64,000 nucleotides of DNA. It comes from Oscillospiraceae bacterium (GTDB taxonomy: Bacteria; Bacillota; Clostridia; Oscillospirales; Oscillospiraceae). The stretch lies in the NCBI GenBank assembly GCA_015067435.1, contig SVMM01000005.1, forward strand, positions 124,001 through 188,000, given 5' to 3'. Below, one piece after another: positions 1 through 64,000 of the stretch (position 1 is its first letter; each line of letters opens with the position of its first letter). The position numbers and the translations under genes were made by a program. The notes below the pieces were generated by a model. It was not told the origin of the DNA and did not search any database. It saw only the letters and a list, made by a program, of their open reading frames with translations.

Positions 1-2184
1 GACCTGCTTCGGCACGGGGATCTGATCCTCGTACACGAGCACATAGTCCGAGCAGTGCGGCAGCTCGACGGAGAGCGTGTCGTCCGCGAACGCCGACGGC
101 ATCCGCTCCTTCGCGCCGTTGTCGGCGACGAACCAGACCTTGTAGAACCGCCCGTCGGTGCCGGGCGCGGGCGTGAAGGGCATGGAGACGACCAGATGCC
201 CGCCGTCAAGACTCGACACCGCCGCGCCGTTCACCAGCATCGACAATGCAAAGCTGCCCATGACCTGCTGGCCCTCGAAAGCCGCCTGCTGCGTCGGGGA
301 AAGCTGCTCGTAGCCCGTGAGGGCAAAGTCCATCGTAAAGACGCCGTTTTTCGCACCCGCCGCGATGGCCGCGAGCGCGCCCGCGTCGAACGTGACCCCG
401 CCGACGGCGGTTTCGATGGTCACGGTCCTGTCCGCGCCCGCCGGACGCTGCGCGAGCGCCTCCGCGAGCTTCACAAACGTGTCCGCGGGGATGCTGACGC
501 TCGTCACGTCCTTGCCGAGGCTGCTCAGGTCGATCACCACGGGCTGATCGGACGCCGCGACGTCCTTGATCTGATTGTTCGTCAGCGGGCTGACCGTGAC
601 CTTGCCGCCGTCGACCGTCACGCTGATCGTGAGCGTATTGTCGCCGCCGGAGACGTTGGTCGTCGGCGCAGCGGGCGTCGTCGGCGTGTCGTCGCGATCG
701 GGACGCTCGGGCCGCGTATGTCCGCCGTCACCGGACGCGTCCTTGACCGCGTCGGGGACCGGGATATTCACGTCACTTTCCGGCGTGCCCGATACGACGA
801 CGGTCGTTTTGTTCTTCCACTTCACGGTGACGCCCGCAAGGTCGAAGTTGTTTTCCTCAAAATGATATCCGCGCTCCGCCGTATAGGTCACGGCTGTCAT
901 CGCGCTGCCCTTGTCCACGGTCTGCTTCACGGCGCCGCCGCTGGCAGTCGCGTTCCTGCCGCCGATGAGCGCGACGCTGTAAGTCACGGGCGTCGGCTCG
1001 GCCTCGACCGTCACCTTCGCCGCGCACAAGTACGCCGTCGCCCCCCCGTACACGCTGTCTTCCGCCTCAAAAAAGAAGTAGTGGTCCCCCGCCGCAAGGC
1101 CCGACGGGACGGCATAGTTGTCAGCTGTTGCGCCGTCAATACTCGTGGCGGTCAAGATGGTGTCGGTCGTGTTGGAACACCACTGCCTGGACGCGCTGAA
1201 ACTCGACCTTCCCTGCAACCCGACAACGAGCGTCGGGCCCGTCGTGTAGCCGTGGGGCAGTGTGAACTTGGTTGTCGACGGGCCCACGATTTTCAGCACA
1301 GGGATCAGCGTCTTGCCGCCGAGGGCGGACGCATCGGAGATCGCGCCCGCCGGGTAGAGGTCTGTTCCTTCTGCTTTGTATAAGCATCCGTCCGCGACGG
1401 TCACGCTGCCGCCGTACGCCGCGCCGTCGCCGTTGCCGGAGCCGCCGGTGACCGTAATGCCGCCGGCGAGGGCGGCGCCATCGACGAAGGCCGTGCCGCA
1501 GCCGAGCGCAACGCTGCCGTTGACGCCCGCGCCGCCGTCGCCGCCCGCGCCGGGGCTGTCGCCGTCGCCGCCGTTGCCGCCTGCGCCGCCGGTGACCGTG
1601 ACCGTGACCGTGTCGCCGCTGACTTCGAGGCTGCCGGAGCCGCCCGCGCCGCCCTTACCGCCCGCGCCGCCCTTGACCGTGACGGTGCCGCCGGTGACTT
1701 TGAGGCTGCCGCTGACGCCCGCGCCGCCCGCGCCGCCCGTGCCGCCGGGCCCGCCGTCCGCATGACCGGGCGGCACCGCGAAGCCGTTGCCGCCAACGCC
1801 GCCGTTGCCGCCGGTGACTTCGACCGTGCCGCCGGCGACGACGAGGCTGCCGCTGACGCCCGCGCCGCCCGCGCCGCCATCGCCGCCCGTGTCGCCGTTG
1901 GCGCCGTTGCCGCCGGTGACGATCAGCGTGCCCTCGCCCTCGACGATCAGGGTATGATCCAGGGTTTCGATGCCGCCGGTGACGGTCAGCTTCGCGCCTG
2001 AGGCGATGGTCAGCGTTACGTTGTTTCTGACGATAACGCCGCTGCTGATCTCTGTGTCAGCGTCGATCGTCTGATCGATGCTCCACTCCGCCGCCGCCCG
2101 CGCGTTCCCGCCGAGCGCGGGCGCGAGGGTCAGGAGCAGCGCGAGGGTCAGCAGGATGGATGTGAGCTTTCTTCCGTGCTTCAT
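1..2184 (-). CDS. Glycine-rich secreted surface protein, 3' end outside window
   Basis: Open frame of 728 codons running off the window edge. It starts at an ATG behind GGGGGAGGAAACACCC and begins with a signal peptide (basic MKHGRK, then a Leu/Ala core, to about residue 30). Residues 85-260 are glycine-rich with blocks such as TGGNGG and GAGGAG alternating with short beta-like stretches (SLVVAGGTVEV), a likely beta-helix. Residues about 490-510 are a Pro/Thr/Asp linker, followed by a beta-rich region (VVIDLSSLGKDVTSVSIP) that in clostridial cell-surface proteins often precedes SLH domains. No anchor is visible because the C terminus is missing. The role in adhesion or as an S-layer-associated protein is inference. 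Confidence 0.75.
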   Translation of the reverse strand, partial: MKHGRKLTSILLTLALLLTLAPALGGNARAAAEWSIDQTIDADTEISSGVIVRNNVTLTIASGAKLTVTGGIETLDHTLIVEGEGTLIVTGGNGANGDTGGDGGAGGAGVSGSLVVAGGTVEVTGGNGGVGGNGFAVPPGHADGGPGGTGGAGGAGVSGSLKVTGGTVTVKGGAGGKGGAGGSGSLEVSGDTVTVTVTGGAGGNGGDGDSPGAGGDGGAGVNGSVALGCGTAFVDGAALAGGITVTGGSGNGDGAAYGGSVTVADGCLYKAEGTDLYPAGAISDASALGGKTLIPVLKIVGPSTTKFTLPHGYTTGPTLVVGLQGRSSFSASRQWCSNTTDTILTATSIDGATADNYAVPSGLAAGDHYFFFEAEDSVYGGATAYLCAAKVTVEAEPTPVTYSVALIGGRNATASGGAVKQTVDKGSAMTAVTYTAERGYHFEENNFDLAGVTVKWKNKTTVVVSGTPESDVNIPVPDAVKDASGDGGHTRPERPDRDDTPTTPAAPTTNVSGGDNTLTISVTVDGGKVTVSPLTNNQIKDVAASDQPVVIDLSSLGKDVTSVSIPADTFVKLAEALAQRPAGADRTVTIETAVGGVTFDAGALAAIAAGAKNGVFTMDFALTGYEQLSPTQQAAFEGQQVMGSFALSMLVNGAAVSSLDGGHLVVSMPFTPAPGTDGRFYKVWFVADNGAKERMPSAFADDTLSVELPHCSDYVLVYEDQIPVPKQV

Positions 2185-2381
2185 GGGTGTTTCCTCCCCC
2201 AATCGGTAGATTCTGCGCGTTTCCATTTTATCCTATTTTATTTATACGCGCAAAAGCGGCAAATGGCAAGAGGGTTTCGTCCCTTTTTGGCCGCGGCAGC
2301 GACATATTTCGGCCAAAACGGGAAGAGACACCCGACGGTGCCTCTTTCTGATAAATGAGAGGAAATGAAAAAAGTCTTACA

Positions 2382-2978
2382 CTACCCCTGCCTGCAAAGA
2401 TCGATCCACAGAGCAGGACGAACGCCGCAATCATCGCAGAGGAAATTGTTGCCGCATTCATCGACGGAGCCGTCGTAGTAAATATTGGCAGCGTTGTCGG
2501 AAATGTAGCCGGGGGACCGCAGACACCACCAGCAAAAGCCGTCGCTGCTTTTCGCCGCCCCCTGCGCATGGCAGTACGCCGTCCCCCGACATTTCCGCGC
2601 GTCGTCGTCCGAACCGAAATACCGGTTGACTTCCTCGATGCTCAGCAGAAAGACCCGATCCGTCGTGCTGTTGCCGGGATCTGTTTTATACTTGGGATTC
2701 TTATCCGCGCTGACGGTGACCGCGGGGATCATGGCTTTTTCATCCTCGCTGAACGCGGCGTCCAGAAATTCCCCGTTCAGCCAGCTCCGCAGGGAACAGG
2801 TCTCCCAGGTGACGGGGTCGAATCCATCGTTGTACTGCTTGCAGTCCAGCGCATATTTGCTGATGACAAGGATGCGGTCCTTTTCCCGTTCAAGCACCTG
2901 CCACTCAATCGGCTCCGGCTCGCCATCCGCCTCCTGGACGTATTTCCCAAACATGAGTGAATCCGCCTTTTCCTTCAA
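2382..2978 (-). CDS. DUF6273 domain protein
   Basis: A 198-residue protein of the DUF6273 type. The segment MFGKYVQEADGEPEPIEW is the usual FGxYxQ...PIEW opening, followed by LVISKYALDCKQYN, TWETCSLRSWLNGEFL and a C-terminal GVRPALWIDL. The family is abundant in gut Clostridia and has no established biochemical function. The TTG at 2978 is preferred because AGAGGTG lies 6-7 nt upstream; an in-frame GTG at 2987 overlaps that site, and an ATG at 2954 has no clear ribosome binding site. No signal peptide or membrane segment is seen. It stands alone between a hairpin and the surface-protein gene. Confidence 0.75.
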   Translation of the reverse strand: MKEKADSLMFGKYVQEADGEPEPIEWQVLEREKDRILVISKYALDCKQYNDGFDPVTWETCSLRSWLNGEFLDAAFSEDEKAMIPAVTVSADKNPKYKTDPGNSTTDRVFLLSIEEVNRYFGSDDDARKCRGTAYCHAQGAAKSSDGFCWWCLRSPGYISDNAANIYYDGSVDECGNNFLCDDCGVRPALWIDLCRQG

Positions 2979-3032
2979 ACAAATCACCTCTTTGATGTAC
3001 CGGATTTCCAGTCAGGGTAAGTCAATTTTGGA

Positions 3033-3092
3033 GGGGAGCCGTCAGAGAACTACTTGCTCTCAAGTTCTCTGACGTCTCCCCTTATATTTTTT
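3033..3092. terminator. Inverted repeat between minus-strand genes
   Basis: GGGGA..CGTCAGAGAACT (3033-3051) pairs with AGTTCTCTGACG..TCCCC (3063-3081), followed on the plus strand by TTATATTTTTT. The U-tract is on the plus strand although both flanking genes are on the minus strand, so its use as a terminator for the lectin gene at 3111 is uncertain. Confidence 0.6.
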
Positions 3093-3110
3093 CAGGCGTC
3101 AGGCCGCGCC

Positions 3111-4115
3111 TCAGTATGTGTCCCAATCGGTCCAATCGTCATATTCGCAGATAAAGCCGCTCACGCGCTCGCCTGGGTCTGCTTCCCGGAGGTCGTTCCA
3201 CAGCATTTCATTCCAGAAGCAGCCGCACCATTCCTCGCCGCCCGAGGGTTCGCCCGTGGTCCAGTTTTCATAGTACCATTCCTCGTCCGTGACCCAGCGC
3301 CAGCCCATATCGCTTTCAAACGCGCCGATCCAGAGCTGCAACCCGTAGAAGTTGTCCTCAAGGAAGTTCTGCTCCTCCGGGGAGGTGATCGTCACCAGAT
3401 GGCCGTCCCGCGCTCTGCAATAATCCCGCGCCTCTATCCATGACAGGTCAAGGTCGATGTATTCATACGTGTGTCCGTTGAAATACAACAGGTCGAGATC
3501 GCTTGCATATCCGTCGTTGACAAGGGCGTCGGAAAGCTCGTCAAATTCGCAGATGAAGCCGTACTGGCTGTTTTTCGGGTCATCCTCCGCGACGTCGTTC
3601 CACAGCATTTCCTTCCAGAAATGCGCGTACCATTCTGTGCCGTGCGAATTGGACGGTTCGCCGGCGTCCCAGTTCTCATAGCTCCATTCCTCGTCCGTGA
3701 CCCAGCGCCAGTCGTACCGGTTCCCGCCAAACGCGCCGTCGCTGTACGCACCGAGCCACGGGCCCGCGTCTCCGCCGCTGACTTTCAGGTACTGGTTTTT
3801 CAGGAAGTTCTCCTCCTCGGCGGAGGTAACCGTTACCAGATGGCCGCCCAGGCCGATGCAGTAGTCCCTTGCCTCCGTCCACGTCAGGTCAATGTCAAAA
3901 AACTGATAGGTGTGGCCGTTGAAGCTTTTCGGATCCAGCGCGCTGCCGCCCTGCGCCGCGCTGCTCTGCCCGCCGGTCTGCGCCGCTTGGGGCGCGGCAG
4001 GGGCCGTCACCGGCGCGCTGGCCGGTTTCGGGGGTTCGCTCGCGCCCGAGCCGCCGCAGGCGGAAAGCAGGAGCATGCAGGCTGTAAGCAGAGATACAAT
4101 GGCTTTTCTCTTCAT
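3111..4115 (-). CDS. Lipoprotein with two C-type-lectin-like domains
   Basis: A 334-residue predicted lipoprotein. The ATG at 4115 follows AAAGGGGAAAACAGAAA, and residues 1-20 form a type II signal with lipobox LLSAC. A Pro/Ala/Gln-rich linker (21-60) leads into two tandem C-type lectin folds, about residues 64-190 and 205-325. Each opens with FNGHTY..., has EARDYC..GGHLVT or its equivalent, W-x-W cores (DWRWVTDEEW, MGWRWVTDEEW), MLWND and a final GFICE Cys. The two domains are clearly duplicates. The canonical sugar motif EPN is EPS in both, so calcium/sugar binding is not assured. Likely outside the cell, binding a glycan or protein ligand; the ligand is unknown. Confidence 0.85.
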   Translation of the reverse strand: MKRKAIVSLLTACMLLLSACGGSGASEPPKPASAPVTAPAAPQAAQTGGQSSAAQGGSALDPKSFNGHTYQFFDIDLTWTEARDYCIGLGGHLVTVTSAEEENFLKNQYLKVSGGDAGPWLGAYSDGAFGGNRYDWRWVTDEEWSYENWDAGEPSNSHGTEWYAHFWKEMLWNDVAEDDPKNSQYGFICEFDELSDALVNDGYASDLDLLYFNGHTYEYIDLDLSWIEARDYCRARDGHLVTITSPEEQNFLEDNFYGLQLWIGAFESDMGWRWVTDEEWYYENWTTGEPSGGEEWCGCFWNEMLWNDLREADPGERVSGFICEYDDWTDWDTY

Positions 4116-4214
4116 TTTCTGTTTTCCCCTTTTCCTGTAATGAATGACTCGCTTGCTTAGATGCAGGATGCCGCGAAAAAGTTCCAATCGTTGAGGTATC
4201 TTCGGTGAGTTGAT

Positions 4215-4586
4215 TTACACATCTTTTTTCGTAATTCTGAAGCGGCAATGCTCCGCTCCGTTCAAGATGGTTTCCAGGATGTCCACTTCAAATTCGCTGT
4301 CCGGCTCCTGATGGCTGAGGATATATAGAATGCTCTGCCTGCTGCAATTACAATGATCCGGATCTGTGATTTGTCCGGACAGAACTTTCGGACAGGTGCA
4401 TTTTTCATAGCCAAGCTCGTATACATGGCCGGGCACGATCACTTTCCCAAAGTATCCGTTTCCATTCATAGCCTCGCCGTAAATTCTGTCCAGATCGCCG
4501 TTGCAGGACCGATAGAGTTCCATTTGTGCAGGGAGAACACGGTCTTTCACACAGGCCGCTGCCTGTTCATAGTATTTATCATTCAT
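4215..4586 (-). CDS. Small Cys-rich protein, possibly DUF6144-like
   Basis: A 123-residue soluble protein. The ATG at 4586 has AAGGAGGG 7 nt upstream, so a longer in-frame start at 4625 is rejected. It has clustered cysteines (KCTCP, HCNCS) and ends with a segment of the form VDILETILNGAEHCRFRI, reminiscent of the C terminus of DUF6144 or ATC-hydrolase-like proteins, where a Cys-x-Phe-x-Ile strand closes the fold. That relation is only an impression. No catalytic residues can be assigned. It lies just downstream of the GNAT gene on the same strand. Confidence 0.6.
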   Translation of the reverse strand: MNDKYYEQAAACVKDRVLPAQMELYRSCNGDLDRIYGEAMNGNGYFGKVIVPGHVYELGYEKCTCPKVLSGQITDPDHCNCSRQSILYILSHQEPDSEFEVDILETILNGAEHCRFRITKKDV

Positions 4587-4643
4587 TTGATTGCCCTCCT
4601 TCGTGTTGAATGCCGGAATTTGCATTCTTTCCCATCACCTCAA

Positions 4644-5168
4644 CTATAATCTGCACTCCATCTGAATATCAAAAGGCTCATCTTCTACACGGGAAGGTAT
4701 CGGATGTTCACTCAGCCTGAAACCCATTGCCTTGTAAAAATCAATGGTTTCCTCAGCAGAACTGCAGGATGCGTACAGGGCGGAAGCCCCACGGCCTCTT
4801 GCATAATCAGCGACAGTTTCAACCAGCCGCCGCCCGATCCCGTGCCGTCTGTAAGCGCGGGACACGTGAAAGCTGTCAATAATCAGACGGTTTTCGTTCA
4901 GCTCCGGTATCAGCATGATTTCACCAACGACCGCATCTCCCTCAAATGCGCAGAAGGTAATATATCTGCCTGACAGTATCTCTCCCGCCTTTTTGCGCCG
5001 CTGTTCGGGCGACCAGGTTTCGGTAAAGGGATGGAATTTCAAAACGAGTCTGCCGTTTTCTACGCGCCAGACATTTTGAACCTCTTGAAATCTATCAAAT
5101 GAATCCATTGACGTTTCGCTGAAATTGTTTCTGCCCGCCTGCTTGATTTCAATCATGTTTTCAGTCAT
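4644..5168 (-). CDS. GNAT family N-acetyltransferase
   Basis: A 174-residue protein with the GNAT acetyl-CoA signature RRHGIGRRLVE (the Q/RxxGxG/A loop) at about residues 111-121, preceded by the strand NRLIIDSFHVS and followed by ALYASCSSAEETIDFYKAMGF, the usual beta5-alpha4 region. It transfers an acetyl group from acetyl-CoA to an unknown amine. Its start overlaps the stop of the upstream small membrane protein by 8 bp, and the AAGGAGG lies 18 nt upstream, so a second ATG at 5156 is a possible alternative. It is the last gene of the TetR-led operon. Confidence 0.85.
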   Translation of the reverse strand: MTENMIEIKQAGRNNFSETSMDSFDRFQEVQNVWRVENGRLVLKFHPFTETWSPEQRRKKAGEILSGRYITFCAFEGDAVVGEIMLIPELNENRLIIDSFHVSRAYRRHGIGRRLVETVADYARGRGASALYASCSSAEETIDFYKAMGFRLSEHPIPSRVEDEPFDIQMECRL

Positions 5169-5442
5169 GATGAGCAGAATGATTGTCCTCCTTCTTCATC
5201 CCTGAGCCGATGAGAAGCCCCAGCAGCATCCCGGCCATCATGCCGAGACCGATGTCGAAATGCAGCGCCGTCCCCATGGCAACGCCAAAACACATGCCGA
5301 GAGCCATCCCGTCAGAGCCATAGTTTTCTTCTGCCTTTTTGCCCTTTTTGCCATGAACGGCTCTTGCAAAGAAGATCGCAAGCAAAAGCCCCGTGGCGAT
5401 CCACGGCAGCGCCGCGCTCATAAAATCGGTAAAGCCCTCCAT
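5161..5442 (-). CDS. Small membrane protein with glycine-zipper segment
   Basis: A 93-residue protein with an N-terminal membrane helix (about residues 12-28, ALPWIATGLLLAIFFA) and a second helix pair rich in Gly and Met (ALGMCFGVAMG...GMMAGMLLGLLIG, about 47-80), ending in a charged, His-containing tail (DNHSAHHD). The Gly-x-x-x-Gly spacing suggests helix packing in the membrane. The start directly abuts the stop of the kinase-like gene, so the two are probably translationally coupled. The function is not recognised. Confidence 0.65.
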   Translation of the reverse strand: MEGFTDFMSAALPWIATGLLLAIFFARAVHGKKGKKAEENYGSDGMALGMCFGVAMGTALHFDIGLGMMAGMLLGLLIGSGMKKEDNHSAHHD

Positions 5443-5997
5443 TTAACAATCCCCCTTTTCTTTGTTCCTCAGATACGCCTCGAACTCCGGGGACCGGGAC
5501 CAGTATTTGACGCCCCAGTTCTCAAAGCTCCATTCGTCCATATAATCGTTGCATTCGTAGTCCACATACCAGATCAAGCCGTCGCGCACGACAAAGTTGG
5601 TGGGGAAGTAGTCGATGTTCAGCCCGGCCGCTCTTGCCTGCGCCGCCATCTCCCGCGCCTGCGGCAGATACGGTTCCACGGAGACGCCTCGCCGCACATA
5701 CTCAAACACGGTCTCGCCCTCGATGTACTCCTTCACGATCCGCTCCGCGTCCGTGTCGACGGCAATCATTTCGGGAATCCGGATGCCGGCGTCCTTCAAC
5801 CGCTGATAGTCGCGGCACTCCGCTTCGATCTTGTTCCCAAAGGCGTAGTAGTCGCAGGGCTCATGATGGATCTGCTTGACCACGACCTGCCGCCCGCCGC
5901 CGTCCGCAAGATACGAATACCCGCCCTTGCCGTGACCGAGGAGCCGGATGATGTGGTACGCTGTTCCGCAGACGGTCAGAACCATGGATTTTTCCAT
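5443..5997 (-). CDS. Protein-kinase-like / phosphotransferase fold protein
   Basis: A 184-residue protein with a compact kinase fold. It has a glycine-rich loop (GHGKGGYSY, about residues 19-27), an ATP-anchoring Lys in VVVKQI, and a putative catalytic segment NIDYFPTNFVV with Asn, followed by YVDYE in the place of DFG. The His-Arg-Asp motif is replaced, as in small-molecule or RIO-like phosphotransferases. The ATG at 5997 is chosen because AAGGA lies 6 nt upstream; the ATG at 6000 is too close to it. Downstream of the isochorismatase-like gene and abutting the small membrane protein. The substrate is unknown. Confidence 0.65.
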   Translation of the reverse strand: MEKSMVLTVCGTAYHIIRLLGHGKGGYSYLADGGGRQVVVKQIHHEPCDYYAFGNKIEAECRDYQRLKDAGIRIPEMIAVDTDAERIVKEYIEGETVFEYVRRGVSVEPYLPQAREMAAQARAAGLNIDYFPTNFVVRDGLIWYVDYECNDYMDEWSFENWGVKYWSRSPEFEAYLRNKEKGDC

Positions 5998-6016
5998 CAT
6001 CTTTCCTTGTACTTGC

Positions 6017-6529
6017 TCATGGCTTGACTCCCGCGCTTTGGTACTCGGCCAGCGTCCTGACCTCGCAGCCTTTCTCCGCATAATAGGCGAGCATTTCGGG
6101 CAGTTTCTTGAGGTCGTAGCTGGTGACGCAGTCGGAGATCACGTGGACGGCATACTCTGCCTTTGCCATGTTGAAGCAGGTGGATTTCACGCAGGCAGTC
6201 GCGTCCGCGCCGGCGATGTAGAACTCGTTGATCCCGCTGTTTCGGATATACTCGGAAAACGGCTCGCTGGTCAGCGCGTTGGCCTTTGATTTGATGAAGA
6301 TGTTGTCCGACACGACCTTCAATTCCGGCACAAGCTCCGCGCCCTTTGTGTCGGGCTTGAAGGTGCGGGTGCCCGAAGAGAGGTTGTTGTGCTTGATGTA
6401 GACGACGTCCATTCCCTGTGCCGACGCCCAGTCAATGGCGGCGTTGATCCCGCCGATGATGTCGCGATAGTGCTTTGTGATGTCGTTTTGCATGTCGATG
6501 ACAACGAGAGCCTGTCCTTGGTTCGTCAT
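6017..6529 (-). CDS. Isochorismatase-family cysteine hydrolase
   Basis: A 170-residue member of the isochorismatase/nicotinamidase superfamily. The catalytic triad is visible: Asp in ALVVIDMQND (about residue 12), Lys in FIKSKANAL (about 90) and Cys in GADATACVKSTC (about 122-125). Members hydrolyse amides or vinyl ethers such as nicotinamide, isochorismate or N-carbamoyl compounds; the substrate cannot be read here. It starts 3 nt after the TetR gene ends, so it is very likely in the same transcript and under TetR control. Alternative functions include small-molecule detoxification. Confidence 0.85.
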   Translation of the reverse strand: MTNQGQALVVIDMQNDITKHYRDIIGGINAAIDWASAQGMDVVYIKHNNLSSGTRTFKPDTKGAELVPELKVVSDNIFIKSKANALTSEPFSEYIRNSGINEFYIAGADATACVKSTCFNMAKAEYAVHVISDCVTSYDLKKLPEMLAYYAEKGCEVRTLAEYQSAGVKP

Positions 6530-6532
6530 GTC

Positions 6533-7168
6533 TCATTCCTCCGTGTGCTTTGATACCAGCTCCCGGAAGATCGCGTCCTTGTCGAACTTCCCCTCCGGGA
6601 GGCCGGGGATCTCCTTGTACGCCTTGCAGACGGAGAGACTGACCTCCGTCAGCACCGCGCTCATCTCCTCGTCCGTGTACGGGCAGTCGTCCGTCACGAT
6701 CAGCGTGGCGAAGCCGAACACCACCAGCCACAGATCGCGAAAATAGCAGTCCGCCGTGCGCGCGTCCATGTGGTAGATGCGCATGATGGATTCCCGCGCC
6801 AGATCCTGCGAAAAGCGCAGCGCCTCCATCGCGCCGCCGGATACGCCGCCCGGACGCGTGAGAAACAGCAGCTTGTAAAGCTCCGGCTCCTCGTGCGCGA
6901 AGCGGAGATACTGCTGCCCGACGCCCAGAAAGGGAACGGGGCCGGCAAGCCCGTGCTCGATATAGTCCCGGTACATATCCTTCGCGCGCAGAAAAACCGC
7001 GCCGCGCAGCTGCTCCACCGTGTCGAAGTGGGTGAAGATCGGCCCGACCGACACCTTCATCTCGGCCGCGACGCTCTGCGCGGTCACCGCGTCGATACCC
7101 CTGCGCCTGGCTACGCGCAGCGCGGCGCCGACGACTTCTTCCTTTGGGTACTTGATCTTCGGAGGCAT
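6533..7168 (-). CDS. TetR/AcrR family transcriptional regulator
   Basis: A 211-residue TetR-type repressor. The N-terminal helix-turn-helix lies at about residues 10-55 (VVGAALRVARRRGIDAVTAQ, then VGPIFTHFDTVEQL), followed by an all-helical ligand domain resembling the WHG C-terminal type (FLGVGQQYLRFAHEEPELYKLLF). The ATG at 7168 has a GGACGG-like site just upstream. It heads the operon running through the isochorismatase-like, kinase-like, small membrane and GNAT genes, and its own promoter carries an inverted repeat at the predicted start of transcription, so autoregulation is likely. Confidence 0.9.
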   Translation of the reverse strand: MPPKIKYPKEEVVGAALRVARRRGIDAVTAQSVAAEMKVSVGPIFTHFDTVEQLRGAVFLRAKDMYRDYIEHGLAGPVPFLGVGQQYLRFAHEEPELYKLLFLTRPGGVSGGAMEALRFSQDLARESIMRIYHMDARTADCYFRDLWLVVFGFATLIVTDDCPYTDEEMSAVLTEVSLSVCKAYKEIPGLPEGKFDKDAIFRELVSKHTEE

Positions 7169-7197
7169 GGCACACCGTCCTTAAAAGTAATTATTAT

Positions 7198-7213
7198 TAA
7201 CTAACGATAGTTA
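7198..7213. promoter_or_regulatory. Probable TetR operator (TAACTA-N4-TAGTTA)
   Basis: Perfect 6-bp inverted repeat with a 4-bp spacer, about 14-29 nt downstream of the -10 element of the tetR promoter, so a bound dimer would block early transcription. An outer AAGTAA/TTACTT pair extends the symmetry. Confidence 0.7.
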
Positions 7214-7226
7214 CTTAACGATTGCG

Positions 7227-7255
7227 ATTATAGCCACACTCGCTTTGCTTGTCAA
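7227..7255 (-). promoter_or_regulatory. Consensus sigma-A promoter for the tetR operon
   Basis: On the minus strand TTGACA, a 17-bp spacer and TATAAT, a full match to consensus. Transcription would start near 7220 and run into the operator and the tetR gene. Confidence 0.9.
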
Positions 7256-7424
7256 GTGGGAAAGAGAAAAAATCTCGACAAGGGAACAATCAAAAACAAG
7301 CGGTCGAACAGGCAATAAAGTGAGAATTGGACATGCCGACGTCGATACCAAGCCTGATGGATACGAAAACTACCACGACAACACGATCAAGCACAGCAAT
7401 CTGCCTTGCCTGCGCCTGGACAGC

Positions 7425-7985
7425 TCATTTCAGCTGCTTGCCGATATCCCACGCCTTGCCGACCTCCGCACCGAGCACATGGTAGGCATGGTTGAACGGG
7501 TCGAAGCAGATCGGCGCGACCTTGGCGACGTCCACCTTGCCGTCGGTCATGGCGGACTCGTCCACGCTGACGTTGACGATCTCGCCGCGCAGGATGCAGC
7601 TCTCCTTGTCGTAGCTGATGACCCGGCACTCCATGCAGACGGCCAGCTCATTGATGATCGGCGCGTTGACCAGCTCACTCTTCATGGCGGTGAAGCCCGC
7701 TTTTGCAAACTTGTCCGGCGTCTGGTTGCCGCTGGCGATGCCGACATAGTCGCAGCCGGCGACGTGCGCGGCGTCCGCCATGCTGACCGTGAACGCGCCG
7801 GTCTTTTCAAAGTTCTTGCAGGTCTTGTGACCGGGCGAGAGGCAGACGGAGATCTCGTTTTCCTCGCTGATGCCGCCCCACGCGGCGTTCATGGCGTTGG
7901 GTATGCCGTTTTCGTCGTAGGTGCCGATGATCCACACGGGCTGGGGATAGCTCAGGGGCTTCGCGCCGAAGTTCTTTCTGCTCAT
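7425..7985 (-). CDS. Flavin reductase-like FMN-binding protein
   Basis: A 186-residue protein of the flavin-reductase-like, FMN-binding split-barrel family. Typical elements are the opening KPLSYPQPVWIIGTYDENG, NAAWGGISEENEISVCLSP, TGAFTVSMAD, and IINELAVCMECRV in the centre, where the FMN phosphate and isoalloxazine sites usually lie. Members of this group in Clostridia are small flavoproteins with unassigned partners, sometimes acting as NAD(P)H:FMN reductases. It is monocistronic, on the minus strand, with an ATG that follows a GGAGGACAAGACC site. Redox role is inferred from family. Confidence 0.88.
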   Translation of the reverse strand: MSRKNFGAKPLSYPQPVWIIGTYDENGIPNAMNAAWGGISEENEISVCLSPGHKTCKNFEKTGAFTVSMADAAHVAGCDYVGIASGNQTPDKFAKAGFTAMKSELVNAPIINELAVCMECRVISYDKESCILRGEIVNVSVDESAMTDGKVDVAKVAPICFDPFNHAYHVLGAEVGKAWDIGKQLK

Positions 7986-8052
7986 GGTCTTGTCCTCCGT
8001 TCGTTATCGTTTGTTTATTGCTTTTTCAGGTATTTCGCCGGGACTTCGTGTC

Positions 8053-8508
8053 TTATCGGTTGTTCAGCTTTTTCAGCCTCTGCTCGCGGTTTTGCTTTTC
8101 GGATTCAAAAACAGCCACCGCCAGATCGGTCAGCTCCTGATCCCACAGCTCACCGGTTTTCTGCGCCTCTGCCCACGGGCAGAGAGTGGGATAGTCTTCA
8201 TCAAGCACGATATCATATGAACCGTTGCGGTCGCTGACGCTTTTATACAGGTGCCTGCCGGTGTTGATCAGTTCATGGGCGTCTCTGCGTTCCATGCCTT
8301 TCGTCATCAGTTTGCCGAATATCTCCTCGTTGATCTCATAGAGATCGTAGTAACCCGCACAAATGGTTTCGGCGGTATAAAGCTCTCTTTCTCTGTCATA
8401 GCACGCCTTCCAGCCTGCTCCTGCCTTGAAAAGAAGCGCACCTTCCGTGTATTCCGCGGGAAGTCTGATTCGTTTCTCTTTCTTCTTGTCCCTGGATACT
8501 TTTGACAT
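8053..8508 (-). CDS. Hypothetical protein
   Basis: A 151-residue soluble protein that I do not recognise. The ATG at 8508 follows GGAGAGATCAAGCC. The N terminus is strongly basic (SKVSRDKKKEKRIRLP), followed by a mixed alpha/beta core with several aromatic residues (WKACYDRERELYTAETICAG) and a Glu/Lys-rich C-terminal helix (VFESEKQNREQRLKKL). The conserved-looking segment SYDIVLDEDYPTLCPWAEAQ may be the family hallmark. No membrane segment or known motif is visible. Co-directional with the Sel1 gene upstream. Confidence 0.6.
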   Translation of the reverse strand: MSKVSRDKKKEKRIRLPAEYTEGALLFKAGAGWKACYDRERELYTAETICAGYYDLYEINEEIFGKLMTKGMERRDAHELINTGRHLYKSVSDRNGSYDIVLDEDYPTLCPWAEAQKTGELWDQELTDLAVAVFESEKQNREQRLKKLNNR

Positions 8509-8569
8509 GGCTTGATCTCTCCGAATAGATTTGCCTGAATTTGACATTGGACGGCAGATTTTACGAAAT

Positions 8570-8992
8570 TCATTCGTCTTCGAAATCGGACAGCATATCA
8601 TAAGCAGCGTCATACCCGGCGTTTGCAGAGCGTCTCAGCCATCCCATGGCCTCGTCCCTGTTCTTTTCGGAATCCTTTGCAAGAAGGATGTTCGCTGCGT
8701 CGTACATTGCCTCCGGAACGCCTTGATCTGCCGCGAGCAGAAACCATTTGAGCGCTTTATCCTGATCCCGCTCGGTTCCTCTGCCTGTCAGGTACATAAA
8801 GCCTAAGGTAAACTGTGAAATAGCGTCTCCGCTCTCCGAGGCAACCGTCAGATAGCGCAGGGCGCGGTCAAGATCCTGCGGTACATTCCAGCCATAATAG
8901 AACTCTTTTCCGAGAAATGCGCACATTTCCGGATCGCCTTTCTCACATAATTCGATCACTGCATTGAGTTTTTCTTCCATTGAGGGTTCCAT
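8570..8992 (-). CDS. Sel1-repeat protein
   Basis: A 140-residue protein built of Sel1-like (TPR-related) repeats. The pattern A-x-x-x-LG-x-x-Y-x-x-G is visible as FTLGFMYLTGRGTERDQDKA followed by LKWFLLAADQGVPEAMYDAA and LRRSANAGYDAAYDML. Such repeats mediate protein-protein contacts in the cytoplasm or in signalling complexes. The ATG at 8992 has AAGGAGG 9 nt upstream, so the longer in-frame start at 9049 is rejected. It overlaps no neighbour and lies between TraX-like and hypothetical genes on the same strand. Confidence 0.82.
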   Translation of the reverse strand: MEPSMEEKLNAVIELCEKGDPEMCAFLGKEFYYGWNVPQDLDRALRYLTVASESGDAISQFTLGFMYLTGRGTERDQDKALKWFLLAADQGVPEAMYDAANILLAKDSEKNRDEAMGWLRRSANAGYDAAYDMLSDFEDE

Positions 8993-9053
8993 TATCCTAA
9001 GCCTCCTTTTCGTAATGATACTTACAAAACCCAGTTTCTCGATACTCAAATTA

Positions 9054-9743
9054 TCAGACGCAATCTCGCAGAAGATAGATCAGCAGCAAGTGCCCGGGAT
9101 AAAAAACGTAGAACAGCCACTTGAGACCTTTACCGCGTTGACCGTTGTACATCAGTATCGGAAGAAAACCAAGCAGGCCGAACCAGTAGATGCCGACGTT
9201 GCGAAGGATCGCGTGGAAGACGATGGCCGCTGCGTTGTTGATCAGCGGAGCTTTGTCCCGGAGCAGATAGTATACGATGATAAGCCCGACGCCGAGCAGG
9301 TTGTAATCAAGCCCAAGGAACAAAGAGGAGAGGAAAAACACCAGAAGCACAAAGCCGGCAAGAACGTATCTTCCCTTTGTTCGCTTGTTTTCAAGCAATT
9401 TTTCATAGCAGAGCAGGCCGAGAATCGCCCACGTGAAGGTGAGCATGATGTTCTGATGGGTAAACTCCAGAAGCTTGCCAGAGGCGACCAGGTCGAAGGG
9501 CACTTCGCTGATCACGCCGAACAGCAGCATCCGCAGCAGGTATTTCGGCTTGTTACGAGTATGGCTAAAGCCTTCCGCAATGCAAAATGCGAAGATCGGC
9601 ATGGCAATTCTGCCGATCACCCGCATCCAGATCTGATCCGGGAAAAAGTTGTCGCCCACATGGTCAAAGACCATGGAGACCAGCGCAATCAGCTTCAATG
9701 CCGTACCGTCGAGAAGCTGAATTCTTTCCGGTGTCTTCCTCAT
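9054..9743 (-). CDS. TraX family membrane protein
   Basis: A 229-residue polytopic membrane protein with about seven to eight hydrophobic helices. The N-terminal LLDGTALKLIALVSMVFDHV with a following RVIGRIAMPIFAFCIAEGF is the hallmark of TraX, the family named after the F-pilin N-acetylase; the His/Arg residues in these motifs are conserved. In Clostridia TraX proteins are common and not tied to conjugation, so an acyl- or acetyltransferase-like membrane role is only inferred. The ATG at 9743 follows GAGGATAAC; the longer start at 9785 lacks a site. Confidence 0.85.
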   Translation of the reverse strand: MRKTPERIQLLDGTALKLIALVSMVFDHVGDNFFPDQIWMRVIGRIAMPIFAFCIAEGFSHTRNKPKYLLRMLLFGVISEVPFDLVASGKLLEFTHQNIMLTFTWAILGLLCYEKLLENKRTKGRYVLAGFVLLVFFLSSLFLGLDYNLLGVGLIIVYYLLRDKAPLINNAAAIVFHAILRNVGIYWFGLLGFLPILMYNGQRGKGLKWLFYVFYPGHLLLIYLLRDCV

Positions 9744-9800
9744 GTTATCCTCGCTTCCGGGCAGGCAGATCCATAGCCCCGTCATGCCGCTTTCCTTTGC

Positions 9801-10070
9801 CTATTCTGACAGTTCCCGGAGAACCAGATCGGTTTCTCCCGGATTCAGCCCGATCTCGATCCGTTTCACTTTCGGATGCTTCCTGTATTGTGTTCTGACC
9901 GCGTCGCGGAGCACGGTTCCGCTGTGGTATCCGTGGATCACACGCAGCCGGTAGACGGAGGCGTCAGCACGGCGCAGTCTGGCGTCAATCGCCGTGATTG
10001 CCTGCGCCTGCGTCATATTGTGAACATCTATTTCAAGAAACCCGCTGAGAGGAATGATGATCGCCTCCAT
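9801..10070 (-). CDS. Stand-alone Smr domain protein
   Basis: An 89-residue protein that is essentially one Smr (small MutS-related) domain: EIDVHNMTQAQAITAIDARL corresponds to the LDLHG...A helix start, RLRVIHGYHSGTVLRDAVR to the conserved HGxGxGxLR motif, and the end (HPKVKRIEI..NPGETDLVL) to the closing strand. In the classic motif the Gly-Lys-Gly after HG is degenerate here (HGYHSG). Smr domains nick or bind branched nucleic acid. It lies just upstream of the TraX-like gene and downstream of the UPF0158 gene. Confidence 0.8.
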   Translation of the reverse strand: MEAIIIPLSGFLEIDVHNMTQAQAITAIDARLRRADASVYRLRVIHGYHSGTVLRDAVRTQYRKHPKVKRIEIGLNPGETDLVLRELSE

Positions 10071-10086
10071 TCGCCGTTCTCAACGC

Positions 10087-10500
10087 TCATTGACTGTCCT
10101 CATTGCTGTCGGTCAGGACGATTCCGCAGTCTTCGCACCACTCCAGGGCAATGCGCTTATACTCCGCGTCCCTGAACTGATACCATTCCTGATCCAGCCC
10201 CATACGGCGAACAGCGTCTTTGAAACGGCGAAATGCTCCGCGACCGGAAATCGCCGAATGAAGCTCTGACGAATGATGCCTGTCGGCAAAGTCCGCCATC
10301 ATGCCATATTCATTGATATCCCTGCGGCTTGGAAGGCGCTTGAAGCCGTGTTCGTCCAATGTATCGGCGGCGTCCTCATATTCATCCCGCGTCATTCCAA
10401 AGTCGTCGAGCCATGTGATCTCATGGGTCACGAGGTCGTAGAAGGCTTCGGAAGCATCGTTTGTCATCTCAAGAGCCTGAATCACATCATCAAGCGTCAT
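10087..10500 (-). CDS. UPF0158-like protein
   Basis: A 137-residue acidic protein. The central motif LPSRRDINEYGMMADFADRH and the following AISGRGAFRRFKDAVRRMG, then WYQFRDAEYKRIALEWCEDC, match the UPF0158 pattern in which a short W-x-x-F and the helix ending in W-C/L close the fold. No enzymatic function is known for the family. It overlaps the upstream 341-residue gene by 4 bp (ATGA), implying translational coupling. Confidence 0.75.
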   Translation of the reverse strand: MTLDDVIQALEMTNDASEAFYDLVTHEITWLDDFGMTRDEYEDAADTLDEHGFKRLPSRRDINEYGMMADFADRHHSSELHSAISGRGAFRRFKDAVRRMGLDQEWYQFRDAEYKRIALEWCEDCGIVLTDSNEDSQ

Positions 10501-11522
10501 TTCAGCACCTCAATCCCAAGTTCTTTCATCTTTCGCTCAAGCTCGGTCCTGTCCATGGAGCCGTTGGCAAAGGCTTGCTGTATGCCGGGCCCAAAGCTCA
10601 GCATAGGACGCACTGAACCGGAGAACTGTGCGGACAAGTCGCTCGGCGTCCAGCCGTGGTTGCACCACAGGTGCTGGTTGTTGTTCATGTCAGTGATCAA
10701 GGCGAGCAGTTTTTCGGACTGCTTGCTTGGAAGGACAACGCCCATCTCTGTCAGGCTGTCAAAGAAGTACTCGATGCTCTTCGACGGGGGAAAATGACCG
10801 ATGCTGTTGCGCCATTTCAAGCCGTTCACCAGATACCTGTCGGCTGTGACGCTGTTTATCTGCTTTTCGTACTCTTCCGCCTTCTTGGAGTTCCCCTTGA
10901 AGCCGTCGACCTCGCCGCGTAGTATGCGAAGCTCAAAATCATCATCGGCGCTGACAAAGGCAAAGCCTTTGAGGAATTTACCTTGATATTTGCACGGATG
11001 CATGCGTCCCTGGTTGTCTTCGTATTCGGAAAGAGTCGCTTTGAGATTCCCGAGCAGCCCCAGAAGCTCCTGCTCGTATCTGCTTTCCGGCATCGTGACA
11101 AAAGTAAGCAGATTCTCGGGAACATAGAACGGCTTCCCGTCGGAAGCCTCCAGAATATGATACAGATCCCAGAATCTTGCATATTTCTGGGGCACGATTT
11201 CTCGAAGAGCTACAATCCGCAGCTTGTCTGCACGCGGTTCTTCCGTATAAACCTCATCGGCCTCGAAAACGTAGTAGGGGACAGACTCCCTGCGCAGGAT
11301 CCCCAATGCGGCATACATATCTTTCCTGTGCAGACGCGGGGTTTCGGCTTTGGAAGAGAGCTCCCTGTACACATCCCAGGCATCCTCCGCTGTAATAACG
11401 CCGTAGAGATTGGCGCAAGCCGCAAAGAAGTCATGCAGAAAGCTGATTTGGATCTCGTTCAACCCGGCTTCGGAATAGAGCCGATTCAGACTCTTCTCGG
11501 ATAACGGTTTGGGATATGACAT
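10497..11522 (-). CDS. Hypothetical protein coupled to UPF0158 gene
   Basis: A 341-residue soluble protein without a family I can name with confidence. N-terminal residues 1-90 are helical (LNEIQISFLHDFFAACANLY), the middle contains a charged linker (KGNSKKAEEYEKQINS), and the C terminus has an HLWCNHGWTPSDLS motif followed by an amphipathic helix (RTELERKMKELGIEVL). The Cys/His pair in that motif could bind metal. The stop overlaps the start of the UPF0158 gene (ATGA), so the two are expressed together. Start ATG 11522 has an AGGAGGGCTACC site. Confidence 0.6.
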   Translation of the reverse strand: MSYPKPLSEKSLNRLYSEAGLNEIQISFLHDFFAACANLYGVITAEDAWDVYRELSSKAETPRLHRKDMYAALGILRRESVPYYVFEADEVYTEEPRADKLRIVALREIVPQKYARFWDLYHILEASDGKPFYVPENLLTFVTMPESRYEQELLGLLGNLKATLSEYEDNQGRMHPCKYQGKFLKGFAFVSADDDFELRILRGEVDGFKGNSKKAEEYEKQINSVTADRYLVNGLKWRNSIGHFPPSKSIEYFFDSLTEMGVVLPSKQSEKLLALITDMNNNQHLWCNHGWTPSDLSAQFSGSVRPMLSFGPGIQQAFANGSMDRTELERKMKELGIEVLK

Positions 11523-11544
11523 GGTAGCCCTCCTTCTGTGATGC

Positions 11545-12123
11545 TCATTTCAGGCTGCTTTCCTTTTCGTATTCCTCAAGGAACCGCACCAGTAAAGCGT
11601 GGCGCGGCTCGGCGAGTATGCGCGCCGTTTCCGTGTTCAGTTCGTCCTTGAGAAGCAGCAGCTTTTCGTGGAAGTGTGCGACGGACTCGTCCAGCGAGCG
11701 CCCGTGCTCGCCGCCGTAGGCAAACGTGCGGGCGATGCCGATGGCACCGAGCGCGTCAAGCCGGTCCGCGTCCTGTACGATCTTGCCTTCCAGCGTCTCC
11801 GGGCGCTTGCCGCGGTTTTGGCTGAAGGAGACGGCGTTGATCGCCTCACAGATGCGCTTGATCTTCTCCGGCGCGACCTTCTGCGCGGTTAGGAACGAAC
11901 GCGCGTTGGCGTTGTTCTCCGTGTGGAACAGCTTGTGGTCGTCGGCGTCGTGCAGCAGCGCCGCCAGCGCGACGATCTCCGTATCGCAGCCGGGCTCACC
12001 GTCCGCGATGAGGAGCGCGTTGCGGTACACGCGCAGGCTGTGCTCGGCGTCGTGCCCGCCGGAGTTGCCGCGAAACAGGTCCTGTATGTAGTCGATTGCC
12101 GCTGTGATGGTTGCGTCGTTCAT
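11545..12123 (-). CDS. HD-domain phosphohydrolase
   Basis: A 192-residue HD-superfamily metal-dependent phosphohydrolase. Ligands are visible: H in GGHDAEHSLRVYRNAL (about residues 19-24), the HD pair in LAALLHDADDHKLF (about 53-54), and D in KIVQDADRLDALGAIGIAR (about 114-118). The order and the DADRLDALGA motif match the YedJ/uncharacterised HD group, which hydrolyses nucleotides or cyclic nucleotides. The substrate is unknown. It sits 3 nt upstream of nothing on its own strand; the GNAT gene ends 4 nt before its upstream start region, so the pair may share a transcript. Confidence 0.88.
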   Translation of the reverse strand: MNDATITAAIDYIQDLFRGNSGGHDAEHSLRVYRNALLIADGEPGCDTEIVALAALLHDADDHKLFHTENNANARSFLTAQKVAPEKIKRICEAINAVSFSQNRGKRPETLEGKIVQDADRLDALGAIGIARTFAYGGEHGRSLDESVAHFHEKLLLLKDELNTETARILAEPRHALLVRFLEEYEKESSLK

Positions 12124-12126
12124 GTA

Positions 12127-12675
12127 TTATCCCCGCCACTCTTTCTTCAGGATCGCATACTCCATCGTGTTCTCATAGCGCGGTGTGCCGTCCGGGTTGT
12201 TGACGAAGCTCACAAACTCCAGATACAGCCCTTCGCGCCGCATACCGAGCCGTTCGCACAGATGCTGGCTGGGCAGGTTGTAGTCCTCGGTGTAGGCGTA
12301 GATGCGCCGTGCGCCCGCCTCGTTGAACAGAAAATCAAAGAAAGCGTGTGCTGCTTCGTAGGCGTAGCCTTTGCCCGTATAGCTGAGGTTCAGCATCCAG
12401 CACGGGCTGAATGTGTCTTTCGGCGCATCGTCTCCCGGAGCCTCGCCCTCCGGATGGGCAAAGATCTCGCCGATTACCTTGTCGGTTTCCTTGAGTTCGA
12501 TGGCAAAGTAATACTCGTCCGCCGCGCGCTCCTTCATCTTCGCCTTGGCTTCTTCGAGCGAATTAAGCTTCATGCAGGCAAAGCAGTTCACGGCGGGTTC
12601 TTTCAGATACTCCAGTACATCCGCCGCGTCGTCCTCCGTGAAGGGGCGAAGTATCAGCCGCTCGGTTTCAATCAT
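12127..12675 (-). CDS. GNAT family acetyltransferase, RimJ/RimL type
   Basis: A 182-residue protein with the RimJ-type opening MIETERLILRPFTEDDAADV, the strand NLSYTGKGYAYEAAHAFFDFL containing the acetyl-CoA-binding GxGxA-type loop (TGKGYA), and the end segment IYAYTEDYNLPSQHLCERLGM. Family members acetylate protein N termini, aminoglycosides or small molecules; no specific substrate can be inferred. ATG 12675 follows ATGAGGTGAACCGT; longer in-frame starts upstream have no ribosome binding site. Followed closely by the HD gene at 12123. Confidence 0.88.
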   Translation of the reverse strand: MIETERLILRPFTEDDAADVLEYLKEPAVNCFACMKLNSLEEAKAKMKERAADEYYFAIELKETDKVIGEIFAHPEGEAPGDDAPKDTFSPCWMLNLSYTGKGYAYEAAHAFFDFLFNEAGARRIYAYTEDYNLPSQHLCERLGMRREGLYLEFVSFVNNPDGTPRYENTMEYAILKKEWRG

Positions 12676-12811
12676 ACGGTTCACCTCATTGCATCTGTAC
12701 GCAGAGCTAATCATTGCGCTGTCGGCGGACGTTCCCGTGGGGACGCAAGAATTCCTCAAGCTCACTGCTGAAGTATACCACATCGGATTGCTTTCCGCAA
12801 AGAAGAATTCA

Positions 12812-12989
12812 TGCTGAGCTTGCGACATTTTTTGCAGTCCTCGGTGCCGGTTATGTGGCATGGCTGCTCATGAAGTTCATCGTATGGATCGACGGAGCCG
12901 ATCAGCTTGACGCGGAAGACGGAGCAACCGTTATGGACCGCGCGCCGGGAGCAACGGAGCATCACATCGATCTGCAGGATGCGGCATAA
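12812..12989 (+). pseudogene. Possible C-terminal remnant of a membrane protein
   Basis: A plus-strand frame ending at 12989 contains one membrane helix (FFAVLGAGYVAWLLMKFIVW) followed by an acidic tail (DGADQLDAEDGATVM). It has protein-like composition but no start or ribosome binding site and no upstream domain, so it looks like the end of a lost gene. The family is not recognised. Confidence 0.3.
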
Positions 12990-13043
12990 TCGCCTGCCAG
13001 CATCTTGTTCTCGACATGAAGGCTGCAGTGTGCTATGCTACAA

Positions 13044-13146
13044 TATACCAACAATTATCGTAGTAGCAGCTATCATCAGCGATGGCAACCGTGTTCTTGC
13101 TGCCCAACGTGGCTGCTGTGCCTGCAAGGTTGGGCTTTCCTCTTGA
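13044..13146 (+). pseudogene. NUDIX hydrolase N-terminal remnant
   Basis: The frame reads IIVVAAIISDGNRVLAAQRG and then stops after about 12 unrelated residues. This is the typical first strand-loop-strand of MutT-type 8-oxo-dGTP diphosphatases; the GGK and Nudix box are missing. A truncated gene, one of several remnants near the tRNA island. Confidence 0.6.
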
Positions 13147-13159
13147 AAATGGGAGAAAA

Positions 13160-13226
13160 GTGTATCAAAAAGCCTGTCCGGAAGATGGTGCATTCAAAAA
13201 AGTCGGTGGGGAGCTTTTTGATACAC
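13160..13226 (+). terminator. Long inverted repeat with U-tract
   Basis: GTGTATCAAAAAGC (13160-13173) pairs perfectly with GCTTTTTGATACAC (13213-13226) over a 39-nt loop, and TATTTTT follows. It lies between the NUDIX remnant and the DUF434 gene. It could be a terminator or the trace of an inserted palindromic element. A second imperfect hairpin, GTCCC..AAAA/TTTTT..GGGAC, follows at 13259-13284. Confidence 0.5.
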
Positions 13227-13354
13227 TATTTTTCGGTTCTGGGAGCGAAGTCCCGCCTGTCCCCAAAAGCATACTTTTTGGGACGGGCATCGAAAGCGCC
13301 GGCTGGTGCTTTTACGTTATTATATATGGAGACGTAGCTGGAGGCAAAGAAACG

Positions 13355-14068
13355 ATGCCGGAAACCGTACAGAGGGGATACTGCCCGACGGATGAGCGGG
13401 ACTTTCAAAAACAGCTTGATACGCTTGAAAAGGCGGGAAACGACGTCTACTACCTGATCAACCGTGGGTATCCGATCAAATCCGCAACCGAGTTTGTCGG
13501 GAACCACTACCTGCTTTCCGAGCGCCAAAGGCTGGCGCTGGCAAGGAGCATTTCTCCTGAAACCAGCATTCTTGCTCGAAAAGCCAAGGAATTGCCGCAT
13601 CTTCCGGAAGGCTCCACGGTGCATATCGATGGCTTCAACACGATCATTTCCCTTGAGATAGCCTTTTCCGGTTCAACGCTTCTCCTCTGCATGGACGGGA
13701 CGGTTCGGGACTTGGCAGGACTGCGCGGTACATATCGCCTGATCGACAAGACAGACATGGCGATCCGCGCAGTCAGAGGTGTTTTGGAGGAGGAGAAGGT
13801 CGGTGTGGCACATTTTGTGCTGGATGCGCCGGTGTCCAACTCCGGCCGCCTCAAGGCCGGGATCGCGGAAATCATGGAGGATTCCCCTGTACAAGTGGAT
13901 TTCTCGGTCATTCCTGACGTTGATCGGTATCTCTATAAGCAGGAAGCGGTCGTGACAGGCGACGCAATCATCCTCGACCACTGCAAGTCATGGTTCAATC
14001 TGGTCAGGCGGGCGATTGACCGCGAGATCGGTGACTATCCCTATGTTCAAATCGTAAAACCGTTGTAA
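13355..14068 (+). CDS. DUF434 domain protein
   Basis: A 237-residue protein. Residues 1-60 (RGYCPTDERDFQKQLDTLEK, then VYYLINRGYPIKSATEFVGN) match DUF434, followed by the partner domain usually fused to it (HIDGFNTIISLEIAFSGSTL, then CMDGTVRDLAGLRGTYR), with Asp residues in VDGFN/CMDGT/VLDAPVSNSGRL placed as in PIN- or nuclease-like metal sites. Function is unknown; nuclease activity is only suggested by the acidic cluster. The ATG at 13355 has GGAGG 10 nt upstream; the longer frame from 13082 runs through the inverted repeat and is not used. Confidence 0.8.
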   Translation: MPETVQRGYCPTDERDFQKQLDTLEKAGNDVYYLINRGYPIKSATEFVGNHYLLSERQRLALARSISPETSILARKAKELPHLPEGSTVHIDGFNTIISLEIAFSGSTLLLCMDGTVRDLAGLRGTYRLIDKTDMAIRAVRGVLEEEKVGVAHFVLDAPVSNSGRLKAGIAEIMEDSPVQVDFSVIPDVDRYLYKQEAVVTGDAIILDHCKSWFNLVRRAIDREIGDYPYVQIVKPL

Positions 14069-14133
14069 GTGAAGCTGATTTCAGATATCAATTTCCTGAG
14101 GTCAGGGAATTGATGACGAGGAGGACGACAACA

Positions 14134-14312
14134 ATGCAATTCATCTGCTATCCCAAATGCACGACCTGCCAGAAGGCGAAGAAGTGGCTGGACGCCAACG
14201 GCATCGCCTATGAAGAACGCCATATCAAGGACGATACCGCCTCTTCCTGCCCGTCTGCTCCGGGGACATGCTGTTCAACGCATTTAACGAGTATCTGGCG
14301 TTTTTGGATTAA
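14134..14312 (+). pseudogene. ArsC/Spx-family gene fragment fused to a foreign end
   Basis: ATG 14134 with GAGGAGG starts a good thioredoxin-fold ArsC/Spx sequence: YPKCTTCQKAKKWLDANGIA then YEERHIKDDT. After 35 codons similarity stops. In another frame the next 70 nt read LFLPVCSGDMLFNAFNEYLA and end at TAA 14310-14312, a piece of an unrelated protein. The join indicates a deletion; the ArsC/Spx C terminus is lost. Confidence 0.7.
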
Positions 14313-14411
14313 CTACGGAGGAACACCGCAAGGGGGACAAAAAATGCTGCTGAATGTGCTATCCATCATCGCGAATGCGGCTTTTTTACTTGACTTCACA
14401 GGAGATTTACC

Positions 14412-15023
14412 ATGACCAAGGACGAATTGCTCGCATACGCGCGGGAACAGTACGGCACGGAGCCGGAATACCTCTGGGAGAGCTCACCGAACACCTTTGT
14501 GCTGCGCCACCGCGGAAACCGCAAGTGGTACGCCGTCGTCATGGATGTGCGGCGTGACCGCTTGGGGCTTCCGGGCGAGGACATCGTCTACATCATGGAT
14601 GTGAAATGCGGCCCGCTGCTCAGCGGCTCCTACATCGGCAAGTCCGGCGTCGTGCCCGCGTACCACATGAACAAGACACACTGGCTGGGTGTGCTGCTCG
14701 ACGGTTCGGCGGCGGATGCGACCGTGACGGAGCTGCTGGATCTGAGTTATGAGCGCACGCAGGCGAGAAGGAGAAGTGGCGAGCGCATGAGTCGGATCGC
14801 ACGCATCGAGAAATACGAGCGGCTTTTTGATGAAGCAACGAAGCGGCCGGACAAGGAAAAACTACGACTTCTCAACGCTTACTACACTTCCGGCGAATGG
14901 CTGGAGGATTACACTGCGGATGAGAACGGCGAGCTTCCGAAGAATTTGAAACGCGGTGTGCTGTCGCAGGATGCGCTGTACGATTTGTTGGAGAAGCATC
15001 GTGAGCTGTTGGGACGGTTCTGA
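14412..15023 (+). CDS. MmcQ/YjbR domain fused to DUF4298
   Basis: A 203-residue two-domain protein. Residues 1-115 form a MmcQ/YjbR double-wing fold (TKDELLAYAREQYGTEPEYL, then SSPNTFVLRHRGNRKWYAVV, and MNKTHWLGVLLDG), a family linked to DNA binding. Residues about 125-203 (SRIARIEKYERLFDEATKRP to LEKHRELLGRF) match DUF4298, a helical domain usually found as a separate small protein. ATG 14412 follows AGGAGATTTACC. Its 25-nt gap to the macrodomain gene suggests co-transcription. The role is unknown. Confidence 0.82.
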   Translation: MTKDELLAYAREQYGTEPEYLWESSPNTFVLRHRGNRKWYAVVMDVRRDRLGLPGEDIVYIMDVKCGPLLSGSYIGKSGVVPAYHMNKTHWLGVLLDGSAADATVTELLDLSYERTQARRRSGERMSRIARIEKYERLFDEATKRPDKEKLRLLNAYYTSGEWLEDYTADENGELPKNLKRGVLSQDALYDLLEKHRELLGRF

Positions 15024-15047
15024 TAGATTGTTTGGAGGTGTTAACCA

Positions 15048-15575
15048 ATGAGCAAAATTGAACTGATCCACGGATCCTGCGCGGACCAGACGGCTGATGC
15101 GGTGGTCAACGCAGCAAACAGCGGACTTTGGGCCGGCAGCGGCATCTGCGGAGTCATCTTCCGCAAAGCTGGAATGACTGAGCTTACGGATGCCTGCAGT
15201 AAGTACGAAACTCCGCTCAGGGACGGAGACGCCGTGATTACCCCGGCATTCCGGATGAAGAATGCAAAGGCTGTCATTCATGCGGTCGGTCCGAATTTTG
15301 CTCGGACGCCGAAAGCATTCAAGGAACTCTTTGATGCATACTACAACTCCTTAGTGGTGCTCAAGGAGAACGGCTACCACAGCATTTCATTCCCGCTGAT
15401 CAGCGCCGGTATCTTCGGCGGCTCTTTGGAAGACCCGCCCGGCGAATCCGCCAAACAGTGCCTGCGCGCCTATCGGAAGTTTGTCGCCGATTATCCAGAC
15501 TATGACGTGGATGTGAAGCTGTGCGCATACTCGTCCGCGGACATGGCGTCGGCCTCAAAACAGTTTGAAGCGTGA
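15048..15575 (+). CDS. Macro domain (ADP-ribose-binding) protein
   Basis: A 175-residue protein made of one macro domain. It has the strand IELIHGSC, the ADP-ribose motif ADAVVNAANSGLWAGSGICG (NAAN with the Gly loop), AVIHAVGPNF, and ISFPLISAGIFGG in the phosphate loop. Macro domains bind or hydrolyse ADP-ribose, O-acetyl-ADP-ribose or ADP-ribosylated proteins and nucleic acids. ATG 15048 has TTTGGAGGTG upstream. It lies just after the MmcQ/DUF4298 gene; no ADP-ribosyltransferase (DarT-like) neighbour is visible, so it is not clearly an antitoxin. Confidence 0.9.
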   Translation: MSKIELIHGSCADQTADAVVNAANSGLWAGSGICGVIFRKAGMTELTDACSKYETPLRDGDAVITPAFRMKNAKAVIHAVGPNFARTPKAFKELFDAYYNSLVVLKENGYHSISFPLISAGIFGGSLEDPPGESAKQCLRAYRKFVADYPDYDVDVKLCAYSSADMASASKQFEA

Positions 15576-15635
15576 GTTGAAACCTCACATATGTCACGAT
15601 TGTTGTATCATTATCGTGACAAGGCGGAGAGTAGA

Positions 15636-15916
15636 ATCAGTGCCTCAAGAGCAACAAGCGCGTCGGTTTTGCCGTCTTTGAGCCGTACAGTGGGTTTGGA
15701 CAGCTCAAGAGCCTGCAAATCACGGGAACGGCGGAGATGGTCGAGCCGTTCAGCGAGGAATATCAGAAACTGCTGGACCACAAGAAGATACCGGCAGACG
15801 CGATCCGGAAACTCCCGAAGCCGATGAATCTCATTAAGATCGTACCGGAGAGCTTTGACTATCTGGACTCGGATTTGAAAAAAGACGGCTTCGGAAGCCG
15901 CCAGCATTTGGAGTGA
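15636..15916 (+). pseudogene. Truncated pyridoxamine-phosphate-oxidase-family gene
   Basis: A frame without a start reads RVGFAVFEPYSGFGQLKSLQ, then ITGTAEMVEPFSEEYQKLL, and ends with ESFDYLDSDLKKDGFGSRQH before TGA. This is the C-terminal half of a PNPOx-like flavoprotein. The N-terminal half is missing, and a TAG at 15633 closes the frame upstream. Another remnant beside the tRNA block. Confidence 0.75.
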
Positions 15917-16123
15917 TCGTGGAGGGAGAATAAATGAAGAGCAGCAACTATTCGAAGGCAAAGACACTGACGCTGATTCCGATGGACGAGCGAGGCCTGT
16001 GTCATAGAGTGACACAGACCTCAGCCCTTTGCCCGTGGTCATTTCGTTCGATTTGCAAATTCGAAAAAAGGGTGAAGCGCGCCACCGCTGAAGACCCGGA
16101 GCGGAGAAAAATGAAAAAAGGGG

Positions 16124-16152
16124 TTGACAGATAGTATACGCTGTGTTATTAT
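16124..16152 (+). promoter_or_regulatory. Strong promoter upstream of structured leader
   Basis: TTGACA, 17-bp spacer, TATTAT. It points to the 51-codon frame and structured segment at 16209-16434. The stretch from 15917 to 16123 before it holds only an unconvincing 66-codon frame and a hairpin, GTGTCA-TAGAG-TGACAC. Confidence 0.8.
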
Positions 16153-16208
16153 CACCTCGAAATACGGAGCGACAAATTCATTTCGCCCCAGAAAGGAAGA
16201 CACCGACG

Positions 16209-16361
16209 ATGTTACTGAGAAAGTTTTTGGTGAATGCCAATACGTGTGATATGCCGCGCTCTGATTATCAGCAGAGCCGTCACTTCAGTGCGCCCATTAC
16301 GGTCGTGGCCAGAATTGAATCAGTGTGCAAAGCCGATGTTTTCGGGGCTTTGCCTGCATAG
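16209..16361 (+). CDS. Small ORF, 50 residues, uncertain
   Basis: Behind AGAAAGGAAGACACCGACG an ATG opens a 50-codon frame starting MLLRKFLVNANTCDMPRSDY. It lies in a short transcription unit with its own promoter and terminator. Its 3' end overlaps a hairpin (16327-16353), so the unit may be an RNA rather than a coding gene. No family is recognised. Confidence 0.35.
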   Translation: MLLRKFLVNANTCDMPRSDYQQSRHFSAPITVVARIESVCKADVFGALPA

Positions 16362-16391
16362 CCGCAGGCAAAAGTTCATAGGGACTGTTTA

Positions 16392-16434
16392 GACCCAGCC
16401 ACGAAAGCGCAAGGCTTGATGGCTGGGTCTTTTT
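16392..16434 (+). terminator. Rho-independent terminator before tRNA array
   Basis: GACCCAGCCA (16392-16401) and TGGCTGGGTC (16420-16429) form a 10-bp stem followed by TTTTT. It closes the unit that starts at the 16124 promoter. From 16435 to 16520 there is only a hairpin, CATCGAA/TTCGATG, before the first tRNA. Confidence 0.9.
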
Positions 16435-16520
16435 GTATGCAAAATGAAATATAGCTGCTTGGGAGTGCATCGAAGGAAACGTTCGATGGGCTTAGGTAAC
16501 TATACTCTCTGTAATCAAAT

Positions 16521-16607
16521 GTGGGGGTGCGGTAATGGTATCCGGCCTGTCTGCTAAGCAGGTGACGCCCATGGCGTTTGAGGGTTCGAGTCCCTCTCCC
16601 CACGCCA
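16521..16607 (+). tRNA. tRNA-Ser(GCT)
   Basis: Class II cloverleaf: GTGGGGG pairs with TCCCCAC, anticodon loop CTGCTAA, long variable arm ACGCC/GGCGT, T loop TTCGAGT, encoded GCCA end. First gene of the array. Confidence 0.92.
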
Positions 16608-16610
16608 TAT

Positions 16611-16686
16611 GCCCCGGTAGCTCAGCTGGTAGAGCGGCGGATTGAAGTTCCGCGCGTCAGAGGTTCGACTCCTCTCTGGGGCACCA
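16611..16686 (+). tRNA. tRNA-Phe(GAA)
   Basis: Anticodon loop with GAA between GCGGA and TCCGC, acceptor GCCCCGG pairing with CTGGGGC, T loop TTCGACT, CCA encoded. Only 3 nt after the previous gene. Confidence 0.93.
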
Positions 16687-16691
16687 TATAT

Positions 16692-16782
16692 GCAGGATTG
16701 GCAGAGCCGGTCGATTGCGGCGGTTTCGAAAACCGCAGAGCCCGCAAGGGCTCCAGAGGTTCAAATCCTCTATCCTGCGCCA
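16692..16782 (+). tRNA. tRNA-Ser(CGA)
   Basis: Class II tRNA: acceptor GCAGGAT/ATCCTGC, anticodon loop TTCGAAA, variable arm AGCCCGCAAGGGCT, T loop TTCAAAT, CCA encoded. Confidence 0.92.
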
Positions 16783-16785
16783 TGT

Positions 16786-16874
16786 GCAGCGGTGCGCCAA
16801 CTGGTACGCGGCCCGGTTGGAGTCCGGGTGGGGCCGCAAGGCCCTTGGGGGTTCGAGTCCTTCTCGGGGTGCCA
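16786..16874 (+). tRNA. tRNA-Ser(GGA), imperfect acceptor stem
   Basis: Anticodon loop TTGGAGT between CCCGG and CCGGG, variable arm GGGGCC-GCAA-GGCCCT, T loop TTCGAGT, CCA encoded. The acceptor GCAGCGG against TCGGGGT leaves two adjacent mismatches (A-G and G-G), so function is doubtful. Confidence 0.8.
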
Positions 16875-16877
16875 TAT

Positions 16878-16953
16878 GTTCGCGAAGCTCAGCTGGTTGA
16901 GCACTCGATTGATAATCGAGAGGCCGACGGTTCAAATCCGTCCGCGAACACCA
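16878..16953 (+). tRNA. tRNA-Ile(GAT)
   Basis: Acceptor GTTCGCG/CGCGAAC is perfect; anticodon loop TTGATAA between CTCGA and TCGAG; CCA encoded. Confidence 0.93.
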
Positions 16954-16955
16954 AT

Positions 16956-17031
16956 GGGGCCATAGCTCAGATGGCAGAGCGCCTGCCTTACAAGCATGAG
17001 GTCGCAGGTTCGATCCCTGCTGCGGATACCA
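16956..17031 (+). tRNA. tRNA-Val(TAC)-like, chimeric, acceptor unpaired
   Basis: Loop CTTACAA gives anticodon TAC. The 5' half GGGGCCATAGCTCAG is alanine-tRNA-like, but the 3' acceptor strand TGCGGAT pairs with GGGGCCA at only three of seven positions, and the anticodon stem has one mismatch (CCTGC/GCATG). The T arm is perfect and CCA is encoded. It looks like two tRNA halves joined by recombination. Confidence 0.65.
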
Positions 17032-17034
17032 TCT

Positions 17035-17121
17035 GCGGGATTGGTGGAACAGGCAGACACACCGGGTTTAAGCCCCGGTGAGGGCGACCTCATGCGGGTT
17101 CGAGGCCCGTGTCCCGCACCA
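17035..17121 (+). tRNA. tRNA-Leu(TAA)
   Basis: Acceptor GCGGGAT/GTCCCGC, anticodon loop TTTAAGC between CCGGG and CCCGG, class II variable arm, CCA encoded. Confidence 0.92.
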
Positions 17122-17124
17122 TAT

Positions 17125-17198
17125 TGCGGCATAGTACATCGGAAGTACGTCCGGCTCTGACCCGGAAGAGGGTGGTTCAACTCCATCTGCCGCAGCCA
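17125..17198 (+). tRNA. tRNA-Gln(CTG)
   Basis: Acceptor TGCGGCA/TGCCGCA, anticodon loop CTCTGAC between TCCGG and CCGGA, D stem GTAC/GTAC, CCA encoded. Confidence 0.9.
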
Positions 17199-17201
17199 TA
17201 C

Positions 17202-17277
17202 GCTGGATTAGCTCAGTTGGCAGAGCGCGGCCCTCGTAATGCCGAGGTGATCGGTTCAAATCCGATATCCAGCTCCA
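17202..17277 (+). tRNA. tRNA-Thr(CGT)
   Basis: Acceptor GCTGGAT/ATCCAGC, loop CTCGTAA; the last anticodon-stem pair is C-T mismatched. CCA encoded. Confidence 0.9.
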
Positions 17278-17280
17278 TAT

Positions 17281-17356
17281 CCGGGTGTAGCTCATCTGGC
17301 AGAGCGCGTGGCCTGGGACCACGAGGCAGGGCGTTCAAGTCGCCCCACTCGGACCA
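17281..17356 (+). tRNA. tRNA-Pro(TGG)
   Basis: Acceptor CCGGGTG/CACTCGG, anticodon loop CCTGGGA between CGTGG and CCACG, T loop TTCAAGT, CCA encoded. Confidence 0.92.
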
Positions 17357-17358
17357 AT

Positions 17359-17434
17359 GCTCCGGTAGCTCAGAAGGCAGAGCGGCTGCCTTGTAAGCAG
17401 TTTGTCGCGGGTTCGATTCCTGCTCGGAGCTCCA
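17359..17434 (+). tRNA. tRNA-Thr(TGT)
   Basis: Acceptor GCTCCGG/TCGGAGC, anticodon loop CTTGTAA, T arm GCGGG/CCTGC, CCA encoded; 2 nt after the Pro tRNA. Confidence 0.92.
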
Positions 17435-17437
17435 TTT

Positions 17438-17511
17438 GACGGCGTAGCCAAGAGGCAAGGCAGCAGGCTGCAACCCTGTGATCGGCGGTTCGACTCCGCC
17501 CGCTGTCTCCA
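17438..17511 (+). tRNA. tRNA-Cys(GCA)
   Basis: Acceptor GACGGCG/CGCTGTC, anticodon loop CTGCAAC between GCAGG and CCTGT, CCA encoded. Confidence 0.92.
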
Positions 17512-17514
17512 TAC

Positions 17515-17591
17515 GCCCTTGTAGCTCAGATGGATAGAGCGTCCGCCTCCGACGCGGAAGGCCCCGCGTTCGAGTCGCGGCAAGGGTGCCA
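17515..17591 (+). tRNA. tRNA-Arg(CCG)
   Basis: Acceptor GCCCTTG/CAAGGGT, anticodon loop CTCCGAC between TCCGC and GCGGA, T arm CCGCG/CGCGG, CCA encoded. Confidence 0.92.
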
Positions 17592-17594
17592 TAT

Positions 17595-17672
17595 ACTGTC
17601 GTGGCGCAACAGGAAGACGCGGCAAGCTCAAACCTTGCTCCCCTGCGGGTCCGACTCCCGCCGACAGTACCA
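17595..17672 (+). tRNA. tRNA-Leu(CAA) with short variable loop
   Basis: Acceptor ACTGTCG/CGACAGT is perfect; anticodon loop CTCAAAC between GCAAG and CTTGC; CCA encoded. The variable region is only about 6 nt (TCCCCT) where leucine tRNAs normally have a long arm. Confidence 0.85.
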
Positions 17673-17774
17673 TCGACGCGGTATAGGCATTTGCCCTGGG
17701 CCTGCCGCGTTCAGATCAAAGCAATCGGGAAACTGTGAATAGTTGTGTAAGAAACCGAAGGCAAGGGCAAATAT

Positions 17775-17851
17775 GTTGGCTGTAGCTCAGTTGGCAGAGC
17801 GCCGGATCGTGGCTCCGGAGGCTGCGGGTTCGAGTCCCGCCAGCCACCCCA
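17775..17851 (+). tRNA. tRNA-His(GTG) with C33
   Basis: G(-1) opposite discriminator C, as in His tRNAs; anticodon stem CCGGA/TCCGG; loop TCGTGGC, so position 33 is C instead of U. First acceptor pair T-C is mismatched. CCA encoded. A 102-nt spacer without recognisable gene precedes it. Confidence 0.85.
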
Positions 17852-17852
17852 C

Positions 17853-17927
17853 GGCTCCGTAGTTTAGCTGGTAGAACGCTGGCCTGTCACGCCAGTGGCG
17901 CGGGTTCAACCCCCGTCGGAGCAGCCA
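17853..17927 (+). tRNA. tRNA-Asp(GTC), copy 1
   Basis: Anticodon loop CTGTCAC between CTGGC and GCCAG; acceptor GGCTCCG/CGGAGCA with a G-A mismatch at the first pair; CCA encoded; 1 nt after the His tRNA. Confidence 0.87.
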
Positions 17928-17999
17928 GATACCCTCGGAGCCTGCGGGTTGACCGTGAAAGCTCAACGTCTGTGGACGCATAAGAAAGGTATGTTAAAT

Positions 18000-18076
18000 G
18001 TCCCGTTAGCTCAGTTGGTAGAGCACCGCCGCGCATAACCGGCGGGAAGGCATCGGTTCGATTCCGATACGGGACA
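18000..18076 (+). tRNA. tRNA-Met(CAT)-like with enlarged anticodon loop, no CCA
   Basis: Acceptor GTCCCGT/ACGGGAC and T arm ATCGG/CCGAT are perfect. The anticodon arm CCGCC/GGCGG encloses GCGCATAACC, 10 nt (8 if one more G-C pair forms), so CAT is not in a standard 7-nt loop and U33 is absent. The 3' end is followed by CTC, not CCA. Likely defective or non-canonical. Confidence 0.6.
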
Positions 18077-18082
18077 CTCTAC

Positions 18083-18159
18083 GGCTCTGTGGTGCAGTTG
18101 GTTAGCGCGTCGGACTGTCTATCCGAAGATCGCGGGTTCGAGTCCCGCCAGAGTCGCCA
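18083..18159 (+). tRNA. tRNA-Asp(GTC), copy 2
   Basis: Acceptor GGCTCTG/CAGAGTC, anticodon loop CTGTCTA between TCGGA and TCCGA, CCA encoded. A second, divergent Asp tRNA. Confidence 0.9.
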
Positions 18160-18162
18160 TAT

Positions 18163-18239
18163 GCCCTTGCAGCTCGGATGGATCGAGCGTCCGCCCCCTA
18201 AGCGGAAGACTGCGCGTTCGAATCGTGCCAAGGGTACCA
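18163..18239 (+). tRNA. tRNA-Arg(CCT) with C33
   Basis: Acceptor GCCCTTG/CAAGGGT, anticodon stem TCCGC/GCGGA, loop CCCCTAA: position 33 is C. CCA encoded. Confidence 0.87.
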
Positions 18240-18242
18240 TAT

Positions 18243-18319
18243 GCCTCAGTAGCTCAGCCGGTCAGAGCATCCGGTTCATACCCGGAAGGTCAGTGGTTCA
18301 AATCCACTCTGAGGTACCA
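18243..18319 (+). tRNA. tRNA-Met(CAT)
   Basis: Acceptor GCCTCAG/CTGAGGT, anticodon loop TTCATAC between TCCGG and CCGGA, CCA encoded. A CAT anticodon could also be an Ile tRNA after lysidine modification; sequence alone does not settle this. Confidence 0.9.
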
Positions 18320-18393
18320 AGCCGCGTCGTATATCGGCAGTACACCGGGCTTTGACCCCAATGGGAGTGGTTCGACTCCGCTCGCGGCTGCCA
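18320..18393 (+). tRNA. tRNA-Gln(TTG)
   Basis: Acceptor AGCCGCG/CGCGGCT, loop CTTTGAC; the anticodon stem CCGGG/CCCAA has two outer mismatches. CCA encoded. It begins directly after the CCA of the Met tRNA. Confidence 0.82.
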
Positions 18394-18398
18394 CATCT

Positions 18399-18475
18399 GC
18401 CCCAATCGCCCAAATGGATAGGGCAACGGTCTTCTACACCGTGCGGTGGCGGTTCGAGTCCGCCTTGGGGTGCCA
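18399..18475 (+). tRNA. tRNA-Arg(TCT)
   Basis: Acceptor GCCCCAA/TTGGGGT, anticodon loop CTTCTAC between ACGGT and ACCGT, CCA encoded. Confidence 0.92.
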
Positions 18476-18478
18476 TCT

Positions 18479-18552
18479 AGGAGCGTAGTTCAATGGCAGA
18501 ATGACGGTCTCCAAAACCGTGGATTCCCGTTCGAGTCGGGGCGCTCCTGCCA
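18479..18552 (+). tRNA. tRNA-Trp(CCA)
   Basis: Acceptor AGGAGCG/CGCTCCT, anticodon loop CTCCAAA between ACGGT and ACCGT, CCA encoded. Last gene of the main block; a coding gene starts 29 nt later. Confidence 0.93.
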
Positions 18553-18581
18553 GAAAACACATTAGGCGAAGGGAGAAGAAC

Positions 18582-18935
18582 ATGAGTGCATCGATGGATT
18601 TCAGCCCCGCGCACATGATCAGCACCGATTTGTTCAGAACCAAATTCAAGGACATGAAGGTTCCGCACTGGTGCGAGAAATGCGGAAAAGAGGAGTTGCT
18701 CACGCCAGAGGAGGGATTCAAGGCAGGCTACGACGGGCCATGGATGTACGGACTTGGCTCAGTATCTCCGAGGACATGCGGGAATTGCTCGATGGAGGGA
18801 ACCGTATGGTGGAAACTCGCAGTGGAGCATAAGACCGTTTCAGAGCTCTCTGAGAGCGAACTCAAGACCCTCGACAGAATACTGCACGAGGGAGAGACAC
18901 TGATTAAGCTCGCACAGGAGAACAAAGAGGAATAG
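18582..18935 (+). CDS. Small protein with zinc-ribbon-like Cys pairs
   Basis: A 117-residue soluble protein that I do not recognise. ATG 18582 has GGGAGAAGAAC upstream. Two cysteine knuckles (WCEKCGK at about residues 30-36 and CGNC at about 65-68) could bind a zinc ion. The rest is helical and acidic, ending in a Glu/Lys-rich helix (EGETLIKLAQENKEE). It starts 29 nt after the tRNA-Trp gene and is followed by the YkuK-like gene, so it may be read from the tRNA transcript. Confidence 0.65.
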   Translation: MSASMDFSPAHMISTDLFRTKFKDMKVPHWCEKCGKEELLTPEEGFKAGYDGPWMYGLGSVSPRTCGNCSMEGTVWWKLAVEHKTVSELSESELKTLDRILHEGETLIKLAQENKEE

Positions 18936-18991
18936 CAGCAATCCGGGCTTGCCCGGAATGTGAGTAATAAAGGAAGGAGGGGGCGCAAGCC

Positions 18992-19474
18992 ATGAAAAGC
19001 CATACCTACGGAAACGTCAGCATTGAAGACGTCGCGCGGATCATCACAGAGCGGGCGTCGGAAGCCGGACACGAGTACAACGTCATGATCGGAACCGACT
19101 CGCAGAACTTCGACACCACGAAGGTCGTGGTCGTGATTGCGCTCCATGACATCGGCCACGGCGGGATCTTCTTCTACGACATCACGCGCATCCGCAGGAT
19201 CGCCAATGTCGGGCAGAAGCTCTACTATGAGACGCAGCTGAGTCTGGAGTACGCACGAAAGCTGATCGAGGCGCTGGACGAGATCAAGGAAAACGGCGGC
19301 TTCGACTACGAGAAGCTGCTCAACTTCAGCATCCACGTCGACGCCGGCAAGAACGGTCCGAGCTGCAAGGTGATCCCGGAGATCGTCGGCTGGATCCATG
19401 CCTGCGGTTACAAGGCAGTCATCAAGCCGGAATCCGTCGCGGCGTGCAGCATTGCGGACAAGTACAGCAAATAA
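18992..19474 (+). CDS. YkuK-family RNase H-like protein
   Basis: A 160-residue protein of the YkuK family (DUF458), which adopts an RNase H-like fold. Acidic residues typical of the family are visible in MIGTDSQNFDTTKVVVVIAL (first strand), LIEALDEIK (helix) and FSIHVDAGKNGPSCKVIPEI. Family members are predicted nucleases without established substrates. ATG 18992 follows AAGGAAGGAGGGGGCGCAAGCC. Its position inside a tRNA island makes an RNA-processing role conceivable, which is inference. Confidence 0.85.
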   Translation: MKSHTYGNVSIEDVARIITERASEAGHEYNVMIGTDSQNFDTTKVVVVIALHDIGHGGIFFYDITRIRRIANVGQKLYYETQLSLEYARKLIEALDEIKENGGFDYEKLLNFSIHVDAGKNGPSCKVIPEIVGWIHACGYKAVIKPESVAACSIADKYSK

Positions 19475-19525
19475 AAGGGGCCGGGCACTACATGCCCGGT
19501 CCTACCAGAAAGATACTATGCTTTT

Positions 19526-19720
19526 TCATGCTCCGACATACTCGCGCCTCCCGTCCGGATACTCAAGATAGGCTTTTTTTGCCTTATCGTCATATCTGGC
19601 TGTTGGCAGCCCCTTTACACGCCTGATTTCCTCATCAATTCTGATGGAAGCCTTAAAGCGCTCTGTGAGTTCCTCATCAGATATCCCACAAGTGAAGTCC
19701 AACTCGTTTTTCTCGGCCAT
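19526..19720 (-). CDS. Small hypothetical protein
   Basis: A 64-residue charged protein starting MAEKNELDFTCGISDEELTE and ending with a strand-turn-strand of the form KAYLEYPDGRREYV. ATG 19720 has AGGAGG 8 nt upstream. It is oriented against its neighbours. The size and Lys/Glu-rich helix followed by a short beta hairpin resemble an antitoxin-like or regulator-like small protein, but no family or toxin partner is visible. Confidence 0.6.
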   Translation of the reverse strand: MAEKNELDFTCGISDEELTERFKASIRIDEEIRRVKGLPTARYDDKAKKAYLEYPDGRREYVGA

Positions 19721-19818
19721 GTTAAACACCTCCTGAGCATGCGAAATACACCATCCATTGTCGTCTCAATTCATATGATACCACAAAGCGATATTATTTC
19801 AACATAAATTCCCAATAA

Positions 19819-19894
19819 GGGGCATTAGCTCAGCAGGCAGAGCCGTCAACTTATAATTGACAGGTCCGAGGTTCGAACCCTCGATGCCCTACCA
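19819..19894 (+). tRNA. tRNA-Ile(TAT)
   Basis: Acceptor GGGGCAT/ATGCCCT, anticodon loop CTTATAA between GTCAA and TTGAC, T loop TTCGAAC, CCA encoded. A TAT anticodon is rare in bacteria, which usually read AUA with a modified CAT tRNA. Confidence 0.9.
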
Positions 19895-19898
19895 ACAT

Positions 19899-19986
19899 GC
19901 AGCGATGGCCGAGTGGTTGAAGGCAGCGGTCTTGAAATCCGTAGATCCGCAAGGATCCGTAGGTTCGAATCCTACTCGCTGCGCCA
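19899..19986 (+). tRNA. tRNA-Ser(TGA)
   Basis: Class II tRNA: acceptor GCAGCGA/TCGCTGC, loop CTTGAAA, variable arm GATCC-GCAA-GGATC, T arm GTAGG/CCTAC, CCA encoded. Confidence 0.92.
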
Positions 19987-20002
19987 CATGGAGGAATCCG
20001 GA

Positions 20003-20541
20003 ATGAAAACGATGGTAATCCTGATAGGTATCCAGGGAAGCGGTAAGAGTGAGTATTACAGGCAATACCTCTCAGGCAGCGCTGGTACAGCAACCACGGA
20101 AGAAGGACACACTGTGCCTTCAACAAGCTTGAGCAGGAGGAGCGCTGGGCAATCGTTCAGTATTTGCGGGACCTGCCGCTGAACATCGACATTGAGGTGA
20201 ACGGAACCAAGTATAAACTCGTTCACGCCTCGCCGGTGGAATGGTATCACGACGTCGGATTTGACTGCGAGGCGGAATTCGCCGTCTGGCATCGCCTGCC
20301 AGAACGCATTGCGGAGACGGACTATGTGCTGATCCATGGGCATACCCCTACCATGTACTATCAGGACGGTAACCCGCTCAGCATCTGGCACACCGGCAAC
20401 CGGTTCGACATCGACTGCGGCAGTGGATTTGAGGACGGGTTTGCCAAAGGTAAGGTGTTCAAACCCGGCGGACGCCTGGCCTGTTTGCGCCTTGATGACA
20501 TGAAAGTGTACTATTCAGAAGAGGTTTGGGATCAAAAATAA
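20003..20541 (+). pseudogene. Fused remnant: P-loop kinase start and metallophosphoesterase end
   Basis: From 20003 the frame gives MKTMVILIGIQGSGKSEYYR, a Walker A P-loop of a small kinase, and loses similarity after about 25 codons. In another frame from about 20076 the sequence reads WYSNHGRRTHCAFNKLEQEE and onwards to KLVHASPVEWYHDVG, DYVLIHGHTPTMYY and CLRLDDMKVYYSEE: the C-terminal two thirds of a calcineurin-like metallophosphoesterase with its HGHT metal ligands, but without the N-terminal DxH motif. A deletion has joined two genes out of frame. Confidence 0.7.
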
Positions 20542-20556
20542 CAAAGGGTAAGAAAA

Positions 20557-20590
20557 CTCCTGCATGGAACTGACGGTTCCATGACAGGAG
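20557..20590 (+). promoter_or_regulatory. Hairpin before the 20642 gene
   Basis: CTCCTG-ATGGAAC (20557-20570) pairs with GTTCCAT-CAGGAG (20576-20590) with one bulge. No U-tract follows, so it may be a leader structure or processing site rather than a terminator. Confidence 0.45.
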
Positions 20591-20641
20591 AATGGAAAGC
20601 AAGTACAATACGATCGAAACGAGAATCGAGGAGGATAGAAT

Positions 20642-21277
20642 ATGAATCTCAAAGAAGCATTCCGGTTTCAGAACAAACTGAACAGCCTGTTGGGAGAGGC
20701 GGAACTGGTGTTGGAGCGCGACTCCAACGTGATGAAGGTGGAGAACACCTACCTGCGCAAAAAGGTCATGGCAGAGACGGAGAACGAGACCGTCGTTGAT
20801 ACCCCGGCATCGGATTATGCCGAGAAGATCACCGAGCTGGCAGGATTCACCGTGTTCCTGCTCACCGAGAAGGAGAAGCTGTCCAAGGCGATCCGCACGG
20901 CCAAAAACGGCCTTGGTATCGACATTGACGGCGAGACCAGCATGAACGGTGCGCGTCAGAATGCCGCCCGCATCTTCAAGCGCATGGGCGACCTGCGCAG
21001 CTCTGAAGTCACGATCACCAACGGCGGTACCGGCTACCGGTTCAACACCGACGGGAATCAGGTGTCCTACAAGTGCGACGTCCGGCGCGTGACCACGATC
21101 AACTTCGACCGCAACGTGATCCGCAAATACGCCAAGGATCTCAGCCGCAAGGCGGACGAGTTCTCCGCGGAGATCGACAAGGCGATTGTCAACACGGAAG
21201 TCGGTTACGACCTCCCGTTCGACGTCAACGCGAGTTTTGCCGACGCGTTCGAGACTTACTGCGAGAATATCGCGTGA
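20642..21277 (+). CDS. Hypothetical protein of the tRNA/MoxR island
   Basis: A 211-residue soluble protein, not assigned to a family. ATG 20642 has GAGGAGGATAGAAT upstream. The N-terminal half is helical (LKEAFRFQNKLNSLLGEAEL, then NVMKVENTYLRKKVMAETEN), followed by a central helix pair and a beta-rich segment with TNGGTGYRFNTDGNQVSYKC, and a helical end (RKYAKDLSRKADEFSAEIDK). It resembles small coiled proteins found on large phages or plasmids near AAA/VWA genes, but that is only context. A 12-bp hairpin lies just after the stop. Confidence 0.65.
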   Translation: MNLKEAFRFQNKLNSLLGEAELVLERDSNVMKVENTYLRKKVMAETENETVVDTPASDYAEKITELAGFTVFLLTEKEKLSKAIRTAKNGLGIDIDGETSMNGARQNAARIFKRMGDLRSSEVTITNGGTGYRFNTDGNQVSYKCDVRRVTTINFDRNVIRKYAKDLSRKADEFSAEIDKAIVNTEVGYDLPFDVNASFADAFETYCENIA

Positions 21278-21644
21278 TCCCTCAAACAGCCTTAACCGGC
21301 TGTTTGAGGTACGACAGGATAAGAGTGTACGGATGCCGGTTCAGATGCAGATGAACTATAACGCTGCATATAGTTTTATATACACAAGGCGACCGCCGGT
21401 GCCCTATCCGGCTTCATGGACAGCAAATCCGTAGACCGAACAGCGTATCGAGATTCAAGCAAACTACCAACGCGCAATCGCCAGAATCGCTTATCGCACT
21501 CTTTATCCAAAACAAACTGACATCTCCATGATTTGTTCTGGAAACAGAAGCTACGACTGATAACCGTAATACTTCTACCCAACTTGAAATTGGGATCATG
21601 ATTCATCCTGCCGGCGGCGCGACGTGGAAGCCTTCGGGCATTCG
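21278..21644. other. Non-coding interval with duplicated hairpin module
   Basis: No convincing gene. At 21280-21309 a perfect 12-bp stem (CCTCAAACAGCC/GGCTGTTTGAGG) follows the upstream gene. Part of it, with the adjoining TACGACAGGA (21292-21319), recurs in inverted orientation at 21689-21718, suggesting a duplicated terminator-like module or the ends of a small element. A minus frame at 21376-21654 has no recognisable content. Confidence 0.5.
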
Positions 21645-22004
21645 TTATGCGCAAGCAGGCAGGAAAAATGGCTGATGTACGCTTGGACTCCTGTCGTATC
21701 TCAAAGAGCCGGTTAGAGCCGCTGAGCGGCAGGCCTCAGCCTGCCGCTCAGAAGAAACGATATTCAAATGCGGTGTTGCAGGTATCAGAATCTCGTCCAG
21801 GGAAACCTGGAGAAGCGCGCCGAGCGCGAACAGGTTATCAACCGACGGGAGCGTCTGACCGCGCTGCCATTTGTAGATGGCGCGGGGCTCCTCAAAGCCG
21901 AAGTACTCCTGCAGATCCCGAACGGACAGACCGCGTTCGCTCTGCAGACGGACGATGTTCTCTCCCGTTGCGACAGGGTCGATCACAGGAAAGCGAGTGC
22001 TCAT
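21645..22004 (-). CDS. XRE-family HTH regulator, copy 1
   Basis: A 119-residue DNA-binding protein. The HTH is at about residues 12-65: GENIVRLQSERGLSVRDLQE, then GFEEPRAIYKWQRGQTLPSV, then LFALGALLQVSLDEIL. It is paralogous to the regulator at 25303. ATG 22004 follows GGGGAGGGATACCC. The last 40 residues run through a perfect 12-bp hairpin (21722-21751) and a repeat shared with 21292-21319, so the natural C terminus may have been extended by an inserted or duplicated module. It may control the divergent MoxR/VWA operon. Confidence 0.85.
   Translation of the reverse strand: MSTRFPVIDPVATGENIVRLQSERGLSVRDLQEYFGFEEPRAIYKWQRGQTLPSVDNLFALGALLQVSLDEILIPATPHLNIVSSERQAEACRSAALTGSLRYDRSPSVHQPFFLPACA
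21722..21751. terminator. Perfect 12-bp hairpin
   Basis: CTGAGCGGCAGG (21722-21733), 6-nt loop, CCTGCCGCTCAG (21740-21751). It overlaps the 3' end of the XRE gene. No U-tract on either side. Confidence 0.5.
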
Positions 22005-22134
22005 GGGTATCCCTCCCCTTGAGTAGGCTCTGCTCCAAGCAGGCTCCTACACCATAGCGCCTGCGAGCTGCGGAGTCAAGAGAAATGGGGGATTTGTAAC
22101 AGAAAAGAAAAGTGAGAGCTTGGGAGGAAACTGT

Positions 22135-23193
22135 TTGGATCTTGCAATATCTGTTGATCAGAAGCAACTCAAGGATGTGCTTCTGAACGTCGCTACCGTG
22201 CGCCCCGTGTTCATTTGGGGCGCGCCCGGTATCGGCAAATCCGCTATTGTAGAGGAGTTCGCGGAGGAGGTCGGACTCGAATGCGTGTCCCTGCTCGGCA
22301 GCCAGCTCGCGCCAGAGGACATCATCGGCGTGCCGCAGATCGTGGACGGGCGCAGCGTGTTCTGCCCGCCGCGCATGATCGCGCGCTCGGAGCCGTACTG
22401 CCTGTTCCTTGACGAGCTCAACGCCTGCTCGCAGGAGGTACAGAAGGCGTTCTACAGCCTGATTCTGGAGCGCCGCATCGGCGAGTACCGCATGCCGGAA
22501 GGCTCCATCGTCATCGGCGCGGGCAACCGCGCGCAGGACAACGCCATCACCAAGCCGATGTCCTCAGCGCTCCTGAACCGCATGTTCCACGTCGAGATGC
22601 ACGCGAATGCGCGCAACTGGCTGGAGTGGGCGTCGGCAAACGGCATCCACCGCTATGTCTACGACTACATCAGTACCCGCCCGGATCAGCTTTGGAGCAA
22701 GCCCCCGAAGACGGAGGAGCCGTTCTCCACGCCGCGCAGCTGGCATATGCTCAGCGACGCTATCACGAGCTACGGCGACAATATCGGCATGGAGGAGCTC
22801 CGCGTGCTCGCAAACGGCTGTCTGACCGCGGCTCACGCGACGCAGTTTCTTGCCTATGTGCGTCAGGTGCGCGGGCAGTACTCGCTCAAGCGCATTCTCT
22901 CCGGCGAGCAGCGCTGGCCGGACAAGCCCGAGGACCGCGATGTCCTGTACTTCCTCGCCCAGAGCCTGCGCGCCCAGCTCCTTCGCGAGCTGCCGCAGAG
23001 CAAGGGCAATATCAGCGGCGCAACAATGAAGCTCGCGCTCCGCGCCAAGGAACTGATCGCGGAACTTGCCGCCATCAGCCCCGAGGTGGCGCAGATGTCG
23101 ATCACGCCGGAGGACGGTGAAAGCCTGCCCGGCTGGTTTGTTGTCGAGGCGGTGCGCGATATTCCCGTGCTCGCCAAGCGGAGGGGCGCATGA
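22135..23193 (+). CDS. MoxR-type AAA+ ATPase
   Basis: A 352-residue AAA+ ATPase of the MoxR class. Walker A is GAPGIGKSA (about residues 29-37), Walker B is LFLDELNACS (about 91), sensor 1 is VIGAGNRAQDN, and RMFHVEMHA and the arginine-containing helices follow. The start is taken as TTG 22135 behind GGGAGGA; an upstream TTG at 22120 would place the site inside the gene. MoxR ATPases act with VWA proteins to remodel or insert cofactors into partner complexes. It overlaps the metallopeptidase/VWA gene by 4 bp (ATGA), confirming a functional pair. Confidence 0.9.
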   Translation: MDLAISVDQKQLKDVLLNVATVRPVFIWGAPGIGKSAIVEEFAEEVGLECVSLLGSQLAPEDIIGVPQIVDGRSVFCPPRMIARSEPYCLFLDELNACSQEVQKAFYSLILERRIGEYRMPEGSIVIGAGNRAQDNAITKPMSSALLNRMFHVEMHANARNWLEWASANGIHRYVYDYISTRPDQLWSKPPKTEEPFSTPRSWHMLSDAITSYGDNIGMEELRVLANGCLTAAHATQFLAYVRQVRGQYSLKRILSGEQRWPDKPEDRDVLYFLAQSLRAQLLRELPQSKGNISGATMKLALRAKELIAELAAISPEVAQMSITPEDGESLPGWFVVEAVRDIPVLAKRRGA

Positions 23194-24956
23194 GCAGGAA
23201 GAAGGTCAAGGAAAAGAAGCCAAAAGAGCCCGAGTATCAGAAGGCACTCAAGCATCTCCGCACCAGCGTTCTGCGCGGCGTTGAGTACGAAACCGCAGTG
23301 CATTGCGACAACAACTACCCGATGTCGAAAAACGACTGGGCATATGTCACCAGCGAAGGCAGGCTCTATCTGAATCCCAACCGTGAAGCACCCGCGGCAG
23401 AATGGGAGTATGTCATCGCGCATTGCCTGCTGCATCTCGGCATGGGGCATCTCCGGCAGGATCGGCTGAACGACCCTGCATGGCTGTGCGCCTGCGACTT
23501 GGTAGTGACCAGATTCCTGCGCGACAGCAAAATTGGCCGCGTGCCATATGAGTACCTTGCCGAGCTGCCGATCTCCGCAAAAGGTGAGGAGCAGGCGTAT
23601 GATCAGTTGAAATTGCTGCCGCAGGATCGCTGGGGTGCGTCGTTCAGCACGATGACCAACGGACGCCCCGACATGGTCTGGACAGGAAAACCGGAAGAAG
23701 ACTTCGAGCAGCTGCTCGCGGACTCGTTTCTCGACGCGATGCGCAATTCCGTGCGCGAGGCGGCCGGGCTTGAGCCGGAGGACGATGAAAGAACATGGCA
23801 GGGGCTGTATCCCTGCAAGCTCGCGCGGGACTGGTTCATCTCCAGCTACCCGCTGCTCGGCGCAGTCGCCGCGGACTTCCGCTTCATTGTCGACAAGGCA
23901 GTCGCGCGGCGTCTGGACATCGAGATCGCGGCGGTCTCCCCACAGATGAAGGAGATCTACATCAACCCGATTGCGAATCTGACACAGGAGGAGTGGAAGT
24001 TCGTTCTTGCGCACGAGTTCCTGCACGCGGCGCTGCGCCATGACGCGCGCTGCGAAGACCGGGAACCGACGCTCTGGAACGTCGCCTGCGACGTTGTCAT
24101 CAACGCGTGGCTTCTCGAAATGGGCGTCGGTGAGATGCCGGAATGTGTCCTCTATGAAGAACGGTTCAAGGATATGCCGGCGGAAACCGTTTACGACATG
24201 GTCTGCCAGAACATCCGCTACTATAAGGGCATCTGCCCGGACGACCTCATCTACGGAGACGGCGGCTGGTGGGTCACGCTCAACGGCGCGCAGGTGGACG
24301 CGTTCTACCGTTCCGCGCTCCAGCAGGGGCTTGAATACCATCGGAGCAAGTGCCGCGGCATCCTGCCCGGCAACCTGATCGAGGAGATCTATGCGCTGAG
24401 CCGGCCGCCGATCCACTGGGATGTGGAGCTGGCCAGGTGGTTCGACGAGCAGTTCGAGCCGATTGAGAAGCATCGCACCTATGCCCGCATGAACCGCCGC
24501 CAGAGCGCGACGCCGGATATCCCGCGCCCCGCGTGGCGAATGGAGGAGGAAGCGGTCGAACAGCGCATCTTCGGCGTGTTGCTCGACACCTCCGGCTCCA
24601 TGGAGCGTTCCCTGCTTGCTGCGGCGCTCGGCACCATCGCAAGCTATGCCGAGGCGCGGGACGTTCACAATGTGCGCGTCGTGTTCTGCGACGCCGCGGC
24701 GTACGACCAGGGCGTGATGCGCCCCGAGGACATCGCAGGCGCAGTGAAGATCCGCGGGCGCGGCGGCACCGTGCTCCAGCCGGGCATCGACCTGCTGGAC
24801 GCGGATGAGAAGTTCCCGAAAGATGCGCCGCTGCTGATCATCACGGACGGGTATTGCGACCGCCTGACGCTCCGTAACCGCAAGCACGCCTATCTGGTCC
24901 CGTGGGGCAACCGGCTGCCGTTCCCGCCGAAGGGGCCGGTGTTCCGAATGAAATAG
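23190..24956 (+). CDS. VWA protein with duplicated metallopeptidase-like domain
   Basis: A 588-residue partner of the MoxR ATPase. A predicted metallopeptidase domain (DUF2201-like) at about residues 200-330 carries HEFLH (275-279) in EEWKFVLAHEFLHAALRHD, followed by LWNVACDVVINAWL. An N-terminal copy at about 65-140 (AEWEYVIAHCLLHLGMGHL, then WLCACDLVVTRFL) has the same layout, but its HCLLH lacks the catalytic Glu. The C terminus (about 455-588) is a VWA-like domain with MIDAS motif DTSGS (466-470), and DGYCDR near the end. Proposed role: a protease-linked chaperone pair in the cytoplasm. Peptidase activity is inferred from the motif only. Confidence 0.85.
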   Translation: MSRKKVKEKKPKEPEYQKALKHLRTSVLRGVEYETAVHCDNNYPMSKNDWAYVTSEGRLYLNPNREAPAAEWEYVIAHCLLHLGMGHLRQDRLNDPAWLCACDLVVTRFLRDSKIGRVPYEYLAELPISAKGEEQAYDQLKLLPQDRWGASFSTMTNGRPDMVWTGKPEEDFEQLLADSFLDAMRNSVREAAGLEPEDDERTWQGLYPCKLARDWFISSYPLLGAVAADFRFIVDKAVARRLDIEIAAVSPQMKEIYINPIANLTQEEWKFVLAHEFLHAALRHDARCEDREPTLWNVACDVVINAWLLEMGVGEMPECVLYEERFKDMPAETVYDMVCQNIRYYKGICPDDLIYGDGGWWVTLNGAQVDAFYRSALQQGLEYHRSKCRGILPGNLIEEIYALSRPPIHWDVELARWFDEQFEPIEKHRTYARMNRRQSATPDIPRPAWRMEEEAVEQRIFGVLLDTSGSMERSLLAAALGTIASYAEARDVHNVRVVFCDAAAYDQGVMRPEDIAGAVKIRGRGGTVLQPGIDLLDADEKFPKDAPLLIITDGYCDRLTLRNRKHAYLVPWGNRLPFPPKGPVFRMK

Positions 24957-25001
24957 AGGGTTCGGGAACCGAGCGAAACAGAAGATTATACTACAGGTTT
25001 A

Positions 25002-25030
25002 TAGACACGACGCAACTTCTGTGTTATAGT
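25002..25030 (+). promoter_or_regulatory. Promoter upstream of small ORF/XRE unit
   Basis: TAGACA, 17-bp spacer, TATAGT, about 45 nt before the ATG of the 44-codon frame at 25075. Confidence 0.7.
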
Positions 25031-25074
25031 GCCGATAGTAACAAGGGCGAGCTGCCCGGAAAGGAAACAAGACA

Positions 25075-25209
25075 ATGATCGACATCCGCACCATCAAGGG
25101 TCTCGAATATGGTAAAGAGCTGTACGAGCTTCAGGGTAAGCTGTACGGTTGCTTGTCATGCCCATATGAGACCAATGAACTGCGTGTCGGATCATCGCGA
25201 GCCCGGTAA
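25075..25209 (+). CDS. 44-residue small protein
   Basis: ATG 25075 behind GGAAAGGAAACAAGACA opens a frame of 44 codons (MIDIRTIKGLEYGKELYELQ, then GKLYGCLSCPYET, ending RVGSSRAR). It has its own promoter at 25002 and a terminator at 25237. A CxxC pair (CLSC) may bind metal. No family is recognised. It could instead be a leader peptide for the XRE gene downstream. Confidence 0.5.
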   Translation: MIDIRTIKGLEYGKELYELQGKLYGCLSCPYETNELRVGSSRAR

Positions 25210-25236
25210 CGGGAAAGCGCATCATGAGATCCTTCG

Positions 25237-25270
25237 AGCCGCTTGTCTCATATGAGGCGAGCGGCTTTTT
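25237..25270 (+). terminator. Terminator between small ORF and XRE gene
   Basis: AGCCGCT (25237-25243) pairs with AGCGGCT (25260-25266), with an inner CTCATATGAG palindrome, followed by TTTTT. It lies only 33 nt before the XRE start codon, so it may act as an attenuator. Confidence 0.85.
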
Positions 25271-25302
25271 CACGTTCAAAACCAGGAAAGAAGGATACTC
25301 AG

Positions 25303-25557
25303 ATGACTGATTTGCCAACAATTGACATGATCGCAACGGGAGCCAATATCACGGCCATGCGTCAGCGAGCCGGACTCTCGGTGCGGGATTTGCAGGATAT
25401 CTTCGGATTCTCTACGCCGCAAGCCATTTACAAGTGGCAGCGCGGCGACGCCATGCCGACGCTCGACAACATCGTAGTGCTCGCAGCGGTCTTTGGCGTG
25501 ACCGTCGATGATATCCTGGTGTTTCGGGAGCGGCCCAAGCTCCGGGTAATCGCTTAA
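25303..25557 (+). CDS. XRE-family HTH regulator, copy 2
   Basis: An 84-residue protein consisting of one XRE HTH: GANITAMRQRAGLSVRDLQD, then IFGFSTPQAIYKWQRGDAMP, then LDNIVVLAAVFGVTVDDIL. It is a close paralogue of the 21645 regulator, with identical LSVRDLQ and AIYKWQRG cores. ATG 25303 follows AAAGAAGGATACTCAG; the frame upstream runs through the terminator and is not used. It precedes the second tRNA block. A role in controlling the island is plausible but unproven. Confidence 0.88.
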   Translation: MTDLPTIDMIATGANITAMRQRAGLSVRDLQDIFGFSTPQAIYKWQRGDAMPTLDNIVVLAAVFGVTVDDILVFRERPKLRVIA

Positions 25558-25581
25558 TCCGCCTGGCAACGGGCGGAGCAT

Positions 25582-25658
25582 GATGCCATAGTCGAATTGG
25601 CTAAGACGCCGGCCCTTCAAGCCGGAGATTCCGGGTTCAAGCCCCGGTGGCATCACCA
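25582..25658 (+). tRNA. tRNA-Glu(TTC) with C33
   Basis: Acceptor GATGCCA/TGGCATC, anticodon stem CCGGC/GCCGG, loop CCTTCAA: position 33 is C, whereas the sister Glu(CTC) tRNA at 25742 has T33. CCA encoded. Confidence 0.9.
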
Positions 25659-25662
25659 ACAT

Positions 25663-25738
25663 GCGGCTGTAACTCAACTGGAAGAGTGCCTGCCTTCCAA
25701 GCAGGATGCTGCGGGTTCAACTCCCGTCAGTCGCTCCA
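25663..25738 (+). tRNA. tRNA-Gly(TCC)
   Basis: Acceptor GCGGCTG/CAGTCGC, anticodon loop CTTCCAA between CCTGC and GCAGG, T loop TTCAACT, CCA encoded. Confidence 0.92.
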
Positions 25739-25741
25739 TAT

Positions 25742-25818
25742 GGTGCCATAGTCGAATTGGCTAAGACGCCAGCCTCTCAAGCTGGAGAGTCCGGGTTCGA
25801 TCCCCGGTGGCATCACCA
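25742..25818 (+). tRNA. tRNA-Glu(CTC)
   Basis: Acceptor GGTGCCA/TGGCATC, anticodon loop CTCTCAA between CCAGC and GCTGG, CCA encoded. A near duplicate of the Glu(TTC) gene. Confidence 0.92.
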
Positions 25819-25822
25819 ATAT

Positions 25823-25897
25823 GTGCCATTAGCTCAATGGTAGAGCAGCGCCCTTTTAAGGCGAGGGTTCCGGGTTCGAGTCCCGGGTGGCGCACCA
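25823..25897 (+). tRNA. tRNA-Lys(TTT)
   Basis: Acceptor GTGCCAT/GTGGCGC with two wobble pairs, anticodon loop CTTTTAA between GCGCC and GGCGA, T arm CCGGG/CCCGG, CCA encoded. Confidence 0.91.
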
Positions 25898-25900
25898 TAT

Positions 25901-25976
25901 GCGTCCTTAGCTCAGATGGAAGAGCAGCCGGCCCTTAACCGGCAGGCCCTCGGTTCGAACCCGAGAGGGCGCACCA
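25901..25976 (+). tRNA. tRNA-Lys(CTT) with C33
   Basis: Acceptor GCGTCCT/AGGGCGC, anticodon stem GCCGG/CCGGC, loop CCCTTAA: position 33 is C. CCA encoded. Confidence 0.88.
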
Positions 25977-25980
25977 ACAT

Positions 25981-26070
25981 GTACCGATGGTGGAACTGGT
26001 AGACACGCAGGGTTGAGGTCCCTGTGACCCGAAAGGGTTCATGCGAGTTCGAGTCTCGCTCGGTACACCA
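25981..26070 (+). tRNA. tRNA-Leu(GAG)
   Basis: Acceptor GTACCGA/TCGGTAC, anticodon loop TTGAGGT between CAGGG and CCCTG, class II variable arm ACCCGAAAGGGT, CCA encoded. Confidence 0.93.
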
Positions 26071-26076
26071 AAATAT

Positions 26077-26161
26077 GCACGGGTGGTGGAACTGGAATAC
26101 ACACCGGTCTCAGACACCGGGCCTCCGGGCGCTGCGGGTTCGACTCCCGCCCCGTGCACCA
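26077..26161 (+). tRNA. tRNA-Leu(CAG)
   Basis: Acceptor GCACGGG/CCCGTGC, anticodon loop CTCAGAC between CCGGT and ACCGG, class II variable arm, CCA encoded. Confidence 0.92.
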
Positions 26162-26164
26162 TAT

Positions 26165-26251
26165 GGGCAGGTAGCGAATCGGCAAACGCGGCGGACTGTA
26201 AATCCGCTCCCTTCGCGGGGGTAGTGGGCTCGACACCCACCCTGCCCACCA
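26165..26251 (+). tRNA. tRNA-Tyr(GTA)
   Basis: Acceptor GGGCAGG/CCTGCCC, anticodon loop CTGTAAA between GCGGA and TCCGC, class II variable arm TCCCTTCGCGGGGG, CCA encoded. Last tRNA of the island. Confidence 0.93.
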
Positions 26252-26321
26252 AAAAAGGCTCGGAAGGTCGATGCAGGAATCACAGGCAGTGCGGAATGAA
26301 CACCTGTTCTAATTGGCAATC

Positions 26322-26876
26322 TCAATACTCATATGGATAATACATGGCCTTGGAGAACTGGTGAATGATCTCAATGATGTGCTCTTTCGGAGCATTCATC
26401 CCGCTTTTCAGCCATTCCAAAATCAGATTCAAAACACCGGTGTTCTGGAAGTATGCCGGGTAATACCATTTCGGGTCGTCTTGCGACCCCAAGGTGATCT
26501 TCACATGAGCGCTTACGATATCCGCGCGAAACAGATCGCTGTCCTCGCAGGTGCACAGCCTTCGCAGCGTGTCGTTTGACAGAAAAGCATCCAGATAGAT
26601 GGCGATCCGCCTGCGATGGATGCCGCCATCCTCCGTCATGTCCAGAGGACTCCGGTTCACGCTGTCGCACACCTCCGCAACACAATCAAACACGATATCT
26701 CTGATCAGATCGTCCATGTAACCGTAGTGCGCATAAAAGCTGGAACGGTTCAGCCTGGCTGCCCGACAGAGCTCCACCACTGTGATTTCGTGGGGCGAAC
26801 GGGATTCCATCAGCGCGATAAAGGTTGATTTCAGCAACGTCTTTGTTCTGACGATCCTTTTCTTTCTCAGATCCAT
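26322..26876 (-). CDS. TetR/AcrR family transcriptional regulator
   Basis: A 184-residue repressor starting MDLRKKRIVRTKTLLKSTFI. The HTH (HEITVVELCRAARLNRSSFY, then AHYGYMDDLI) lies at about residues 25-62, followed by a helical domain (IYLDAFLSNDTLRRLCTC). ATG 26876 follows TGGAGGGCGTC; the longer frame start lies in the operator. It is divergent from the SDR gene, and a palindromic operator between them places the pair under its control. The inducer is unknown. Confidence 0.9.
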   Translation of the reverse strand: MDLRKKRIVRTKTLLKSTFIALMESRSPHEITVVELCRAARLNRSSFYAHYGYMDDLIRDIVFDCVAEVCDSVNRSPLDMTEDGGIHRRRIAIYLDAFLSNDTLRRLCTCEDSDLFRADIVSAHVKITLGSQDDPKWYYPAYFQNTGVLNLILEWLKSGMNAPKEHIIEIIHQFSKAMYYPYEY

Positions 26877-26888
26877 GACGCCCTCCAT

Positions 26889-26912
26889 AAAAACCGACAA
26901 ATGTCGGTTTTT
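26889..26912. promoter_or_regulatory. TetR operator, 11-bp inverted repeat
   Basis: AAAAACCGACA-AA-TGTCGGTTTTT, perfect 11-bp arms with a 2-bp centre. It lies between tetR and the SDR promoter. Confidence 0.85.
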
Positions 26913-26917
26913 GTTTG

Positions 26918-26946
26918 TTGTCTCCGATTGTATCAGCCTGTATAAT
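26918..26946 (+). promoter_or_regulatory. Promoter for the SDR gene
   Basis: TTGTCT, 17-bp spacer, TATAAT, just downstream of the TetR operator. A further inverted repeat GTGACA...TGTCAC (26958-26982) lies in the 5' leader. Confidence 0.75.
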
Positions 26947-26994
26947 CCTTGTAAAGGGTGACATGACTATAAAAAGTGTCACTGGAAAGGAAAT

Positions 26995-27762
26995 ATGAAC
27001 ATCATGAGACTGGAAAACAAAGCCATTGTGGTCACCGGCGCTTCCTCCGGCATGGGAAAATCCATTGTTGAGCTGTTCGTAAAGGAAGGCGCGTCCGTCG
27101 TAGCGGTCGCACGCCGCGCCGAGCGTCTGGCTGCGCTGGCGGAAGAGCTGGCAAACGCGCCGGGCAAGATCGTTCCGTTCACCGGAGACGTCTCCAAAAA
27201 AGAGGATTGCGACGGCATGATCGATGCCTGCGTCAGCAATTTCGGCAAGCTGGACGTTCTGGTCAACAACGCCGGCGTTATGGACAATATGGCGGCGGTC
27301 GCCAACTTCTCCGATGAGAAATACGAGTATGTGATGGGCATCAATGTTTACGGTCCGCTTGCCGCCACGCGCAAGGCGGTGCAGGTCTTCCTCGCGCAGG
27401 GCAACGGAGGCAACATTATCACGGTGTCCTCCTTTGGTGCCCAGCATCAGGCTGCCGGCGTGGTTTACGGTGCGTCCAAGGCTGCCGTGAATGCCATCGT
27501 CCGTCACACCGCGTTCACCTACCTCAAAGATGGCATCCGCAGCAACGCCATCGCCCCCGGGGGCATCAATACGGAGATTGGCGCTGCGATGGGTATGCCC
27601 GACCCGGACGGATACGGTCGTATTCAGGGGATTCTCGGCATGAATCCCGGAATGGGAGAGGGCACGGACATCGCAAAAGCGGCTCTGTTCCTCGCCAGCG
27701 ATGAGTCCCGCTTCGTCAACGGCCAGATCCTGGGCGTTGACGGCGGATGGAGCGCGCTGTAA
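26995..27762 (+). CDS. Short-chain dehydrogenase/reductase (SDR)
   Basis: A 255-residue classical SDR oxidoreductase. It has the NAD(P) motif TGASSGMGK (about residues 14-22), an Asp in FTGDVSKKED, LVNNAGV, catalytic Ser in ITVSSFG, and the YGASK Tyr/Lys pair, and ends with a typical IAPGGINTEI and VNGQILGVDGGWSAL. NADP preference is suggested by ARRAER after the second strand. It acts in the cytoplasm on an unknown alcohol or ketone, and its promoter is next to the TetR operator, so the substrate may be the inducer. ATG follows CTGGAAAGGAAAT. Confidence 0.92.
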   Translation: MNIMRLENKAIVVTGASSGMGKSIVELFVKEGASVVAVARRAERLAALAEELANAPGKIVPFTGDVSKKEDCDGMIDACVSNFGKLDVLVNNAGVMDNMAAVANFSDEKYEYVMGINVYGPLAATRKAVQVFLAQGNGGNIITVSSFGAQHQAAGVVYGASKAAVNAIVRHTAFTYLKDGIRSNAIAPGGINTEIGAAMGMPDPDGYGRIQGILGMNPGMGEGTDIAKAALFLASDESRFVNGQILGVDGGWSAL

Positions 27763-27790
27763 CCGAATAATTATTTGCTGACTTATCAAC

Positions 27791-27826
27791 CATGGGCAGA
27801 GCGGTCATATCACCGTTCTGCCCATG
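27791..27826. terminator. Hairpin between convergent genes
   Basis: CATGGGCAGAGCGGT pairs with ACCGTTCTGCCCATG over a 6-nt loop with one G-T wobble. It separates the SDR gene and the convergent LysR gene; no strong U-tract. Confidence 0.65.
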
Positions 27827-27952
27827 ATTGCTTGACGGACATATACCAAATAGCTGCCCTAGCAGCAAGGCGACTGCATACTTGAATACTACCGACCCAA
27901 AGTGCACGATAGTAACGAAGAACTGTGCTATGCAGCCAGACGCGAATTCCTG

Positions 27953-28825
27953 TTAATGCTGAAATGAAAAGGAATCTTCCGCCATCGCGAGAAACATCGT
28001 TGCCGCGGGAGAAAGCCGCTCCCTGCGAGGAACCGCAATGCCGATCTCAATGATCTGCGGCGGCTCAAGCGGCAGAGCGCATACCTGATTTGGAACCGAA
28101 GATGCGAAAAGCGCGTTGTCCACCGTGACCCCCAGTCCAGCCTCCACCATGTGATACACGGCGTAGGTGTCGCGGCAAGAAAAGCGTACGTTCGGTTCGA
28201 CAGCATTCTGCTTCAGATAGCGGGAGCAGTCGGTCTCCACCTCGGGATGGAGCATGATGAACGGCTCGCGCCGCAGGTCGTCCAACATAACGAATCTCTG
28301 CTCCGCAAGCGGATGCTCCGTTGATACCAGCGCGACGAGTGGGTCCTCGACCAGCGGCATCCAGTCGAAATCCCCGTCGCGTCGGCTGATGATGCAAAAG
28401 TCCGCCTCGCGCCGATCAACCTTTTGCGCGAGCTCCGTACTCATGCCTTCCAACAGTCCCAGATGGATGTTCGGATGCTCTTTGCTGAACGCCGCCATCA
28501 GGCGCGAGAGCTTCCGAAAGAACGCGGGATACGGCGTGCCGACATAAACCTCGCCGCTTTCCACGCCGCGCAGGGCGTCGGCAATGTGCGCGCCGCGCTC
28601 CGCCTCCGCCGTGAGGCTGCGGAAATGCGACAGCAGGTGTTCGCACTCCCGCGTCGGACGCAAGCCCTCCCGTGAGCGGATTAGCAGAGGGAAACCCATC
28701 TCCGATTCCAGCGACGCCATCATGCGACTTATACCGGACGGAGTGTAACCCAGATCATCCGCCGCGGCGGACAGGCTTCCCAGTTCCAGTGCCCGAAGCA
28801 GGGCGCTGACTTTTTCGGTGTCCAT
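27953..28825 (-). CDS. LysR-family transcriptional regulator
   Basis: A 290-residue LysR regulator. The HTH occupies about residues 1-60 (VSALLRALELGSLSAAADDL, then GYTPSGISRMMASLESEMG), followed by a periplasmic-binding-fold effector domain (VYVGTPYPAFFRKLSRLMAA, and others). ATG 28825 follows GAGGAAACTGCAA; the ORF start at 28840 is GTG within that site. It diverges from the DMT transporter gene 87 nt away, so it probably controls that transporter. Confidence 0.9.
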   Translation of the reverse strand: MDTEKVSALLRALELGSLSAAADDLGYTPSGISRMMASLESEMGFPLLIRSREGLRPTRECEHLLSHFRSLTAEAERGAHIADALRGVESGEVYVGTPYPAFFRKLSRLMAAFSKEHPNIHLGLLEGMSTELAQKVDRREADFCIISRRDGDFDWMPLVEDPLVALVSTEHPLAEQRFVMLDDLRREPFIMLHPEVETDCSRYLKQNAVEPNVRFSCRDTYAVYHMVEAGLGVTVDNALFASSVPNQVCALPLEPPQIIEIGIAVPRRERLSPAATMFLAMAEDSFSFQH

Positions 28826-28912
28826 TTGCAGTTTCCTCACAGCATCCTTGATTTATTTTCGCTTTACACAAAGATAAACCCGTGCTATGGTTTTGTCAAG
28901 GAGGTGAGGCTA

Positions 28913-29818
28913 ATGTCCTACAGGAAAGCGGAAGCGCTGCTCGCAACGGTCATCATCGCCCGCGCGACCTCGCTGCTGATTGTAAAAGCGTGCCTCGGCG
29001 CTTTTTCCACGTTCAATCTGATGGCGCTTCGGTTCGGTATTGCGTTTTTCTGCCTGCTCCCGCTTGTTTGGGGACGGCTGCGGGAGATCCGGCACGACAC
29101 GCTGCTGCGCGGCGGCGCGATGGGGACCGTGTTCTTCGTCATCATCGCTATAGAACTGCAAGGACTTCGCATAACCGATTCCTCCGCGGTGGTCGCGTTT
29201 TTGGAGAACACCGCCATCGTGCTGGTGCCGCTGGCTGAAGCGGCGCTTCACAGGCGGTTCCCCTGTCGGAAGAATCTCATCTGCGCGGCGCTCGCGCTGC
29301 TGGGCGTTGGATTTCTCCTGCTGCGCGGTGGCAGATTTGAGCTGACGGTTGGCGTGCTCGTCTGCATGGGGACTGCGCTGCTCTACACAGCGTACATCAT
29401 CCTGACCGACCGGCTTTCCCACCGGGACGATCCGCTGCTGCTCGGATTCCTCGCCATCGGTGTCGTGGGCGCGCTTTCAACAGCGGCGAGCTTCCTCTTT
29501 GAAGCGCCGCGTTTGCCGGAGCCGCCTCGCGAATGGATCGGCATCCTGCTGCTTGCCGTCGTGTGCAGCAGCATCGGCACGGCGCTCCAGCCGCTCGCGC
29601 AGCGGTATGTTCCAAGCGAAAAGGCATGTGTATTCTGCGCGCTTAACCCGCTTGCCACCTGTGTCATGGGATGGCTGTTTCTAAACGAGTGGCAGGGCGT
29701 CAGCGGCGTGATCGGCGCGGCGCTGATTTTGGCAAGTATCGTATTTTCCTGCGCGAAGGAAGATGCCGTATGCGCCGCTAAAAGCGGGAGAAGCAGAGTT
29801 GCAGCATTGAAATCATGA
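28913..29818 (+). CDS. EamA/DMT-superfamily transporter
   Basis: A 301-residue membrane protein with ten predicted helices in two EamA repeats. The first repeat has SLLIVKACLGAFSTFNLMAL and VVAFLENTAIVLVPLAEAAL; the second has LLYTAYIILTDRL and GTALQPLAQRYVPSEKACVF, then LNPLATCVMGWLFLNEWQG. DMT transporters usually export amino acids, nucleotides or drugs in antiport with ions. ATG 28913 follows AAGGAGGTGAGGCTA, a very strong site. Divergent from LysR; a terminator follows at 29833. Confidence 0.92.
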   Translation: MSYRKAEALLATVIIARATSLLIVKACLGAFSTFNLMALRFGIAFFCLLPLVWGRLREIRHDTLLRGGAMGTVFFVIIAIELQGLRITDSSAVVAFLENTAIVLVPLAEAALHRRFPCRKNLICAALALLGVGFLLLRGGRFELTVGVLVCMGTALLYTAYIILTDRLSHRDDPLLLGFLAIGVVGALSTAASFLFEAPRLPEPPREWIGILLLAVVCSSIGTALQPLAQRYVPSEKACVFCALNPLATCVMGWLFLNEWQGVSGVIGAALILASIVFSCAKEDAVCAAKSGRSRVAALKS

Positions 29819-29832
29819 TACTACGGAAAGAC

Positions 29833-29870
29833 AAAGAGGCACCTGCATGTTGAGCGGCAGGTGTCTCTTT
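29833..29870 (+). terminator. Terminator after DMT gene
   Basis: AAAGAGGCACCTGC (29833-29846) pairs with GCAGGTGTCTCTTT (29857-29870), with the closing TTT and GTAATGC behind. Confidence 0.85.
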
Positions 29871-29960
29871 GTAATGCTTTAGCAAATTGACGGTTCTGTA
29901 TCTTGACGCGGTGTAGTCGAAGGCCCCGGTTATTATTGGAAACGAATTAACAGATAATAC

Positions 29961-30563
29961 TCATAGGCTCATCCTGTCCGCTTCCGTCAGCGCGCGGATC
30001 ACGCGGCACGGGTTTCCCGCCGCAAGGCTGTTCGGCGGGACATCCCTTGTTACGACGCTGCCCGCGCCGATCACGCAGCCGTCGCCGATGGTCACGCCGC
30101 CGCAGACAACCACGTTTGCGCCGAGCCAACAATTATTTCCGATGGTGATGGGCTTTCCATATTCCAGATTATAAACGATGCCGTTCGCCAGACGTCGGAC
30201 GTTTCTTTGCTCCGGACGAAGCGGGTGCATCGGCGTTGCCAGCGTTACATTCGGCCCGATGAAAGCGTTATCGCCGATGTGGACGGGACAGACGTCCAGA
30301 CAGGTAAAGTTGAAGTTGACATCGCAGTATTCACCGAAGCTTGTATTGCAGCCATAGTCAAAGGATATGGGCGCCTGCAACGAAGGCAGGTGTGCCGTGT
30401 TCGGTAAAAGCTCGGTTAAAATCGTTTCCCGGTGAGCCGTCTCGTCCTCGTCGGTCAGGTTATACTTGCGCGCAAGCTTTCTCGCTTTGACACGCAAGTA
30501 TTTGAGCTCCGGATCGGACGGGTCATACAGCTCGCCGCTCAACATCTTTTCTCGTTCGGACAT
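29961..30563 (-). CDS. Maltose O-acetyltransferase-like hexapeptide acetyltransferase
   Basis: A 200-residue left-handed beta-helix acetyltransferase of the Maa/LacA/NodL group. Opening MSEREKMLSGELYDPSDPEL (Mac domain), then FDYGCNTSFGEYCDVNFNFT, the hexapeptide turns IGDNAFIGPNVTLATPMHPL with catalytic His, and the end ITIGNNCWLGANVVVCGGVT. It uses acetyl-CoA to acetylate a sugar (maltose, galactoside or similar). ATG 30563 has AGGAGGTACTT. A remnant of a nuclease gene lies immediately upstream. Confidence 0.92.
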   Translation of the reverse strand: MSEREKMLSGELYDPSDPELKYLRVKARKLARKYNLTDEDETAHRETILTELLPNTAHLPSLQAPISFDYGCNTSFGEYCDVNFNFTCLDVCPVHIGDNAFIGPNVTLATPMHPLRPEQRNVRRLANGIVYNLEYGKPITIGNNCWLGANVVVCGGVTIGDGCVIGAGSVVTRDVPPNSLAAGNPCRVIRALTEADRMSL

Positions 30564-30572
30564 AAGTACCTC

Positions 30573-30992
30573 CTATTGCCTGATTATCTCTGCGTGCTTG
30601 CCTTTGAACGCGACTCCGTACTTCAGAATTTGACGGACACCCCGAGCCTTCAGTTCGGTGTCATACTTCTTCCGCTCGATCTGATCAAGCGCATCCTTTG
30701 CCACAACCTTCAGATCAGCTCGGGAATTGGTGTCCTCCGCTTTGATCTCGATTAGAATTCCGGGCAATGAATGATCCCGGGGTTCCAGCTGCAGATCATA
30801 GCGTCCCTCACCAGATTCGCGGTTCGATCTCACATGATACCGATTGTCCATGATCGCGGTCAGACCGAGCATAAGCCCCTGATAGAACGCCTCCCCGGTC
30901 ATAAGCAGGAAACTGTAAGATGCATCTGTTATCATTATACTCGGAACAAGAAGAAAGTCAAAAATACAGAAATTATTCCTATAAGCTGCCAT
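30573..30992 (-). pseudogene. C-terminal nuclease remnant of AAA-ATPase-like gene
   Basis: The frame reads TGEAFYQGLMLGLTAIMDNR, then SGEGRYDLQLEPRDHSLPGI, then LIEIKA, the PD-(D/E)xK nuclease domain that forms the end of the AAA-ATPase-like/DUF1703 proteins (D in RYDL, E-x-K in IEIKA). The large ATPase domain that should precede it is absent, and the N terminus seen here is unrelated sequence. A truncated, probably dead gene. Confidence 0.7.
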
Positions 30993-31068
30993 TTTATTCT
31001 TAGCCTGTGTTGAATCTCTGACTATGATAGAGCCCTGATTTTGGGACAGGGCTGCTGTTATGCTGTCA

Positions 31069-31260
31069 TCAGAACAACGTCACCAGAACAGATGAGGAGG
31101 TACACTCGTCGGCGGAAAGGCTGCCGACGGCGAATAAGAAATCGATATATCCCCACGCGGGGCAGGGCGGCGGCGCCGATCTGCTCACGTCATAGCCCTT
31201 CTGCCGCGCGTAGCGATAGAGGATCACGGCGAATTGTTCGCGGATAATGGCAGGCGAAAA
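31069..31260 (-). pseudogene. S-layer homology (SLH) domain remnant
   Basis: The frame contains FSPAIIREQFAVILYRYARQ followed by KGYDVSRSA, the core of an SLH domain (usual form ITREQxAVxLYRYAxxxGYD), and GYIDFLFAVGSLSADE in place of the next helix. There is no gene around it. It is likely the leftover of a surface protein. From 30993 to 31430 nothing else is seen apart from a hairpin AGCCCTG/CAGGGCT at 31031-31053. Confidence 0.55.
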
Positions 31261-31432
31261 CGGGCAGAACGACAAGACCGTTCCGCCCGAGGCATCGAAA
31301 AAACCTCTTGCATTTTTCAAATAGCGGGTGTATGGTAGTAAGCGAGGACTAACATTTACCTGGAAACGCTTTCCTGCCTCAGAGGCTGTCGGCTGCGAAC
31401 CGGCTGATAGGGGCATTTCTTTTTGAACGGCG

Positions 31433-31448
31433 GTTAGCTTTACCTAAC
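31433..31448. promoter_or_regulatory. GTTAG-N6-CTAAC box 1
   Basis: GTTAG CTTTAC CTAAC, the motif shared by the metal-related operons in this region. A plausible promoter (TTGAAC 31423, 16 bp, TAACTC 31445) encloses it. It controls the membrane-protein/ABC/hydrolase operon. Confidence 0.8.
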
Positions 31449-31499
31449 TCCGCGAAGGCGCACAGATGGCCGTTCACGAATACAGAGAGGATGAGCAGG

Positions 31500-31997
31500 A
31501 TGCTTCTAACCGTTTTTCTGGCAATCGTTTTTTGCGCGTCGATCACGCTGATGCTGTTATCGGCGGTGGCCTTTATTCAGGATAAGAGGTTCTTTTCCTC
31601 TGCCCCCAGGGAGGCGCAGGAGGTGATCAAAACAAGAGACAGGGAGCTGTTTTACGGCGCAAGGGTCATCGGATGGACGCTCATGGCGTTCAGCTTTCTC
31701 ATGATACTGGGCGTTGGAGTCATATCAATCTGGGACGGTCTCAGAAGCGGGTTTACCTTCCTTTCGTTTTTTCTGCGGTTTGTATTCATCTTCACTGCTT
31801 ACAAGGTCTATGACATGATCTGCTTTGACTACTTTCTGCTGATGCGCTTCAAGTTTTTCCAGCACTATTTCCCGGAAGTCGAAAGCATCTATGAGGGCAG
31901 AAGGTACGGATACAACATCAAAAGCCAGTTGCTGAAGCTGTTGGCCATATTTCCCGCCGCATCCGCGCTTGCGGCGTGGATCTGCGTGTCAATATAG
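31500..31997 (+). CDS. Membrane protein of unknown function
   Basis: A 165-residue protein with four predicted membrane helices (residues about 1-22, FYGARVIGWTLMAFSFLMIL, FLSFFLRFVFIFTAYKVYDM and LLAIFPAASALAAWICVSI). The loop between helices 1 and 2 is charged (QDKRFFSSAPREAQEVIKTR). ATG 31500 is preferred over 31491 because GAGAGG then lies 9 nt upstream. It is the first gene after box 1 and is followed within 26 nt by the ABC transporter, so it is probably a partner of that exporter. Confidence 0.75.
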   Translation: MLLTVFLAIVFCASITLMLLSAVAFIQDKRFFSSAPREAQEVIKTRDRELFYGARVIGWTLMAFSFLMILGVGVISIWDGLRSGFTFLSFFLRFVFIFTAYKVYDMICFDYFLLMRFKFFQHYFPEVESIYEGRRYGYNIKSQLLKLLAIFPAASALAAWICVSI

Positions 31998-32023
31998 AAA
32001 ACCACTTGAAAAGGAGATTGCTT

Positions 32024-33622
32024 ATGGAGGAGAAGAAACAAAGCGACGTAGCCGTCCTGCTGGGTTACGCAGCCAGCTACCGGGGGCTGACGTATCTCGG
32101 ACTTGCCCTGTCGGCAGCGGCGATGATACTCGGAATGCTCCCCTACATCTGCATCTGGCTCGCGGCGCGCATCTCGCTTGCCGAGCGCCTGCGGACGCTG
32201 CCGCTCGGCTACTTCGGCAAACGCGACCTCGCGGATCTCACGGAGACCATCATGGGCGACGTGAACCGTCTGGAGCACGTCTGGTCGCACTGCCTCGGCT
32301 ACCTCTACGGCTCGTTTGTCTCCACCGCGATCGTCGGCGTGTGCCTGTTTGCCTATGACTGGCGGCTTGCGATCGCCTGCCTCTGGGGCGTGCCGGTGGC
32401 GTTTGTGCTGCTCTTCGGCAGCCGCGCGCTCGCCAAGCGCGACTCCGAGCGCACCAAGGCGGCGGCGATCCGCGTCTCCGACGGCATTCAGGAGACGCTG
32501 GAGAACATCCGCGAGATCCGGGCGACCAATCAGGAGGAGCGCTTCCTTCGGGAACTGAACGACAAGATCGACGCGCATGAAAAGACGCAGCTGCGCGGCG
32601 AGCTGAATACCGGCATCTTCGTCAACGCGGCGAGCGTCATCATGCGCCTCGGCGTCGCCACCACCATTCTCGCGGGGACGAAGCTGATCCTCTCCGGGCA
32701 GATCGACTTTATGCTGCTGTTCCTGTTCCTGCTGGTCATCACGCGCATCTACGCGCCCTTTGACCAGGCGCTCGCCCTGATCGCCGAGATGTTCATGTCG
32801 CAGGTGTCCGCGGGTCGTCTCACCGAGATCCACGACGCGCCGACGGCAAACGGCGCGGCACATTTCGCGCCGAACGGCCACGATATCGCCTTTGAGAACG
32901 TGGGCTTTGCCTACGACGACAAGCAGGTGCTCCGAAACGTGAGCTTCACCGCGAAGGAGGGCGAGGTGACGGCGCTCGTCGGCCCGTCCGGCGGCGGCAA
33001 GAGCACCTGCGCCCGCCTCGCCGCGCGCCTCTGGGACGCGAATGAGGGCAGGATCACGGTCGGCGGCGTGGACGTCTCCTCGGTCGATCCCGAGGCGCTG
33101 CTCGGCGACTACTCCATGGTCTTTCAGGACGTGGTGCTCTTTGACGACACGGTGATGGAAAACATCCGCCTCGGCAAGCACGGCGCGTCGGACGAGGAGG
33201 TGCTTGCGGCGGCGAAGGCGGCGAACTGCGACGAGTTTGTGGAAAAGCTGCCGCAGGGCTACGCAACGCCCATCGGCGAAAACGGCGCGAAGCTCTCCGG
33301 CGGCGAGCGCCAGCGCATCTCCATCGCGCGTGCGCTGTTGAAGGACGCGCCCATCGTGCTGCTCGACGAGGCGACGGCGTCGCTCGACGTGGAGAACGAG
33401 ACAAAGGTGCAGGAGGCGCTCTCCCGACTGCTCGCCGGCAAGACCGTGCTGGTCATCGCGCACCGTATGCGCACCGTGGAGGCGGCGGACAAGGTCGTCG
33501 TACTCGCGGACGGCGCGGTCGCGGAGGAGGGCAGCCCCGCCGAGCTCTTCGGCAGGGAAAACGGCATCTTCCGCCGCATGGCGCAGCTTCAGGCGGCAAG
33601 TGCCGCGTGGAGCATCGGATAA
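32024..33622 (+). CDS. ABC exporter half-protein with internal deletion
   Basis: A 532-residue fused permease/ATPase. The membrane part has the segments TYLGLALSAAAMILGMLPYI, LGYLYGSFVSTAIVGVCLFA, FDWRL-type DWRLAIACLW, and FMLLFLFLLVITRIYAPFD. The ATPase has Walker A GPSGGGKST, a Q loop (MVFQD), LSGGERQRISIA signature, VLLDEATAS Walker B and an H in IAHRM. Relative to the usual layout of about 580-600 residues, the first helix (ICIWLAA) joins RISLAERLRTLPLGYFGKR directly: roughly 60 residues including helix 2 seem to be missing in frame. ATG 32024 follows AAAAGGAGATTGCTT. Confidence 0.88.
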   Translation: MEEKKQSDVAVLLGYAASYRGLTYLGLALSAAAMILGMLPYICIWLAARISLAERLRTLPLGYFGKRDLADLTETIMGDVNRLEHVWSHCLGYLYGSFVSTAIVGVCLFAYDWRLAIACLWGVPVAFVLLFGSRALAKRDSERTKAAAIRVSDGIQETLENIREIRATNQEERFLRELNDKIDAHEKTQLRGELNTGIFVNAASVIMRLGVATTILAGTKLILSGQIDFMLLFLFLLVITRIYAPFDQALALIAEMFMSQVSAGRLTEIHDAPTANGAAHFAPNGHDIAFENVGFAYDDKQVLRNVSFTAKEGEVTALVGPSGGGKSTCARLAARLWDANEGRITVGGVDVSSVDPEALLGDYSMVFQDVVLFDDTVMENIRLGKHGASDEEVLAAAKAANCDEFVEKLPQGYATPIGENGAKLSGGERQRISIARALLKDAPIVLLDEATASLDVENETKVQEALSRLLAGKTVLVIAHRMRTVEAADKVVVLADGAVAEEGSPAELFGRENGIFRRMAQLQAASAAWSIG

Positions 33623-33648
33623 GAGACTGGCATTGGGAGGGATGCTCC

Positions 33649-34578
33649 GTGATTATACAGTTTACGCTGGAGCGGGACGGATTCATCGGGGAGTTTCATC
33701 CCGGAACCCGCTGCAAGGACAAAGCGATTTTATATGTGGGCGGCGCATCCTGCGACAAAAAGATGACCCTCGCCATGGGGCGGTATGTGGCGGATGCGGG
33801 CTATTCCGCCCTCTACCTGGGCTTCTATCTGTGGGAGGGGCTGTCAAATAAAATGTGGCGTATCCCGGTGGATTACGCGGAGAGAGCGGCAAAATGGCTG
33901 GTTTCACAGGGATACGAGGTCTGCATGATGGGCGTATCGACCGGCGCGGGCTACACGCTGCTCTCCGCCTCGCTCATCCCGGAGATCCACGGCGCGGCGG
34001 CACTCTGCCCCTTCGATCATGTGATGGAGGGCATGGAGATGTTCAAGAAACCGCCGCATTGCTCTGTCTACCAGTTCCACGGCGAGGAGTACCCCTGTTC
34101 CCGATATGACCTTGTTCGAGGCGGTTGGCGCGCGGCACTCCGAAAGGCCCGACACGCAGGCGTTTCGATGAAATACTTTCTGCGCTATGGCTACGAAACG
34201 GCGACGCTCCGCCCGGAATCCCGCATCCGGGTAGAGCGGATCAATGGGGACATTCTGCTCACGACCGCCGCATACGACGTTATGTGGCCAGCGGACGCCG
34301 CCGTCCGGCGTATGAAACAGGTGCTCGCCGAAAGCAACTTTCCGCACCGCCTGACGGTCAGGGTCTACGAGGGCTGCTCGCACGGGCTGGGCGTCGGGGA
34401 TATGCGCGGCGTGATGGGCGGACGGCTGATGACCGCGCTGATCATGCGCTCGGTGGGCGTGACGGCGGAGCGCGCAACACAGGCGCGGCAGGACGTTCTT
34501 CAATGGCTCGAACAGTGGGCGGAGGACTATGAAGACAGAAGGGGAGAATCAATATGGGACTGTTCAAAAACTTTGTGA
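33649..34578 (+). CDS. Alpha/beta hydrolase fold protein (acyl-thioesterase-like)
   Basis: A 309-residue alpha/beta hydrolase. The nucleophile elbow is GVSTGAGY (Ser about residue 100), preceded by ALYLGFYLWEGLSN. An Asp is in LLTTAAYDVMWPADAAVR and a His in GCSHGLG, completing a plausible triad. The loop around the elbow and the RVYEGCSHGLG end resemble the BAAT acyl-CoA:thioester hydrolase C-terminal domain. The GTG 33649 start has GGGAGGGATGCTCC upstream. Its 3' end overlaps the methyltransferase gene by 25 bp; substrate unknown. Confidence 0.8.
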   Translation: MIIQFTLERDGFIGEFHPGTRCKDKAILYVGGASCDKKMTLAMGRYVADAGYSALYLGFYLWEGLSNKMWRIPVDYAERAAKWLVSQGYEVCMMGVSTGAGYTLLSASLIPEIHGAAALCPFDHVMEGMEMFKKPPHCSVYQFHGEEYPCSRYDLVRGGWRAALRKARHAGVSMKYFLRYGYETATLRPESRIRVERINGDILLTTAAYDVMWPADAAVRRMKQVLAESNFPHRLTVRVYEGCSHGLGVGDMRGVMGGRLMTALIMRSVGVTAERATQARQDVLQWLEQWAEDYEDRRGESIWDCSKTL

Positions 34579-35177
34579 GCCAGACGCGGAAGCCGGAGGG
34601 CTTTCTCGGCAAAATGATGCTGCGCAGCATGAACTCCGGGCACGCGCAGATGGCGGACTGGGGGCTTTCGCATCTGCCTGAGCTTGACGCGGACGGGATC
34701 GTCGATCTCGGCTGCGGCGGAGGCCGCAACGCCGGCGAGCTGCTGAGGCGGTATCGGCGCTCTCGCGTGACGGCGATCGACTATTCGGCGCTTTCCGTGG
34801 AAAAGGCGAAGGAATACAACAAGGGCATGATCGCCGCCGGACGCTGCACGGTGCGGCAGGGCGACGTCTCCGCGCTTGATCTTCCGGCGGAGACCTATGA
34901 CCTCGCAACCGCGTTTGAGACCATCTATTTCTGGCCGGGACTGGAAAAATGCTTCGCGCAGGTGGCACGGATTCTGAAACCTGGCGGGTATTTTCTCATC
35001 TGCAACGAATCCGACGGCACGGACGCGGCCGGTCAAAAATTCGAGAACATCATCGACGGCATGAAGTGTCACACGGTACAGGAGATCGAAGCGGCGCTCA
35101 AGGACGCAGGCTTTTCCCAAACAGCATCCTGGCATCATGAGGCAAAGCCGTGGATCACGGTACTGGCGAAGAAGTGA
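34554..35177 (+). CDS. Class I SAM-dependent methyltransferase
   Basis: A 207-residue Rossmann-fold methyltransferase. Motif I is VDLGCGGGRNAGELL (about residues 46-60), the acidic residue after strand 2 is in VTAIDYSALSV, followed by RQGDVSALDLP and the post-motif LKPGGYFLICN. An N-terminal helix (VSQTRKPEGFLGKMMLRSMN) is typical of this gut-Clostridia subgroup. ATG 34554 follows AAGGGGAGAATCAAT and overlaps the preceding hydrolase, so the two are coupled. The substrate is unknown. Confidence 0.92.
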   Translation: MGLFKNFVSQTRKPEGFLGKMMLRSMNSGHAQMADWGLSHLPELDADGIVDLGCGGGRNAGELLRRYRRSRVTAIDYSALSVEKAKEYNKGMIAAGRCTVRQGDVSALDLPAETYDLATAFETIYFWPGLEKCFAQVARILKPGGYFLICNESDGTDAAGQKFENIIDGMKCHTVQEIEAALKDAGFSQTASWHHEAKPWITVLAKK

Positions 35178-35192
35178 GGGGCGCGTGAGACG

Positions 35193-35960
35193 ATGCAATT
35201 CGACGAAATGGGCATGAAAACCGGAAAGACCCTGTTTTTGCTGCCGGGGACGGCGTGCGATTATCAGACGAATTTCGGCGCCGTACTGGATCGGCTCGGC
35301 GGGAAGTATCATCTGGTCTGCGTGAATTACGACGGCTTTGACGGCAGCGGGCTGATCTTTCCCGATATGCTCACGGTCACCGAAAAGATCGAGCGGTACA
35401 TCAAGAGAAACTATGACGGAAGGATCGACGGGGCCATCGGCTCCTCCCTTGGCAGCAGCTTTGTCGGGCAGCTGATCCAGCGCCGGAACGTGCATCTGGA
35501 TCACGGCATTTTCGGCAGCCCGGACCTCGACCAGAACGGCAAATTCGCCGCATGGCTGCAATCGAAGCTGGTCGTGCCGCTTCTGACCGGCTTTACGGGC
35601 AGCGAAAAGAGAAAGGCGAAGACCAGAGAAAAGCTGAAAAGCCTTTTTGAAATGAGCGATGAGAGCGCGGACAAGTTCATGGCCTGCTTTGAGAAGTTTT
35701 CTCCGCAGTCCATCAAAAACGAGTATTACACCGACCTGCTCACATGGCTGGAGGACGATATCCATGTGGAGCATACGAAGGTCCACTTCATCTATGCGAA
35801 GAAGATGGGCGAGAAATACCTGAAGCGATACAAAAAGTATTTCCGCGATCCTGATATCCGTGAGTTTGATATGCAGCACGAGCAATGGCTTCTCGGCGAG
35901 GAGAAATATACCGCTCCCGTGCTGAAAGCCATCGACGAGTTCATGGAAATGCCGGTGTAA
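35193..35960 (+). CDS. Alpha/beta hydrolase
   Basis: A 255-residue hydrolase. It opens with TLFLLPGTACDYQTNFGAVL, continues with YHLVCVNYDGFDG, and has the elbow GAIGSSLGSSF (Ser about residue 89) and a C-terminal FDMQHEQWLLGEE where the His of the triad is expected. The oxyanion loop LPGTAC replaces HG. No transmembrane segment. It follows the methyltransferase by 15 nt and precedes a second methyltransferase in the same operon. Substrate unknown; a thioesterase or esterase role is inferred. Confidence 0.82.
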   Translation: MQFDEMGMKTGKTLFLLPGTACDYQTNFGAVLDRLGGKYHLVCVNYDGFDGSGLIFPDMLTVTEKIERYIKRNYDGRIDGAIGSSLGSSFVGQLIQRRNVHLDHGIFGSPDLDQNGKFAAWLQSKLVVPLLTGFTGSEKRKAKTREKLKSLFEMSDESADKFMACFEKFSPQSIKNEYYTDLLTWLEDDIHVEHTKVHFIYAKKMGEKYLKRYKKYFRDPDIREFDMQHEQWLLGEEKYTAPVLKAIDEFMEMPV

Positions 35961-36012
35961 GTGTATAAGAAGGACGGAATAGAAAAAACGAAAGACGAGG
36001 GGGAAAGTCATC

Positions 36013-36792
36013 ATGGATCTCAAATTCGGAGACATTCAGGAAACCGCGCTGATCCCACTGGCAATCAAGGCGAGCGAGACTGCGCGCCCAAACGCGCGGA
36101 TACGCGACGAGAAGGCGAAGGAGATCATCGAGACGCTTGGCGTGGACGTGAGCAAATATGATCCCTTTTTGTCGCACGAGGGCGTCGTGGCGCGGACGAT
36201 CCTGTATCGCGACCAGCTCAAGGCGCTTCTGCAAGCCCATCCGGACGCGACCTGCATCAACCTGGGCTGCGGCTTCGACGACAAGTTCTCCCAGGTGGAC
36301 AACGGACGGCTGCGGTGGTTCGACGTGGATCTGCCCGACCAGATCGCCGTCCGGCGCAAGGTGTATGAGGATCGGGAGCGCTGCACCATGCTCGACGGCG
36401 ACGCCCTGAACGGCTACTGGACGGCAAACATCCCCAGGGCGGAGCTGTACATCATCGTCATGGAGGGCGTGCTGGAGTATTTTTCAAAAGAACAGGTCAA
36501 GACCTGCCTCAATATGCTCTGCGACAGCTTTCCCCACGGATACCTGCTCGCGGAGCTGCACTCCCCGTTTATGGAGAAGCACAGCAAGCAGCACGACGCG
36601 GTCAAATACACAAACGCGACATTTGGCTGGGGCACAAAGTCCGGGCGGGAGTACCTTGCTTTGGAACCGCGGCTTAAGTTCGTGTCCGAGACGAGCTACA
36701 ATGCCGAAATGAAGAAGTATTCCATTCGAGGCAAGCTGTTTGCCATCATCGGCAGGAACATCAACAACCGCCTCGCGGTATATCGCTGGTAA
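36013..36792 (+). CDS. LCM/TcmP-type SAM methyltransferase
   Basis: A 259-residue methyltransferase of the leucine-carboxyl-methyltransferase/TcmP family. Family signs are KASETARPNARIRDEKAKEI near the N terminus, RTILYRD, motif I CINLGCGFDDKFSQVDNGRL, and WFDVDLPDQIAVRRKVYEDR, then MEGVLEYFSKEQVK. These enzymes O-methylate small carboxylates or polyketides. It resembles the protein at 48668. ATG 36013 has CGAGGGGGAAAGTCATC upstream. It is the last gene before box 2. Confidence 0.93.
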   Translation: MDLKFGDIQETALIPLAIKASETARPNARIRDEKAKEIIETLGVDVSKYDPFLSHEGVVARTILYRDQLKALLQAHPDATCINLGCGFDDKFSQVDNGRLRWFDVDLPDQIAVRRKVYEDRERCTMLDGDALNGYWTANIPRAELYIIVMEGVLEYFSKEQVKTCLNMLCDSFPHGYLLAELHSPFMEKHSKQHDAVKYTNATFGWGTKSGREYLALEPRLKFVSETSYNAEMKKYSIRGKLFAIIGRNINNRLAVYRW

Positions 36793-36810
36793 TTATCAGA
36801 GGTAAAAACC

Positions 36811-36829
36811 AACAGAAAAATTTTCTGTT
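36811..36829. repeat. AT-rich palindrome downstream of LCM gene
   Basis: AACAGAAAA-A-TTTTCTGTT, 9-bp arms. It may act as terminator of the 31.5-36.8 kb operon or as an additional operator next to box 2. Confidence 0.45.
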
Positions 36830-36834
36830 AGGGC

Positions 36835-36863
36835 TTGCTTATTCTGTTAGTATGTGCTAATAT
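36835..36863 (+). promoter_or_regulatory. Promoter with embedded box 2 (36846-36861)
   Basis: TTGCTT, 17-bp spacer, TAATAT. The spacer carries GTTAG TATGTG CTAAT, overlapping the -10. A further half-similar copy (GTTAG ATGATG CAAAC) is at 36867-36882 over the likely transcription start. Confidence 0.8.
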
Positions 36864-36909
36864 CCTGTTAGATGATGCAAACAGCATCAAATAACGAAAG
36901 GGCGGGATC

Positions 36910-37167
36910 ATGATGTCTTGGAGCAAATGGGCGATTTTTGCGGGCGGCGTGCTGTTCGGCACGGCGGGAATCAAGGCGCTTGGAAGCAAGGACGCAAAAA
37001 AGGCGTACACGCACGTCACTGCGGCGGCGCTGCGGGCGAAGGACTGCGTCATGGACGCTGCGACGACGGTGCGCGAGGGCGCGGAGGACGTCTACGAGGA
37101 TGCGAAGCGTCTCAATGAAGAGCGTGCCTCGGCGGAGGATGCCGCCGTCATCGAAGACAAAGCGTGA
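36910..37167 (+). CDS. DUF6110 family protein
   Basis: An 85-residue protein matching DUF6110: one N-terminal membrane helix (WAIFAGGVLFGTAGIKALGS) followed by an alanine-rich charged helix (KKAYTHVTAAALRAKDCVMD, then AATTVREGAEDVYEDAKRL). In Clostridia these small proteins commonly precede P1B-type metal ATPases, as here. ATG 36910 or the adjacent ATG 36913 follows GGGCGGGATC. It is the first gene behind box 2, and its role, perhaps stabilising the ATPase in the membrane, is unknown. Confidence 0.85.
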   Translation: MMSWSKWAIFAGGVLFGTAGIKALGSKDAKKAYTHVTAAALRAKDCVMDAATTVREGAEDVYEDAKRLNEERASAEDAAVIEDKA

Positions 37168-37218
37168 ATGCGTGAAGGGGAAGCGGCAGCTTCCCTTTTC
37201 GCAGTTTGGGAGAGAACC

Positions 37219-39321
37219 ATGAAATGTAAGATATTGCATGAGTCTGCCGGACGCATCCGCGTCCATCTCTGCGGTGGGCGTATGAGCTGCGCGCAGGCGG
37301 ACGTTCTGGAATACTATCTTCTGGCAAAAGACGGCGTGATCGCCGTGAAGGTCTATGAGCGCACCGGCGACGCGGCGGTCTCCTACCTCTGTCCGCGCGA
37401 GGACGTGGTCGAGGCGCTGGCAGCGTTTTCCTATGAGGGCGCGGCGAAGAGCGTCGCCGTGCCGGAGCACACGGGCCGCGCAATGGACCGGGAATACGAG
37501 GAAAAGCTCGTCCTCCGCGTCGTATGGCGCGGCGTGAAGCGGCTGTTTCTGCCCGCTCCCGTGCGCATCGCTCTTGCGTGGCTGCGCGCGGCGGGGTATT
37601 TTTATAAAGGGCTCGCGACGCTGCTGCGCGGCAAGCTGGAGGTGCCGGTGCTCGACGCGACGGCGATCACGGTCTCCCTTCTGCGCGGAGACTACAAGAC
37701 CGCTTCGTCCGTAATGTTCCTGCTTGGGATCGGCGGACTACTGGAGGAGTGGACGCACAAGCGCTCCGTGGACGACCTTGCCGGCGCGATGGCGCTGGGC
37801 GTGGAGCGCGTCTGGCTGCGGCTTGGCGACGGCACGGAGGTTTTGACGCCGATTTCCGAGATCGTCTCCGGCGAGCAGATCGTCGTGCGTGCCGGAAACC
37901 TCATCCCGCTCGACGGCAAGGTCGTTTCTGGCGAGGCGGAGGTCAACCAGGCGTCCATGACCGGCGAGGCGCTGGCGGCGCACAAGGCGCCGGGCAGCTA
38001 CGTCTACGCCGGCACCGCCGTCGAAACGGGCGAGTGCGTCGTCGCCGTGGACAAGGTCTCCGGCGAGGGACGCTATGACCGCATCGTGCGCAGCATCGAG
38101 GAGTCCGAACGGCTCAAATCCGCGGTGGAGAGCCGCAGCGAGCATCTGGCGGACTCGCTCGTGCCGTGGAGCCTCGGCGCGACAGGGCTTGTCTATCTGC
38201 TCACGCGCAATGTGACCAAGGCGCTCTCCGTCCTGATGGTGGACTTTTCCTGCGCGCTCAAGCTGTCCATGCCGCTTTCCGTCCTTTCGGCGATGCGCGA
38301 GGCGATCACGCATGGCGTGTCGGTCAAGGGCGGGCGCTTTCTGGAGGCGGTCGCCGAAGCGGACACCATCGTGTTCGACAAGACGGGCACGCTGACGCAC
38401 GCCGAGCCGCGCCTTGTGCGCGTAGAACCGTTCGGCGGACGGGATGCATCGGAGATGCTGCGCCTTGCCGCATGTCTCGAAGAGCACTTCCCGCACACGA
38501 TCGCGAACGCCGTCGTGCGCGCGGCAAAGGAGCGCGGCCTTGACCATGAGGAGCGCCACTCGAAGGTGGACTACGTGGTGGCGCACGGCATCGCGAGCGA
38601 GATTGACGGCGAGCACGCCGTCATCGGGAGCTGGCACTTTGTTTTTGAGGACGAGGGCTGCCGTATCCCCGCGGGCGAGGAAGCGCGTTTTGAGGCGCTG
38701 CCGAACGAGTATTCGCAGCTGTACCTTGCGCTCGACGGCTCTCTGGCGGCGGTCCTTTTGATCGAAGACCCCGTTCGCGCCGAGGCGGCGGACGCGATCA
38801 CGCGGCTGCGGGAGCAGGGCTTTACACAGATCGTGATGATGACGGGCGACAGCGAACGCACCGCTGCGGCGGTGGCGAAGCGCCTTGGTCTCGACGACTA
38901 CCGCGCCGAGGTGCTGCCGGAGGACAAGGCGCGCTTTGTGCGCGAAGCGCGCGCCGCCGGACACACGGTGCTCATGGTGGGCGACGGGATCAACGACTCG
39001 CCCGCGCTCTCCGAGGCGGACGTCGGCGTCGCCATCAGCACGGGCGCGGCGATCGCGCGGGAGATCGCGGACGTGACCGTGTCGGAGGACGATCTTTTCG
39101 CCCTTGTGACGCTGCGCGGGCTGAGTACGGCGCTGATGCGGCGCATCCGCGGAAACTACCGTGCGATCATGTCGTTCAATCTGGCACTCATTTTGCTGGG
39201 CGTGTTCGGCGTGCTGCCGCCGGCAACGGGCGCGCTGCTGCACAACGGCTCCACGGTCGCCATCGGGATCAACAGCATGACGCGGCTGTTGGAGGATAAG
39301 CGGGAGGAAACGATATGCTGA
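37219..39321 (+). CDS. P1B-type metal-transporting ATPase, CtpC-like
   Basis: A 700-residue heavy-metal P-type ATPase. An N-terminal ferredoxin-like domain (MKCKILHESAGRIRVHLCGG, without a CxxC pair) is followed by membrane helices, the actuator TGEA in ASMTGEALAAHKA, the membrane metal motif DFSCALKL (Cys345) in place of CPC, the phosphorylation site DKTGTLTHAE (Asp387), HFPHT, and GDGINDSPALSEADVG. The S-C-A motif is that of CtpC-type Mn2+/Fe2+ exporters. Start ATG follows GGGAGAGAACC. The overlap (7 bp) with the next gene indicates an operon. Direction of transport is inferred. Confidence 0.92.
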   Translation: MKCKILHESAGRIRVHLCGGRMSCAQADVLEYYLLAKDGVIAVKVYERTGDAAVSYLCPREDVVEALAAFSYEGAAKSVAVPEHTGRAMDREYEEKLVLRVVWRGVKRLFLPAPVRIALAWLRAAGYFYKGLATLLRGKLEVPVLDATAITVSLLRGDYKTASSVMFLLGIGGLLEEWTHKRSVDDLAGAMALGVERVWLRLGDGTEVLTPISEIVSGEQIVVRAGNLIPLDGKVVSGEAEVNQASMTGEALAAHKAPGSYVYAGTAVETGECVVAVDKVSGEGRYDRIVRSIEESERLKSAVESRSEHLADSLVPWSLGATGLVYLLTRNVTKALSVLMVDFSCALKLSMPLSVLSAMREAITHGVSVKGGRFLEAVAEADTIVFDKTGTLTHAEPRLVRVEPFGGRDASEMLRLAACLEEHFPHTIANAVVRAAKERGLDHEERHSKVDYVVAHGIASEIDGEHAVIGSWHFVFEDEGCRIPAGEEARFEALPNEYSQLYLALDGSLAAVLLIEDPVRAEAADAITRLREQGFTQIVMMTGDSERTAAAVAKRLGLDDYRAEVLPEDKARFVREARAAGHTVLMVGDGINDSPALSEADVGVAISTGAAIAREIADVTVSEDDLFALVTLRGLSTALMRRIRGNYRAIMSFNLALILLGVFGVLPPATGALLHNGSTVAIGINSMTRLLEDKREETIC

Positions 39322-39959
39322 AGTATACGGGAAAGTATTGGGCGGTTATCCTGCCGCTCCTCAAAAAGTCGATGAACCGTTATTACGGCTCGGATTTCGT
39401 CAACGAAACCGTGAAAAAGGCGAAGCCCATCTACCGCGAAATGCTGCGGGAGACGGACGACGTCGGAGCGGATAACCCGATGGCGAAGAACATCTACGAG
39501 TGTTTCGTGTTCCTCTCTGTCTGGAAAGCGGCGGAGGGCAGGATCACCGCGGATGATCTGCGCAAGATCACGAGGGACGTGTTGTCCTTCCCGCCTCTAA
39601 GGGCGATGGGTTATATCATGAACGCCAATTCGCCTGCGGCAATCAAAATGGCTGGCGAAAAGATGCACGCCAATCAGGCATGGCTCGACGCGCATCCGCA
39701 GTACAAAGCGACCTCGTGGGATTTTAACTTCGACGAGACGCTCCACCGCGACGGGTTCTACTATCATTTCACGCACTGCCCGCTCAACGACTACGCGCGG
39801 GGGCACGGTATGATCGACATTCTGCCGGTCATGTGCGAAATCGACCATATGACCGCCGCGCTGATGCACGCGAAGCTCCACCGCGAGCAGACGCTTGCGA
39901 CGGGAGGAACAAAGTGCGATTACTGGTTCTACGGCGACAAACTGAAAAATCCGCAGTAA
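39315..39959 (+). CDS. ATC-hydrolase family protein
   Basis: A 214-residue member of the L-2-amino-thiazoline-4-carboxylic acid hydrolase family. The N terminus is LKKSMNRYYGSDFVNETVKK; the conserved core lies in SWDFNFDETLHRDGFYYHFT, HCPLNDYARGHGMIDILPVM, CEIDHMTAALMHAKLHREQT and a C-terminal LATGGTKCDYWFYG, where Cys, Asp and His are expected to act. In Pseudomonas the namesake enzyme opens a thiazoline ring to give cysteine precursors; most Clostridia members are uncharacterised. It overlaps the P1B ATPase gene and precedes a methyltransferase. Confidence 0.88.
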   Translation: MLKYTGKYWAVILPLLKKSMNRYYGSDFVNETVKKAKPIYREMLRETDDVGADNPMAKNIYECFVFLSVWKAAEGRITADDLRKITRDVLSFPPLRAMGYIMNANSPAAIKMAGEKMHANQAWLDAHPQYKATSWDFNFDETLHRDGFYYHFTHCPLNDYARGHGMIDILPVMCEIDHMTAALMHAKLHREQTLATGGTKCDYWFYGDKLKNPQ

Positions 39960-39971
39960 GGGGGCGTAGTC

Positions 39972-40661
39972 ATGACGCGCAAGGAGCAGATCCAGGGAGC
40001 CTACGGCTTTCTCGGCGGGAAGGAGCACACGTTTTACGACGGCATGATCACCTGCTCGACCTTCACGGGCACGGCGGTCAGCCGGCTTGTGTGGAGCATC
40101 GGGCGGGAGAAAAACCTCGCGTACCTCGAACGCGCGCTCTCCGGCGTGCCGGAGGACTTCGCGGGCAAGCTCCTCGAAGTGCCGGTCGGGACGGGCGTGC
40201 TGACCATGCCGGTCTACTCGAATCTTCCGAACGCGGACGTCACCTGCCTTGACTACTCGAAGGACATGATGTTGTCGGCGCAGCGCCGCGCGGAGGGCGC
40301 GGGGCTCAAAAACGTGCGCTTTTTACAGGGCGACGTCGGCGCGCTGCCGTTCGAGGACGAGAGCTTCGATATTGTACTCTCCCTCAACGGTTTCCACGCC
40401 TTCCCGGACAAGGAGGCGGCGTATCGCGAGACGTACCGCGTGCTGAAGCCCGGCGGGACGTTCTGCGGCTGCTTCTATGTGAAGGGCGAGAACCGCCGCA
40501 CGGACTTCTTTATCGACAAGCTCTATACGCCCAAGGGCTATTTCACGCCGCCCTACGAGACGATGGTGAGCCTGCGCGCGCGGCTGGATAACCTGTACGC
40601 AAGAGCGGAGGTCAGCGCGGTGGAGGGCATCGCCTGCTTCCGCTGCGTCAAGGGGGATTGA
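39972..40661 (+). CDS. UbiE-like class I SAM methyltransferase
   Basis: A 229-residue methyltransferase. Motif I is diverged (LLEVPVGTGVLTMPV), followed by DVTCLDYSKDMMLSAQRRAE, FLQGDVGALPFEDESFDIVL, and RVLKPGGTFCGCFYVKGEN, the usual UbiE/COQ5 order. The last residues (TAEVSAVEGIACFRCVKGD) form the beta7 hairpin. It lies 12 nt after the ATC-hydrolase-like gene and 2 nt before the reductase, so it belongs to the metal operon. No substrate can be inferred. Confidence 0.9.
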   Translation: MTRKEQIQGAYGFLGGKEHTFYDGMITCSTFTGTAVSRLVWSIGREKNLAYLERALSGVPEDFAGKLLEVPVGTGVLTMPVYSNLPNADVTCLDYSKDMMLSAQRRAEGAGLKNVRFLQGDVGALPFEDESFDIVLSLNGFHAFPDKEAAYRETYRVLKPGGTFCGCFYVKGENRRTDFFIDKLYTPKGYFTPPYETMVSLRARLDNLYARAEVSAVEGIACFRCVKGD

Positions 40662-40663
40662 CC

Positions 40664-41647
40664 ATGAGGGTTCTGGTATTCGGCGCGGGCGTCATCGGCG
40701 GACAGCTTGCGCACGCGCTCTTGCTGGGCGGGAACGACGTCACGGTTGTCGCGCGCGGCGCGTGGGCGGAGACGCTGCGCCGGGACGGCCTGCGCATCCG
40801 GCACTACGTCCAGAAAACGGAGACGGTCGATCATCCGCGCGTGCTGGAAGCGCCGGACGATGCGCGCTACGACGCGGTGTTTGCCGTGATGCAGTACCGG
40901 CAGATGGAGAAGATCCTTCCCGCGCTCGCGGCGATCGACAGCCCGATCATCGTGCTCGTGGGCAACAACCTCTCCGCGCCTGAGATGGAAGCGCGCATCC
41001 TCACGGAGACAAAGACGCCGAAGACCGTGCTCTTTGGCTTCCAGAGCACGGCGGGGCGCCGGGAGGACGGCAGAGTCGTCGCGGCACACCTCGGCGACGG
41101 GAAGCTGACCGTCGGCGGCTTGCACACGGACGCGCCGTTCGAGGCAAAGGTGACGGCCACGAAGCTCTTCTCCGGCGGCAGGTACACGCTCTCATGGTGC
41201 GACAACATGGACGCATGGCTCAAATACCACGCTGCGTTCATCGTGCCGACCGTGTACCTCACCTACGGCGTGGGCTGCGACCTGCGAAAGACGACGCGCG
41301 CGCAGCGCAAGCAGCTTTTGGACGCGGCGTGCGAGGCGTACCGTCTGCTGATGGCGCTGGGCGTCCCCGTCCGTCCGGAGGGCGACGAGAAATCGCTGGA
41401 GCCGGGACCGAGACGCCGGGCGTCGTCCGCCGTCATCTGGGCGATGGCAAAGACGAAGCTCGGCGAGCTGTGCGCGTCCGACCACTGCCGAAACGCCGTG
41501 GGCGAAATGAAAGACCTGAGCGAAGGCTTCGACGCCATCCGCGCGCGGAAGCCGGATTTCCCCATGCCGGCGTTCGACGCGCTGCGCGCCGCCATGCCGC
41601 CGTGGGAGGAACTGCGGCGAAGATACGCGAAGGGATCGAGGAGGTAA
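40664..41647 (+). CDS. Ketopantoate-reductase-like protein (ApbA/PanE fold)
   Basis: A 327-residue NADP-binding protein with the nucleotide motif MRVLVFGAGVIGGQLAHALL, VTVVARGAWAETLRRDGLRI, LVGNNLSAPEMEARILTE and an all-helical second domain (KYHAAFIVPTVYLTYGVGCD) as in ketopantoate reductases. Compared with PanE the catalytic Lys context is altered and residue 170 onwards diverges, so it may reduce another 2-oxo acid. The ATG 40664 is preferred over the TTG at 40658, with GGGGGATTGACC upstream. It precedes the DtxR-like gene in the same operon. Confidence 0.85.
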   Translation: MRVLVFGAGVIGGQLAHALLLGGNDVTVVARGAWAETLRRDGLRIRHYVQKTETVDHPRVLEAPDDARYDAVFAVMQYRQMEKILPALAAIDSPIIVLVGNNLSAPEMEARILTETKTPKTVLFGFQSTAGRREDGRVVAAHLGDGKLTVGGLHTDAPFEAKVTATKLFSGGRYTLSWCDNMDAWLKYHAAFIVPTVYLTYGVGCDLRKTTRAQRKQLLDAACEAYRLLMALGVPVRPEGDEKSLEPGPRRRASSAVIWAMAKTKLGELCASDHCRNAVGEMKDLSEGFDAIRARKPDFPMPAFDALRAAMPPWEELRRRYAKGSRR

Positions 41648-41655
41648 ATCAGTTG

Positions 41656-42117
41656 ATGAAAAAAGCAATCGAAAACTCACTGGGAGCATATAAGCGGAAT
41701 TTGCAGCGGGGAAACGGCGGCATGGCGCTGCAGGAATCCGGCGAGATGTACTTAGAGACGATCTACGTTCTTTCCCAAAAGAAAACCTATGTGCGAGCCT
41801 CCGACGTCAGCACGGAAATGCGCGTGACGCGGCCAAGCGTCAGCCGCGCGATCCACCTTCTGGAGGATGGGGGCTTCCTCACGATAGAGAGCGGCGCGCT
41901 TAGGCTCACGGATGTGGGCCGCGAGTACGGCGAGAGGATCTACGAGCGGCATGCGACGCTGACGCGGTGTTTTGTCGCGCTCGGTGTGGACCGGGAGATC
42001 GCCGCAAACGACGCCTGCCGCATCGAGCATATCATCAGCGACGAATGCTTTGCCGCGCTCAAGACGCATTTCATGGCGCTGGGCGACGAGACCAGTCAGC
42101 TTGTTATGGCGCGGTAA
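41656..42117 (+). CDS. DtxR/MntR-family metalloregulator
   Basis: A 153-residue metal-dependent repressor. The winged helix is ALQESGEMYLETIYVLSQKK, then VRASDVSTEMRVTRPSVSRA, followed by GALRLTDVGREYGERIYERH, TLTRCFVALGVDREIAANDA and CRIEHIISDECFAALK, giving the usual Glu/Cys/His ligands of the dimerisation domain; there is no SH3 domain. It is the natural candidate to bind the GTTAG-N6-CTAAC boxes. Start ATG 41656 is near GAGGAGG; the family core begins at an inner ATG, 41722, so a shorter start is possible. Confidence 0.9.
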   Translation: MKKAIENSLGAYKRNLQRGNGGMALQESGEMYLETIYVLSQKKTYVRASDVSTEMRVTRPSVSRAIHLLEDGGFLTIESGALRLTDVGREYGERIYERHATLTRCFVALGVDREIAANDACRIEHIISDECFAALKTHFMALGDETSQLVMAR

Positions 42118-42136
42118 CAAAATTTTCATAAACCTA

Positions 42137-42165
42137 TTGACATATTAGCACAAACTAACTATAAT
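42137..42165 (+). promoter_or_regulatory. Consensus promoter with box 3 in the spacer
   Basis: TTGACA, 17-bp spacer, TATAAT. The spacer contains ATTAG CACAAA CTAAC (42144-42159), so repressor and polymerase would compete directly. Confidence 0.93.
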
Positions 42166-42172
42166 ACAGATG

Positions 42173-42188
42173 GTTAGCGAGAGCTAAT
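42173..42188. promoter_or_regulatory. Box 4: GTTAG-N6-CTAAT
   Basis: GTTAG CGAGAG CTAAT around the transcription start of the feo operon. A third, weaker copy GTTAG CAAAAA CAAAC is at 42206-42221. Confidence 0.85.
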
Positions 42189-42239
42189 TTCCTTTTTGAT
42201 GTGTTGTTAGCAAAAACAAACGGAGAAAGAAGGTCATCT

Positions 42240-42452
42240 ATGATGCCGTTGATTCTGGCGGATTCCGGTTCGGAGAACATCGTGCGCAAGGTCGGAGGCA
42301 CAGCGGAGGTCAAGCAGCACCTTGCCGATTTGGGCTTTAATGTGGGAACGCCCGTAACGGTCGTATCCGAGATCGGCGGGAACGTCATCGTCAAGGTCAA
42401 GGAGTCCCGCGTGGCGATCAGCCGCGAGATGGCACAAAAAATAATGGTTTAG
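42240..42452 (+). CDS. feoA: FeoA-like SH3 domain protein, first copy
   Basis: A 70-residue FeoA protein, an SH3-like fold that stimulates FeoB. Sequence PLILADSGSENIVRKVGGTA, then EVKQHLADLGFNVGTPVTVV and VKVKESRVAISREMAQKI, is the standard FeoA pattern. ATG 42240 follows AGAAGGTCATCT. The next gene is a second FeoA 12 nt away, a tandem pair often seen in Clostridia. It is cytoplasmic and expected to act with the FeoB at 42829. Confidence 0.93.
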   Translation: MMPLILADSGSENIVRKVGGTAEVKQHLADLGFNVGTPVTVVSEIGGNVIVKVKESRVAISREMAQKIMV

Positions 42453-42463
42453 GAGGAAGAAGC

Positions 42464-42691
42464 ATGACAACGAACCTGAGAGAGGTCAAGATCGGAAACA
42501 CCTGCCGTGTCGTGAAGCTCCACGGCGAGGGCGCGGTCAAGCGCCGCATCATGGACATGGGCATCACGAAGGGCGTTGAGGTCTACGTCCGCAAGGTGGC
42601 GCCGCTCGGCGACCCCATCGAGTTGACCGTGCGCGGCTACGAGCTGAGCATCCGCAAGGCGGACGCCGAAACCGTCGAGGTTGAGATCTGA
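42464..42691 (+). CDS. feoA: FeoA-like SH3 domain protein, second copy
   Basis: A 75-residue FeoA protein: LREVKIGNTCRVVKLHGEGA, then VKRRIMDMGITKGVEVYVRK, and PIELTVRGYELSIRKADAET. The IMDMGIT and RGYELSIR segments are the classic FeoA motifs. ATG 42464 has AGGAGGAAGAAGC upstream. It is separated from feoB by 137 nt that hold a conserved hairpin element and box 5. Confidence 0.95.
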   Translation: MTTNLREVKIGNTCRVVKLHGEGAVKRRIMDMGITKGVEVYVRKVAPLGDPIELTVRGYELSIRKADAETVEVEI

Positions 42692-42727
42692 GCAAACGGC
42701 AAAAATGCCTTTTTGCTCAAATGTTTG

Positions 42728-42774
42728 ATCGCCGTTTCGCTCGCCGCTTGCGCGGCAGCCGCGAAACATGGCTG
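42728..42774. repeat. 47-nt palindromic element, copy A
   Basis: GCCGTTTCGC and GCGAAACATGGC enclose CCGC-TTGC-GCGG. The same 47-nt layout recurs at 63087-63133 with paired (compensatory) changes in the stem. It lies in the feoA-feoB leader. Confidence 0.7.
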
Positions 42775-42791
42775 TTAATTTTTATCTGGCT

Positions 42792-42807
42792 GTTAGCTTA
42801 AACTGAC
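42792..42807. promoter_or_regulatory. Box 5: GTTAG-N6-CTGAC
   Basis: GTTAG CTTAAA CTGAC, one mismatch to the motif, 22 nt before the feoB start codon. It suggests separate metal control of feoB. Confidence 0.65.
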
Positions 42808-42828
42808 AGCTTAGGAAGGGAGAAAATC

Positions 42829-45303
42829 ATGGAATACAAAATTGCCCTTGCGGGCAACCCCAACAGCGGCAAGACGACGCTCTTTAACGCGTTGACCGGC
42901 TCGAACCAGTTCGTCGGCAACTGGCCGGGCGTCACGGTCGAGAAGAAGGAGGGCAAGCTCAAAAAGTTCGACGGCGTGACCGTCACCGACCTGCCCGGCA
43001 TCTACTCGCTTTCCCCGTACACGCTCGAAGAGGTCGTGGCGCGCAATTATCTCATCGAAGAGCGCCCCGACGCTATCCTCAACATCGTGGACGGCACGAA
43101 CCTGGAGCGCAACCTGTACTTAACCACCCAGCTCACGGAGCTTGGCATCCCCGTGGTCATCGCGGTGAACATGATGGACGTGGTGCGCAAGAACGGCGAC
43201 TCCATCAATATCCCCGCGCTCGCCGAAAAGCTCGGCTGCAAGATCGTCGAGATCTCCGCGCTCAAGGGCGACGGCGTGGACGCGGCGGCGGAAGCTGCGG
43301 TGCAGGCTGCCAAGAACGGAAAGACCGTGCCGATGCACACCTTCTCCGGCCCCGTGGAGCACGCCATCGCGCACATCGAGGAGGCGGCGATCCACGGTAT
43401 GCCCGAGGAGCAGCAGCGCTGGTACGCCATCAAGATTTTTGAGAGCGACGACAAGGTGCTTGAAAAGCTGAACATCCCCGCTGATACCCTTGCACATATC
43501 AAGACCGACATCGAGGCGGCGGAGAAGGAGCTGGACGACGACGCGGAGAGCATCATCACCAACGAGCGCTACGTTTACATCGCCGATCTGCTCAAGGGTA
43601 TCTACAAGAAGAAGGGCGCGCACGAGCTGAGCGCGTCGGACAAGATCGACAAGATCGTCACCAACCGCGCTCTGGGCCTTCCCATCTTCGCGGTCGTGAT
43701 GTTCCTTATCTACTACCTCGCCATGGTGACCGTCGGTGCGAGCGCGACCGACTGGGCGAACGACGGCCTGTTTGGCGACGGCTGGCATCTGTTCGGCATC
43801 GGCTCCGCCGAGGCGGAGGAAGCCGCGGACAATTACGCCGCCGCCGTGAATGCGGTGGACGCCTTCGTCGGCTTCGACGAGGAAGCGAGCGTCGATGACC
43901 TCAAGGCGTTTACCTCCGCCGACGCCTCAGTTGCCTACACCGTCGAGGACGAGGAAACGCTCGAACAGAGCGAGATAACGGTCTGGTTCGACGCCGTGCC
44001 CGACGGCGCGGACGAGGAGGAGACCAACGCCATGTCCTATACGGACGCGGTGGCCTACTTTGAAGAAAACGGCTTCGAGGAGCCCGACCCCGCCGACTAC
44101 GGCGTTTGGGTGCCCGGCGTTCCCGTGCTGATCGGGAACGCGCTCGACGCCGTCGGCTGCGCCGACTGGCTCAGCGGCCTCATTCTCGACGGTATCGTCG
44201 CGGGCGTGGGCGCGGTGCTCGGCTTTGTGCCGCAGATGCTCGTGCTGTTCTTCCTGCTCGCGTTCGTGGAGGCGAGCGGCTACATGGCGCGCGTCGCCTT
44301 CGTGCTCGACCGCGTGTTCCGCCGCTTCGGTCTCTCCGGCAAGAGCTTTATCCCCATCCTTGTCGGCACGGGCTGCGGTATCCCTGGCATCATGGCGTCG
44401 CGTACCATTGAAAATGAACGCGACCGGCGCATGACCATCATGACCACGACGTTCATCCCCTGCGGCGCGAAGGTGCCGTTCATCGGCATGGTCGTCGGCG
44501 CGCTCTTCGGCGGAAGCCCCTGGCTCGCCACCGGCTGCTACTTCATTGGCATGGCGGCGATCATCTGCTCCGGTGTCATCCTCAAGAAGACCAAGATGTT
44601 CGCGGGCGAGCCTGCGCCCTTCGTCATGGAGCTGCCCGCTTACCACTGGCCGACGCTCTCGAACGTCCTGCGCAGCATGTGGGAGCGCGGCTGGAGCTTC
44701 ATTAAGAAGGCGGGCACGATTATCCTGCTCTCGACCATCGTGATTTGGTTCCTCAGCCGCTTCGGCTGGGCGGACGGCGCGTTCGGGATGCTCGAAGAGG
44801 ACGAGATCAGCCTGAGCATTCTCGCAAAGCTCGGCAGCGCGGTCGCGTGGCTGTTCATCCCGCTCGGCTGGGGCAACTGGCAGGCGGCGGTCGCGTCCGT
44901 CACGGGTCTGGTCGCCAAGGAGAACATCGTCGGCACGATGGGCGTCCTGTACGGCGGCGAGGGCTCCACGTGGGCGGCGCTCGCGGCGGCGTTCACGGCA
45001 GCGAGCGGCTTGAGCTTCCTGATCTTCAACCTGCTCTGCGCGCCCTGCTTCGCCGCAATCGGCGCGATCAAGCGCGAGATGAACAACCGCAAGTGGACAT
45101 GGTTCGCCATCGGCTATGAGTGCGGCTTCGCCTACGTCGTGAGCTTTGTCGTCTACCAGCTCGGCAGCGCGTTTGCGGGCGCGGGAAATATTGTGGGCAT
45201 TGTGCTTGCCGTGGCTGTTATCGTTGCGTTCGGCTGGCTGCTGTTCCGCCCGTACAAGGAAGCGACCAAGCTGACGGAGAAGGTTCAAATCAAAGCGGCG
45301 TAA
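42829..45303 (+). CDS. feoB: Ferrous iron transporter FeoB, with large acidic insertion
   Basis: An 824-residue FeoB. G-protein motifs at the N terminus are GNPNSGKTT (about residues 8-16), DLPGIYSL and VNMMD, followed by a GDI domain and about ten membrane helices with GTGCGIPGIMASR and FIPCGAKVPF, the Gate motifs. Between the first membrane helix (FAVVMFLIYYLAMVTVGASA) and the next lies an insertion of roughly 110 residues, highly acidic (for example EEAADNYAAAVNAVDAF and DGADEEETNAMSY), absent from compact FeoB proteins such as the 614-residue one at 53604. It imports Fe2+. Confidence 0.95.
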   Translation: MEYKIALAGNPNSGKTTLFNALTGSNQFVGNWPGVTVEKKEGKLKKFDGVTVTDLPGIYSLSPYTLEEVVARNYLIEERPDAILNIVDGTNLERNLYLTTQLTELGIPVVIAVNMMDVVRKNGDSINIPALAEKLGCKIVEISALKGDGVDAAAEAAVQAAKNGKTVPMHTFSGPVEHAIAHIEEAAIHGMPEEQQRWYAIKIFESDDKVLEKLNIPADTLAHIKTDIEAAEKELDDDAESIITNERYVYIADLLKGIYKKKGAHELSASDKIDKIVTNRALGLPIFAVVMFLIYYLAMVTVGASATDWANDGLFGDGWHLFGIGSAEAEEAADNYAAAVNAVDAFVGFDEEASVDDLKAFTSADASVAYTVEDEETLEQSEITVWFDAVPDGADEEETNAMSYTDAVAYFEENGFEEPDPADYGVWVPGVPVLIGNALDAVGCADWLSGLILDGIVAGVGAVLGFVPQMLVLFFLLAFVEASGYMARVAFVLDRVFRRFGLSGKSFIPILVGTGCGIPGIMASRTIENERDRRMTIMTTTFIPCGAKVPFIGMVVGALFGGSPWLATGCYFIGMAAIICSGVILKKTKMFAGEPAPFVMELPAYHWPTLSNVLRSMWERGWSFIKKAGTIILLSTIVIWFLSRFGWADGAFGMLEEDEISLSILAKLGSAVAWLFIPLGWGNWQAAVASVTGLVAKENIVGTMGVLYGGEGSTWAALAAAFTAASGLSFLIFNLLCAPCFAAIGAIKREMNNRKWTWFAIGYECGFAYVVSFVVYQLGSAFAGAGNIVGIVLAVAVIVAFGWLLFRPYKEATKLTEKVQIKAA

Positions 45304-45333
45304 GAAAACGATTTTTGGAAAGGGGCGTTTTTC

Positions 45334-45489
45334 GTGGGTACGTTTTTTGTCGGCCTCATTTTACTTGCCATTATCACACTCTCCATTTTCTCCCTCCTAC
45401 ACGACAAGAAACAGGGAAAGCGCTCCTGCGGCGGCAACTGCGGCTCCTGCGCCGGCTGCGCGCAGTGCCGCGGGAACTGCAAGGAATAA
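45334..45489 (+). CDS. FeoB-associated Cys-rich membrane protein
   Basis: A 51-residue protein starting at GTG 45334 behind GGAAAGGGGCG. One membrane helix (TFFVGLILLAIITLSIFSLL) is followed by a Cys-rich tail (SCGGNCGSCAGCAQCRGNC). This matches the small FeoB-associated family found after feoB in Clostridia, thought to handle iron at the membrane. It was too short for routine gene calling but is clear by position and composition. Confidence 0.9.
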   Translation: MGTFFVGLILLAIITLSIFSLLHDKKQGKRSCGGNCGSCAGCAQCRGNCKE

Positions 45490-45491
45490 AA

Positions 45492-45521
45492 GGGAAAGCC
45501 GCGCGCAAGCGCGGCTTTCCC
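45492..45521 (+). terminator. 13-bp GNRA-type hairpin
   Basis: GGGAAAGCCGCGC, loop GCAA, GCGCGGCTTTCCC, a perfect stem. There is no U-tract, so it may partly attenuate or stabilise the feo message ahead of the HMA gene. Confidence 0.65.
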
Positions 45522-45540
45522 CATAAAAGGAGAATGCAAA

Positions 45541-45786
45541 ATGGTCAAGACAACGCTTCAAATCGACGGCATGGCGTGCGCCATGTGCGAGAGCCACGTG
45601 AACGACGCCGTCCGGAACGCCTGCAAGGTCAAAAAGGTCACATCCTCGCATAAGAAGGGCGCGTGCGAGATCCTCTCGGAGGAGCCGCTCGACGAGGGCG
45701 CGCTTCGCTCCGCCATCGGTGCGACGGGCTATCTGGTGCTGGGCGTGACTTCGGAACCGTATGTGAAAAAGGGCCTGTTCGGCTGA
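45541..45786 (+). CDS. Heavy-metal-associated (HMA) domain protein
   Basis: An 81-residue CopZ-like metallochaperone. The fold begins KTTLQIDGMACAMCESHVND with the CxxC metal site (CAMC), and continues with VKKVTSSHKKGACEILSEEP and LRSAIGATGYLVLGVTSEPY. It probably carries Cu(I), Zn or another soft metal in the cytoplasm. ATG 45541 follows AAAAGGAGAATGCAAA. It lies downstream of feoB and its Cys-rich partner; whether it handles iron or supplies the P1B ATPase is open. Confidence 0.92.
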   Translation: MVKTTLQIDGMACAMCESHVNDAVRNACKVKKVTSSHKKGACEILSEEPLDEGALRSAIGATGYLVLGVTSEPYVKKGLFG

Positions 45787-45807
45787 AACGGAGGAAAAGA
45801 ATGACGG

Positions 45808-46491
45808 TCAGGAATCTTTCAAAAAGTCCAGCACAACGCGATTGAATTCCGCTGCATTCTTATGGGCGATAAAGTGATCGCCTTTGATGAAGACCAGCAG
45901 CGAGTCTGCGATAGCTGCGGCAATTGCCTCGGTGTGAGCCTTTTTGATCAGGTCTCTGGTGCCGGCAATGACCAGCGTCTTTGCTTTGATGTCCGCAAGC
46001 TCGCGGATCGTCACATTTGGATCGTTGACCATCAATCCAAGCATCTCCGCGTTCCGTTTGGCGCCTTCGCTTTTGCCGGAGAATTTTGACGCGAGTCGAT
46101 ACCCGAACTCGATGGGGAGCTGTACGCTCCGCTTTACACCGTCTGCGTTCAGGTTGGCGCCGTTCAGGATCAACCGCGCGACACGGTCGGGGTGCGCCAT
46201 GGCAAAAACCATTGCAATGTTGCCCCCGTCGGAAAATCCAAGCAAATGTGCCCGTTCAATCCGGTGAACATCCATAAAACACAGCAAGTCGCTTGCGAAT
46301 TGCCGTATGGTAAAGGGCGCTGTTCCCCGCGGTGTTTTGCCGTGCCCTCTGGTGTCGGGCGCATATACGTGATACTGCGCGGCAAACGCATCCATCTGCC
46401 CTTGAAAATAGTCGCTGCTCTCTCCGTTTCCGTGAAGCAAAATGAGGGGGAAGCCCTGACCCTTTTCCCGGTAAAAAAGATCAATGTCCAT
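45808..46491 (-). CDS. Alpha/beta hydrolase
   Basis: A 227-residue alpha/beta hydrolase: LFYREKGQGFPLILLHGNGE (oxyanion HG), YAPDTRGHGKT, elbow GFSDGGNIA (Ser about residue 92), Asp in TLVIAGTRDLIKK, and catalytic His in FIKGDHFIAHK. The ATG 46491 follows GGAGTGATCGA. It is on the minus strand between plus-strand genes, so it is not part of the surrounding metal operons. Similar proteins are esterases, epoxide hydrolases or acyl hydrolases; the substrate is unknown. Confidence 0.9.
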   Translation of the reverse strand: MDIDLFYREKGQGFPLILLHGNGESSDYFQGQMDAFAAQYHVYAPDTRGHGKTPRGTAPFTIRQFASDLLCFMDVHRIERAHLLGFSDGGNIAMVFAMAHPDRVARLILNGANLNADGVKRSVQLPIEFGYRLASKFSGKSEGAKRNAEMLGLMVNDPNVTIRELADIKAKTLVIAGTRDLIKKAHTEAIAAAIADSLLVFIKGDHFIAHKNAAEFNRVVLDFLKDS

Positions 46492-46580
46492 TCGATCACT
46501 CCATTTCTGCATCTGATTCTATCAACACGCAGCGAGCCTGTCAACCGAGGACGCACGCTGCCGCAAAAAGGAGACAACAA

Positions 46581-47759
46581 ATGAAGCGCTACGATACCAA
46601 TACGCCGATCGCCTTTCAAAAGGGCTACTGGCAGTTCTGCCCGCAGGCGAATTTCAATTTCCAGCTCAATCGCGTTATCATGTGGGACGGCGGGCGCAAG
46701 GAGGATGTCGACAAGATCGGCGCGTCCGTCACCAGCAGCGAAGCGTGGGTGCGCGCGATGCGCCGCCTCACGGACGAGGCGCACGCCGAGGGGCGGACCC
46801 AGAATGAGATCGCCTACCGCCGCATGACCGAATTTTTCATGTACGACAGCGACCCGGACAAGCGCAAGACCTATGAGGACGCCGCCGCGCTGTTCTATGA
46901 TTACTACGGCGACTATTTCGACCGCGGCATCGTCACACGCGCGCAGGTGCCGTATGGCAATGGGTATCTGCCTGTGATGTCGGTGAAGGCGAAGGGCGAG
47001 CGTGTCGATACCATCCTGCTCCACGGCGGCAACGACAGCTATTTCGAGGAGTTCTTCTTCGCCATGCTCTATCTCGCCGAGCGCGGTTTCGACGTGTATC
47101 TCTTCGAAGGCCCCGGACAGGGCGGCGTGCTGCGCGTACAGGACATGAAATTCGATTATCAGTGGGAAAAGCCCGTGAAGGCAGTGCTTGACCATTTCAG
47201 CCTCAACGACGTGACGATCATCGGCGCGTCGCTCGGCGGGTATCTCGCCCCGCGTGCGGCGGCGTTCGAGCCGCGCATCAAGCGTGTGGTCGGCTGGTCG
47301 ATCTTCCCGGATTTCTTCGACGTGGTGATCGCCGACCATCCCGGCGCGATGCGCTCCGCCATCGGAGGGATCTTCAAGCTCGGACTTGGCAAAGCGATGA
47401 ACGGGATGTACGATAAGATGATGGAAAAGGACGAGCTGGTGCGCTGGAACCTGCTGCACGGAATGTACGCCTACGACGCGAAAACGCCGGACGAGTACAT
47501 CCGGCGTATCCGCAAGTTCACGCTCAAGGGCATCGCCAACCGCATCACGCAGGATGTGCTGATCCTCGGCGCGCGGGAGGACCACTTCATCATGCCGAAG
47601 CTGTTCCACGAGGAATACGACCTGCTCACGAACGTCCGCTCGCTGACGCTGAGCCTGATGACCGACCGGCAGGACGCCGGCGCGCACTGCAACGTCGGCA
47701 ACACGAAGCTTGCGCTCGACACGATGGCGGACTGGATCGCGCGGACAAAGGCGGTGTGA
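46581..47759 (+). CDS. Alpha/beta hydrolase, FrsA-like long form
   Basis: A 392-residue alpha/beta hydrolase with a helical N-terminal extension of about 130 residues (WVRAMRRLTDEAHAEGRTQN, then AYRRMTEFFMYDSDPDKRKT). The core has DTILLHGGNDSYFEEFFFAM, VYLFEGPGQGG, the elbow IIGASLGGYLAPR, Asp in DVLILGAREDHFIMP, and His in DAGAHCNVGN. The EGPGQG after strand 4 is typical of the FrsA/dipeptidyl-peptidase group. It begins the hydrolase/methyltransferase cluster ending at 50993; the substrate is unknown. Confidence 0.85.
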   Translation: MKRYDTNTPIAFQKGYWQFCPQANFNFQLNRVIMWDGGRKEDVDKIGASVTSSEAWVRAMRRLTDEAHAEGRTQNEIAYRRMTEFFMYDSDPDKRKTYEDAAALFYDYYGDYFDRGIVTRAQVPYGNGYLPVMSVKAKGERVDTILLHGGNDSYFEEFFFAMLYLAERGFDVYLFEGPGQGGVLRVQDMKFDYQWEKPVKAVLDHFSLNDVTIIGASLGGYLAPRAAAFEPRIKRVVGWSIFPDFFDVVIADHPGAMRSAIGGIFKLGLGKAMNGMYDKMMEKDELVRWNLLHGMYAYDAKTPDEYIRRIRKFTLKGIANRITQDVLILGAREDHFIMPKLFHEEYDLLTNVRSLTLSLMTDRQDAGAHCNVGNTKLALDTMADWIARTKAV

Positions 47760-47760
47760 C

Positions 47761-48663
47761 ATGTCATTTCAGTATGCGTTTCTCAAACGGCTTGTAAAGC
47801 TTGCCGGGCTCAAGCGCATGTGGGGCGGCAGCGTGGACGAGCTGGTGGCGAAGAAGAGAAAAGAGAACGCGAAAAACCGCATTCCCGAGCTGCACGACCC
47901 GGATATTGAAATCACAAAAACTGATGTCATGGGGTTCCCCGTGCTGCGCATGACGCATCATAAGCGCGCGGAGAAGGCGAACCTGTTTATCATCGGCGGC
48001 GGAATGGTCAGCGCGCCGCGCCCCGGCTCGGTCAAAAAGGCGCTGCGCTTTGCCGGAGAAACGGGGCTTGATCTGTTTATTCCCTATTATCCGCTCTGCA
48101 CGGATTACCCGCTGACCAAGGCGTATGAGATGATCCACGAAACCTACCGCACAATGCTTCGCGAGTACCGCCCGGAGAACATCTCATTTCTGGGGACTTC
48201 GTCCGGCGGCAACCTTGCGCTGGGGCTCGTCGCCTATGTCAACGCGGAGCATCTGGACACGCCCATGCCGGAGCATATCATGGCGATCTCACCCGGCACC
48301 TGTGTCGCAACCGAGGAGGAGTGGCGCCGGATGCTGGAGTTGGACAAGCTCGACGTAATGATCCCGGCGCAGTACATGAAGGACGCGGAGATCGTTATGC
48401 GCTGCGGCGGACACGATGTGCCGGACTACATGATCCGGCTGCAAAACGGCGATTTTACGAACTGTCCGCGCGTGACGTTCGTCTACGGCTCCGATGAAAC
48501 GCTCTACGCCTGCGCGCCGTCGTTCGAGCGCGCGATGAAAAAGTACGGCGTGGACTACAAGATGGTCGTCGGTAAAGGGATGTTCCACTGCTACCCGGTC
48601 TTCCCCATCGTCCCGGAGGCGAAGGAGGGCTGGCGGCAGATGGTCGAACTGATGAAAGCGTGA
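47761..48663 (+). CDS. Hormone-sensitive-lipase-type esterase
   Basis: A 300-residue alpha/beta hydrolase of the HSL-like group. Here the usual HGGG is IIGGGMVSAPRPG, the elbow is LGTSSGGNLALG (Ser about residue 150), the Asp lies in FVYGSDETLYA and the His in KGMFHCYPVFP. The start lies 1 nt after the stop of the preceding hydrolase, a tight operon. Family members cleave short acyl esters. It was likely paired with the preceding gene for the same pathway; substrate unknown. Confidence 0.87.
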   Translation: MSFQYAFLKRLVKLAGLKRMWGGSVDELVAKKRKENAKNRIPELHDPDIEITKTDVMGFPVLRMTHHKRAEKANLFIIGGGMVSAPRPGSVKKALRFAGETGLDLFIPYYPLCTDYPLTKAYEMIHETYRTMLREYRPENISFLGTSSGGNLALGLVAYVNAEHLDTPMPEHIMAISPGTCVATEEEWRRMLELDKLDVMIPAQYMKDAEIVMRCGGHDVPDYMIRLQNGDFTNCPRVTFVYGSDETLYACAPSFERAMKKYGVDYKMVVGKGMFHCYPVFPIVPEAKEGWRQMVELMKA

Positions 48664-48667
48664 GGAT

Positions 48668-49504
48668 ATGAAATACCACATCGAAAAAAACACCGTGCAG
48701 GAGACGCTGGTGATCCCGCTTTTCGCGCGGAAGATCTGCTCGGAGCGGTATCCGTCGCTTTTCTCCGATCCCGAGGCGGAGCGCATCTGCTCCATGCTCG
48801 ACTACGACTTTGCAAGCCGGGAGAAAAAGATGCGCGGCACGATGGGCCTGTTCGGCGCGCTGGAGGTCGCCCAGCGGCAGTATGACCTCGCATGGGAGGT
48901 GCGGAACTACCTCAGCACGCACCCCAACGCCGCCGTCGTGAATCTCGGCTGCGGGCTGGACGACACCGTCCGCAAGACCGACAACGGCACGCGGCGCGGC
49001 TATAACATCGACCTGCCGGACGTGATCGCCGCCCGCGACGAGCTGCTGCCCTCCGGGGAGCGCGAGGAAAGCATCGGCTGCGATCTCAACGATGACTCGT
49101 GGATGGAGCGCATCGACGGCTCGCAGGGCGCGGTGTTCTTCGCGGCGGGCGTGTTCTATTACTTCAAGACCGAGGACGTGCGCCGCCTCTTCTCAAGGCT
49201 GGCGCGGCGTTTCCCCGGCGGCGTGCTCGCATTCGATTCCTGCAACCGGCGCGGCGCGAAGATGATGACGAAGACGTGGCTAAAGGAAGCGGGCATCCGC
49301 GACGTGGACGCGCTGTTCTCGCTCGAAGACCCGGCGGGCATCAAGGACTGGAGCGAGGACTTTGCCTCCGTGACGTCAAGGAGCTATATGCGCGGCTACC
49401 GCGACATTTCCTGTGCCATGGGATTTATCCACAGGCAGATGCTCAAATTTTGCGACAATGCGGTGAACATGCGCATCGTCAAAATTAGTTTTCGGGAGGG
49501 TTAG
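48668..49504 (+). CDS. LCM/TcmP-type SAM methyltransferase
   Basis: A 278-residue methyltransferase of the same family as the one at 36013. Signs are QETLVIPLFARKICSERYPS, motif I VVNLGCGLDDTVRKTDNGTR, YNIDLPDVIAARDELLPSGE, AAGVFYYFKTEDVRRLFSRL and FDSCNRRGAKMMTKTWLKEA. The C terminus carries the MGFIHRQMLKF helix. It overlaps the downstream gene region and lies 4 nt after the esterase gene. A family role in O-methylating carboxyls or phenols is known, but the present substrate is not. Confidence 0.93.
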   Translation: MKYHIEKNTVQETLVIPLFARKICSERYPSLFSDPEAERICSMLDYDFASREKKMRGTMGLFGALEVAQRQYDLAWEVRNYLSTHPNAAVVNLGCGLDDTVRKTDNGTRRGYNIDLPDVIAARDELLPSGEREESIGCDLNDDSWMERIDGSQGAVFFAAGVFYYFKTEDVRRLFSRLARRFPGGVLAFDSCNRRGAKMMTKTWLKEAGIRDVDALFSLEDPAGIKDWSEDFASVTSRSYMRGYRDISCAMGFIHRQMLKFCDNAVNMRIVKISFREG

Positions 49505-49506
49505 TG

Positions 49507-50289
49507 ATGCAGGCGGATTACAAAAACTGGGTGCCGAAGGGCATGATGACGGGCTTTGCGGCGGGCGCGGGCGCGCTGGCGGCGGCAAGCGTGTGCCTCG
49601 GTGCGTTTGGGAAATGCAGGGGGACGAAGGCACTCTCCGCCCTCACGGGACTCGGCGCGGCGGGCTGCGGCGCGTTCGCGGCGTGGTGCGCCTATGCGCG
49701 CGGGCAGTTCTCTTATGATGGCAAGCGTAAGCTTTCCAAACAGATCGTCGAGGGCACGGCGCAGTTCGTCACGCTTCCCGACGGCGGCGTAGGGCTGGAC
49801 GTCGGCTGCGGAAGCGGCGCGCTGACCATCGCCTGCGCGAAGCGCAACCCGCAGGGCCGTATGGTCGGCTGCGACGCCTGGGGACCAGAGTACGCCTCGT
49901 TCTCGCAGGAGGTCTGCGAGCAAAACGCCAAGGCGGAGGGCGTGGAGAACGTCTCCTTCCGCGTCGGCAACGCGAAAAAGCTCCCGTTCGCGGACGAGAG
50001 CTTCGACGTGGTGACGAGCAACTACGTCTATCACAACGTCATGGGCGAGGACAAGCAGCTGCTTCTGCGCGAGACGCTGCGCACGCTCAAAAAGGGCGGC
50101 ACGTTCGCCATCCACGACATCATGAGCGAGCAGCGCTACGGCGATATGCAGAAGTTCTGCGACGAGCTGCGCGCCGAGGGCTACGAGAAGGTCGAGCTGA
50201 TCGACACGACGAACGGCCTTTTCATGAGCCGCGCGGAGGCGGCGACGCTGTTCCTGACCGGCTCAATGGTGCTGACGGGGAAGAAATGA
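49507..50289 (+). CDS. SAM methyltransferase with N-terminal membrane segment
   Basis: A 260-residue protein. Residues 1-65 contain two hydrophobic segments (MTGFAAGAGALAAASVCLGA and ALTGLGAAGCGAFAAWCAYA), then a class I methyltransferase: VGLDVGCGSGALTIACAKRN (motif I), VGCDAWGPEY, VSFRVGNAKKLPFADESFDV and KKGGTFAIHDIMSEQ. So it is probably attached to the inner membrane and methylates a lipophilic or membrane-delivered substrate. ATG 49507 follows GGGAGG at 7 nt. Its stop overlaps an ATG of the next gene (ATGA). Confidence 0.9.
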   Translation: MQADYKNWVPKGMMTGFAAGAGALAAASVCLGAFGKCRGTKALSALTGLGAAGCGAFAAWCAYARGQFSYDGKRKLSKQIVEGTAQFVTLPDGGVGLDVGCGSGALTIACAKRNPQGRMVGCDAWGPEYASFSQEVCEQNAKAEGVENVSFRVGNAKKLPFADESFDVVTSNYVYHNVMGEDKQLLLRETLRTLKKGGTFAIHDIMSEQRYGDMQKFCDELRAEGYEKVELIDTTNGLFMSRAEAATLFLTGSMVLTGKK

Positions 50290-50297
50290 GGCGGAAC

Positions 50298-50993
50298 ATG
50301 AAGAAACTGTTCAAAGCGCTTGCCGCCGCGGGCGGCGTCGGCATTGCGGCGTATGCCGTTTCGCAGCGCGGCAAGCCGAAAAAGAAAAGCGACGTGTGGA
50401 ATACCTTTGCGCCGGTCTATGACCTGTTCATCAGCAAGGACAGGAAGGCTTACGAGGAGATGTACCGCCGCATCCGCGCCGCCGTCGGAGGAAAGCGCGT
50501 GCTGGAGCTCTGCACGGGCACGGGGCTGATCGCCAAACACATCGCCGACGTGACGGCGGAGACGGTCGCCACCGACTTCGCGGAAAAGATGCTTGCGGAG
50601 GCGCGGAAGGGCAACGTGCCGGCGAACCTCACCTTCCGGCAGGCGGACGCGACCGCGCTGCCCTTTGTGGACGACAGTTTTGACGTCGTGATCATCTCCA
50701 ACGCGCTGCACATCATCCCGCAGCCGGAGCGCGCGCTTGCGGAGGCGCGGCGCGTGCTGAAGCCGGGCGGCCTTCTGATCGCGCCGAACTTCCTCGACCA
50801 TCGGAGCGGCGGGGTCAAAAGCGCGCTTGCGAAGCTCCTCACGGCGGCGGGCGTCGTGTTCGAGGTGACGTGGAACGAGGCTGGCTACCTTGCGTTTCTG
50901 GAGAAAAACGGCTGGCGCGTCCGTGAGAGTGCCGTTTTGAAGGCGTCGTTTCCGCTGATGTACACCGAGTGCGAGGACGCCAAACGGGACTGA
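50298..50993 (+). CDS. UbiE-like SAM methyltransferase
   Basis: A 231-residue class I methyltransferase with an N-terminal hydrophobic patch (ALAAAGGVGIAAYAVSQRG). Core elements are TFAPVYDLFISKDRKAYEEM, motif I VLELCTGTGLIAKHIADVTA, FRQADATALPFVDDSFDVVI and RVLKPGGLLIAPNFLDH. The UbiE-like pattern suggests a quinone-like, phospholipid or small-aromatic acceptor. ATG 50298 (GAGGCGGAAC upstream) is chosen; an ATG at 50286 overlapping the previous stop is an alternative. It is the last gene of the cluster; a hairpin follows at 51015. Confidence 0.9.
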   Translation: MKKLFKALAAAGGVGIAAYAVSQRGKPKKKSDVWNTFAPVYDLFISKDRKAYEEMYRRIRAAVGGKRVLELCTGTGLIAKHIADVTAETVATDFAEKMLAEARKGNVPANLTFRQADATALPFVDDSFDVVIISNALHIIPQPERALAEARRVLKPGGLLIAPNFLDHRSGGVKSALAKLLTAAGVVFEVTWNEAGYLAFLEKNGWRVRESAVLKASFPLMYTECEDAKRD

Positions 50994-51014
50994 CATTTGT
51001 ATATTTGCAATTCG

Positions 51015-51047
51015 GGGGAGATATGGCCGGAACGACCGTATCTCCCC
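51015..51047. terminator. Hairpin between convergent genes
   Basis: GGGGAGATA (51015-51023) pairs with TATCTCCCC (51039-51047), with inner CCG pairs. It is followed by TAATTTC on the plus side. It serves the methyltransferase operon and the AraC gene. Confidence 0.8.
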
Positions 51048-51058
51048 TAATTTCAGAT

Positions 51059-52012
51059 TCAGTAATCGCGCGGATTTACGCCCGTGATCTTCCGAAAGGC
51101 AGCGGAAAACTTACTTGCGTTGCTGTATCCGCACATGCCCGCTATTTCGGTGATCGGATATCTGTTGTCAAGGAGCAGGTTCTTTGCCTCCTGTATTCTG
51201 ACCTGCGTCCTGTACTCGAATATGGTCACGCCATACATCTGCTTGAACACCTTTTGCAGCGTGGTACGGTTCAGCGCCACTCTCCCGGCCAGCTCCTCAA
51301 TGGATATATTTGTCGAGAGGTCTGTTCCGAGGATCATGCGGGCTTGATGGACCTTGTTTGCGACGTCCTTGCTGAAATATTGCAGCTCTGCGGCCTTCTG
51401 CCCCCTGACGTCCATCGTTGCGAGAATTGCCTGATACGTCAGCAGCCTTCGGTGATAATCGCCGTATTCGTCGGGGAGCTGCGTCAGTTCGTTGAAGATC
51501 TCCTTGAGCATATCCGTGGCGGGAAAGCAAATGCAGCTGTCCGCGCTCATAACGCCGGAGAACAGTCTGTCCCTGTCAAACGCCGCGGTATCAAAGACCC
51601 GGTTCAGCTCATCCGCGAGCTCGTCGATGCAGGCGACAATACTGATGCAGCGCATTCCACCGACGCCGACCGTGCAGCTTCTGGTTGCGATCCGGCTGTT
51701 GAACAGGCACACGTCTCCCGTATCCGCGGAGGCGCATCTTCTGTTTTCCAGCTCAAAATCGGCATGCCCCTCCACCATGTACATGATCTCCACATAACGG
51801 ACAAACTGCTTTTGATCCTGATATCCGGGGTAGTATTTCTCGATTTCCGAATAGATATAATAGATGCCCCTGGACACGCTGTACCTGCGCATGATCCCTT
51901 CGCCCGCGTCGCTTTTCAGCCGGTATGTCATCTCGGAATCCCGGGAGCTTATCAGGTGCATGTATCGGTTGAATAGGCCCTCTGTGTCTTTTTTGCTGAG
52001 CGCATCTCTCAT
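51059..52012 (-). CDS. AraC-family transcriptional regulator
   Basis: A 317-residue regulator with an N-terminal sensory domain (for example YVEIMYMVEGHADFELENRR) and a C-terminal AraC double HTH: SISIEELAGRVALNRTTLQK-type INISIEELAGRVALNRTTLQ, then VFKQMYGVTIFEYRTQVRIQ, and PITEIAGMCGYSNASKFSAA. The final GVNPRDY is the classic end. It lies 36 nt downstream of the MATE gene start region on the same strand, so it may be translated with the MATE pump; iron-related AraC regulators of the YbtA/PchR type are known, and this one is a candidate by context. Confidence 0.9.
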   Translation of the reverse strand: MRDALSKKDTEGLFNRYMHLISSRDSEMTYRLKSDAGEGIMRRYSVSRGIYYIYSEIEKYYPGYQDQKQFVRYVEIMYMVEGHADFELENRRCASADTGDVCLFNSRIATRSCTVGVGGMRCISIVACIDELADELNRVFDTAAFDRDRLFSGVMSADSCICFPATDMLKEIFNELTQLPDEYGDYHRRLLTYQAILATMDVRGQKAAELQYFSKDVANKVHQARMILGTDLSTNISIEELAGRVALNRTTLQKVFKQMYGVTIFEYRTQVRIQEAKNLLLDNRYPITEIAGMCGYSNASKFSAAFRKITGVNPRDY

Positions 52013-52047
52013 AGAACAGCCTTTGCCTTTCACCTGCCGGCACGGAT

Positions 52048-53436
52048 TTATGCGGCCATGCTGTTGCTTTTGACCTCTTTCTCTTCTGCTTTCATGCTTC
52101 GGAAGGACGCCGCCATCAGGCTGACGCCGATCGCCAGAACGACGAGATCGGTGATCATCTGGGCGTAGAACACGCCTTCCACATGATGCGCAAAGAATCC
52201 GGGAAGAACGATCACCAGCGGAAGGAACAGCGCCGCCTGCCTGAGCAGAGCCATAAGCGCCGCTGCGCCGCCCTTGCCGACAGCCTGGAAGAAGGTAATG
52301 GCGAGGATCAGCACGCCGTATGCGATATACATCGAAAACAGGACCCTGAGCATGGGCGCGCCCTCGGCGACAATCCGCTCATCGGTGATGAACATGGAGA
52401 GCATCGTTTTCGGAGCAAGCATGATCGGAACGTAGAACAGCAGCGCAAGCGTGGTCGCCGCCAGCATGAACGTCCGGGTGAACGCCCTGACCCTGTCGTA
52501 ATTCTTCGCACCGTAATTGGTTCCGATGGCGGGCTGATATCCCTGGCTGATCCCCCAAAGCGGAATAAAAGCAAACGCCTGAAGGCTGAGCGCGGCTCCG
52601 AGTATCGTCTGCCAGCTTCCGCTGCCCCAGCGCTCGACGGTGTTGTACATGATCGTCTGCTGCACCATTGTCATGACCTGCATGAGCATCGCGGACACGC
52701 CAACGCCGATCACCTGCCCGACCAGAGAGCCTTCGACCTTCACCCGGTTGATCCGGATGGCGTCGCTTTTCTTCAGAAAGTACCAGAGCGTGAAGACGGC
52801 CTGCGTGATCTGCGAGGCGACCGTCGCATAGGCGGCGCCCAGGATGCCGTTCTCTTTCCCCATCAGGTGGATCAGGATGGGGTCGAGGACGATGTTGAGG
52901 ATCGCGCCCGCCGCCATGATCGACATGGCGATTTTGAGCTTGCCCTCGCCGCGCATGACCATATTCGCGGACTGGGCGAAGTTCACGAAAAGGGAACCGA
53001 CAAATATGACCTTGAGATAGCGGGTGGCCTCCGAAAGAATATCGCCCTTTGCCCCGGCGAGCTTGAGCAGATTCGGGGTAAAGATCATGCCGACGGCGGT
53101 GATGATCAGGGAAAAAATCAGAATGAGAGCGACCAGATTGCCCATGATCCTGTCCACCGTGTTTTTGTCGTTCTTTCCAATGGCGCGGGAAAGAACGGAA
53201 GCGGAGCCCGTCCCGATCAGGGTGGCGACACCGGTGTTGAGAAGCGTGAACGGATAGGAAACCTTTACGGCGGTCATCGCCTCGGGACCGACCATTCTTC
53301 CGACGAAGACAGCGTCCATGAAATTGTACAGCCCGATCACGACCATGCCGAGGATTGCCGGAACACTGAGCGAGAGCATGGTTTTGAATACGTCGCCATG
53401 CAAAAGGCTGTCTTTGACGCCAACTTGTTTGCTCAT
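52048..53436 (-). CDS. MATE family efflux transporter
   Basis: A 462-residue MATE pump with twelve predicted helices. It opens with FKTMLSLSVPAILGMVVIGL and YNFMDAVFVGRMVGPEAMTA, has the second-half repeat FAFIPLWGISQGYQPAIGTN with GAKNYDRVRAF, and ends with MAASFRSMKAEEKEVKSN. MATE transporters export cationic drugs or metabolites with Na+ or H+. ATG 53436 has CAGGAGGTATATCTCT and follows box 6, so its expression is probably metal-controlled. It may export the product of the methyltransferase/hydrolase cluster; this is inference. Confidence 0.93.
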   Translation of the reverse strand: MSKQVGVKDSLLHGDVFKTMLSLSVPAILGMVVIGLYNFMDAVFVGRMVGPEAMTAVKVSYPFTLLNTGVATLIGTGSASVLSRAIGKNDKNTVDRIMGNLVALILIFSLIITAVGMIFTPNLLKLAGAKGDILSEATRYLKVIFVGSLFVNFAQSANMVMRGEGKLKIAMSIMAAGAILNIVLDPILIHLMGKENGILGAAYATVASQITQAVFTLWYFLKKSDAIRINRVKVEGSLVGQVIGVGVSAMLMQVMTMVQQTIMYNTVERWGSGSWQTILGAALSLQAFAFIPLWGISQGYQPAIGTNYGAKNYDRVRAFTRTFMLAATTLALLFYVPIMLAPKTMLSMFITDERIVAEGAPMLRVLFSMYIAYGVLILAITFFQAVGKGGAAALMALLRQAALFLPLVIVLPGFFAHHVEGVFYAQMITDLVVLAIGVSLMAASFRSMKAEEKEVKSNSMAA

Positions 53437-53461
53437 AGAGATATACCTCCTGTTTCATTTG

Positions 53462-53477
53462 GTTAGCGCGGACTAAC
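53462..53477. promoter_or_regulatory. Box 6: GTTAG-N6-CTAAC before MATE gene
   Basis: GTTAG CGCGGA CTAAC, a perfect palindromic core, placed between a minus-strand TATAAT (53485-53490) and the MATE start codon, 25 nt before the ATG. Confidence 0.85.
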
Positions 53478-53555
53478 TAAATGAATTATATATCTCTGCG
53501 AACAATCGCGCCACTCCGAAAAACAATGGATGCTCCGATCTGCAATAAATCGTTG

Positions 53556-53583
53556 GGCGGGCCCGATACGTCTCGGACCCGCC
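53556..53583. terminator. GC-rich hairpin after feoB2
   Basis: GGCGGG-CCCGA pairs with TCGG-ACCCGCC. It lies just downstream of the second feoB on its strand. No U-tract. Confidence 0.65.
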
Positions 53584-53603
53584 TTGGATGTGTATGCCGC
53601 CGA

Positions 53604-55448
53604 TCAGCAGAACAGCGCTGCGACGTGGTAGACGATGCAGGCGAGCAGAAGCGCGCCGCCGATATAGAACAGCGCCACGCGCGCCGTCCATTTGAGCGAG
53701 TGGGATTCCCGGTAGGTCGTGCTCAGCGCCATCACGCAGGGGACGTTGAACGTGCAGGCGAACAGGAAGGCCAGCGCCTCCGGCTTGGAGATCGTCTGGA
53801 CCATGCTTGCCGCCAGCGCCGCGTTGTCCTGCACGGCGTTTTTGGCGTTGAAGGTCGCTTCCAGCAGGCCGCTCTGACCGACGAAGGCGGCGTTCAGGAC
53901 GCCCAGCACCGCCTCCTTGGCAAAGGCGGAGCTGAGGAAGGCCATAAAGGTCTGCCAGCCCAGGCCAAAGAAGCGCGTGACCGGCTCGATGGCGGTCCCG
54001 ACGCGATAGAGCAGGCTTTCCTGAAGGCTGCCGCTCGCGCTGAAGGAGAGCGCCCAGAAGAGAAGAGACACCAGCGTAACGGTGGCAAGCGCGCGGCGGA
54101 AGATGTCCCACGCCTTCAAAAACGCCTCTTTCAGGATATGCCGCCAGTGCGCCTTGTGGTAAGGCGGCAGCTCCATGATCATGCCGCCGCGGTTTTCCTT
54201 CGGCGTCAGCGCGCGGCCGAACAGTTTGGAGACGATCCACATCATCAGCACCATGTAGCAGAGGATCAGCACACAGATCAGCAGCGTGCCGGCGGGACCG
54301 AAGAACATGCCGGAGATCACGGGGATGACGCCCCAGATCGCACCGCAGGGCACCGCCCAGACGACTGCCATCGCCAGCATCCGCTGGCCCCAGTTGTCCA
54401 TGACGCGCGTGCCGCAGGCGCCGCCGATGGTGCAGCCGAAACCCATCAGCACGGGGCAGATCGCCTTGCCCTGCAGCCCCAGTTTCGAGAGCACCCCGTC
54501 AAACTGATAGGCGGCGCGGGCGAGAAAGCCGATCTCCTCCAGAAAGCCGAAGACCAGATTGACGCCGAACACGAAGCTTGCCATGGAAATGGAGAAGAAC
54601 AGCACGTTCGGCAGCATCAGACTGAAGATGGACACCAGCCACGGGTGCACGTTCCAGCCGTTGAGCAGATCGGCGATCGGATCGCTGAGCGTGGCGGGGA
54701 TCATCTGGCCGATGCCCATGAAGGGCAGCATGACGATCATGGCCACGAGAAAAGCGACCAGCACGATGCCGAAGCACAAAAGTTTCCCCTTGACCGGGCT
54801 TGTGGCGATGCGGTCGAATTTCGAGAGCTTATAGTCCGGCGCGGCGGTGCGCATCACGCCGTCGAGCATCTGCGCGACCCATTTGTACTTAGCCTCGCTC
54901 TGCGCCAGCGCGTCCGCCTTGGGATCGATCTCCGGCGCGGAGCTGATGACATGCGGCGACGCCTGCTCCTCGGCGAGCAGCGTGCGCAGATCGTCATAGC
55001 CGTCCTTCTCCGCCGCGGTAAAGGGCAGGACGGGAACGCCCAGCCGCTCCGACAGGAGCCTTGCGTCGATCTCCTTCTTCTGCGCCTTTGCCACGTCCAT
55101 CATGTTCAGCAGCACGACGGCGGGTTTTTTAAGCGGCGCGAACTCCGCAACCATGTACATGCTGCGCTCGAGCTGCGAGGCGTCCACGAGGATGCAGACG
55201 AGATCCGCCTGCGCGGTCTTGATGAACGCCGTGGTGATGAGTTCTTCGTCCGAGTTGCCCGAAAGCCCGTAGCTGCCGGGCAGGTCGGTCACGGCGTAGC
55301 GCGCGCCGCGGAAGGTGTAATAGCCGTCGTTGCGCTCGACGGTCTTGCCCGGCCAGTTGCCGACGTGCTGGCGTGCGCCGGTAAGCGCGTTGTAGACGGT
55401 GGATTTGCCGGAGTTCGGCTGTCCCAGAAGGGCGAGACGTGTGCTCAT
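53604..55448 (-). CDS. feoB: Ferrous iron transporter FeoB, compact second copy
   Basis: A 614-residue FeoB. G motifs are GQPNSGKST (about residues 9-17), DLPGSYGLSG and LLNMMDVAK, followed by membrane helices with MGFGCTIGGACGTRVMD and AVPCGAIWGVIPV, the gate-like motifs. It lacks the long acidic insertion of the 824-residue FeoB. The start overlaps the stop of its FeoA by 4 bp (ATGA). The Cys-rich small protein is upstream. Two FeoB types in one window suggest different affinity, metal (Fe/Mn) or conditions. Starts from a promoter with boxes 7 and 8. Confidence 0.94.
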   Translation of the reverse strand: MSTRLALLGQPNSGKSTVYNALTGARQHVGNWPGKTVERNDGYYTFRGARYAVTDLPGSYGLSGNSDEELITTAFIKTAQADLVCILVDASQLERSMYMVAEFAPLKKPAVVLLNMMDVAKAQKKEIDARLLSERLGVPVLPFTAAEKDGYDDLRTLLAEEQASPHVISSAPEIDPKADALAQSEAKYKWVAQMLDGVMRTAAPDYKLSKFDRIATSPVKGKLLCFGIVLVAFLVAMIVMLPFMGIGQMIPATLSDPIADLLNGWNVHPWLVSIFSLMLPNVLFFSISMASFVFGVNLVFGFLEEIGFLARAAYQFDGVLSKLGLQGKAICPVLMGFGCTIGGACGTRVMDNWGQRMLAMAVVWAVPCGAIWGVIPVISGMFFGPAGTLLICVLILCYMVLMMWIVSKLFGRALTPKENRGGMIMELPPYHKAHWRHILKEAFLKAWDIFRRALATVTLVSLLFWALSFSASGSLQESLLYRVGTAIEPVTRFFGLGWQTFMAFLSSAFAKEAVLGVLNAAFVGQSGLLEATFNAKNAVQDNAALAASMVQTISKPEALAFLFACTFNVPCVMALSTTYRESHSLKWTARVALFYIGGALLLACIVYHVAALFC

Positions 55449-55663
55449 ACCGCCACCTCGATCCGCTCGGCGTCATCGCGGTTGAGCGCGATGAGCGTTT
55501 CCCGGCAATAGAGCAGCACGGGCATTTTCCTGTCGTTTCGGACGGTTTGGAAGGCTGCGCCCTCCGTGATCCCAATGGCCGTCACGCGGTTGATGAAATG
55601 CGAATCCCCCCGGATACGCGCCACCAGCCCGCGCGCGTCCGCGCCGGTCTCAGTCAGCTTCAT
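55445..55663 (-). CDS. feoA: FeoA-like protein of the second feo operon
   Basis: A 72-residue FeoA: MKLTETGADARGLVARIRGD, then SHFINRVTAIGITEGAAFQT, then LLYCRETLIALNRDDAERI. It has the SH3-like pattern with G-I-T-E-G in the centre. Its start overlaps the end of the Cys-rich gene by 14 bp, and its stop overlaps the feoB2 start (ATGA), so all three are translationally coupled. GGGGAGAAAATCAC precedes the ATG. Confidence 0.92.
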   Translation of the reverse strand: MKLTETGADARGLVARIRGDSHFINRVTAIGITEGAAFQTVRNDRKMPVLLYCRETLIALNRDDAERIEVAV

Positions 55664-55832
55664 GTGATTTTCTCCCCTTTTTCTGTTTTTCCCGGCAGCC
55701 GCAGGCGCATTGGGAGCAGCCGCAGCCGCACGAGCCGCCGCCCCTGAGCTTGCTCCGCAGCGCGAAAAACACGATCAGAATGACCGCCGCGAGAGCCAGC
55801 AGCGTACCGGCATTGCTTACAAGCCAATCCAT
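55650..55832 (-). CDS. FeoB-associated Cys-rich membrane protein, second copy
   Basis: A 60-residue protein: one membrane helix (AGTLLALAAVILIVFFALRS) and a Cys-rich tail (SCGCGCSQCACGC) followed by a basic end. It is the same kind of protein as at 45334, but here it comes first in the operon. It overlaps the FeoA start by 14 bp. Expected to sit at the membrane and handle iron with FeoB. Confidence 0.88.
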   Translation of the reverse strand: MDWLVSNAGTLLALAAVILIVFFALRSKLRGGGSCGCGCSQCACGCREKQKKGRKSHEAD

Positions 55833-55857
55833 ATGCGCCTGGCGCCCCTTTCCGGAT

Positions 55858-55873
55858 GTTAGATAAAGCTAAC
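55858..55873. promoter_or_regulatory. Box 7: GTTAG-N6-CTAAC
   Basis: GTTAG ATAAAG CTAAC, 26 nt before the start codon of the Cys-rich protein on the minus strand. Confidence 0.85.
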
Positions 55874-55922
55874 AGCTGCGTGGAAAGAATGCCCCGCGTT
55901 GGCGAGGCGTCCTTATGCGCAT

Positions 55923-55951
55923 AAGTTAGCACAAGATAACAATAATGTCAA
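55923..55951 (-). promoter_or_regulatory. Promoter of second feo operon with box 8
   Basis: On the minus strand TTGACA, 17-bp spacer, TAACTT. The spacer and -10 overlap GTTAG CACAAG ATAAC (55925-55940), so metal-loaded repressor would block it. Confidence 0.9.
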
Positions 55952-56022
55952 GTGGTTTTTCATCGGCAACGATTGGCCGAACCTTTTTTAGGGCGGAGGC
56001 GGCATCGCGTTTGTGAAAGGGA

Positions 56023-56050
56023 TTGACAGGGGAGAAAATAAGCGTATAAT
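56023..56050 (+). promoter_or_regulatory. Promoter of the DUF6796/hydrolase operon
   Basis: TTGACA, 16-bp spacer, TATAAT. Box 9 (GTTAG GCAAAA CTAAC, 56055-56070) lies over the expected transcription start. Confidence 0.92.
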
Positions 56051-56054
56051 GCGA

Positions 56055-56070
56055 GTTAGGCAAAACTAAC
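56055..56070. promoter_or_regulatory. Box 9: GTTAG-N6-CTAAC
   Basis: Perfect match to the shared palindrome directly downstream of the -10 element. Confidence 0.88.
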
Positions 56071-56172
56071 ACCGAAGCTGCGGGCGCAGCAGAAAGCAAA
56101 AAGCTGCTGTGAGCAGCCGAGCAATACCCGCGTTTGTCGGATAAAAGGATGCGGGAACAGGAGGATGCTGAA

Positions 56173-56829
56173 ATGCTTGCAAAAAGGAAGCGTGTCGCCG
56201 CACTGATCTGCGGCTTGCTCGGCTGCCTGTGCTTTGGAAGCGGCGATTGGCTGATGCTCTGCGGAGACCCGGCGTACACGGGCAAGGTTTATTGGCTGAC
56301 CGAAGGTGTGCGTCATATCCCGCAGTGGCGGTTCGACCTCTCAATGGCGCTGGCACTGCCCGGGATCGTGCTCTACGGCATTGCGCTTTTCGCTGTGCAG
56401 GGCTATATCCGGGAGAAGCGGGAGCAGACGATTTATCACTATCTCAACGCTTTTGGCCTGACGCCGTGGCTGGCGCTGCACCTGTTCGTGGTGATGGTGC
56501 TGTGCCTATGGTCATTCGGCGGCGACCTGGCGCTTGCAACGGAGCTGCGCGACCGGCTGAACTGGTTCGTGTTCGCGTCCGAGGCGATGATGCTCCCGGT
56601 TTTTCTTTACTGGTTCTATTTGCAAATCAGCGGCAGGACGGTGTTTCCGAAATGGTTTGCATGGACGAGCGTGCTGGTTTTCTATGCGTTGCTCAGCGTC
56701 GTGAAGGCGCTTCTGCCGATCAGCGCGTTTCGCCTTGGCTTCACCAATGGCCTGATGAGCGAGAGTATGGTGCTGTGGTTCGGGGCCATGCTGCTTTGGG
56801 AGAGAAAAATGCTCAGAGAGGAAAAATGA
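56173..56829 (+). CDS. DUF6796-like membrane protein
   Basis: A 218-residue protein with about six membrane helices (VAALICGLLGCLCFGSGDWL, then ALALPGIVLYGIALFAVQGY, LNAFGLTPWLALHLFVVMVL and others). The opening GDWLMLCGD and the motif WFVFASEAMMLPVFLYWFYL match DUF6796. ATG 56173 has CAGGAGG 8 nt upstream, so the ORF's earlier ATG at 56134 is not used. It is the first gene behind box 9 and precedes an alpha/beta hydrolase by 1 nt. Function unknown. Confidence 0.85.
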   Translation: MLAKRKRVAALICGLLGCLCFGSGDWLMLCGDPAYTGKVYWLTEGVRHIPQWRFDLSMALALPGIVLYGIALFAVQGYIREKREQTIYHYLNAFGLTPWLALHLFVVMVLCLWSFGGDLALATELRDRLNWFVFASEAMMLPVFLYWFYLQISGRTVFPKWFAWTSVLVFYALLSVVKALLPISAFRLGFTNGLMSESMVLWFGAMLLWERKMLREEK

Positions 56830-56830
56830 G

Positions 56831-57658
56831 ATGAAGGTCTATGAATTTGGCGCGGAGCGGGAAAAGACTTTCGCCATGTTCCAGTGCGCGGCGGAGCCAT
56901 GGTGGGTGTTCAAGGAATCCGCGGAAGCCGTGGCAAGAGACTATCATGTATTCCTGTTTATTGCCGACGGCCACGACGAGCTGGGCACGGAGTTTGTGTC
57001 CATCGAGAAGAACGTGACGGACGCCGCGGCGTATCTGCGAGAGAAGGGCGTTTCCCGGCTGGACGCCATGTACGGCGTATCCATGGGCGGGGCGAGCGTG
57101 ATCCGCTTTCTGGCGACGCAGGATATCCCCGTCGCCAAGGCTGTCATCGACGCGGGGATCACGCCGTACCCCTATCCCAAATGGGTCTGCCGCCTGATCG
57201 CGGCGAAGGACTGGGTCACGGTCATGCTGGGGACAAAGTCCTGCCGCATCATGAAGCTGGCTATGCCGCCCGAGCGCTGGACACCGAAGGGTCAGGACCC
57301 GGAGGAGCACTATCGGCGCATTTTCGAGTTCGAGAAGCACCACTTTTCCGCAAAGACGATCTACCGCACCTTCTGGTCCACGAACAACTATATGATGCCA
57401 GACCCCGTTCCGGCCGTGGACACCGAGATCGAATACTGGTACGGAGAAGAGGAAAAACGCTCGCGGAAGAACGACCTCGCCTATACCCGCAAGGCGTACC
57501 CGCAGACAGTCCCGCGCGAGTTCAAGGGCCTTGCGCACGCGGAGCTGGTGTTGATGTATCCGGAGCGGTTCTATCAGGAGATCATGCGCTTTTTGAAGAA
57601 GCGGACGGGCATTCCCAACAGGAAGGAAAAGTCAAAAAACGGAGGGAAGTGCGACTGA
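56831..57658 (+). CDS. Alpha/beta hydrolase
   Basis: A 275-residue hydrolase: MKVYEFGAEREKTFAMFQCA, DYHVFLFIADGHDELGTEFV, the elbow YGVSMGGASVIRFL (Ser about residue 84), Asp in PAVDTEIEYWYG and His in FKGLAHAELVLMYPERFYQE. The lid region TKSCRIMKLAMPPERWTPKG is extended. It follows DUF6796 with 1 nt spacing, and both are under box 9. It resembles the small-molecule hydrolases at 33649 and 35193; substrate unknown. Confidence 0.87.
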   Translation: MKVYEFGAEREKTFAMFQCAAEPWWVFKESAEAVARDYHVFLFIADGHDELGTEFVSIEKNVTDAAAYLREKGVSRLDAMYGVSMGGASVIRFLATQDIPVAKAVIDAGITPYPYPKWVCRLIAAKDWVTVMLGTKSCRIMKLAMPPERWTPKGQDPEEHYRRIFEFEKHHFSAKTIYRTFWSTNNYMMPDPVPAVDTEIEYWYGEEEKRSRKNDLAYTRKAYPQTVPREFKGLAHAELVLMYPERFYQEIMRFLKKRTGIPNRKEKSKNGGKCD

Positions 57659-57722
57659 TGAAGATGAGCATGAAGATGAGGGACAGAGTTGTCTTATACG
57701 TCTTTTTGACAATCGGCGCGGC

Positions 57723-57887
57723 ATGACGCCCTTCCTGATCGAAGAGGAGGAGCTGCACATGCTGCTGACCGCCTACTGGTCGACCATGTTCGAGCCGCTG
57801 ATCCACGGCCTGACGCGCGAGCAGGCGCTCCGACACAGTGAGAACGTGGCAAGGCTGTTCGACTGGACGGCAGTTTTGGGTTTCTGA
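57723..57887 (+). pseudogene. C-terminal remnant of a TetR-like regulator
   Basis: A frame of 54 codons (MTPFLIEEEELHMLLTAYWS, then TMFEPLIHGLTREQALRHSE and LFDWTAVLGF) matches the end of a TetR-type ligand domain. No HTH is present upstream. It is the leftover of a regulator that probably controlled the ABC transporter pair downstream. Confidence 0.6.
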
Positions 57888-57912
57888 CGGAGCCCAAAAT
57901 TTTTGGGCATTT

Positions 57913-57928
57913 GTTAGCCGAGACAAAC
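57913..57928. promoter_or_regulatory. Box 10: GTTAG-N6-CAAAC
   Basis: GTTAG CCGAGA CAAAC, 20 nt before the start codon of the first ABC gene. One mismatch to the consensus. Confidence 0.7.
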
Positions 57929-57947
57929 AAATAAAAGGAGTAGGACG

Positions 57948-59678
57948 ATGTTTCAAAAAATCAAGCCCTATATGGGCGAGTACCTGCGCTACACGAAGCG
58001 CTCGGCGGTATCGATCACCGCCGCCGTGATCCTGAGCGTGGCGCCGTATTTCCTGCTGTATCAGATCATCGCGCCGCTGACGGCGGGGCAGAGCCTGACG
58101 CCGGGCTTTGTGATGCTCCGCGTGGGGATCGCCGCGCTTTGTCTTGCGGGGAACGCCGTGCTGTACGTCCACGGGCTGGACCTGAGCCATCTGAGCGCCT
58201 ACAACACCCTGCGAAATCTCCGCACCGCCTTGCAGGAAAAGCTGGAATGCCAGCCGCTCGGCGCGATCCGTGAGCTTGGAAACGGGCGGATCAAGAAGGT
58301 GTTCACGGACGACATTGAGACAATCGAGCTGCTGCTCGCCCACGCCATCCCGGAGGGCGTCGGCAACCTGGTCATCCCGGCGGTGGTTCTGATCGCCATG
58401 TTCTTTGCGGACTGGAAACTGGCGCTGCTCTCCGTGGCCTCGCTGCCCCTCGGAATGCTTGCGATGGGGATGCTGTTCAAGCTCGGCACGAGCCGCATGG
58501 AGGCGTATTACGCCGCCGCAGCAAGGATGAACAACACCATCATCGAGTACATCAACGGCATGGAGGTCGTCAAGGTTTTCAACCGCGACGGCGAGAGCTA
58601 CGAGCGTTTTGAGCGGGACATCAATTACTACCGTGATATGACTCTGGACTGGTATCGCGTCTGCTGGCCGTGGATGGCGCTCTATTCCAGCATCCTGCCC
58701 TGCGTGGCGCTGTTCACGCTGCCCGTCGGCGGATGGTTCGTGCTCAGGGGCTGGAGCACGCTCGCGGACTATATCCTTGTGCTGTGCATGACCTTTGCCG
58801 TTGGGCCGCCGCTTTTGAAAGCGCTCAGCTTCGCGGGCAAGATCCCGCAGCTCAACTACAAGGTGGAGGAGCTGGAGCGCCTGCTGGATCATCCGCCGCT
58901 CAAACAGTCCGAACGGCCCTTTGAAGGGAGCGGGTATGACATCCGCATGGAGAACCTGCGCTTTTCCTACAAGGACGCGGAGGTGATCCACGGGATTGAC
59001 CTCGATATCGGGGAGGGGCAGATGGTCGCGCTGGTCGGCGAAAGCGGCAGCGGCAAATCGACGCTCGCAAAGCTGCTCGTGCATTTCTACGACCTGAACG
59101 GCGGACGCATCACCCTCGGCGGGCAGGATATTACCGATATGAGCGTCGAGTCGCTGAACGAGCAGATCGCCTACGTCGCGCAGGAGCAGTTTTTGTTCAA
59201 CACCAGCCTCTATGAAAACATCCGCATCGGCAGGCCGGACGCCACGCGGGAGGAGGTCCTGCGCGCGGCGAGCCTTGCCCAATGCGACGAGTTTCTTGCC
59301 CGCTTTCCGAAGGGCATCGACTCCGCGGCGGGCGACGGCGGCAAGATGCTCTCCGGCGGCGAGCGCCAGCGCATCGCCCTGGCCCGCGCGCTGCTGAAGG
59401 ACGCGCCGGTCATCGTTCTGGATGAGGCGACCGCCTTCATCGACCCGGAGAATGAGGAGAAGATGAACGCCGCGATCTCCGAGGTTATCCGTGGCAAGAC
59501 CGTGCTGATCATTGCGCACCGGCTGCACACCGTCATCGGCGCGGACAAGATCGTGGTGCTGGACAAGGGGCGCGTCGAGGCGCAGGGAACGCACGACGAG
59601 CTGCTGCAAAGCTCGCCGGTCTATCAAAAGCTCTGGGCGGCGGCACAGCAGAGCGTCGAATGGGAGGTGAGGGCATGA
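57948..59678 (+). CDS. ABC exporter, half 1 (permease fused to ATPase)
   Basis: A 576-residue type IV ABC transporter: six-helix membrane domain (SAVSITAAVILSVAPYFLLY, then RVGIAALCLAGNAVLYVHGL, GNLVIPAVVLIAMFFADWKL) and ATPase with Walker A GESGSGKST (about residues 362-370), Q loop YVAQEQFLFNTS, signature LSGGERQRIALARAL, Walker B VIVLDEATAF and IAHRL. ATG 57948 follows AAAAGGAGTAGGACG. It overlaps the next ABC gene by 4 bp (ATGA), so the two form a heterodimer, of the YbtP/YbtQ or IrtAB-like arrangement seen for siderophore-linked exporters/importers. Confidence 0.92.
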   Translation: MFQKIKPYMGEYLRYTKRSAVSITAAVILSVAPYFLLYQIIAPLTAGQSLTPGFVMLRVGIAALCLAGNAVLYVHGLDLSHLSAYNTLRNLRTALQEKLECQPLGAIRELGNGRIKKVFTDDIETIELLLAHAIPEGVGNLVIPAVVLIAMFFADWKLALLSVASLPLGMLAMGMLFKLGTSRMEAYYAAAARMNNTIIEYINGMEVVKVFNRDGESYERFERDINYYRDMTLDWYRVCWPWMALYSSILPCVALFTLPVGGWFVLRGWSTLADYILVLCMTFAVGPPLLKALSFAGKIPQLNYKVEELERLLDHPPLKQSERPFEGSGYDIRMENLRFSYKDAEVIHGIDLDIGEGQMVALVGESGSGKSTLAKLLVHFYDLNGGRITLGGQDITDMSVESLNEQIAYVAQEQFLFNTSLYENIRIGRPDATREEVLRAASLAQCDEFLARFPKGIDSAAGDGGKMLSGGERQRIALARALLKDAPVIVLDEATAFIDPENEEKMNAAISEVIRGKTVLIIAHRLHTVIGADKIVVLDKGRVEAQGTHDELLQSSPVYQKLWAAAQQSVEWEVRA

Positions 59679-61414
59679 TTGCCATGATGCAAAGAATACT
59701 TCGGCTCGCGGAGGGCTATCGGACGCGTATCCGGCTCGCGGCGGTCTGTTCGTTCCTCAAGGCGCTTCTCGGCAAGGCGCCTCTCGTGATCGCGTATTGC
59801 ATGATCGCGGGTTTTATCGAGGGCCGCGTGGACGGGAAGAGCTGCGTGTACGCGGGGGCTGCCCTGCTCGTTTGCCTCGCGCTGCAATGCCTGTTCCAGA
59901 ACCTCGCGGATCGGATGCAGTCCAGCGCGGGCTTCGAGATGCTCGCCGATTTGCGCAAGCGGCTGGGCGCGCACCTGCGCCGGATGCCCATGGGCTTTTT
60001 CACCGAGGGAAACATCGGCCGCATCAGCTCCGTGCTCTCGACGGACATGGTGTTCATCGAGGAAAACCTGATGATGGTGCTGGCGGATCTGATGAGCTAT
60101 CTCTTTTCCGCGGGAATTTTCGTGCTGTTCATGTTCGCCTTCGACTGGCGGCTGGGGCTGGCGGCGCTGCTCGTCACGGCGGTCATCTACGGCATCGGCG
60201 AGGCGATGAAGAAAAACGCGCTCATGCACTCGGCGGAGCGGCAGGCCGCCTCCCAGCAGGTCACGGACGCGGTGATCGACTTTACCGAGGGCATCGGCGT
60301 CATCAAAACCTACAACCTTCTCGGCGAGAAGTCGAAGGAGCTGACGGAGAGCTTCGCGGTCAACTGCGAAAAGAATCTGCGCTTTGAGCATGACTATGCA
60401 CCGTGGTCCCTTGCCATCAACGCGAGCCACGGCATCGGCAGCGCGGCGATGCTGGGAGTGAGCTGGCTTTTGTATCAGGACGGCACGCTGACGCTCTCCA
60501 TGTTCATCGGGATGCTGCTGTTCGTATTTGAGGTGTTCTCCCCGCTCAAGGCGTTCTACTCCCAGGTGGCGCGCCTCACCGTGATGAACGCCTGCCTGGA
60601 CCGCATCGAGTCGATCTTTGACGAGCCGGAGCTGGACAACGCCGGCACGGCGTCCGTCCCCGAGCGCTGCGACGCCCCGGAGATCGAGTTCAGAGACGTG
60701 AGCTTTGGCTACAACGAGCGCGAGGTTTTGCGGGACGTCTCCTTCTCCGTTCCGAGGGACAGCATGACCGCCCTGGTTGGACCGTCCGGCAGCGGCAAGT
60801 CCACCATTGCCAATCTGCTCGCGCGCTTCTGGGATGCGCGGAAGGGACAGGTGCTCCTGCGCGGGAGAGATATCCGCGAGGTGCCGCTCGCTTCGCTCAT
60901 GGACAACATCAGCATGGTCTTCCAGCGTGTGTATCTCTTTCAGGACACGGTCTACAACAACATCGCCATCGGCCGCACGGACGCGACGCGCGAGGAGGTT
61001 GCGGAGGCGGCGCGAAAGGCGCGCTGCTACGACTTCATCATGGCGCTGCCCGACGGCTTCGACACCGTGATCGGCGAGGGCGGCGCGAGCCTCTCAGGCG
61101 GCGAGCAGCAGCGCATCTCGATCGCGCGCTGCATCCTGAAGGACGCGCCGATCGTCATACTGGACGAGGCGACCGCATCTGTTGACGCGGACAATGAAAG
61201 CCACATCCAGGCGGCGATCTCGGAGCTGGTCAGGGGGAAGACCCTGCTCGTCATTGCGCACCGGCTGGGCACCATCGAACGCGCGGACCAGATCCTCGTC
61301 GTCGAGGGCGGGCGTATCGTCGAACGCGGTACGCACGGCAAGCTGATGGCCTCTGAGGGTCTGTATCGTTCCATGGTCACCAAAAGAAGCGAGATCAGGG
61401 GCTTTGCCCGTTGA
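59675..61414 (+). CDS. ABC exporter, half 2 (permease fused to ATPase)
   Basis: A 579-residue partner of the preceding protein. Membrane domain with TRIRLAAVCSFLKALLGKAP, LVIAYCMIAGFIEG, and FDWRLGLAALLVTAVIYGIG; ATPase with Walker A GPSGSGKST, Q loop MVFQRVYLFQDT, signature LSGGEQQRISIARCI, Walker B VILDEATAS and IAHRL. The start ATG 59675 lies in the overlap with the previous stop and behind GGGAGGTGAGGGC. As with the upstream gene, linkage to metal boxes favours transport of a metal-related compound. A terminator follows. Confidence 0.92.
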   Translation: MIAMMQRILRLAEGYRTRIRLAAVCSFLKALLGKAPLVIAYCMIAGFIEGRVDGKSCVYAGAALLVCLALQCLFQNLADRMQSSAGFEMLADLRKRLGAHLRRMPMGFFTEGNIGRISSVLSTDMVFIEENLMMVLADLMSYLFSAGIFVLFMFAFDWRLGLAALLVTAVIYGIGEAMKKNALMHSAERQAASQQVTDAVIDFTEGIGVIKTYNLLGEKSKELTESFAVNCEKNLRFEHDYAPWSLAINASHGIGSAAMLGVSWLLYQDGTLTLSMFIGMLLFVFEVFSPLKAFYSQVARLTVMNACLDRIESIFDEPELDNAGTASVPERCDAPEIEFRDVSFGYNEREVLRDVSFSVPRDSMTALVGPSGSGKSTIANLLARFWDARKGQVLLRGRDIREVPLASLMDNISMVFQRVYLFQDTVYNNIAIGRTDATREEVAEAARKARCYDFIMALPDGFDTVIGEGGASLSGGEQQRISIARCILKDAPIVILDEATASVDADNESHIQAAISELVRGKTLLVIAHRLGTIERADQILVVEGGRIVERGTHGKLMASEGLYRSMVTKRSEIRGFAR

Positions 61415-61471
61415 CCGTTTTTGAGAAAAACGTAAAGGAGCGTAGGTCAGTGAAAAGATAATATGCCTTAG

Positions 61472-61507
61472 GCAGAGCGGTATATCAATCGCCGCTCTGC
61501 TCGTTTT
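61472..61507 (+). terminator. Terminator after ABC pair
   Basis: GCAGAGCGG (61472-61480) pairs with CCGCTCTGC (61492-61500) and is followed by TCGTTTT. Confidence 0.85.
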
Positions 61508-61573
61508 ACATTGGAAAACGCTGTAAACAGACGGAGAAGAACCGCGCTTGCTAAACGGGGGAGAAAAAAGGAC

Positions 61574-61602
61574 TTGACAAATCGCGCAAGTTACCTTAAA
61601 CT
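61574..61602 (+). promoter_or_regulatory. Promoter with overlapping box 11
   Basis: TTGACA, 17-bp spacer, TAAACT; GTTAC CTTAAA CTAAC (61590-61605) overlaps the -10. Confidence 0.85.
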
Positions 61603-61653
61603 AACAACACAGACAAAAAGGAAGAGCCGTGCGGCTTTTTCTTTTACCAAGTT

Positions 61654-61669
61654 GTTAGCACAAGGCAAC
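61654..61669. promoter_or_regulatory. Box 12: GTTAG-N6-GCAAC
   Basis: GTTAG CACAAG GCAAC just before the ribosome binding site of the DUF2325 gene. A weaker copy of the motif. Confidence 0.6.
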
Positions 61670-61684
61670 AAAGGAGGCGGAAAC

Positions 61685-61975
61685 ATGAGCGTTGTGATCG
61701 TCGGCGGGAACGAGCGCATGGAGCGGCAATACCGCGAGCTGTGCGAGGCGTACCGCTGTGAGGCGAAGGTCTATACGAAGGAATCCGGCATGAGCGGCAA
61801 GGTCGGTTCGCCCGACCTGCTGGTGCTGTTCACCGGAACGATGTCCCACAAGATGCTTCAGGGCACGCTGCGCGCGATTCGCGGCAAGGAGACCGTCATT
61901 GCACGATCTCATTCCAGCTCGATGGCGGCGCTGCGCGGGATTTTGGAGCAGCACACCGTTGCTGCGGAGGCGTAA
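61685..61975 (+). CDS. DUF2325 family protein
   Basis: A 96-residue protein: MSVVIVGGNERMERQYRELC, then CEAKVYTKESGMSGKVGSPD, then LLVLFTGTMSHKMLQGTLRA. The VVIVGG start and the HKM/ARSHSSS segment match DUF2325, a small Rossmann-like family often found beside metal- or stress-related genes. ATG 61685 follows AAAGGAGGCGGAAAC. It is the first gene behind boxes 11 and 12, with DUF3793 1 nt after it. Confidence 0.88.
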   Translation: MSVVIVGGNERMERQYRELCEAYRCEAKVYTKESGMSGKVGSPDLLVLFTGTMSHKMLQGTLRAIRGKETVIARSHSSSMAALRGILEQHTVAAEA

Positions 61976-61976
61976 G

Positions 61977-62528
61977 ATGTCGGAAGAATATCTGGTTTGG
62001 CAAGCCGCGCCGACGCTGGCGGGGCTGAAGACGGGAAACCTGTTTCCCTGCAAATATGAGGACTACGAGGATTTGAAACGCGAGATCTGCGCGGTGAACC
62101 GCCTGCTTTGCAAGAAGGGGCTGCGGCTCATTCCGCTGCGGCGCAGCGATAAACAGGCGCTACTGTACCTCTATCGTCCGGCACGGCTGCGCGCCGACCT
62201 CTCCGCGCCCGAGGCGGCGGCGATCTTACAGCGCGAGGGCTACGGCGACTGCCGCGAGGAGCATTGCCTCCATGAGCTGATGCGCCGTTTGCAGCGCTTT
62301 GCCGACTTTCCGCACGAGATCGGGCTTTTCTTGAGCTATCCGCCGGAGGACGTGCGCGGCTTCATCGAGCACAAGGGTAAGGGCAGCAAGTGCGACGGCT
62401 GTTGGAAGGTCTACGGTGACGAAAGTCGCGCGCGGGAGCTGTTCCGCAAGTACAAGGCATGTACCGACAGCTATTGCAGGCGCAAGGCCGCGGGCGCGCC
62501 CGTGGACGAGCTTGCGGTAGCGGGGTAA
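61977..62528 (+). CDS. DUF3793 family protein
   Basis: A 183-residue soluble protein. DUF3793 signs are VWQAAPTLAGLKTGNLFPCK, then LLCKKGLRLIPLRRSDKQAL, then CLHELMRRLQRFADFPHEIG, with LFLSYPPEDVRGFIEHKGKG and KCDGCWKVYGDESRARELF. Cys residues in KCDGC may bind metal or heme-like cofactors, which is a guess. The start is the ATG right after the DUF2325 stop. Such proteins are common next to flavodoxin in iron-responsive Clostridia operons, as here. Confidence 0.9.
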   Translation: MSEEYLVWQAAPTLAGLKTGNLFPCKYEDYEDLKREICAVNRLLCKKGLRLIPLRRSDKQALLYLYRPARLRADLSAPEAAAILQREGYGDCREEHCLHELMRRLQRFADFPHEIGLFLSYPPEDVRGFIEHKGKGSKCDGCWKVYGDESRARELFRKYKACTDSYCRRKAAGAPVDELAVAG

Positions 62529-62556
62529 CTATCGATTATTGGAGGTATCACGAAAA

Positions 62557-62979
62557 ATGAGCAAGGTAGCAGTCGTTTATTGGAGCGGCACGGGCAACAC
62601 GGAGGCAATGGCGAACGCCGTCGCGGACGGCGCGCGCAAAGCGGGCGCGACGGCGGAGGTCTTTGCGGTCGGCGATTTCTCCGCCGATCAGGTCAAGGGC
62701 TACGACGCGCTTGCGTGGGGCTGCTCGGCGCAGGGCGACGAGGTGCTGGAGGAGTACGAGTTCGAACCCAAATTTGATGAGTGCGCGAGCGCGCTTTCCG
62801 GCAAGCGGGTGGCGCTTTTCGGCTCCTACGGCTGGGGCGACGGCGCGTGGATGCGCTCGTGGGAGGAAAAGTGCTCGCAAAAGGGCGTCAGCCTCGCGGC
62901 CGAGAGCGTGATCTGCAACGAAGCGCCCGACGACGACGGCGTCGCGAAGTGTGCGGCGCTCGGCGCGGCGCTGGCGTAA
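62557..62979 (+). CDS. Flavodoxin
   Basis: A 140-residue short-chain flavodoxin. FMN phosphate loop is YWSGTGNTEAMANAV (about residues 8-22); the 60s loop is AWGCSAQGDEVLEEYEFEP and the 90s loop is FGSYGWGDGAWMRSWEE, both holding the isoalloxazine ring. It replaces ferredoxin as an electron carrier under iron limitation, consistent with the upstream boxes. ATG 62557 has ATTGGAGGTATCACGAAAA. Confidence 0.95.
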   Translation: MSKVAVVYWSGTGNTEAMANAVADGARKAGATAEVFAVGDFSADQVKGYDALAWGCSAQGDEVLEEYEFEPKFDECASALSGKRVALFGSYGWGDGAWMRSWEEKCSQKGVSLAAESVICNEAPDDDGVAKCAALGAALA

Positions 62980-63006
62980 GAAAACAGGAAGCCATTCTGA
63001 GCACAA

Positions 63007-63050
63007 AAAGACGAGGTCAGGAGTTCAAGCGGTTTCCTGATCTCGTCTTT
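63007..63050 (+). terminator. Terminator after flavodoxin
   Basis: AAAGACGAGGTCAGGA (63007-63022) pairs with TCCTGATCTCGTCTTT (63035-63050), a 16-bp stem with one mismatch, ending in TTT. Confidence 0.85.
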
Positions 63051-63086
63051 GCTGTGAAAGCTTCGCTTCCGCAGAAAAGAGTTATA

Positions 63087-63133
63087 ATCGCCATTTTCCT
63101 CGCCGCTGACGCGGCAACCGGAAAATATGGCTG
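63087..63133. repeat. 47-nt palindromic element, copy B
   Basis: GCCATTTTCC and GGAAAATATGGC enclose CCGC-TGAC-GCGG, the same layout and length as at 42728-42774. It lies 107 nt after the flavodoxin gene. Nothing else is seen from 63051 to 63219. Confidence 0.7.
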
Positions 63134-63219
63134 CAAACATCCATGCGCTGTAAGGCTTTCCTGTTTGGCGGCGCGCTGCAAACGCATGGATGATTGCGCT
63201 GCAATTCGCCTGTGGCACA

Positions 63220-63849
63220 TCACGGAACGGCGGCCGTATCTCGATTGCCTGGCGCGGCTGCCCGGATCGCGCCCAAACAGTGGATTTTGACGACGCGGTT
63301 CTCGTCGGTTTCCGACATCCTGCGCAGCTGCTCGGTGTACGGCGCGACAAATTCCGGTCTGCGCTTGCCGAGAACGCGAAAGATCTCCGGCGCCTCCATG
63401 CGCACCTTGTCGTCCGGATCGCGCAGCAGCTCCGCAAACACCGGCATGTAAGGGGCATATGGGTCCGGCGTGTTTGTGGCGATGTTTTCCGATGCCCAGA
63501 TGAAGCTCAGACGGACAGCCGGCTCGCTGTCGGAGGCGAAGCGGAACAGGTCGGCCCAGTACGGCTCAATCAGGGAGAAGCTCCCCCGCCCGATCCTGCC
63601 GAGCGCGTTGATCGCGCGCTCCCGCAGAAGTGCGTCCGCGTCGTCGCGGAAGGCCGCGATCGCGCCGACGCTGTCCCTGACCGAAAGCGGGAATTTGAGA
63701 CCCATTTCGCCGAGCAGCCAGAGCGCCTTCGCCTTAATCTTTATGGACTCATGCGCAAGAAGGGACGAAACGTAGGGGATGTTGTCCTCCCACGCTCCCT
63801 TGTTCTTTGTCAGCGCGCCGAGCGTCCGGTAGAGTTCTGATTCGGTCAA
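63220..63849 (-). CDS. HEAT-repeat protein
   Basis: A 209-residue all-helical protein of HEAT-like repeats (related to PBS-lyase repeats). Repeats such as IPYVSSLLAHESIKIKAKAL, WLLGEMGLKF, LLRERAINALGRIGRGSF and MPVFAELLRDPDDKVRMEAP with an alternating helix pattern are clear over the whole length. Such proteins are scaffolds for protein interactions. ATG 63849 is preceded by GGTGGTGATCGCTTG. It is transcribed away from the ZIP-like gene. Partner unknown. Confidence 0.85.
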   Translation of the reverse strand: MTESELYRTLGALTKNKGAWEDNIPYVSSLLAHESIKIKAKALWLLGEMGLKFPLSVRDSVGAIAAFRDDADALLRERAINALGRIGRGSFSLIEPYWADLFRFASDSEPAVRLSFIWASENIATNTPDPYAPYMPVFAELLRDPDDKVRMEAPEIFRVLGKRRPEFVAPYTEQLRRMSETDENRVVKIHCLGAIRAAAPGNRDTAAVP

Positions 63850-63926
63850 GCGATCACCACCTTGCCAAACCAGTATAGCATACGCTGCCGCTTTTGCAAG
63901 GAGCGGCGAAGAAAGGAGTGTGCATC

Positions 63927-64000
63927 ATGATATCAGAAGTGTGCAACGGCCTGCTGCTCCCGTTTTTGGGGACGACGCTCGGCTCGGCGTGCGTGTTTTT
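63927..64000 (+). CDS. ZIP-family metal transporter, N terminus only
   Basis: The window ends 24 codons into this gene. GAAAGGAGTGTGCATC precedes the ATG, and the visible residues MISEVCNGLLLPFLGTTLGS followed by ACVF match the opening of bacterial ZIP transporters (usual form LLLPFxGTTLGAACVFF). Its place next to iron and P1B transport genes fits a metal (Zn/Fe/Mn) importer. The rest cannot be judged. Confidence 0.7.
   Translation, partial: MISEVCNGLLLPFLGTTLGSACVF

Follow-up and report, generated by a model that had tools for sequence, protein, structure and literature searches.

The window analyzed here, the whole 64,000-nucleotide stretch of an Oscillospiraceae contig (SVMM01000005.1), contains an island of about 30 kb (positions 31338-61669) in which copies of a 16-bp palindrome, GTTAG-N6-CTAAC, precede eight of the ten transcription units delimited by our own gene calls and grouping (Table 1); the units 45808-46491(-) and 46581-50993(+) have no site in front. 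Two Feo systems, a P1B ATPase, a MATE transporter and a flavodoxin are encoded behind the sites, as originally predicted, but the ABC pair taken for exporters includes one subunit (57948) for which YbtP (1e-94) and IrtA (1e-83) are the top single-subunit chains among the matches listed (60 of 248). Multidomain P-glycoproteins outscore both in that set, and the partner subunit is equally close to Sav1866 and indistinguishable from exporters. The 255-aa protein of the first operon and the 275-aa protein encoded with DUF6796 have no Pfam match; the former has an alpha/beta-hydrolase-like look, and the latter yields weak, hydrolase-type PDB matches. The predicted structure of the DUF3793 protein (pLDDT 87, 7-sequence alignment) has no PDB match at E <= 0.001, and no NRPS was found among the island genes scanned.

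Table 1. Genes and candidate operators of the island (mismatches relative to GTTAG-N6-CTAAC)
Feature	Positions	Strand	Remarks
Candidate operator	31338-31353		1 mismatch; in front of ABC/hydrolase/methyltransferase operon
Candidate operator	31433-31448		exact; pattern scan
Membrane protein, ABC half-transporter, BAAT_C-type hydrolase, methyltransferase, 255-aa protein, LCM-type methyltransferase	31500-36792	+	operon
Candidate operator	36827-36842		2 mismatches (1 in relatives); pattern scan and relatives
Candidate operator	36846-36861		1 mismatch; overlaps weak promoter TTGCTT-17-TAATAT (36835-36863)
Candidate operator	36867-36882		1 mismatch; pattern scan and relatives
DUF6110 (PacL-related) protein	36910-37167	+	Pfam 4e-36; PMC9374683
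P1B ATPase, P1B6-like	37219-39321	+	FSCALKLS mid-protein; HN near C-terminal end
ATC hydrolase, methyltransferase, ApbA-type reductase	39315-41647	+	
DtxR-family regulator, 131 aa	41722-42117	+	SH3 domain absent
Candidate operator	42144-42159		1 mismatch; fills spacer of TTGACA-17-TATAAT (42137-42165)
Candidate operator	42173-42188		1 mismatch; pattern scan
Candidate operator	42206-42221		1 mismatch; pattern scan
feoA1, feoA2	42240-42691	+	
Candidate operator	42792-42807		1 mismatch; between feoA2 and feoB, place kept in many relatives
feoB1, HMA-domain protein (45541-45786)	42829-45786	+	
MATE transporter, AraC-type regulator (51059)	51059-53436	-	
Candidate operator	53462-53477		exact; upstream of MATE gene
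FeoB2	53604-55448	-	unit 53604-55832 with FeoA3 and Cys-rich protein
FeoA3	55445-55663	-	PF04023, 4e-11
FeoB-associated Cys-rich protein	55650-55832	-	slightly under Pfam cut-off
Candidate operator	55858-55873		exact; pattern scan
Candidate operator	55925-55940		1 mismatch; weak promoter candidates only (8/12 letters)
Candidate operator	56055-56070		exact; directly downstream of TTGACA-16-TATAAT (56023-56050)
DUF6796 protein, 275-aa protein	56173-57658	+	
Candidate operator	57913-57928		1 mismatch; pattern scan
Two exporter-fold ABC half-transporters	57948-61414	+	YbtPQ/IrtAB-like candidate
Candidate operator	61590-61605		1 mismatch; overlaps -10 of TTGACA-17-TAAACT (61574-61602)
Candidate operator	61654-61669		2 mismatches; ahead of ribosome-binding site
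DUF2325, DUF3793 (61977-62528), flavodoxin (62557-62979)	61685-62979	+	

In the pattern scan of the 3.34-Mb genome, all four exact matches fall within the island, as do 14 of the 19 matches with up to one mismatch, although the island makes up 0.9% of the genome (binomial, 3e-25). With up to two mismatches allowed, the island holds 17 matches; across 60 dinucleotide shuffles of its sequence, the means were 0.02, 0.23 and 4.2 (exact, up to one, up to two mismatches), and the maxima were 1, 2 and 9. The first 31.3 kb of the window contain no exact match, none with one mismatch and two with up to two. Thus, the original claims of at least twelve copies before nearly every operon between 31.4 and 61.7 kb, and of no comparable cluster in the first 31 kb, both hold. 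For the whole window, 19 matches with up to two mismatches were found vs 9.5 expected, a number reached in none of 100 shuffles. The genome-wide total does not exceed that of a reversed-pattern control (19 vs 29 at up to one mismatch; 119 vs 497 at two mismatches), which counts against a regulon. The non-random aspect of the palindrome is its clustering and position. The central six bases vary from copy to copy. Contig 13 carries a copy of one site and its promoter at 81% identity, and no gene is evident downstream of this copy. The four single-mismatch sites outside the island and contig 13 (three apparently coding and one intergenic, judged by eye from raw surroundings) were taken as chance, and a match with two mismatches at 42103, within dtxR at its 3' end, is probably also due to chance.

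Among the sites said to lie inside consensus promoters, the one at 42144 does so, whereas that at 56055 lies just downstream of such a promoter, that at 36846 overlaps a weak one, and that at 55925 is accompanied by weak candidates only. A pair spaced similarly to that at 31338 and 31433 precedes the same gene in a related genome (G014, C20).

Exact sites are present in 87 of 99 genomes, the host included, and are missing from 8 of the 12 genomes that lack a DtxR match vs 4 of the 87 that have one (Fisher, 1.2e-6). Sites occur despite the lack of a DtxR match in G017 (1), G052 (1), G067 (7) and G076 (5); in the latter two, the gene is possibly missing through incomplete assembly, because their sister genomes carry a homolog. 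In 79 loci around DtxR homologs, 88 exact copies were detected across 35 loci, making GTTAG the commonest of the 1024 palindromic arms at spacing 6 (runner-up, 20 copies). At all other spacings from 0 to 13, GTTAG/CTAAC is absent from these loci, except for a single copy at one spacing. The canonical DtxR spacing, GTTAG-N1-CTAAC, scanned as the inner part only of the 19-bp box, gave no exact match in the 79 loci.

In other genomes, the motif precedes feoAAB, DUF3793-flavodoxin, feoB2, DUF6110-P1B ATPase and ABC pairs, and in records labelled Oscillospiraceae and Lachnospiraceae it occupies the gap that separates divergently oriented dtxR and feoA. Among the targets tested, DUF3793-flavodoxin is the most constant: 26 of 30 upstream regions of DUF3793 contain the site with up to one mismatch and 19 contain it exactly, compared with a mean of 0.41 of 30 for 29 permuted arms and 0-6 of 30 for other spacings. 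The 6 of 30, three of them exact, were reached at the wrong spacing of 10. A site was found upstream of 13 of 30 FeoB genes and 10 of 25 DUF6110 genes, nine of the latter ten from the same genus.

The regulator matches PF01325 (winged helix, 1.4e-10) and PF02742 (metal binding and dimerization, 6.5e-12), both above the cut-offs, which agrees with the repressor predicted at 41656; however, its start is probably at 41722, because the homologs begin there, and it is one of three DtxR paralogs with similar recognition helices in this genome. The 131-aa protein stops after the dimerization domain, and no SH3-like C-terminal domain was found in it. Its ligands, Met9, Cys99, Glu102 and His103, are of the iron type, corresponding to Met10, Cys102, Glu105 and His106 of DtxR, whereas the manganese ligands of MntR are Asp8 and Glu99. 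In the alignment, His77, Cys99, Glu102 and His103 are conserved and position 9 is Met, Asp or Asn. The MntR of Bacillus subtilis is similar in length and two-domain layout, but the replacement of Asp8 and Glu99 by Met9 and Cys99, together with an NCBIfam MntR score of 69 bits vs a cut-off of 138, led us to reject an MntR identity; the best PDB sequence match, MntR chain 1on2, itself has Met at Asp8. Membership in the DtxR/IdeR subclass was likewise rejected, given the missing SH3-like domain and the motif spacing, which is not of the 19-bp type. Four 88-100% complete genomes of the same genus (G002, G004, G008 and G010) contain a single DtxR match, which resembles the contig-30 paralog and has the recognition helix FSRPSVSRAVHLL, and keep 4, 2, 9 and 8 exact sites, respectively. 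Therefore, the copy in the island need not be the main binder, and any of the three paralogs may be.

The identity of half-site base 6 changes with that of recognition-helix residue 42. With Arg42 regulators (15 genomes), base 6 is C in 73 of 142 half-sites; with Tyr42 regulators (3 genomes), it is A in 17 of 30 and C in 4 of 30. The difference between the 15 Arg genomes and 10 others (Mann-Whitney, p = 0.0023), in which kinship is handled by a genus split only, persists when the left-out genomes are added (p = 0.0013, 18 vs 11) and both outside (p = 0.007, 8 vs 8) and inside the genus (p = 0.009, 10 vs 3).

The closest precedent for the regulator and operator is EqbA of the equibactin locus of Streptococcus equi ICESe2. 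The 36 bp tested by EMSA contain GTTAGATGTATCTAAC, binding required the palindrome containing it, and Fe2+ and Zn2+ raised binding, Mn2+ less so (PMC3672683). By its published description, EqbA shares with the window regulator the missing SH3 domain, a Cys ligand and an operator with GTTAG-N6-CTAAC, and it likewise controls iron acquisition, in a locus with a YbtPQ-like ABC pair, EqbK and EqbL; it has Asn at the Met position, and a single long nested palindrome precedes its NRPS operon (PMC3672683), whereas in the island 16-bp sites are numerous and stand ahead of feo, flavodoxin and further operons. The actinobacterial DtxR and IdeR belong to the same family and target iron uptake, but differ in their SH3-like fold (PMC3672683) and 19-bp box, TTAGGTTAG(G/C)CTAACCTAA, the TTAGGTTAGGCTAACCTAA-type operator, whose consensus includes TTAG-N6-CTAA, as originally stated (PMC1382209). 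Each window site is one 16-bp palindrome, similar in kind to the EqbA target, and not the 19-bp box. The metal ligands of DtxR and IdeR are the same as those of the window regulator.

We consider it very probable that GTTAG-N6-CTAAC is the operator of an SH3-less, EqbA-type DtxR repressor controlling an Fe2+-responsive iron regulon, because of the motif conservation, the helix-base covariation, the iron ligands, the absence of SH3 and the EqbA precedent. Apart from this precedent, these features are seen in the sequence, as are the sites, their clustering, spacing and positions, and the regulator domains. A DtxR-type iron regulon is the best reading, with much of its support (relatives, base 6, EqbA) independent of the host genome. 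We infer that the 41722 protein binds as one dimer per site, with Fe2+ as effector, and represses rather than activates. The Fe2+-loaded dimer would sit on one palindrome and, since the sites occupy or border the -35/-10 region, block RNA polymerase; a drop in iron would free the DNA and switch the island on. Induction would then extend to both Feo systems, the flavodoxin with DUF3793 and DUF2325, the YbtPQ/IrtAB-like pair, DUF6110 with the P1B6-like ATPase, MATE and the recurring methyltransferase/hydrolase set. The ATPase has HN near its C-terminal end (read from the sequence alone) and a DUF6110 partner gene, the two features, with HN in TM6, that define P1B6 (PMC9374683). The gene order is that of the PacL1-CtpC efflux platform and of DUF6110-P1B6 pairs (PMC9374683), but here the pair sits under an iron-type operator. 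A P1B-type exporter together with iron importers under one repressor is unexpected and counts against an iron regulon. So do the two island units with no site in front, the genomes that have sites despite lacking a DtxR match or having just the unlinked paralog, the modest proportions upstream of FeoB and DUF6110, the copies at spacing 10 before DUF3793, and the scarcity of sites near plasmid-borne homologs.

An MntR-like regulator responding mainly to Mn2+ or Zn2+, with the island as a general divalent-metal regulon, is an unlikely explanation. It would fit the NCBIfam best match, which is MntR although under the cut-off, the ZIP-family transporter gene adjoining the second paralog, the Asp or Asn at position 9 in 33 of 126 aligned rows, and the effect of Zn2+ on EqbA (PMC3672683). 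Opposing it, all 125 gap-free rows have Cys99 at the position of the MntR Glu, although 79 of these rows were retrieved with a pattern including Cys99, and the window protein has Met9 for Asp8. The constancy of DUF3793-flavodoxin also argues for iron, flavodoxin being an iron-sparing protein that saves the iron used in ferredoxin. In Faecalibacterium duncaniae, a gut member of the Oscillospiraceae with feoA-feoA-feoB as in the island, ferrous sulfate represses feoAABC and the flavodoxin gene rises alongside; the available text names neither regulator nor operator (PMC10781979). The published forward feoB primer for this species matched 34 of 400 genomes of the family, and the reverse primer had at least five mismatches in the 30 loci fetched, so that F. 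duncaniae was not recognized among these.

That the sites serve an unlinked regulator, such as the AraC-type protein at 51059, with dtxR merely a neighbor, is very improbable: the four same-genus genomes that keep sites without a feo-linked DtxR would suit it, but these still carry a DtxR, sites and DtxR tend to occur together across the 99 genomes, sites are found between dtxR and feoA where the two diverge, the base-6 preference follows the DtxR helix, and EqbA bound such a palindrome (PMC3672683). We give almost no credence to a local repeat without regulatory role, a notion to which the copy on contig 13 lends some color, as the central bases differ among copies and the sites, which are located at promoters, recur ahead of the same genes in distant genomes.

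If the EqbA-type iron regulon is real, it would offer a readable iron switch for uncultured gut and rumen Clostridia, comprising operator, regulator family, helix-to-base rule and target list; it would place DUF3793, DUF6796, ATC hydrolases and P1B6-like ATPases in the iron response and point to a recurring enzyme set under iron control. The same mark precedes iron genes in many related gut bacteria and is also found ahead of this recurring set. The putative regulon is of the EqbA type in Clostridia and wider than any in the literature searched; that search, which reached a minority of the subscription journals and regulon databases, turned up no account of such a motif controlling a regulon in Clostridia. 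The island methyltransferases and hydrolases recur with the same operators in Butyrivibrio, at up to 78% identity. Many of the non-transport genes, originally described as not a known set, are likewise accompanied by these operators in other Clostridia. Tentatively, and with the odds against it, the methyltransferases, alpha/beta-hydrolases, ApbA-type reductase, ATC hydrolase and DUF6796 might form a mobile module induced by iron starvation, common to Oscillospirales and Lachnospirales and governed by a single EqbA-type switch, possibly for NRPS-free making, modifying or stripping of a metallophore taken up via the YbtPQ-like pair. Of six named plasmid-borne regulator homologs, one lies within 6 kb of a site, and three of the six records lack an exact site; in an EqbA-type locus on an A. 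prevotii plasmid, a regulator with 43% identity is accompanied by an exact operator ahead of an NRPS operon.

GTTAG-N6-CTAAC palindromes are clustered in a 30-kb island of the window (31338-61669). With up to two mismatches allowed, the window contains 19 matches against 9.5 expected, a number reached in 0 of 100 shuffles; the island holds 4 exact matches, rising to 14 when one mismatch is allowed and to 17 when two are, compared to means of 0.02, 0.23 and 4.2 in 60 shuffles of the island. All 4 exact matches of the whole genome (3.34 Mb, 36 contigs) lie in the island, as do 14 of the 19 that differ at no more than one base. Because the genome-wide totals do not exceed those of a reversed-pattern control (19 vs 29 at up to one mismatch; 119 vs 497 at two), the signal is the clustering, not the count. 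The original prediction of such sites in the window and of a likely regulon behind them is borne out. One of the five matches (at most one mismatch) outside the island is on contig 13, within a copy of the flavodoxin-operon promoter.

According to our own gene calls and grouping, the 31.3-63 kb region comprises 10 transcription units, 8 of which have sites. The 42144 site occupies the spacer of a TTGACA-17-TATAAT promoter identified by promoter scan; the sites at DUF6110-P1B are spaced 19-21 bp apart; and separate sites lie at the FeoA3-FeoB2 operon, DUF6796, the ABC pair, MATE, and DUF2325-DUF3793-flavodoxin. GC content at 4-20 kb (0.53-0.56) is below that of the island (0.60-0.62).

Coordinates of the described features (window-based unless another sequence is named)
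Feature	Position	Remark
C-type lectin domain protein	3111-4115	
AAA/MoxR-type ATPase and DUF2201 metallopeptidase/VWA protein	22135-24956	neighbouring genes
DtxR-family regulator gene	41722-42117 (+)	
feoA sites	42144, 42173, 42206	29-33 bp spacing
Further site	42792	between feoA2 and feoB
Operon abh1, abh3, LCM2, MT3, MT4	46581-50993	no site
ABC half-transporter pair	57948..61414	
DUF3793	61977-62528	FPHEIGLFL invariant, cysteines partly conserved (7 aligned proteins)
ZIP-family transporter gene, then regulator paralogue (75% identical)	L019:427-1694	just past window end
Copy of flavodoxin-operon promoter and operator (81% identical)	contig 13:15865-15938 (L020:9865-9938)	own genome; no gene evident downstream
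Anaerococcus prevotii plasmid locus	L371, NC_013164.1:21067-43109	typed conjugative; equibactin-like NRPS cluster, EqbA-like regulator, exact operator

The motif recurs around regulator homologues. Among 79 loci (1.21 Mb), some of them close kin of one another, 88 exact copies occur in 35 loci, the top rank among 1024 palindromic arms at spacing 6 (runner-up, 20); at the other spacings from 0 to 13, the exact motif is absent, save for one copy at spacing 8. With at most one mismatch, there are 139 copies vs 0-17 at other spacings and an average of 24 for 29 permuted arms. The recurrent arrangement is dtxR, operators and divergent feoA-feoA-feoB, often with an extra operator ahead of feoB. Exact sites are present in 87 of 99 genomes, our own counted, and are missing from 8 of the 12 genomes lacking a DtxR match vs 4 of the 87 having one (p = 1.2e-6).

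Residue 42 of the recognition helix covaries with base 6 of the half-site. With Arg42, base 6 is C in 73 of 142 half-sites (15 genomes), compared to 18/46 for Val, 1/10 for Ile and 4/30 for Tyr; Tyr42 regulators favor A (17/30), and a genome with mixed Tyr and His (G048) has C in 3 of 26. Compared per genome, Arg42 differs from the rest at p = 0.0023 (15 vs 10), or 0.0013 (18 vs 11) when left-out genomes are added; kinship is handled through a split by genus alone, which gives 0.007 outside (8 vs 8) and 0.009 inside (10 vs 3) the genus of the window genome. In G005, G011, G012 and G048, A or T is favored over C beside GTTAG, and position 42 is Tyr (Tyr and His in G048).

The gene called from 41656 encodes a DtxR family protein (PF01325 and PF02742 matches) of 131 residues counted from the likely start, with no space for an SH3 domain. 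Its ligand positions are Met9, Glu12, His77, Cys99, Glu102 and His103. In an alignment of 126 rows, which include the window itself, its own locus a second time and some species twice, and 79 of which were retrieved by peptide patterns including Met9 and Cys99, so that their share in the counts is preselected, His77 is found in 126/126, Cys99 and Glu102 in 125/125 gap-free rows and His103 in 123/125; position 9 is Met in 93, Asp in 17 and Asn in 16. A further 40 of the 126 rows were obtained without that selection. The best PDB sequence match, MntR chain 1on2, has Met at position 8; we take it to be the D8M mutant.

The genome encodes two paralogues of the regulator, one about 23 kb downstream, in a locus without an operator match at up to two mismatches, and one on contig 30. 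The recognition helices of the three proteins are nearly alike (VTRPSVSRAIH and FSRPSVSRAVH), and because they differ so little, cross-binding appears likely, judging from sequence. In each of four genomes (G002, G004, G008 and G010), the only DtxR match is 61-63% identical and similar to the contig-30 paralogue, yet exact sites number 4, 2, 9 and 8, respectively; the gene at 41656 may be an extra copy. Regulator homologues (44-57% identity) also occur in "Bacteriophage sp." records from human faeces (MT837232, MT838952, MT836800 and others), mostly short, which are possibly mislabelled bacterial fragments.

The nearest known system is that of EqbA from Streptococcus equi. PMC3672683 describes an SH3-less DtxR-type repressor with a Cys ligand and Asn instead of Met, for which a new subclass was proposed; EMSA showed that a 36-bp palindrome at eqbB was needed for binding, which Fe2+ and Zn2+ strengthened, with a smaller effect of Mn2+. 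This palindrome includes GTTAGATGTATCTAAC. The Anaerococcus prevotii plasmid encodes a regulator 43% identical to that of the window, with an exact operator directly 3' of a TATAAT; its NRPS cluster has an ABC pair at the end. The pattern is not universal among homologues: of six plasmid records with named ones, five are without a match (up to one mismatch) inside 6 kb, and exact sites are absent from three of the six records. The system is best read as a wider form of the EqbA switch, not as a novel type of regulator.

Least understood is a recurring enzyme set linked to the operators. In Butyrivibrio sp. CB08, exact sites number 17 vs 2 for the reversed control; behind these sites or close by lie genes for, among others, an ATC hydrolase, LCM, DUF6796, BAAT_C hydrolase, methyltransferases, ApbA, ABC pairs, a Trep_Strep protein, enolase and a second DtxR. 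Identity to the window proteins reaches 78% for LCM1, 76% for a 255-aa protein, 70% for abh3, 69% for MT1, 58% for DtxR, 55% for MT3 and 53% for abh1, and is weaker for others such as ApbA (36%) and a 275-aa protein (32%). Homologues of the 255-aa protein at 42% identity or more occur in six other genomes of 391 in the class (two share one genus); exact operators are present in five of the six loci, within the 16-20 kb fetched, and the sixth is a 7-kb contig.

Conserved targets were sought as sites with at most one mismatch up to 500 bp ahead of profile matches. Such sites precede DUF3793 in 26 of 30 loci (19 exact; 30 loci out of 42 matches, our own genome among them), DUF6110 in 10 of all 25 matches (1 exact; all but one of the 10 are from the same genus) and FeoB in 13 of 30 (10 exact; 30 loci among the matches listed, paralogues mixed). 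Mean counts for 29 permuted arms are 0.41, 0.17 and 0.41, and other spacings give 0-6/30, 0-1/25 and 0-4/30, respectively; the top wrong spacing is 10, upstream of DUF3793 (6/30, 3 exact). A PDB comparison of the predicted DUF3793 fold (pLDDT 87) gave no match at E <= 0.001. Same-genus genomes additionally have sites ahead of ABC pairs and methyltransferase genes.

Among the matches listed, the nearest single-subunit chains of the 57948 protein are YbtP and IrtA, and its partner is equally close to Sav1866 and YbtQ; the ABC pair encoded at the A. prevotii locus matches the two proteins at 36% and 37% identity. The window pair may plausibly be an importer. The P1B ATPase with its DUF6110 partner fits the P1B6 group, which is poorly characterised (PMC9374683); one guess is that this candidate exporter, if it does rise together with iron uptake, would clear metals leaking in via Feo.
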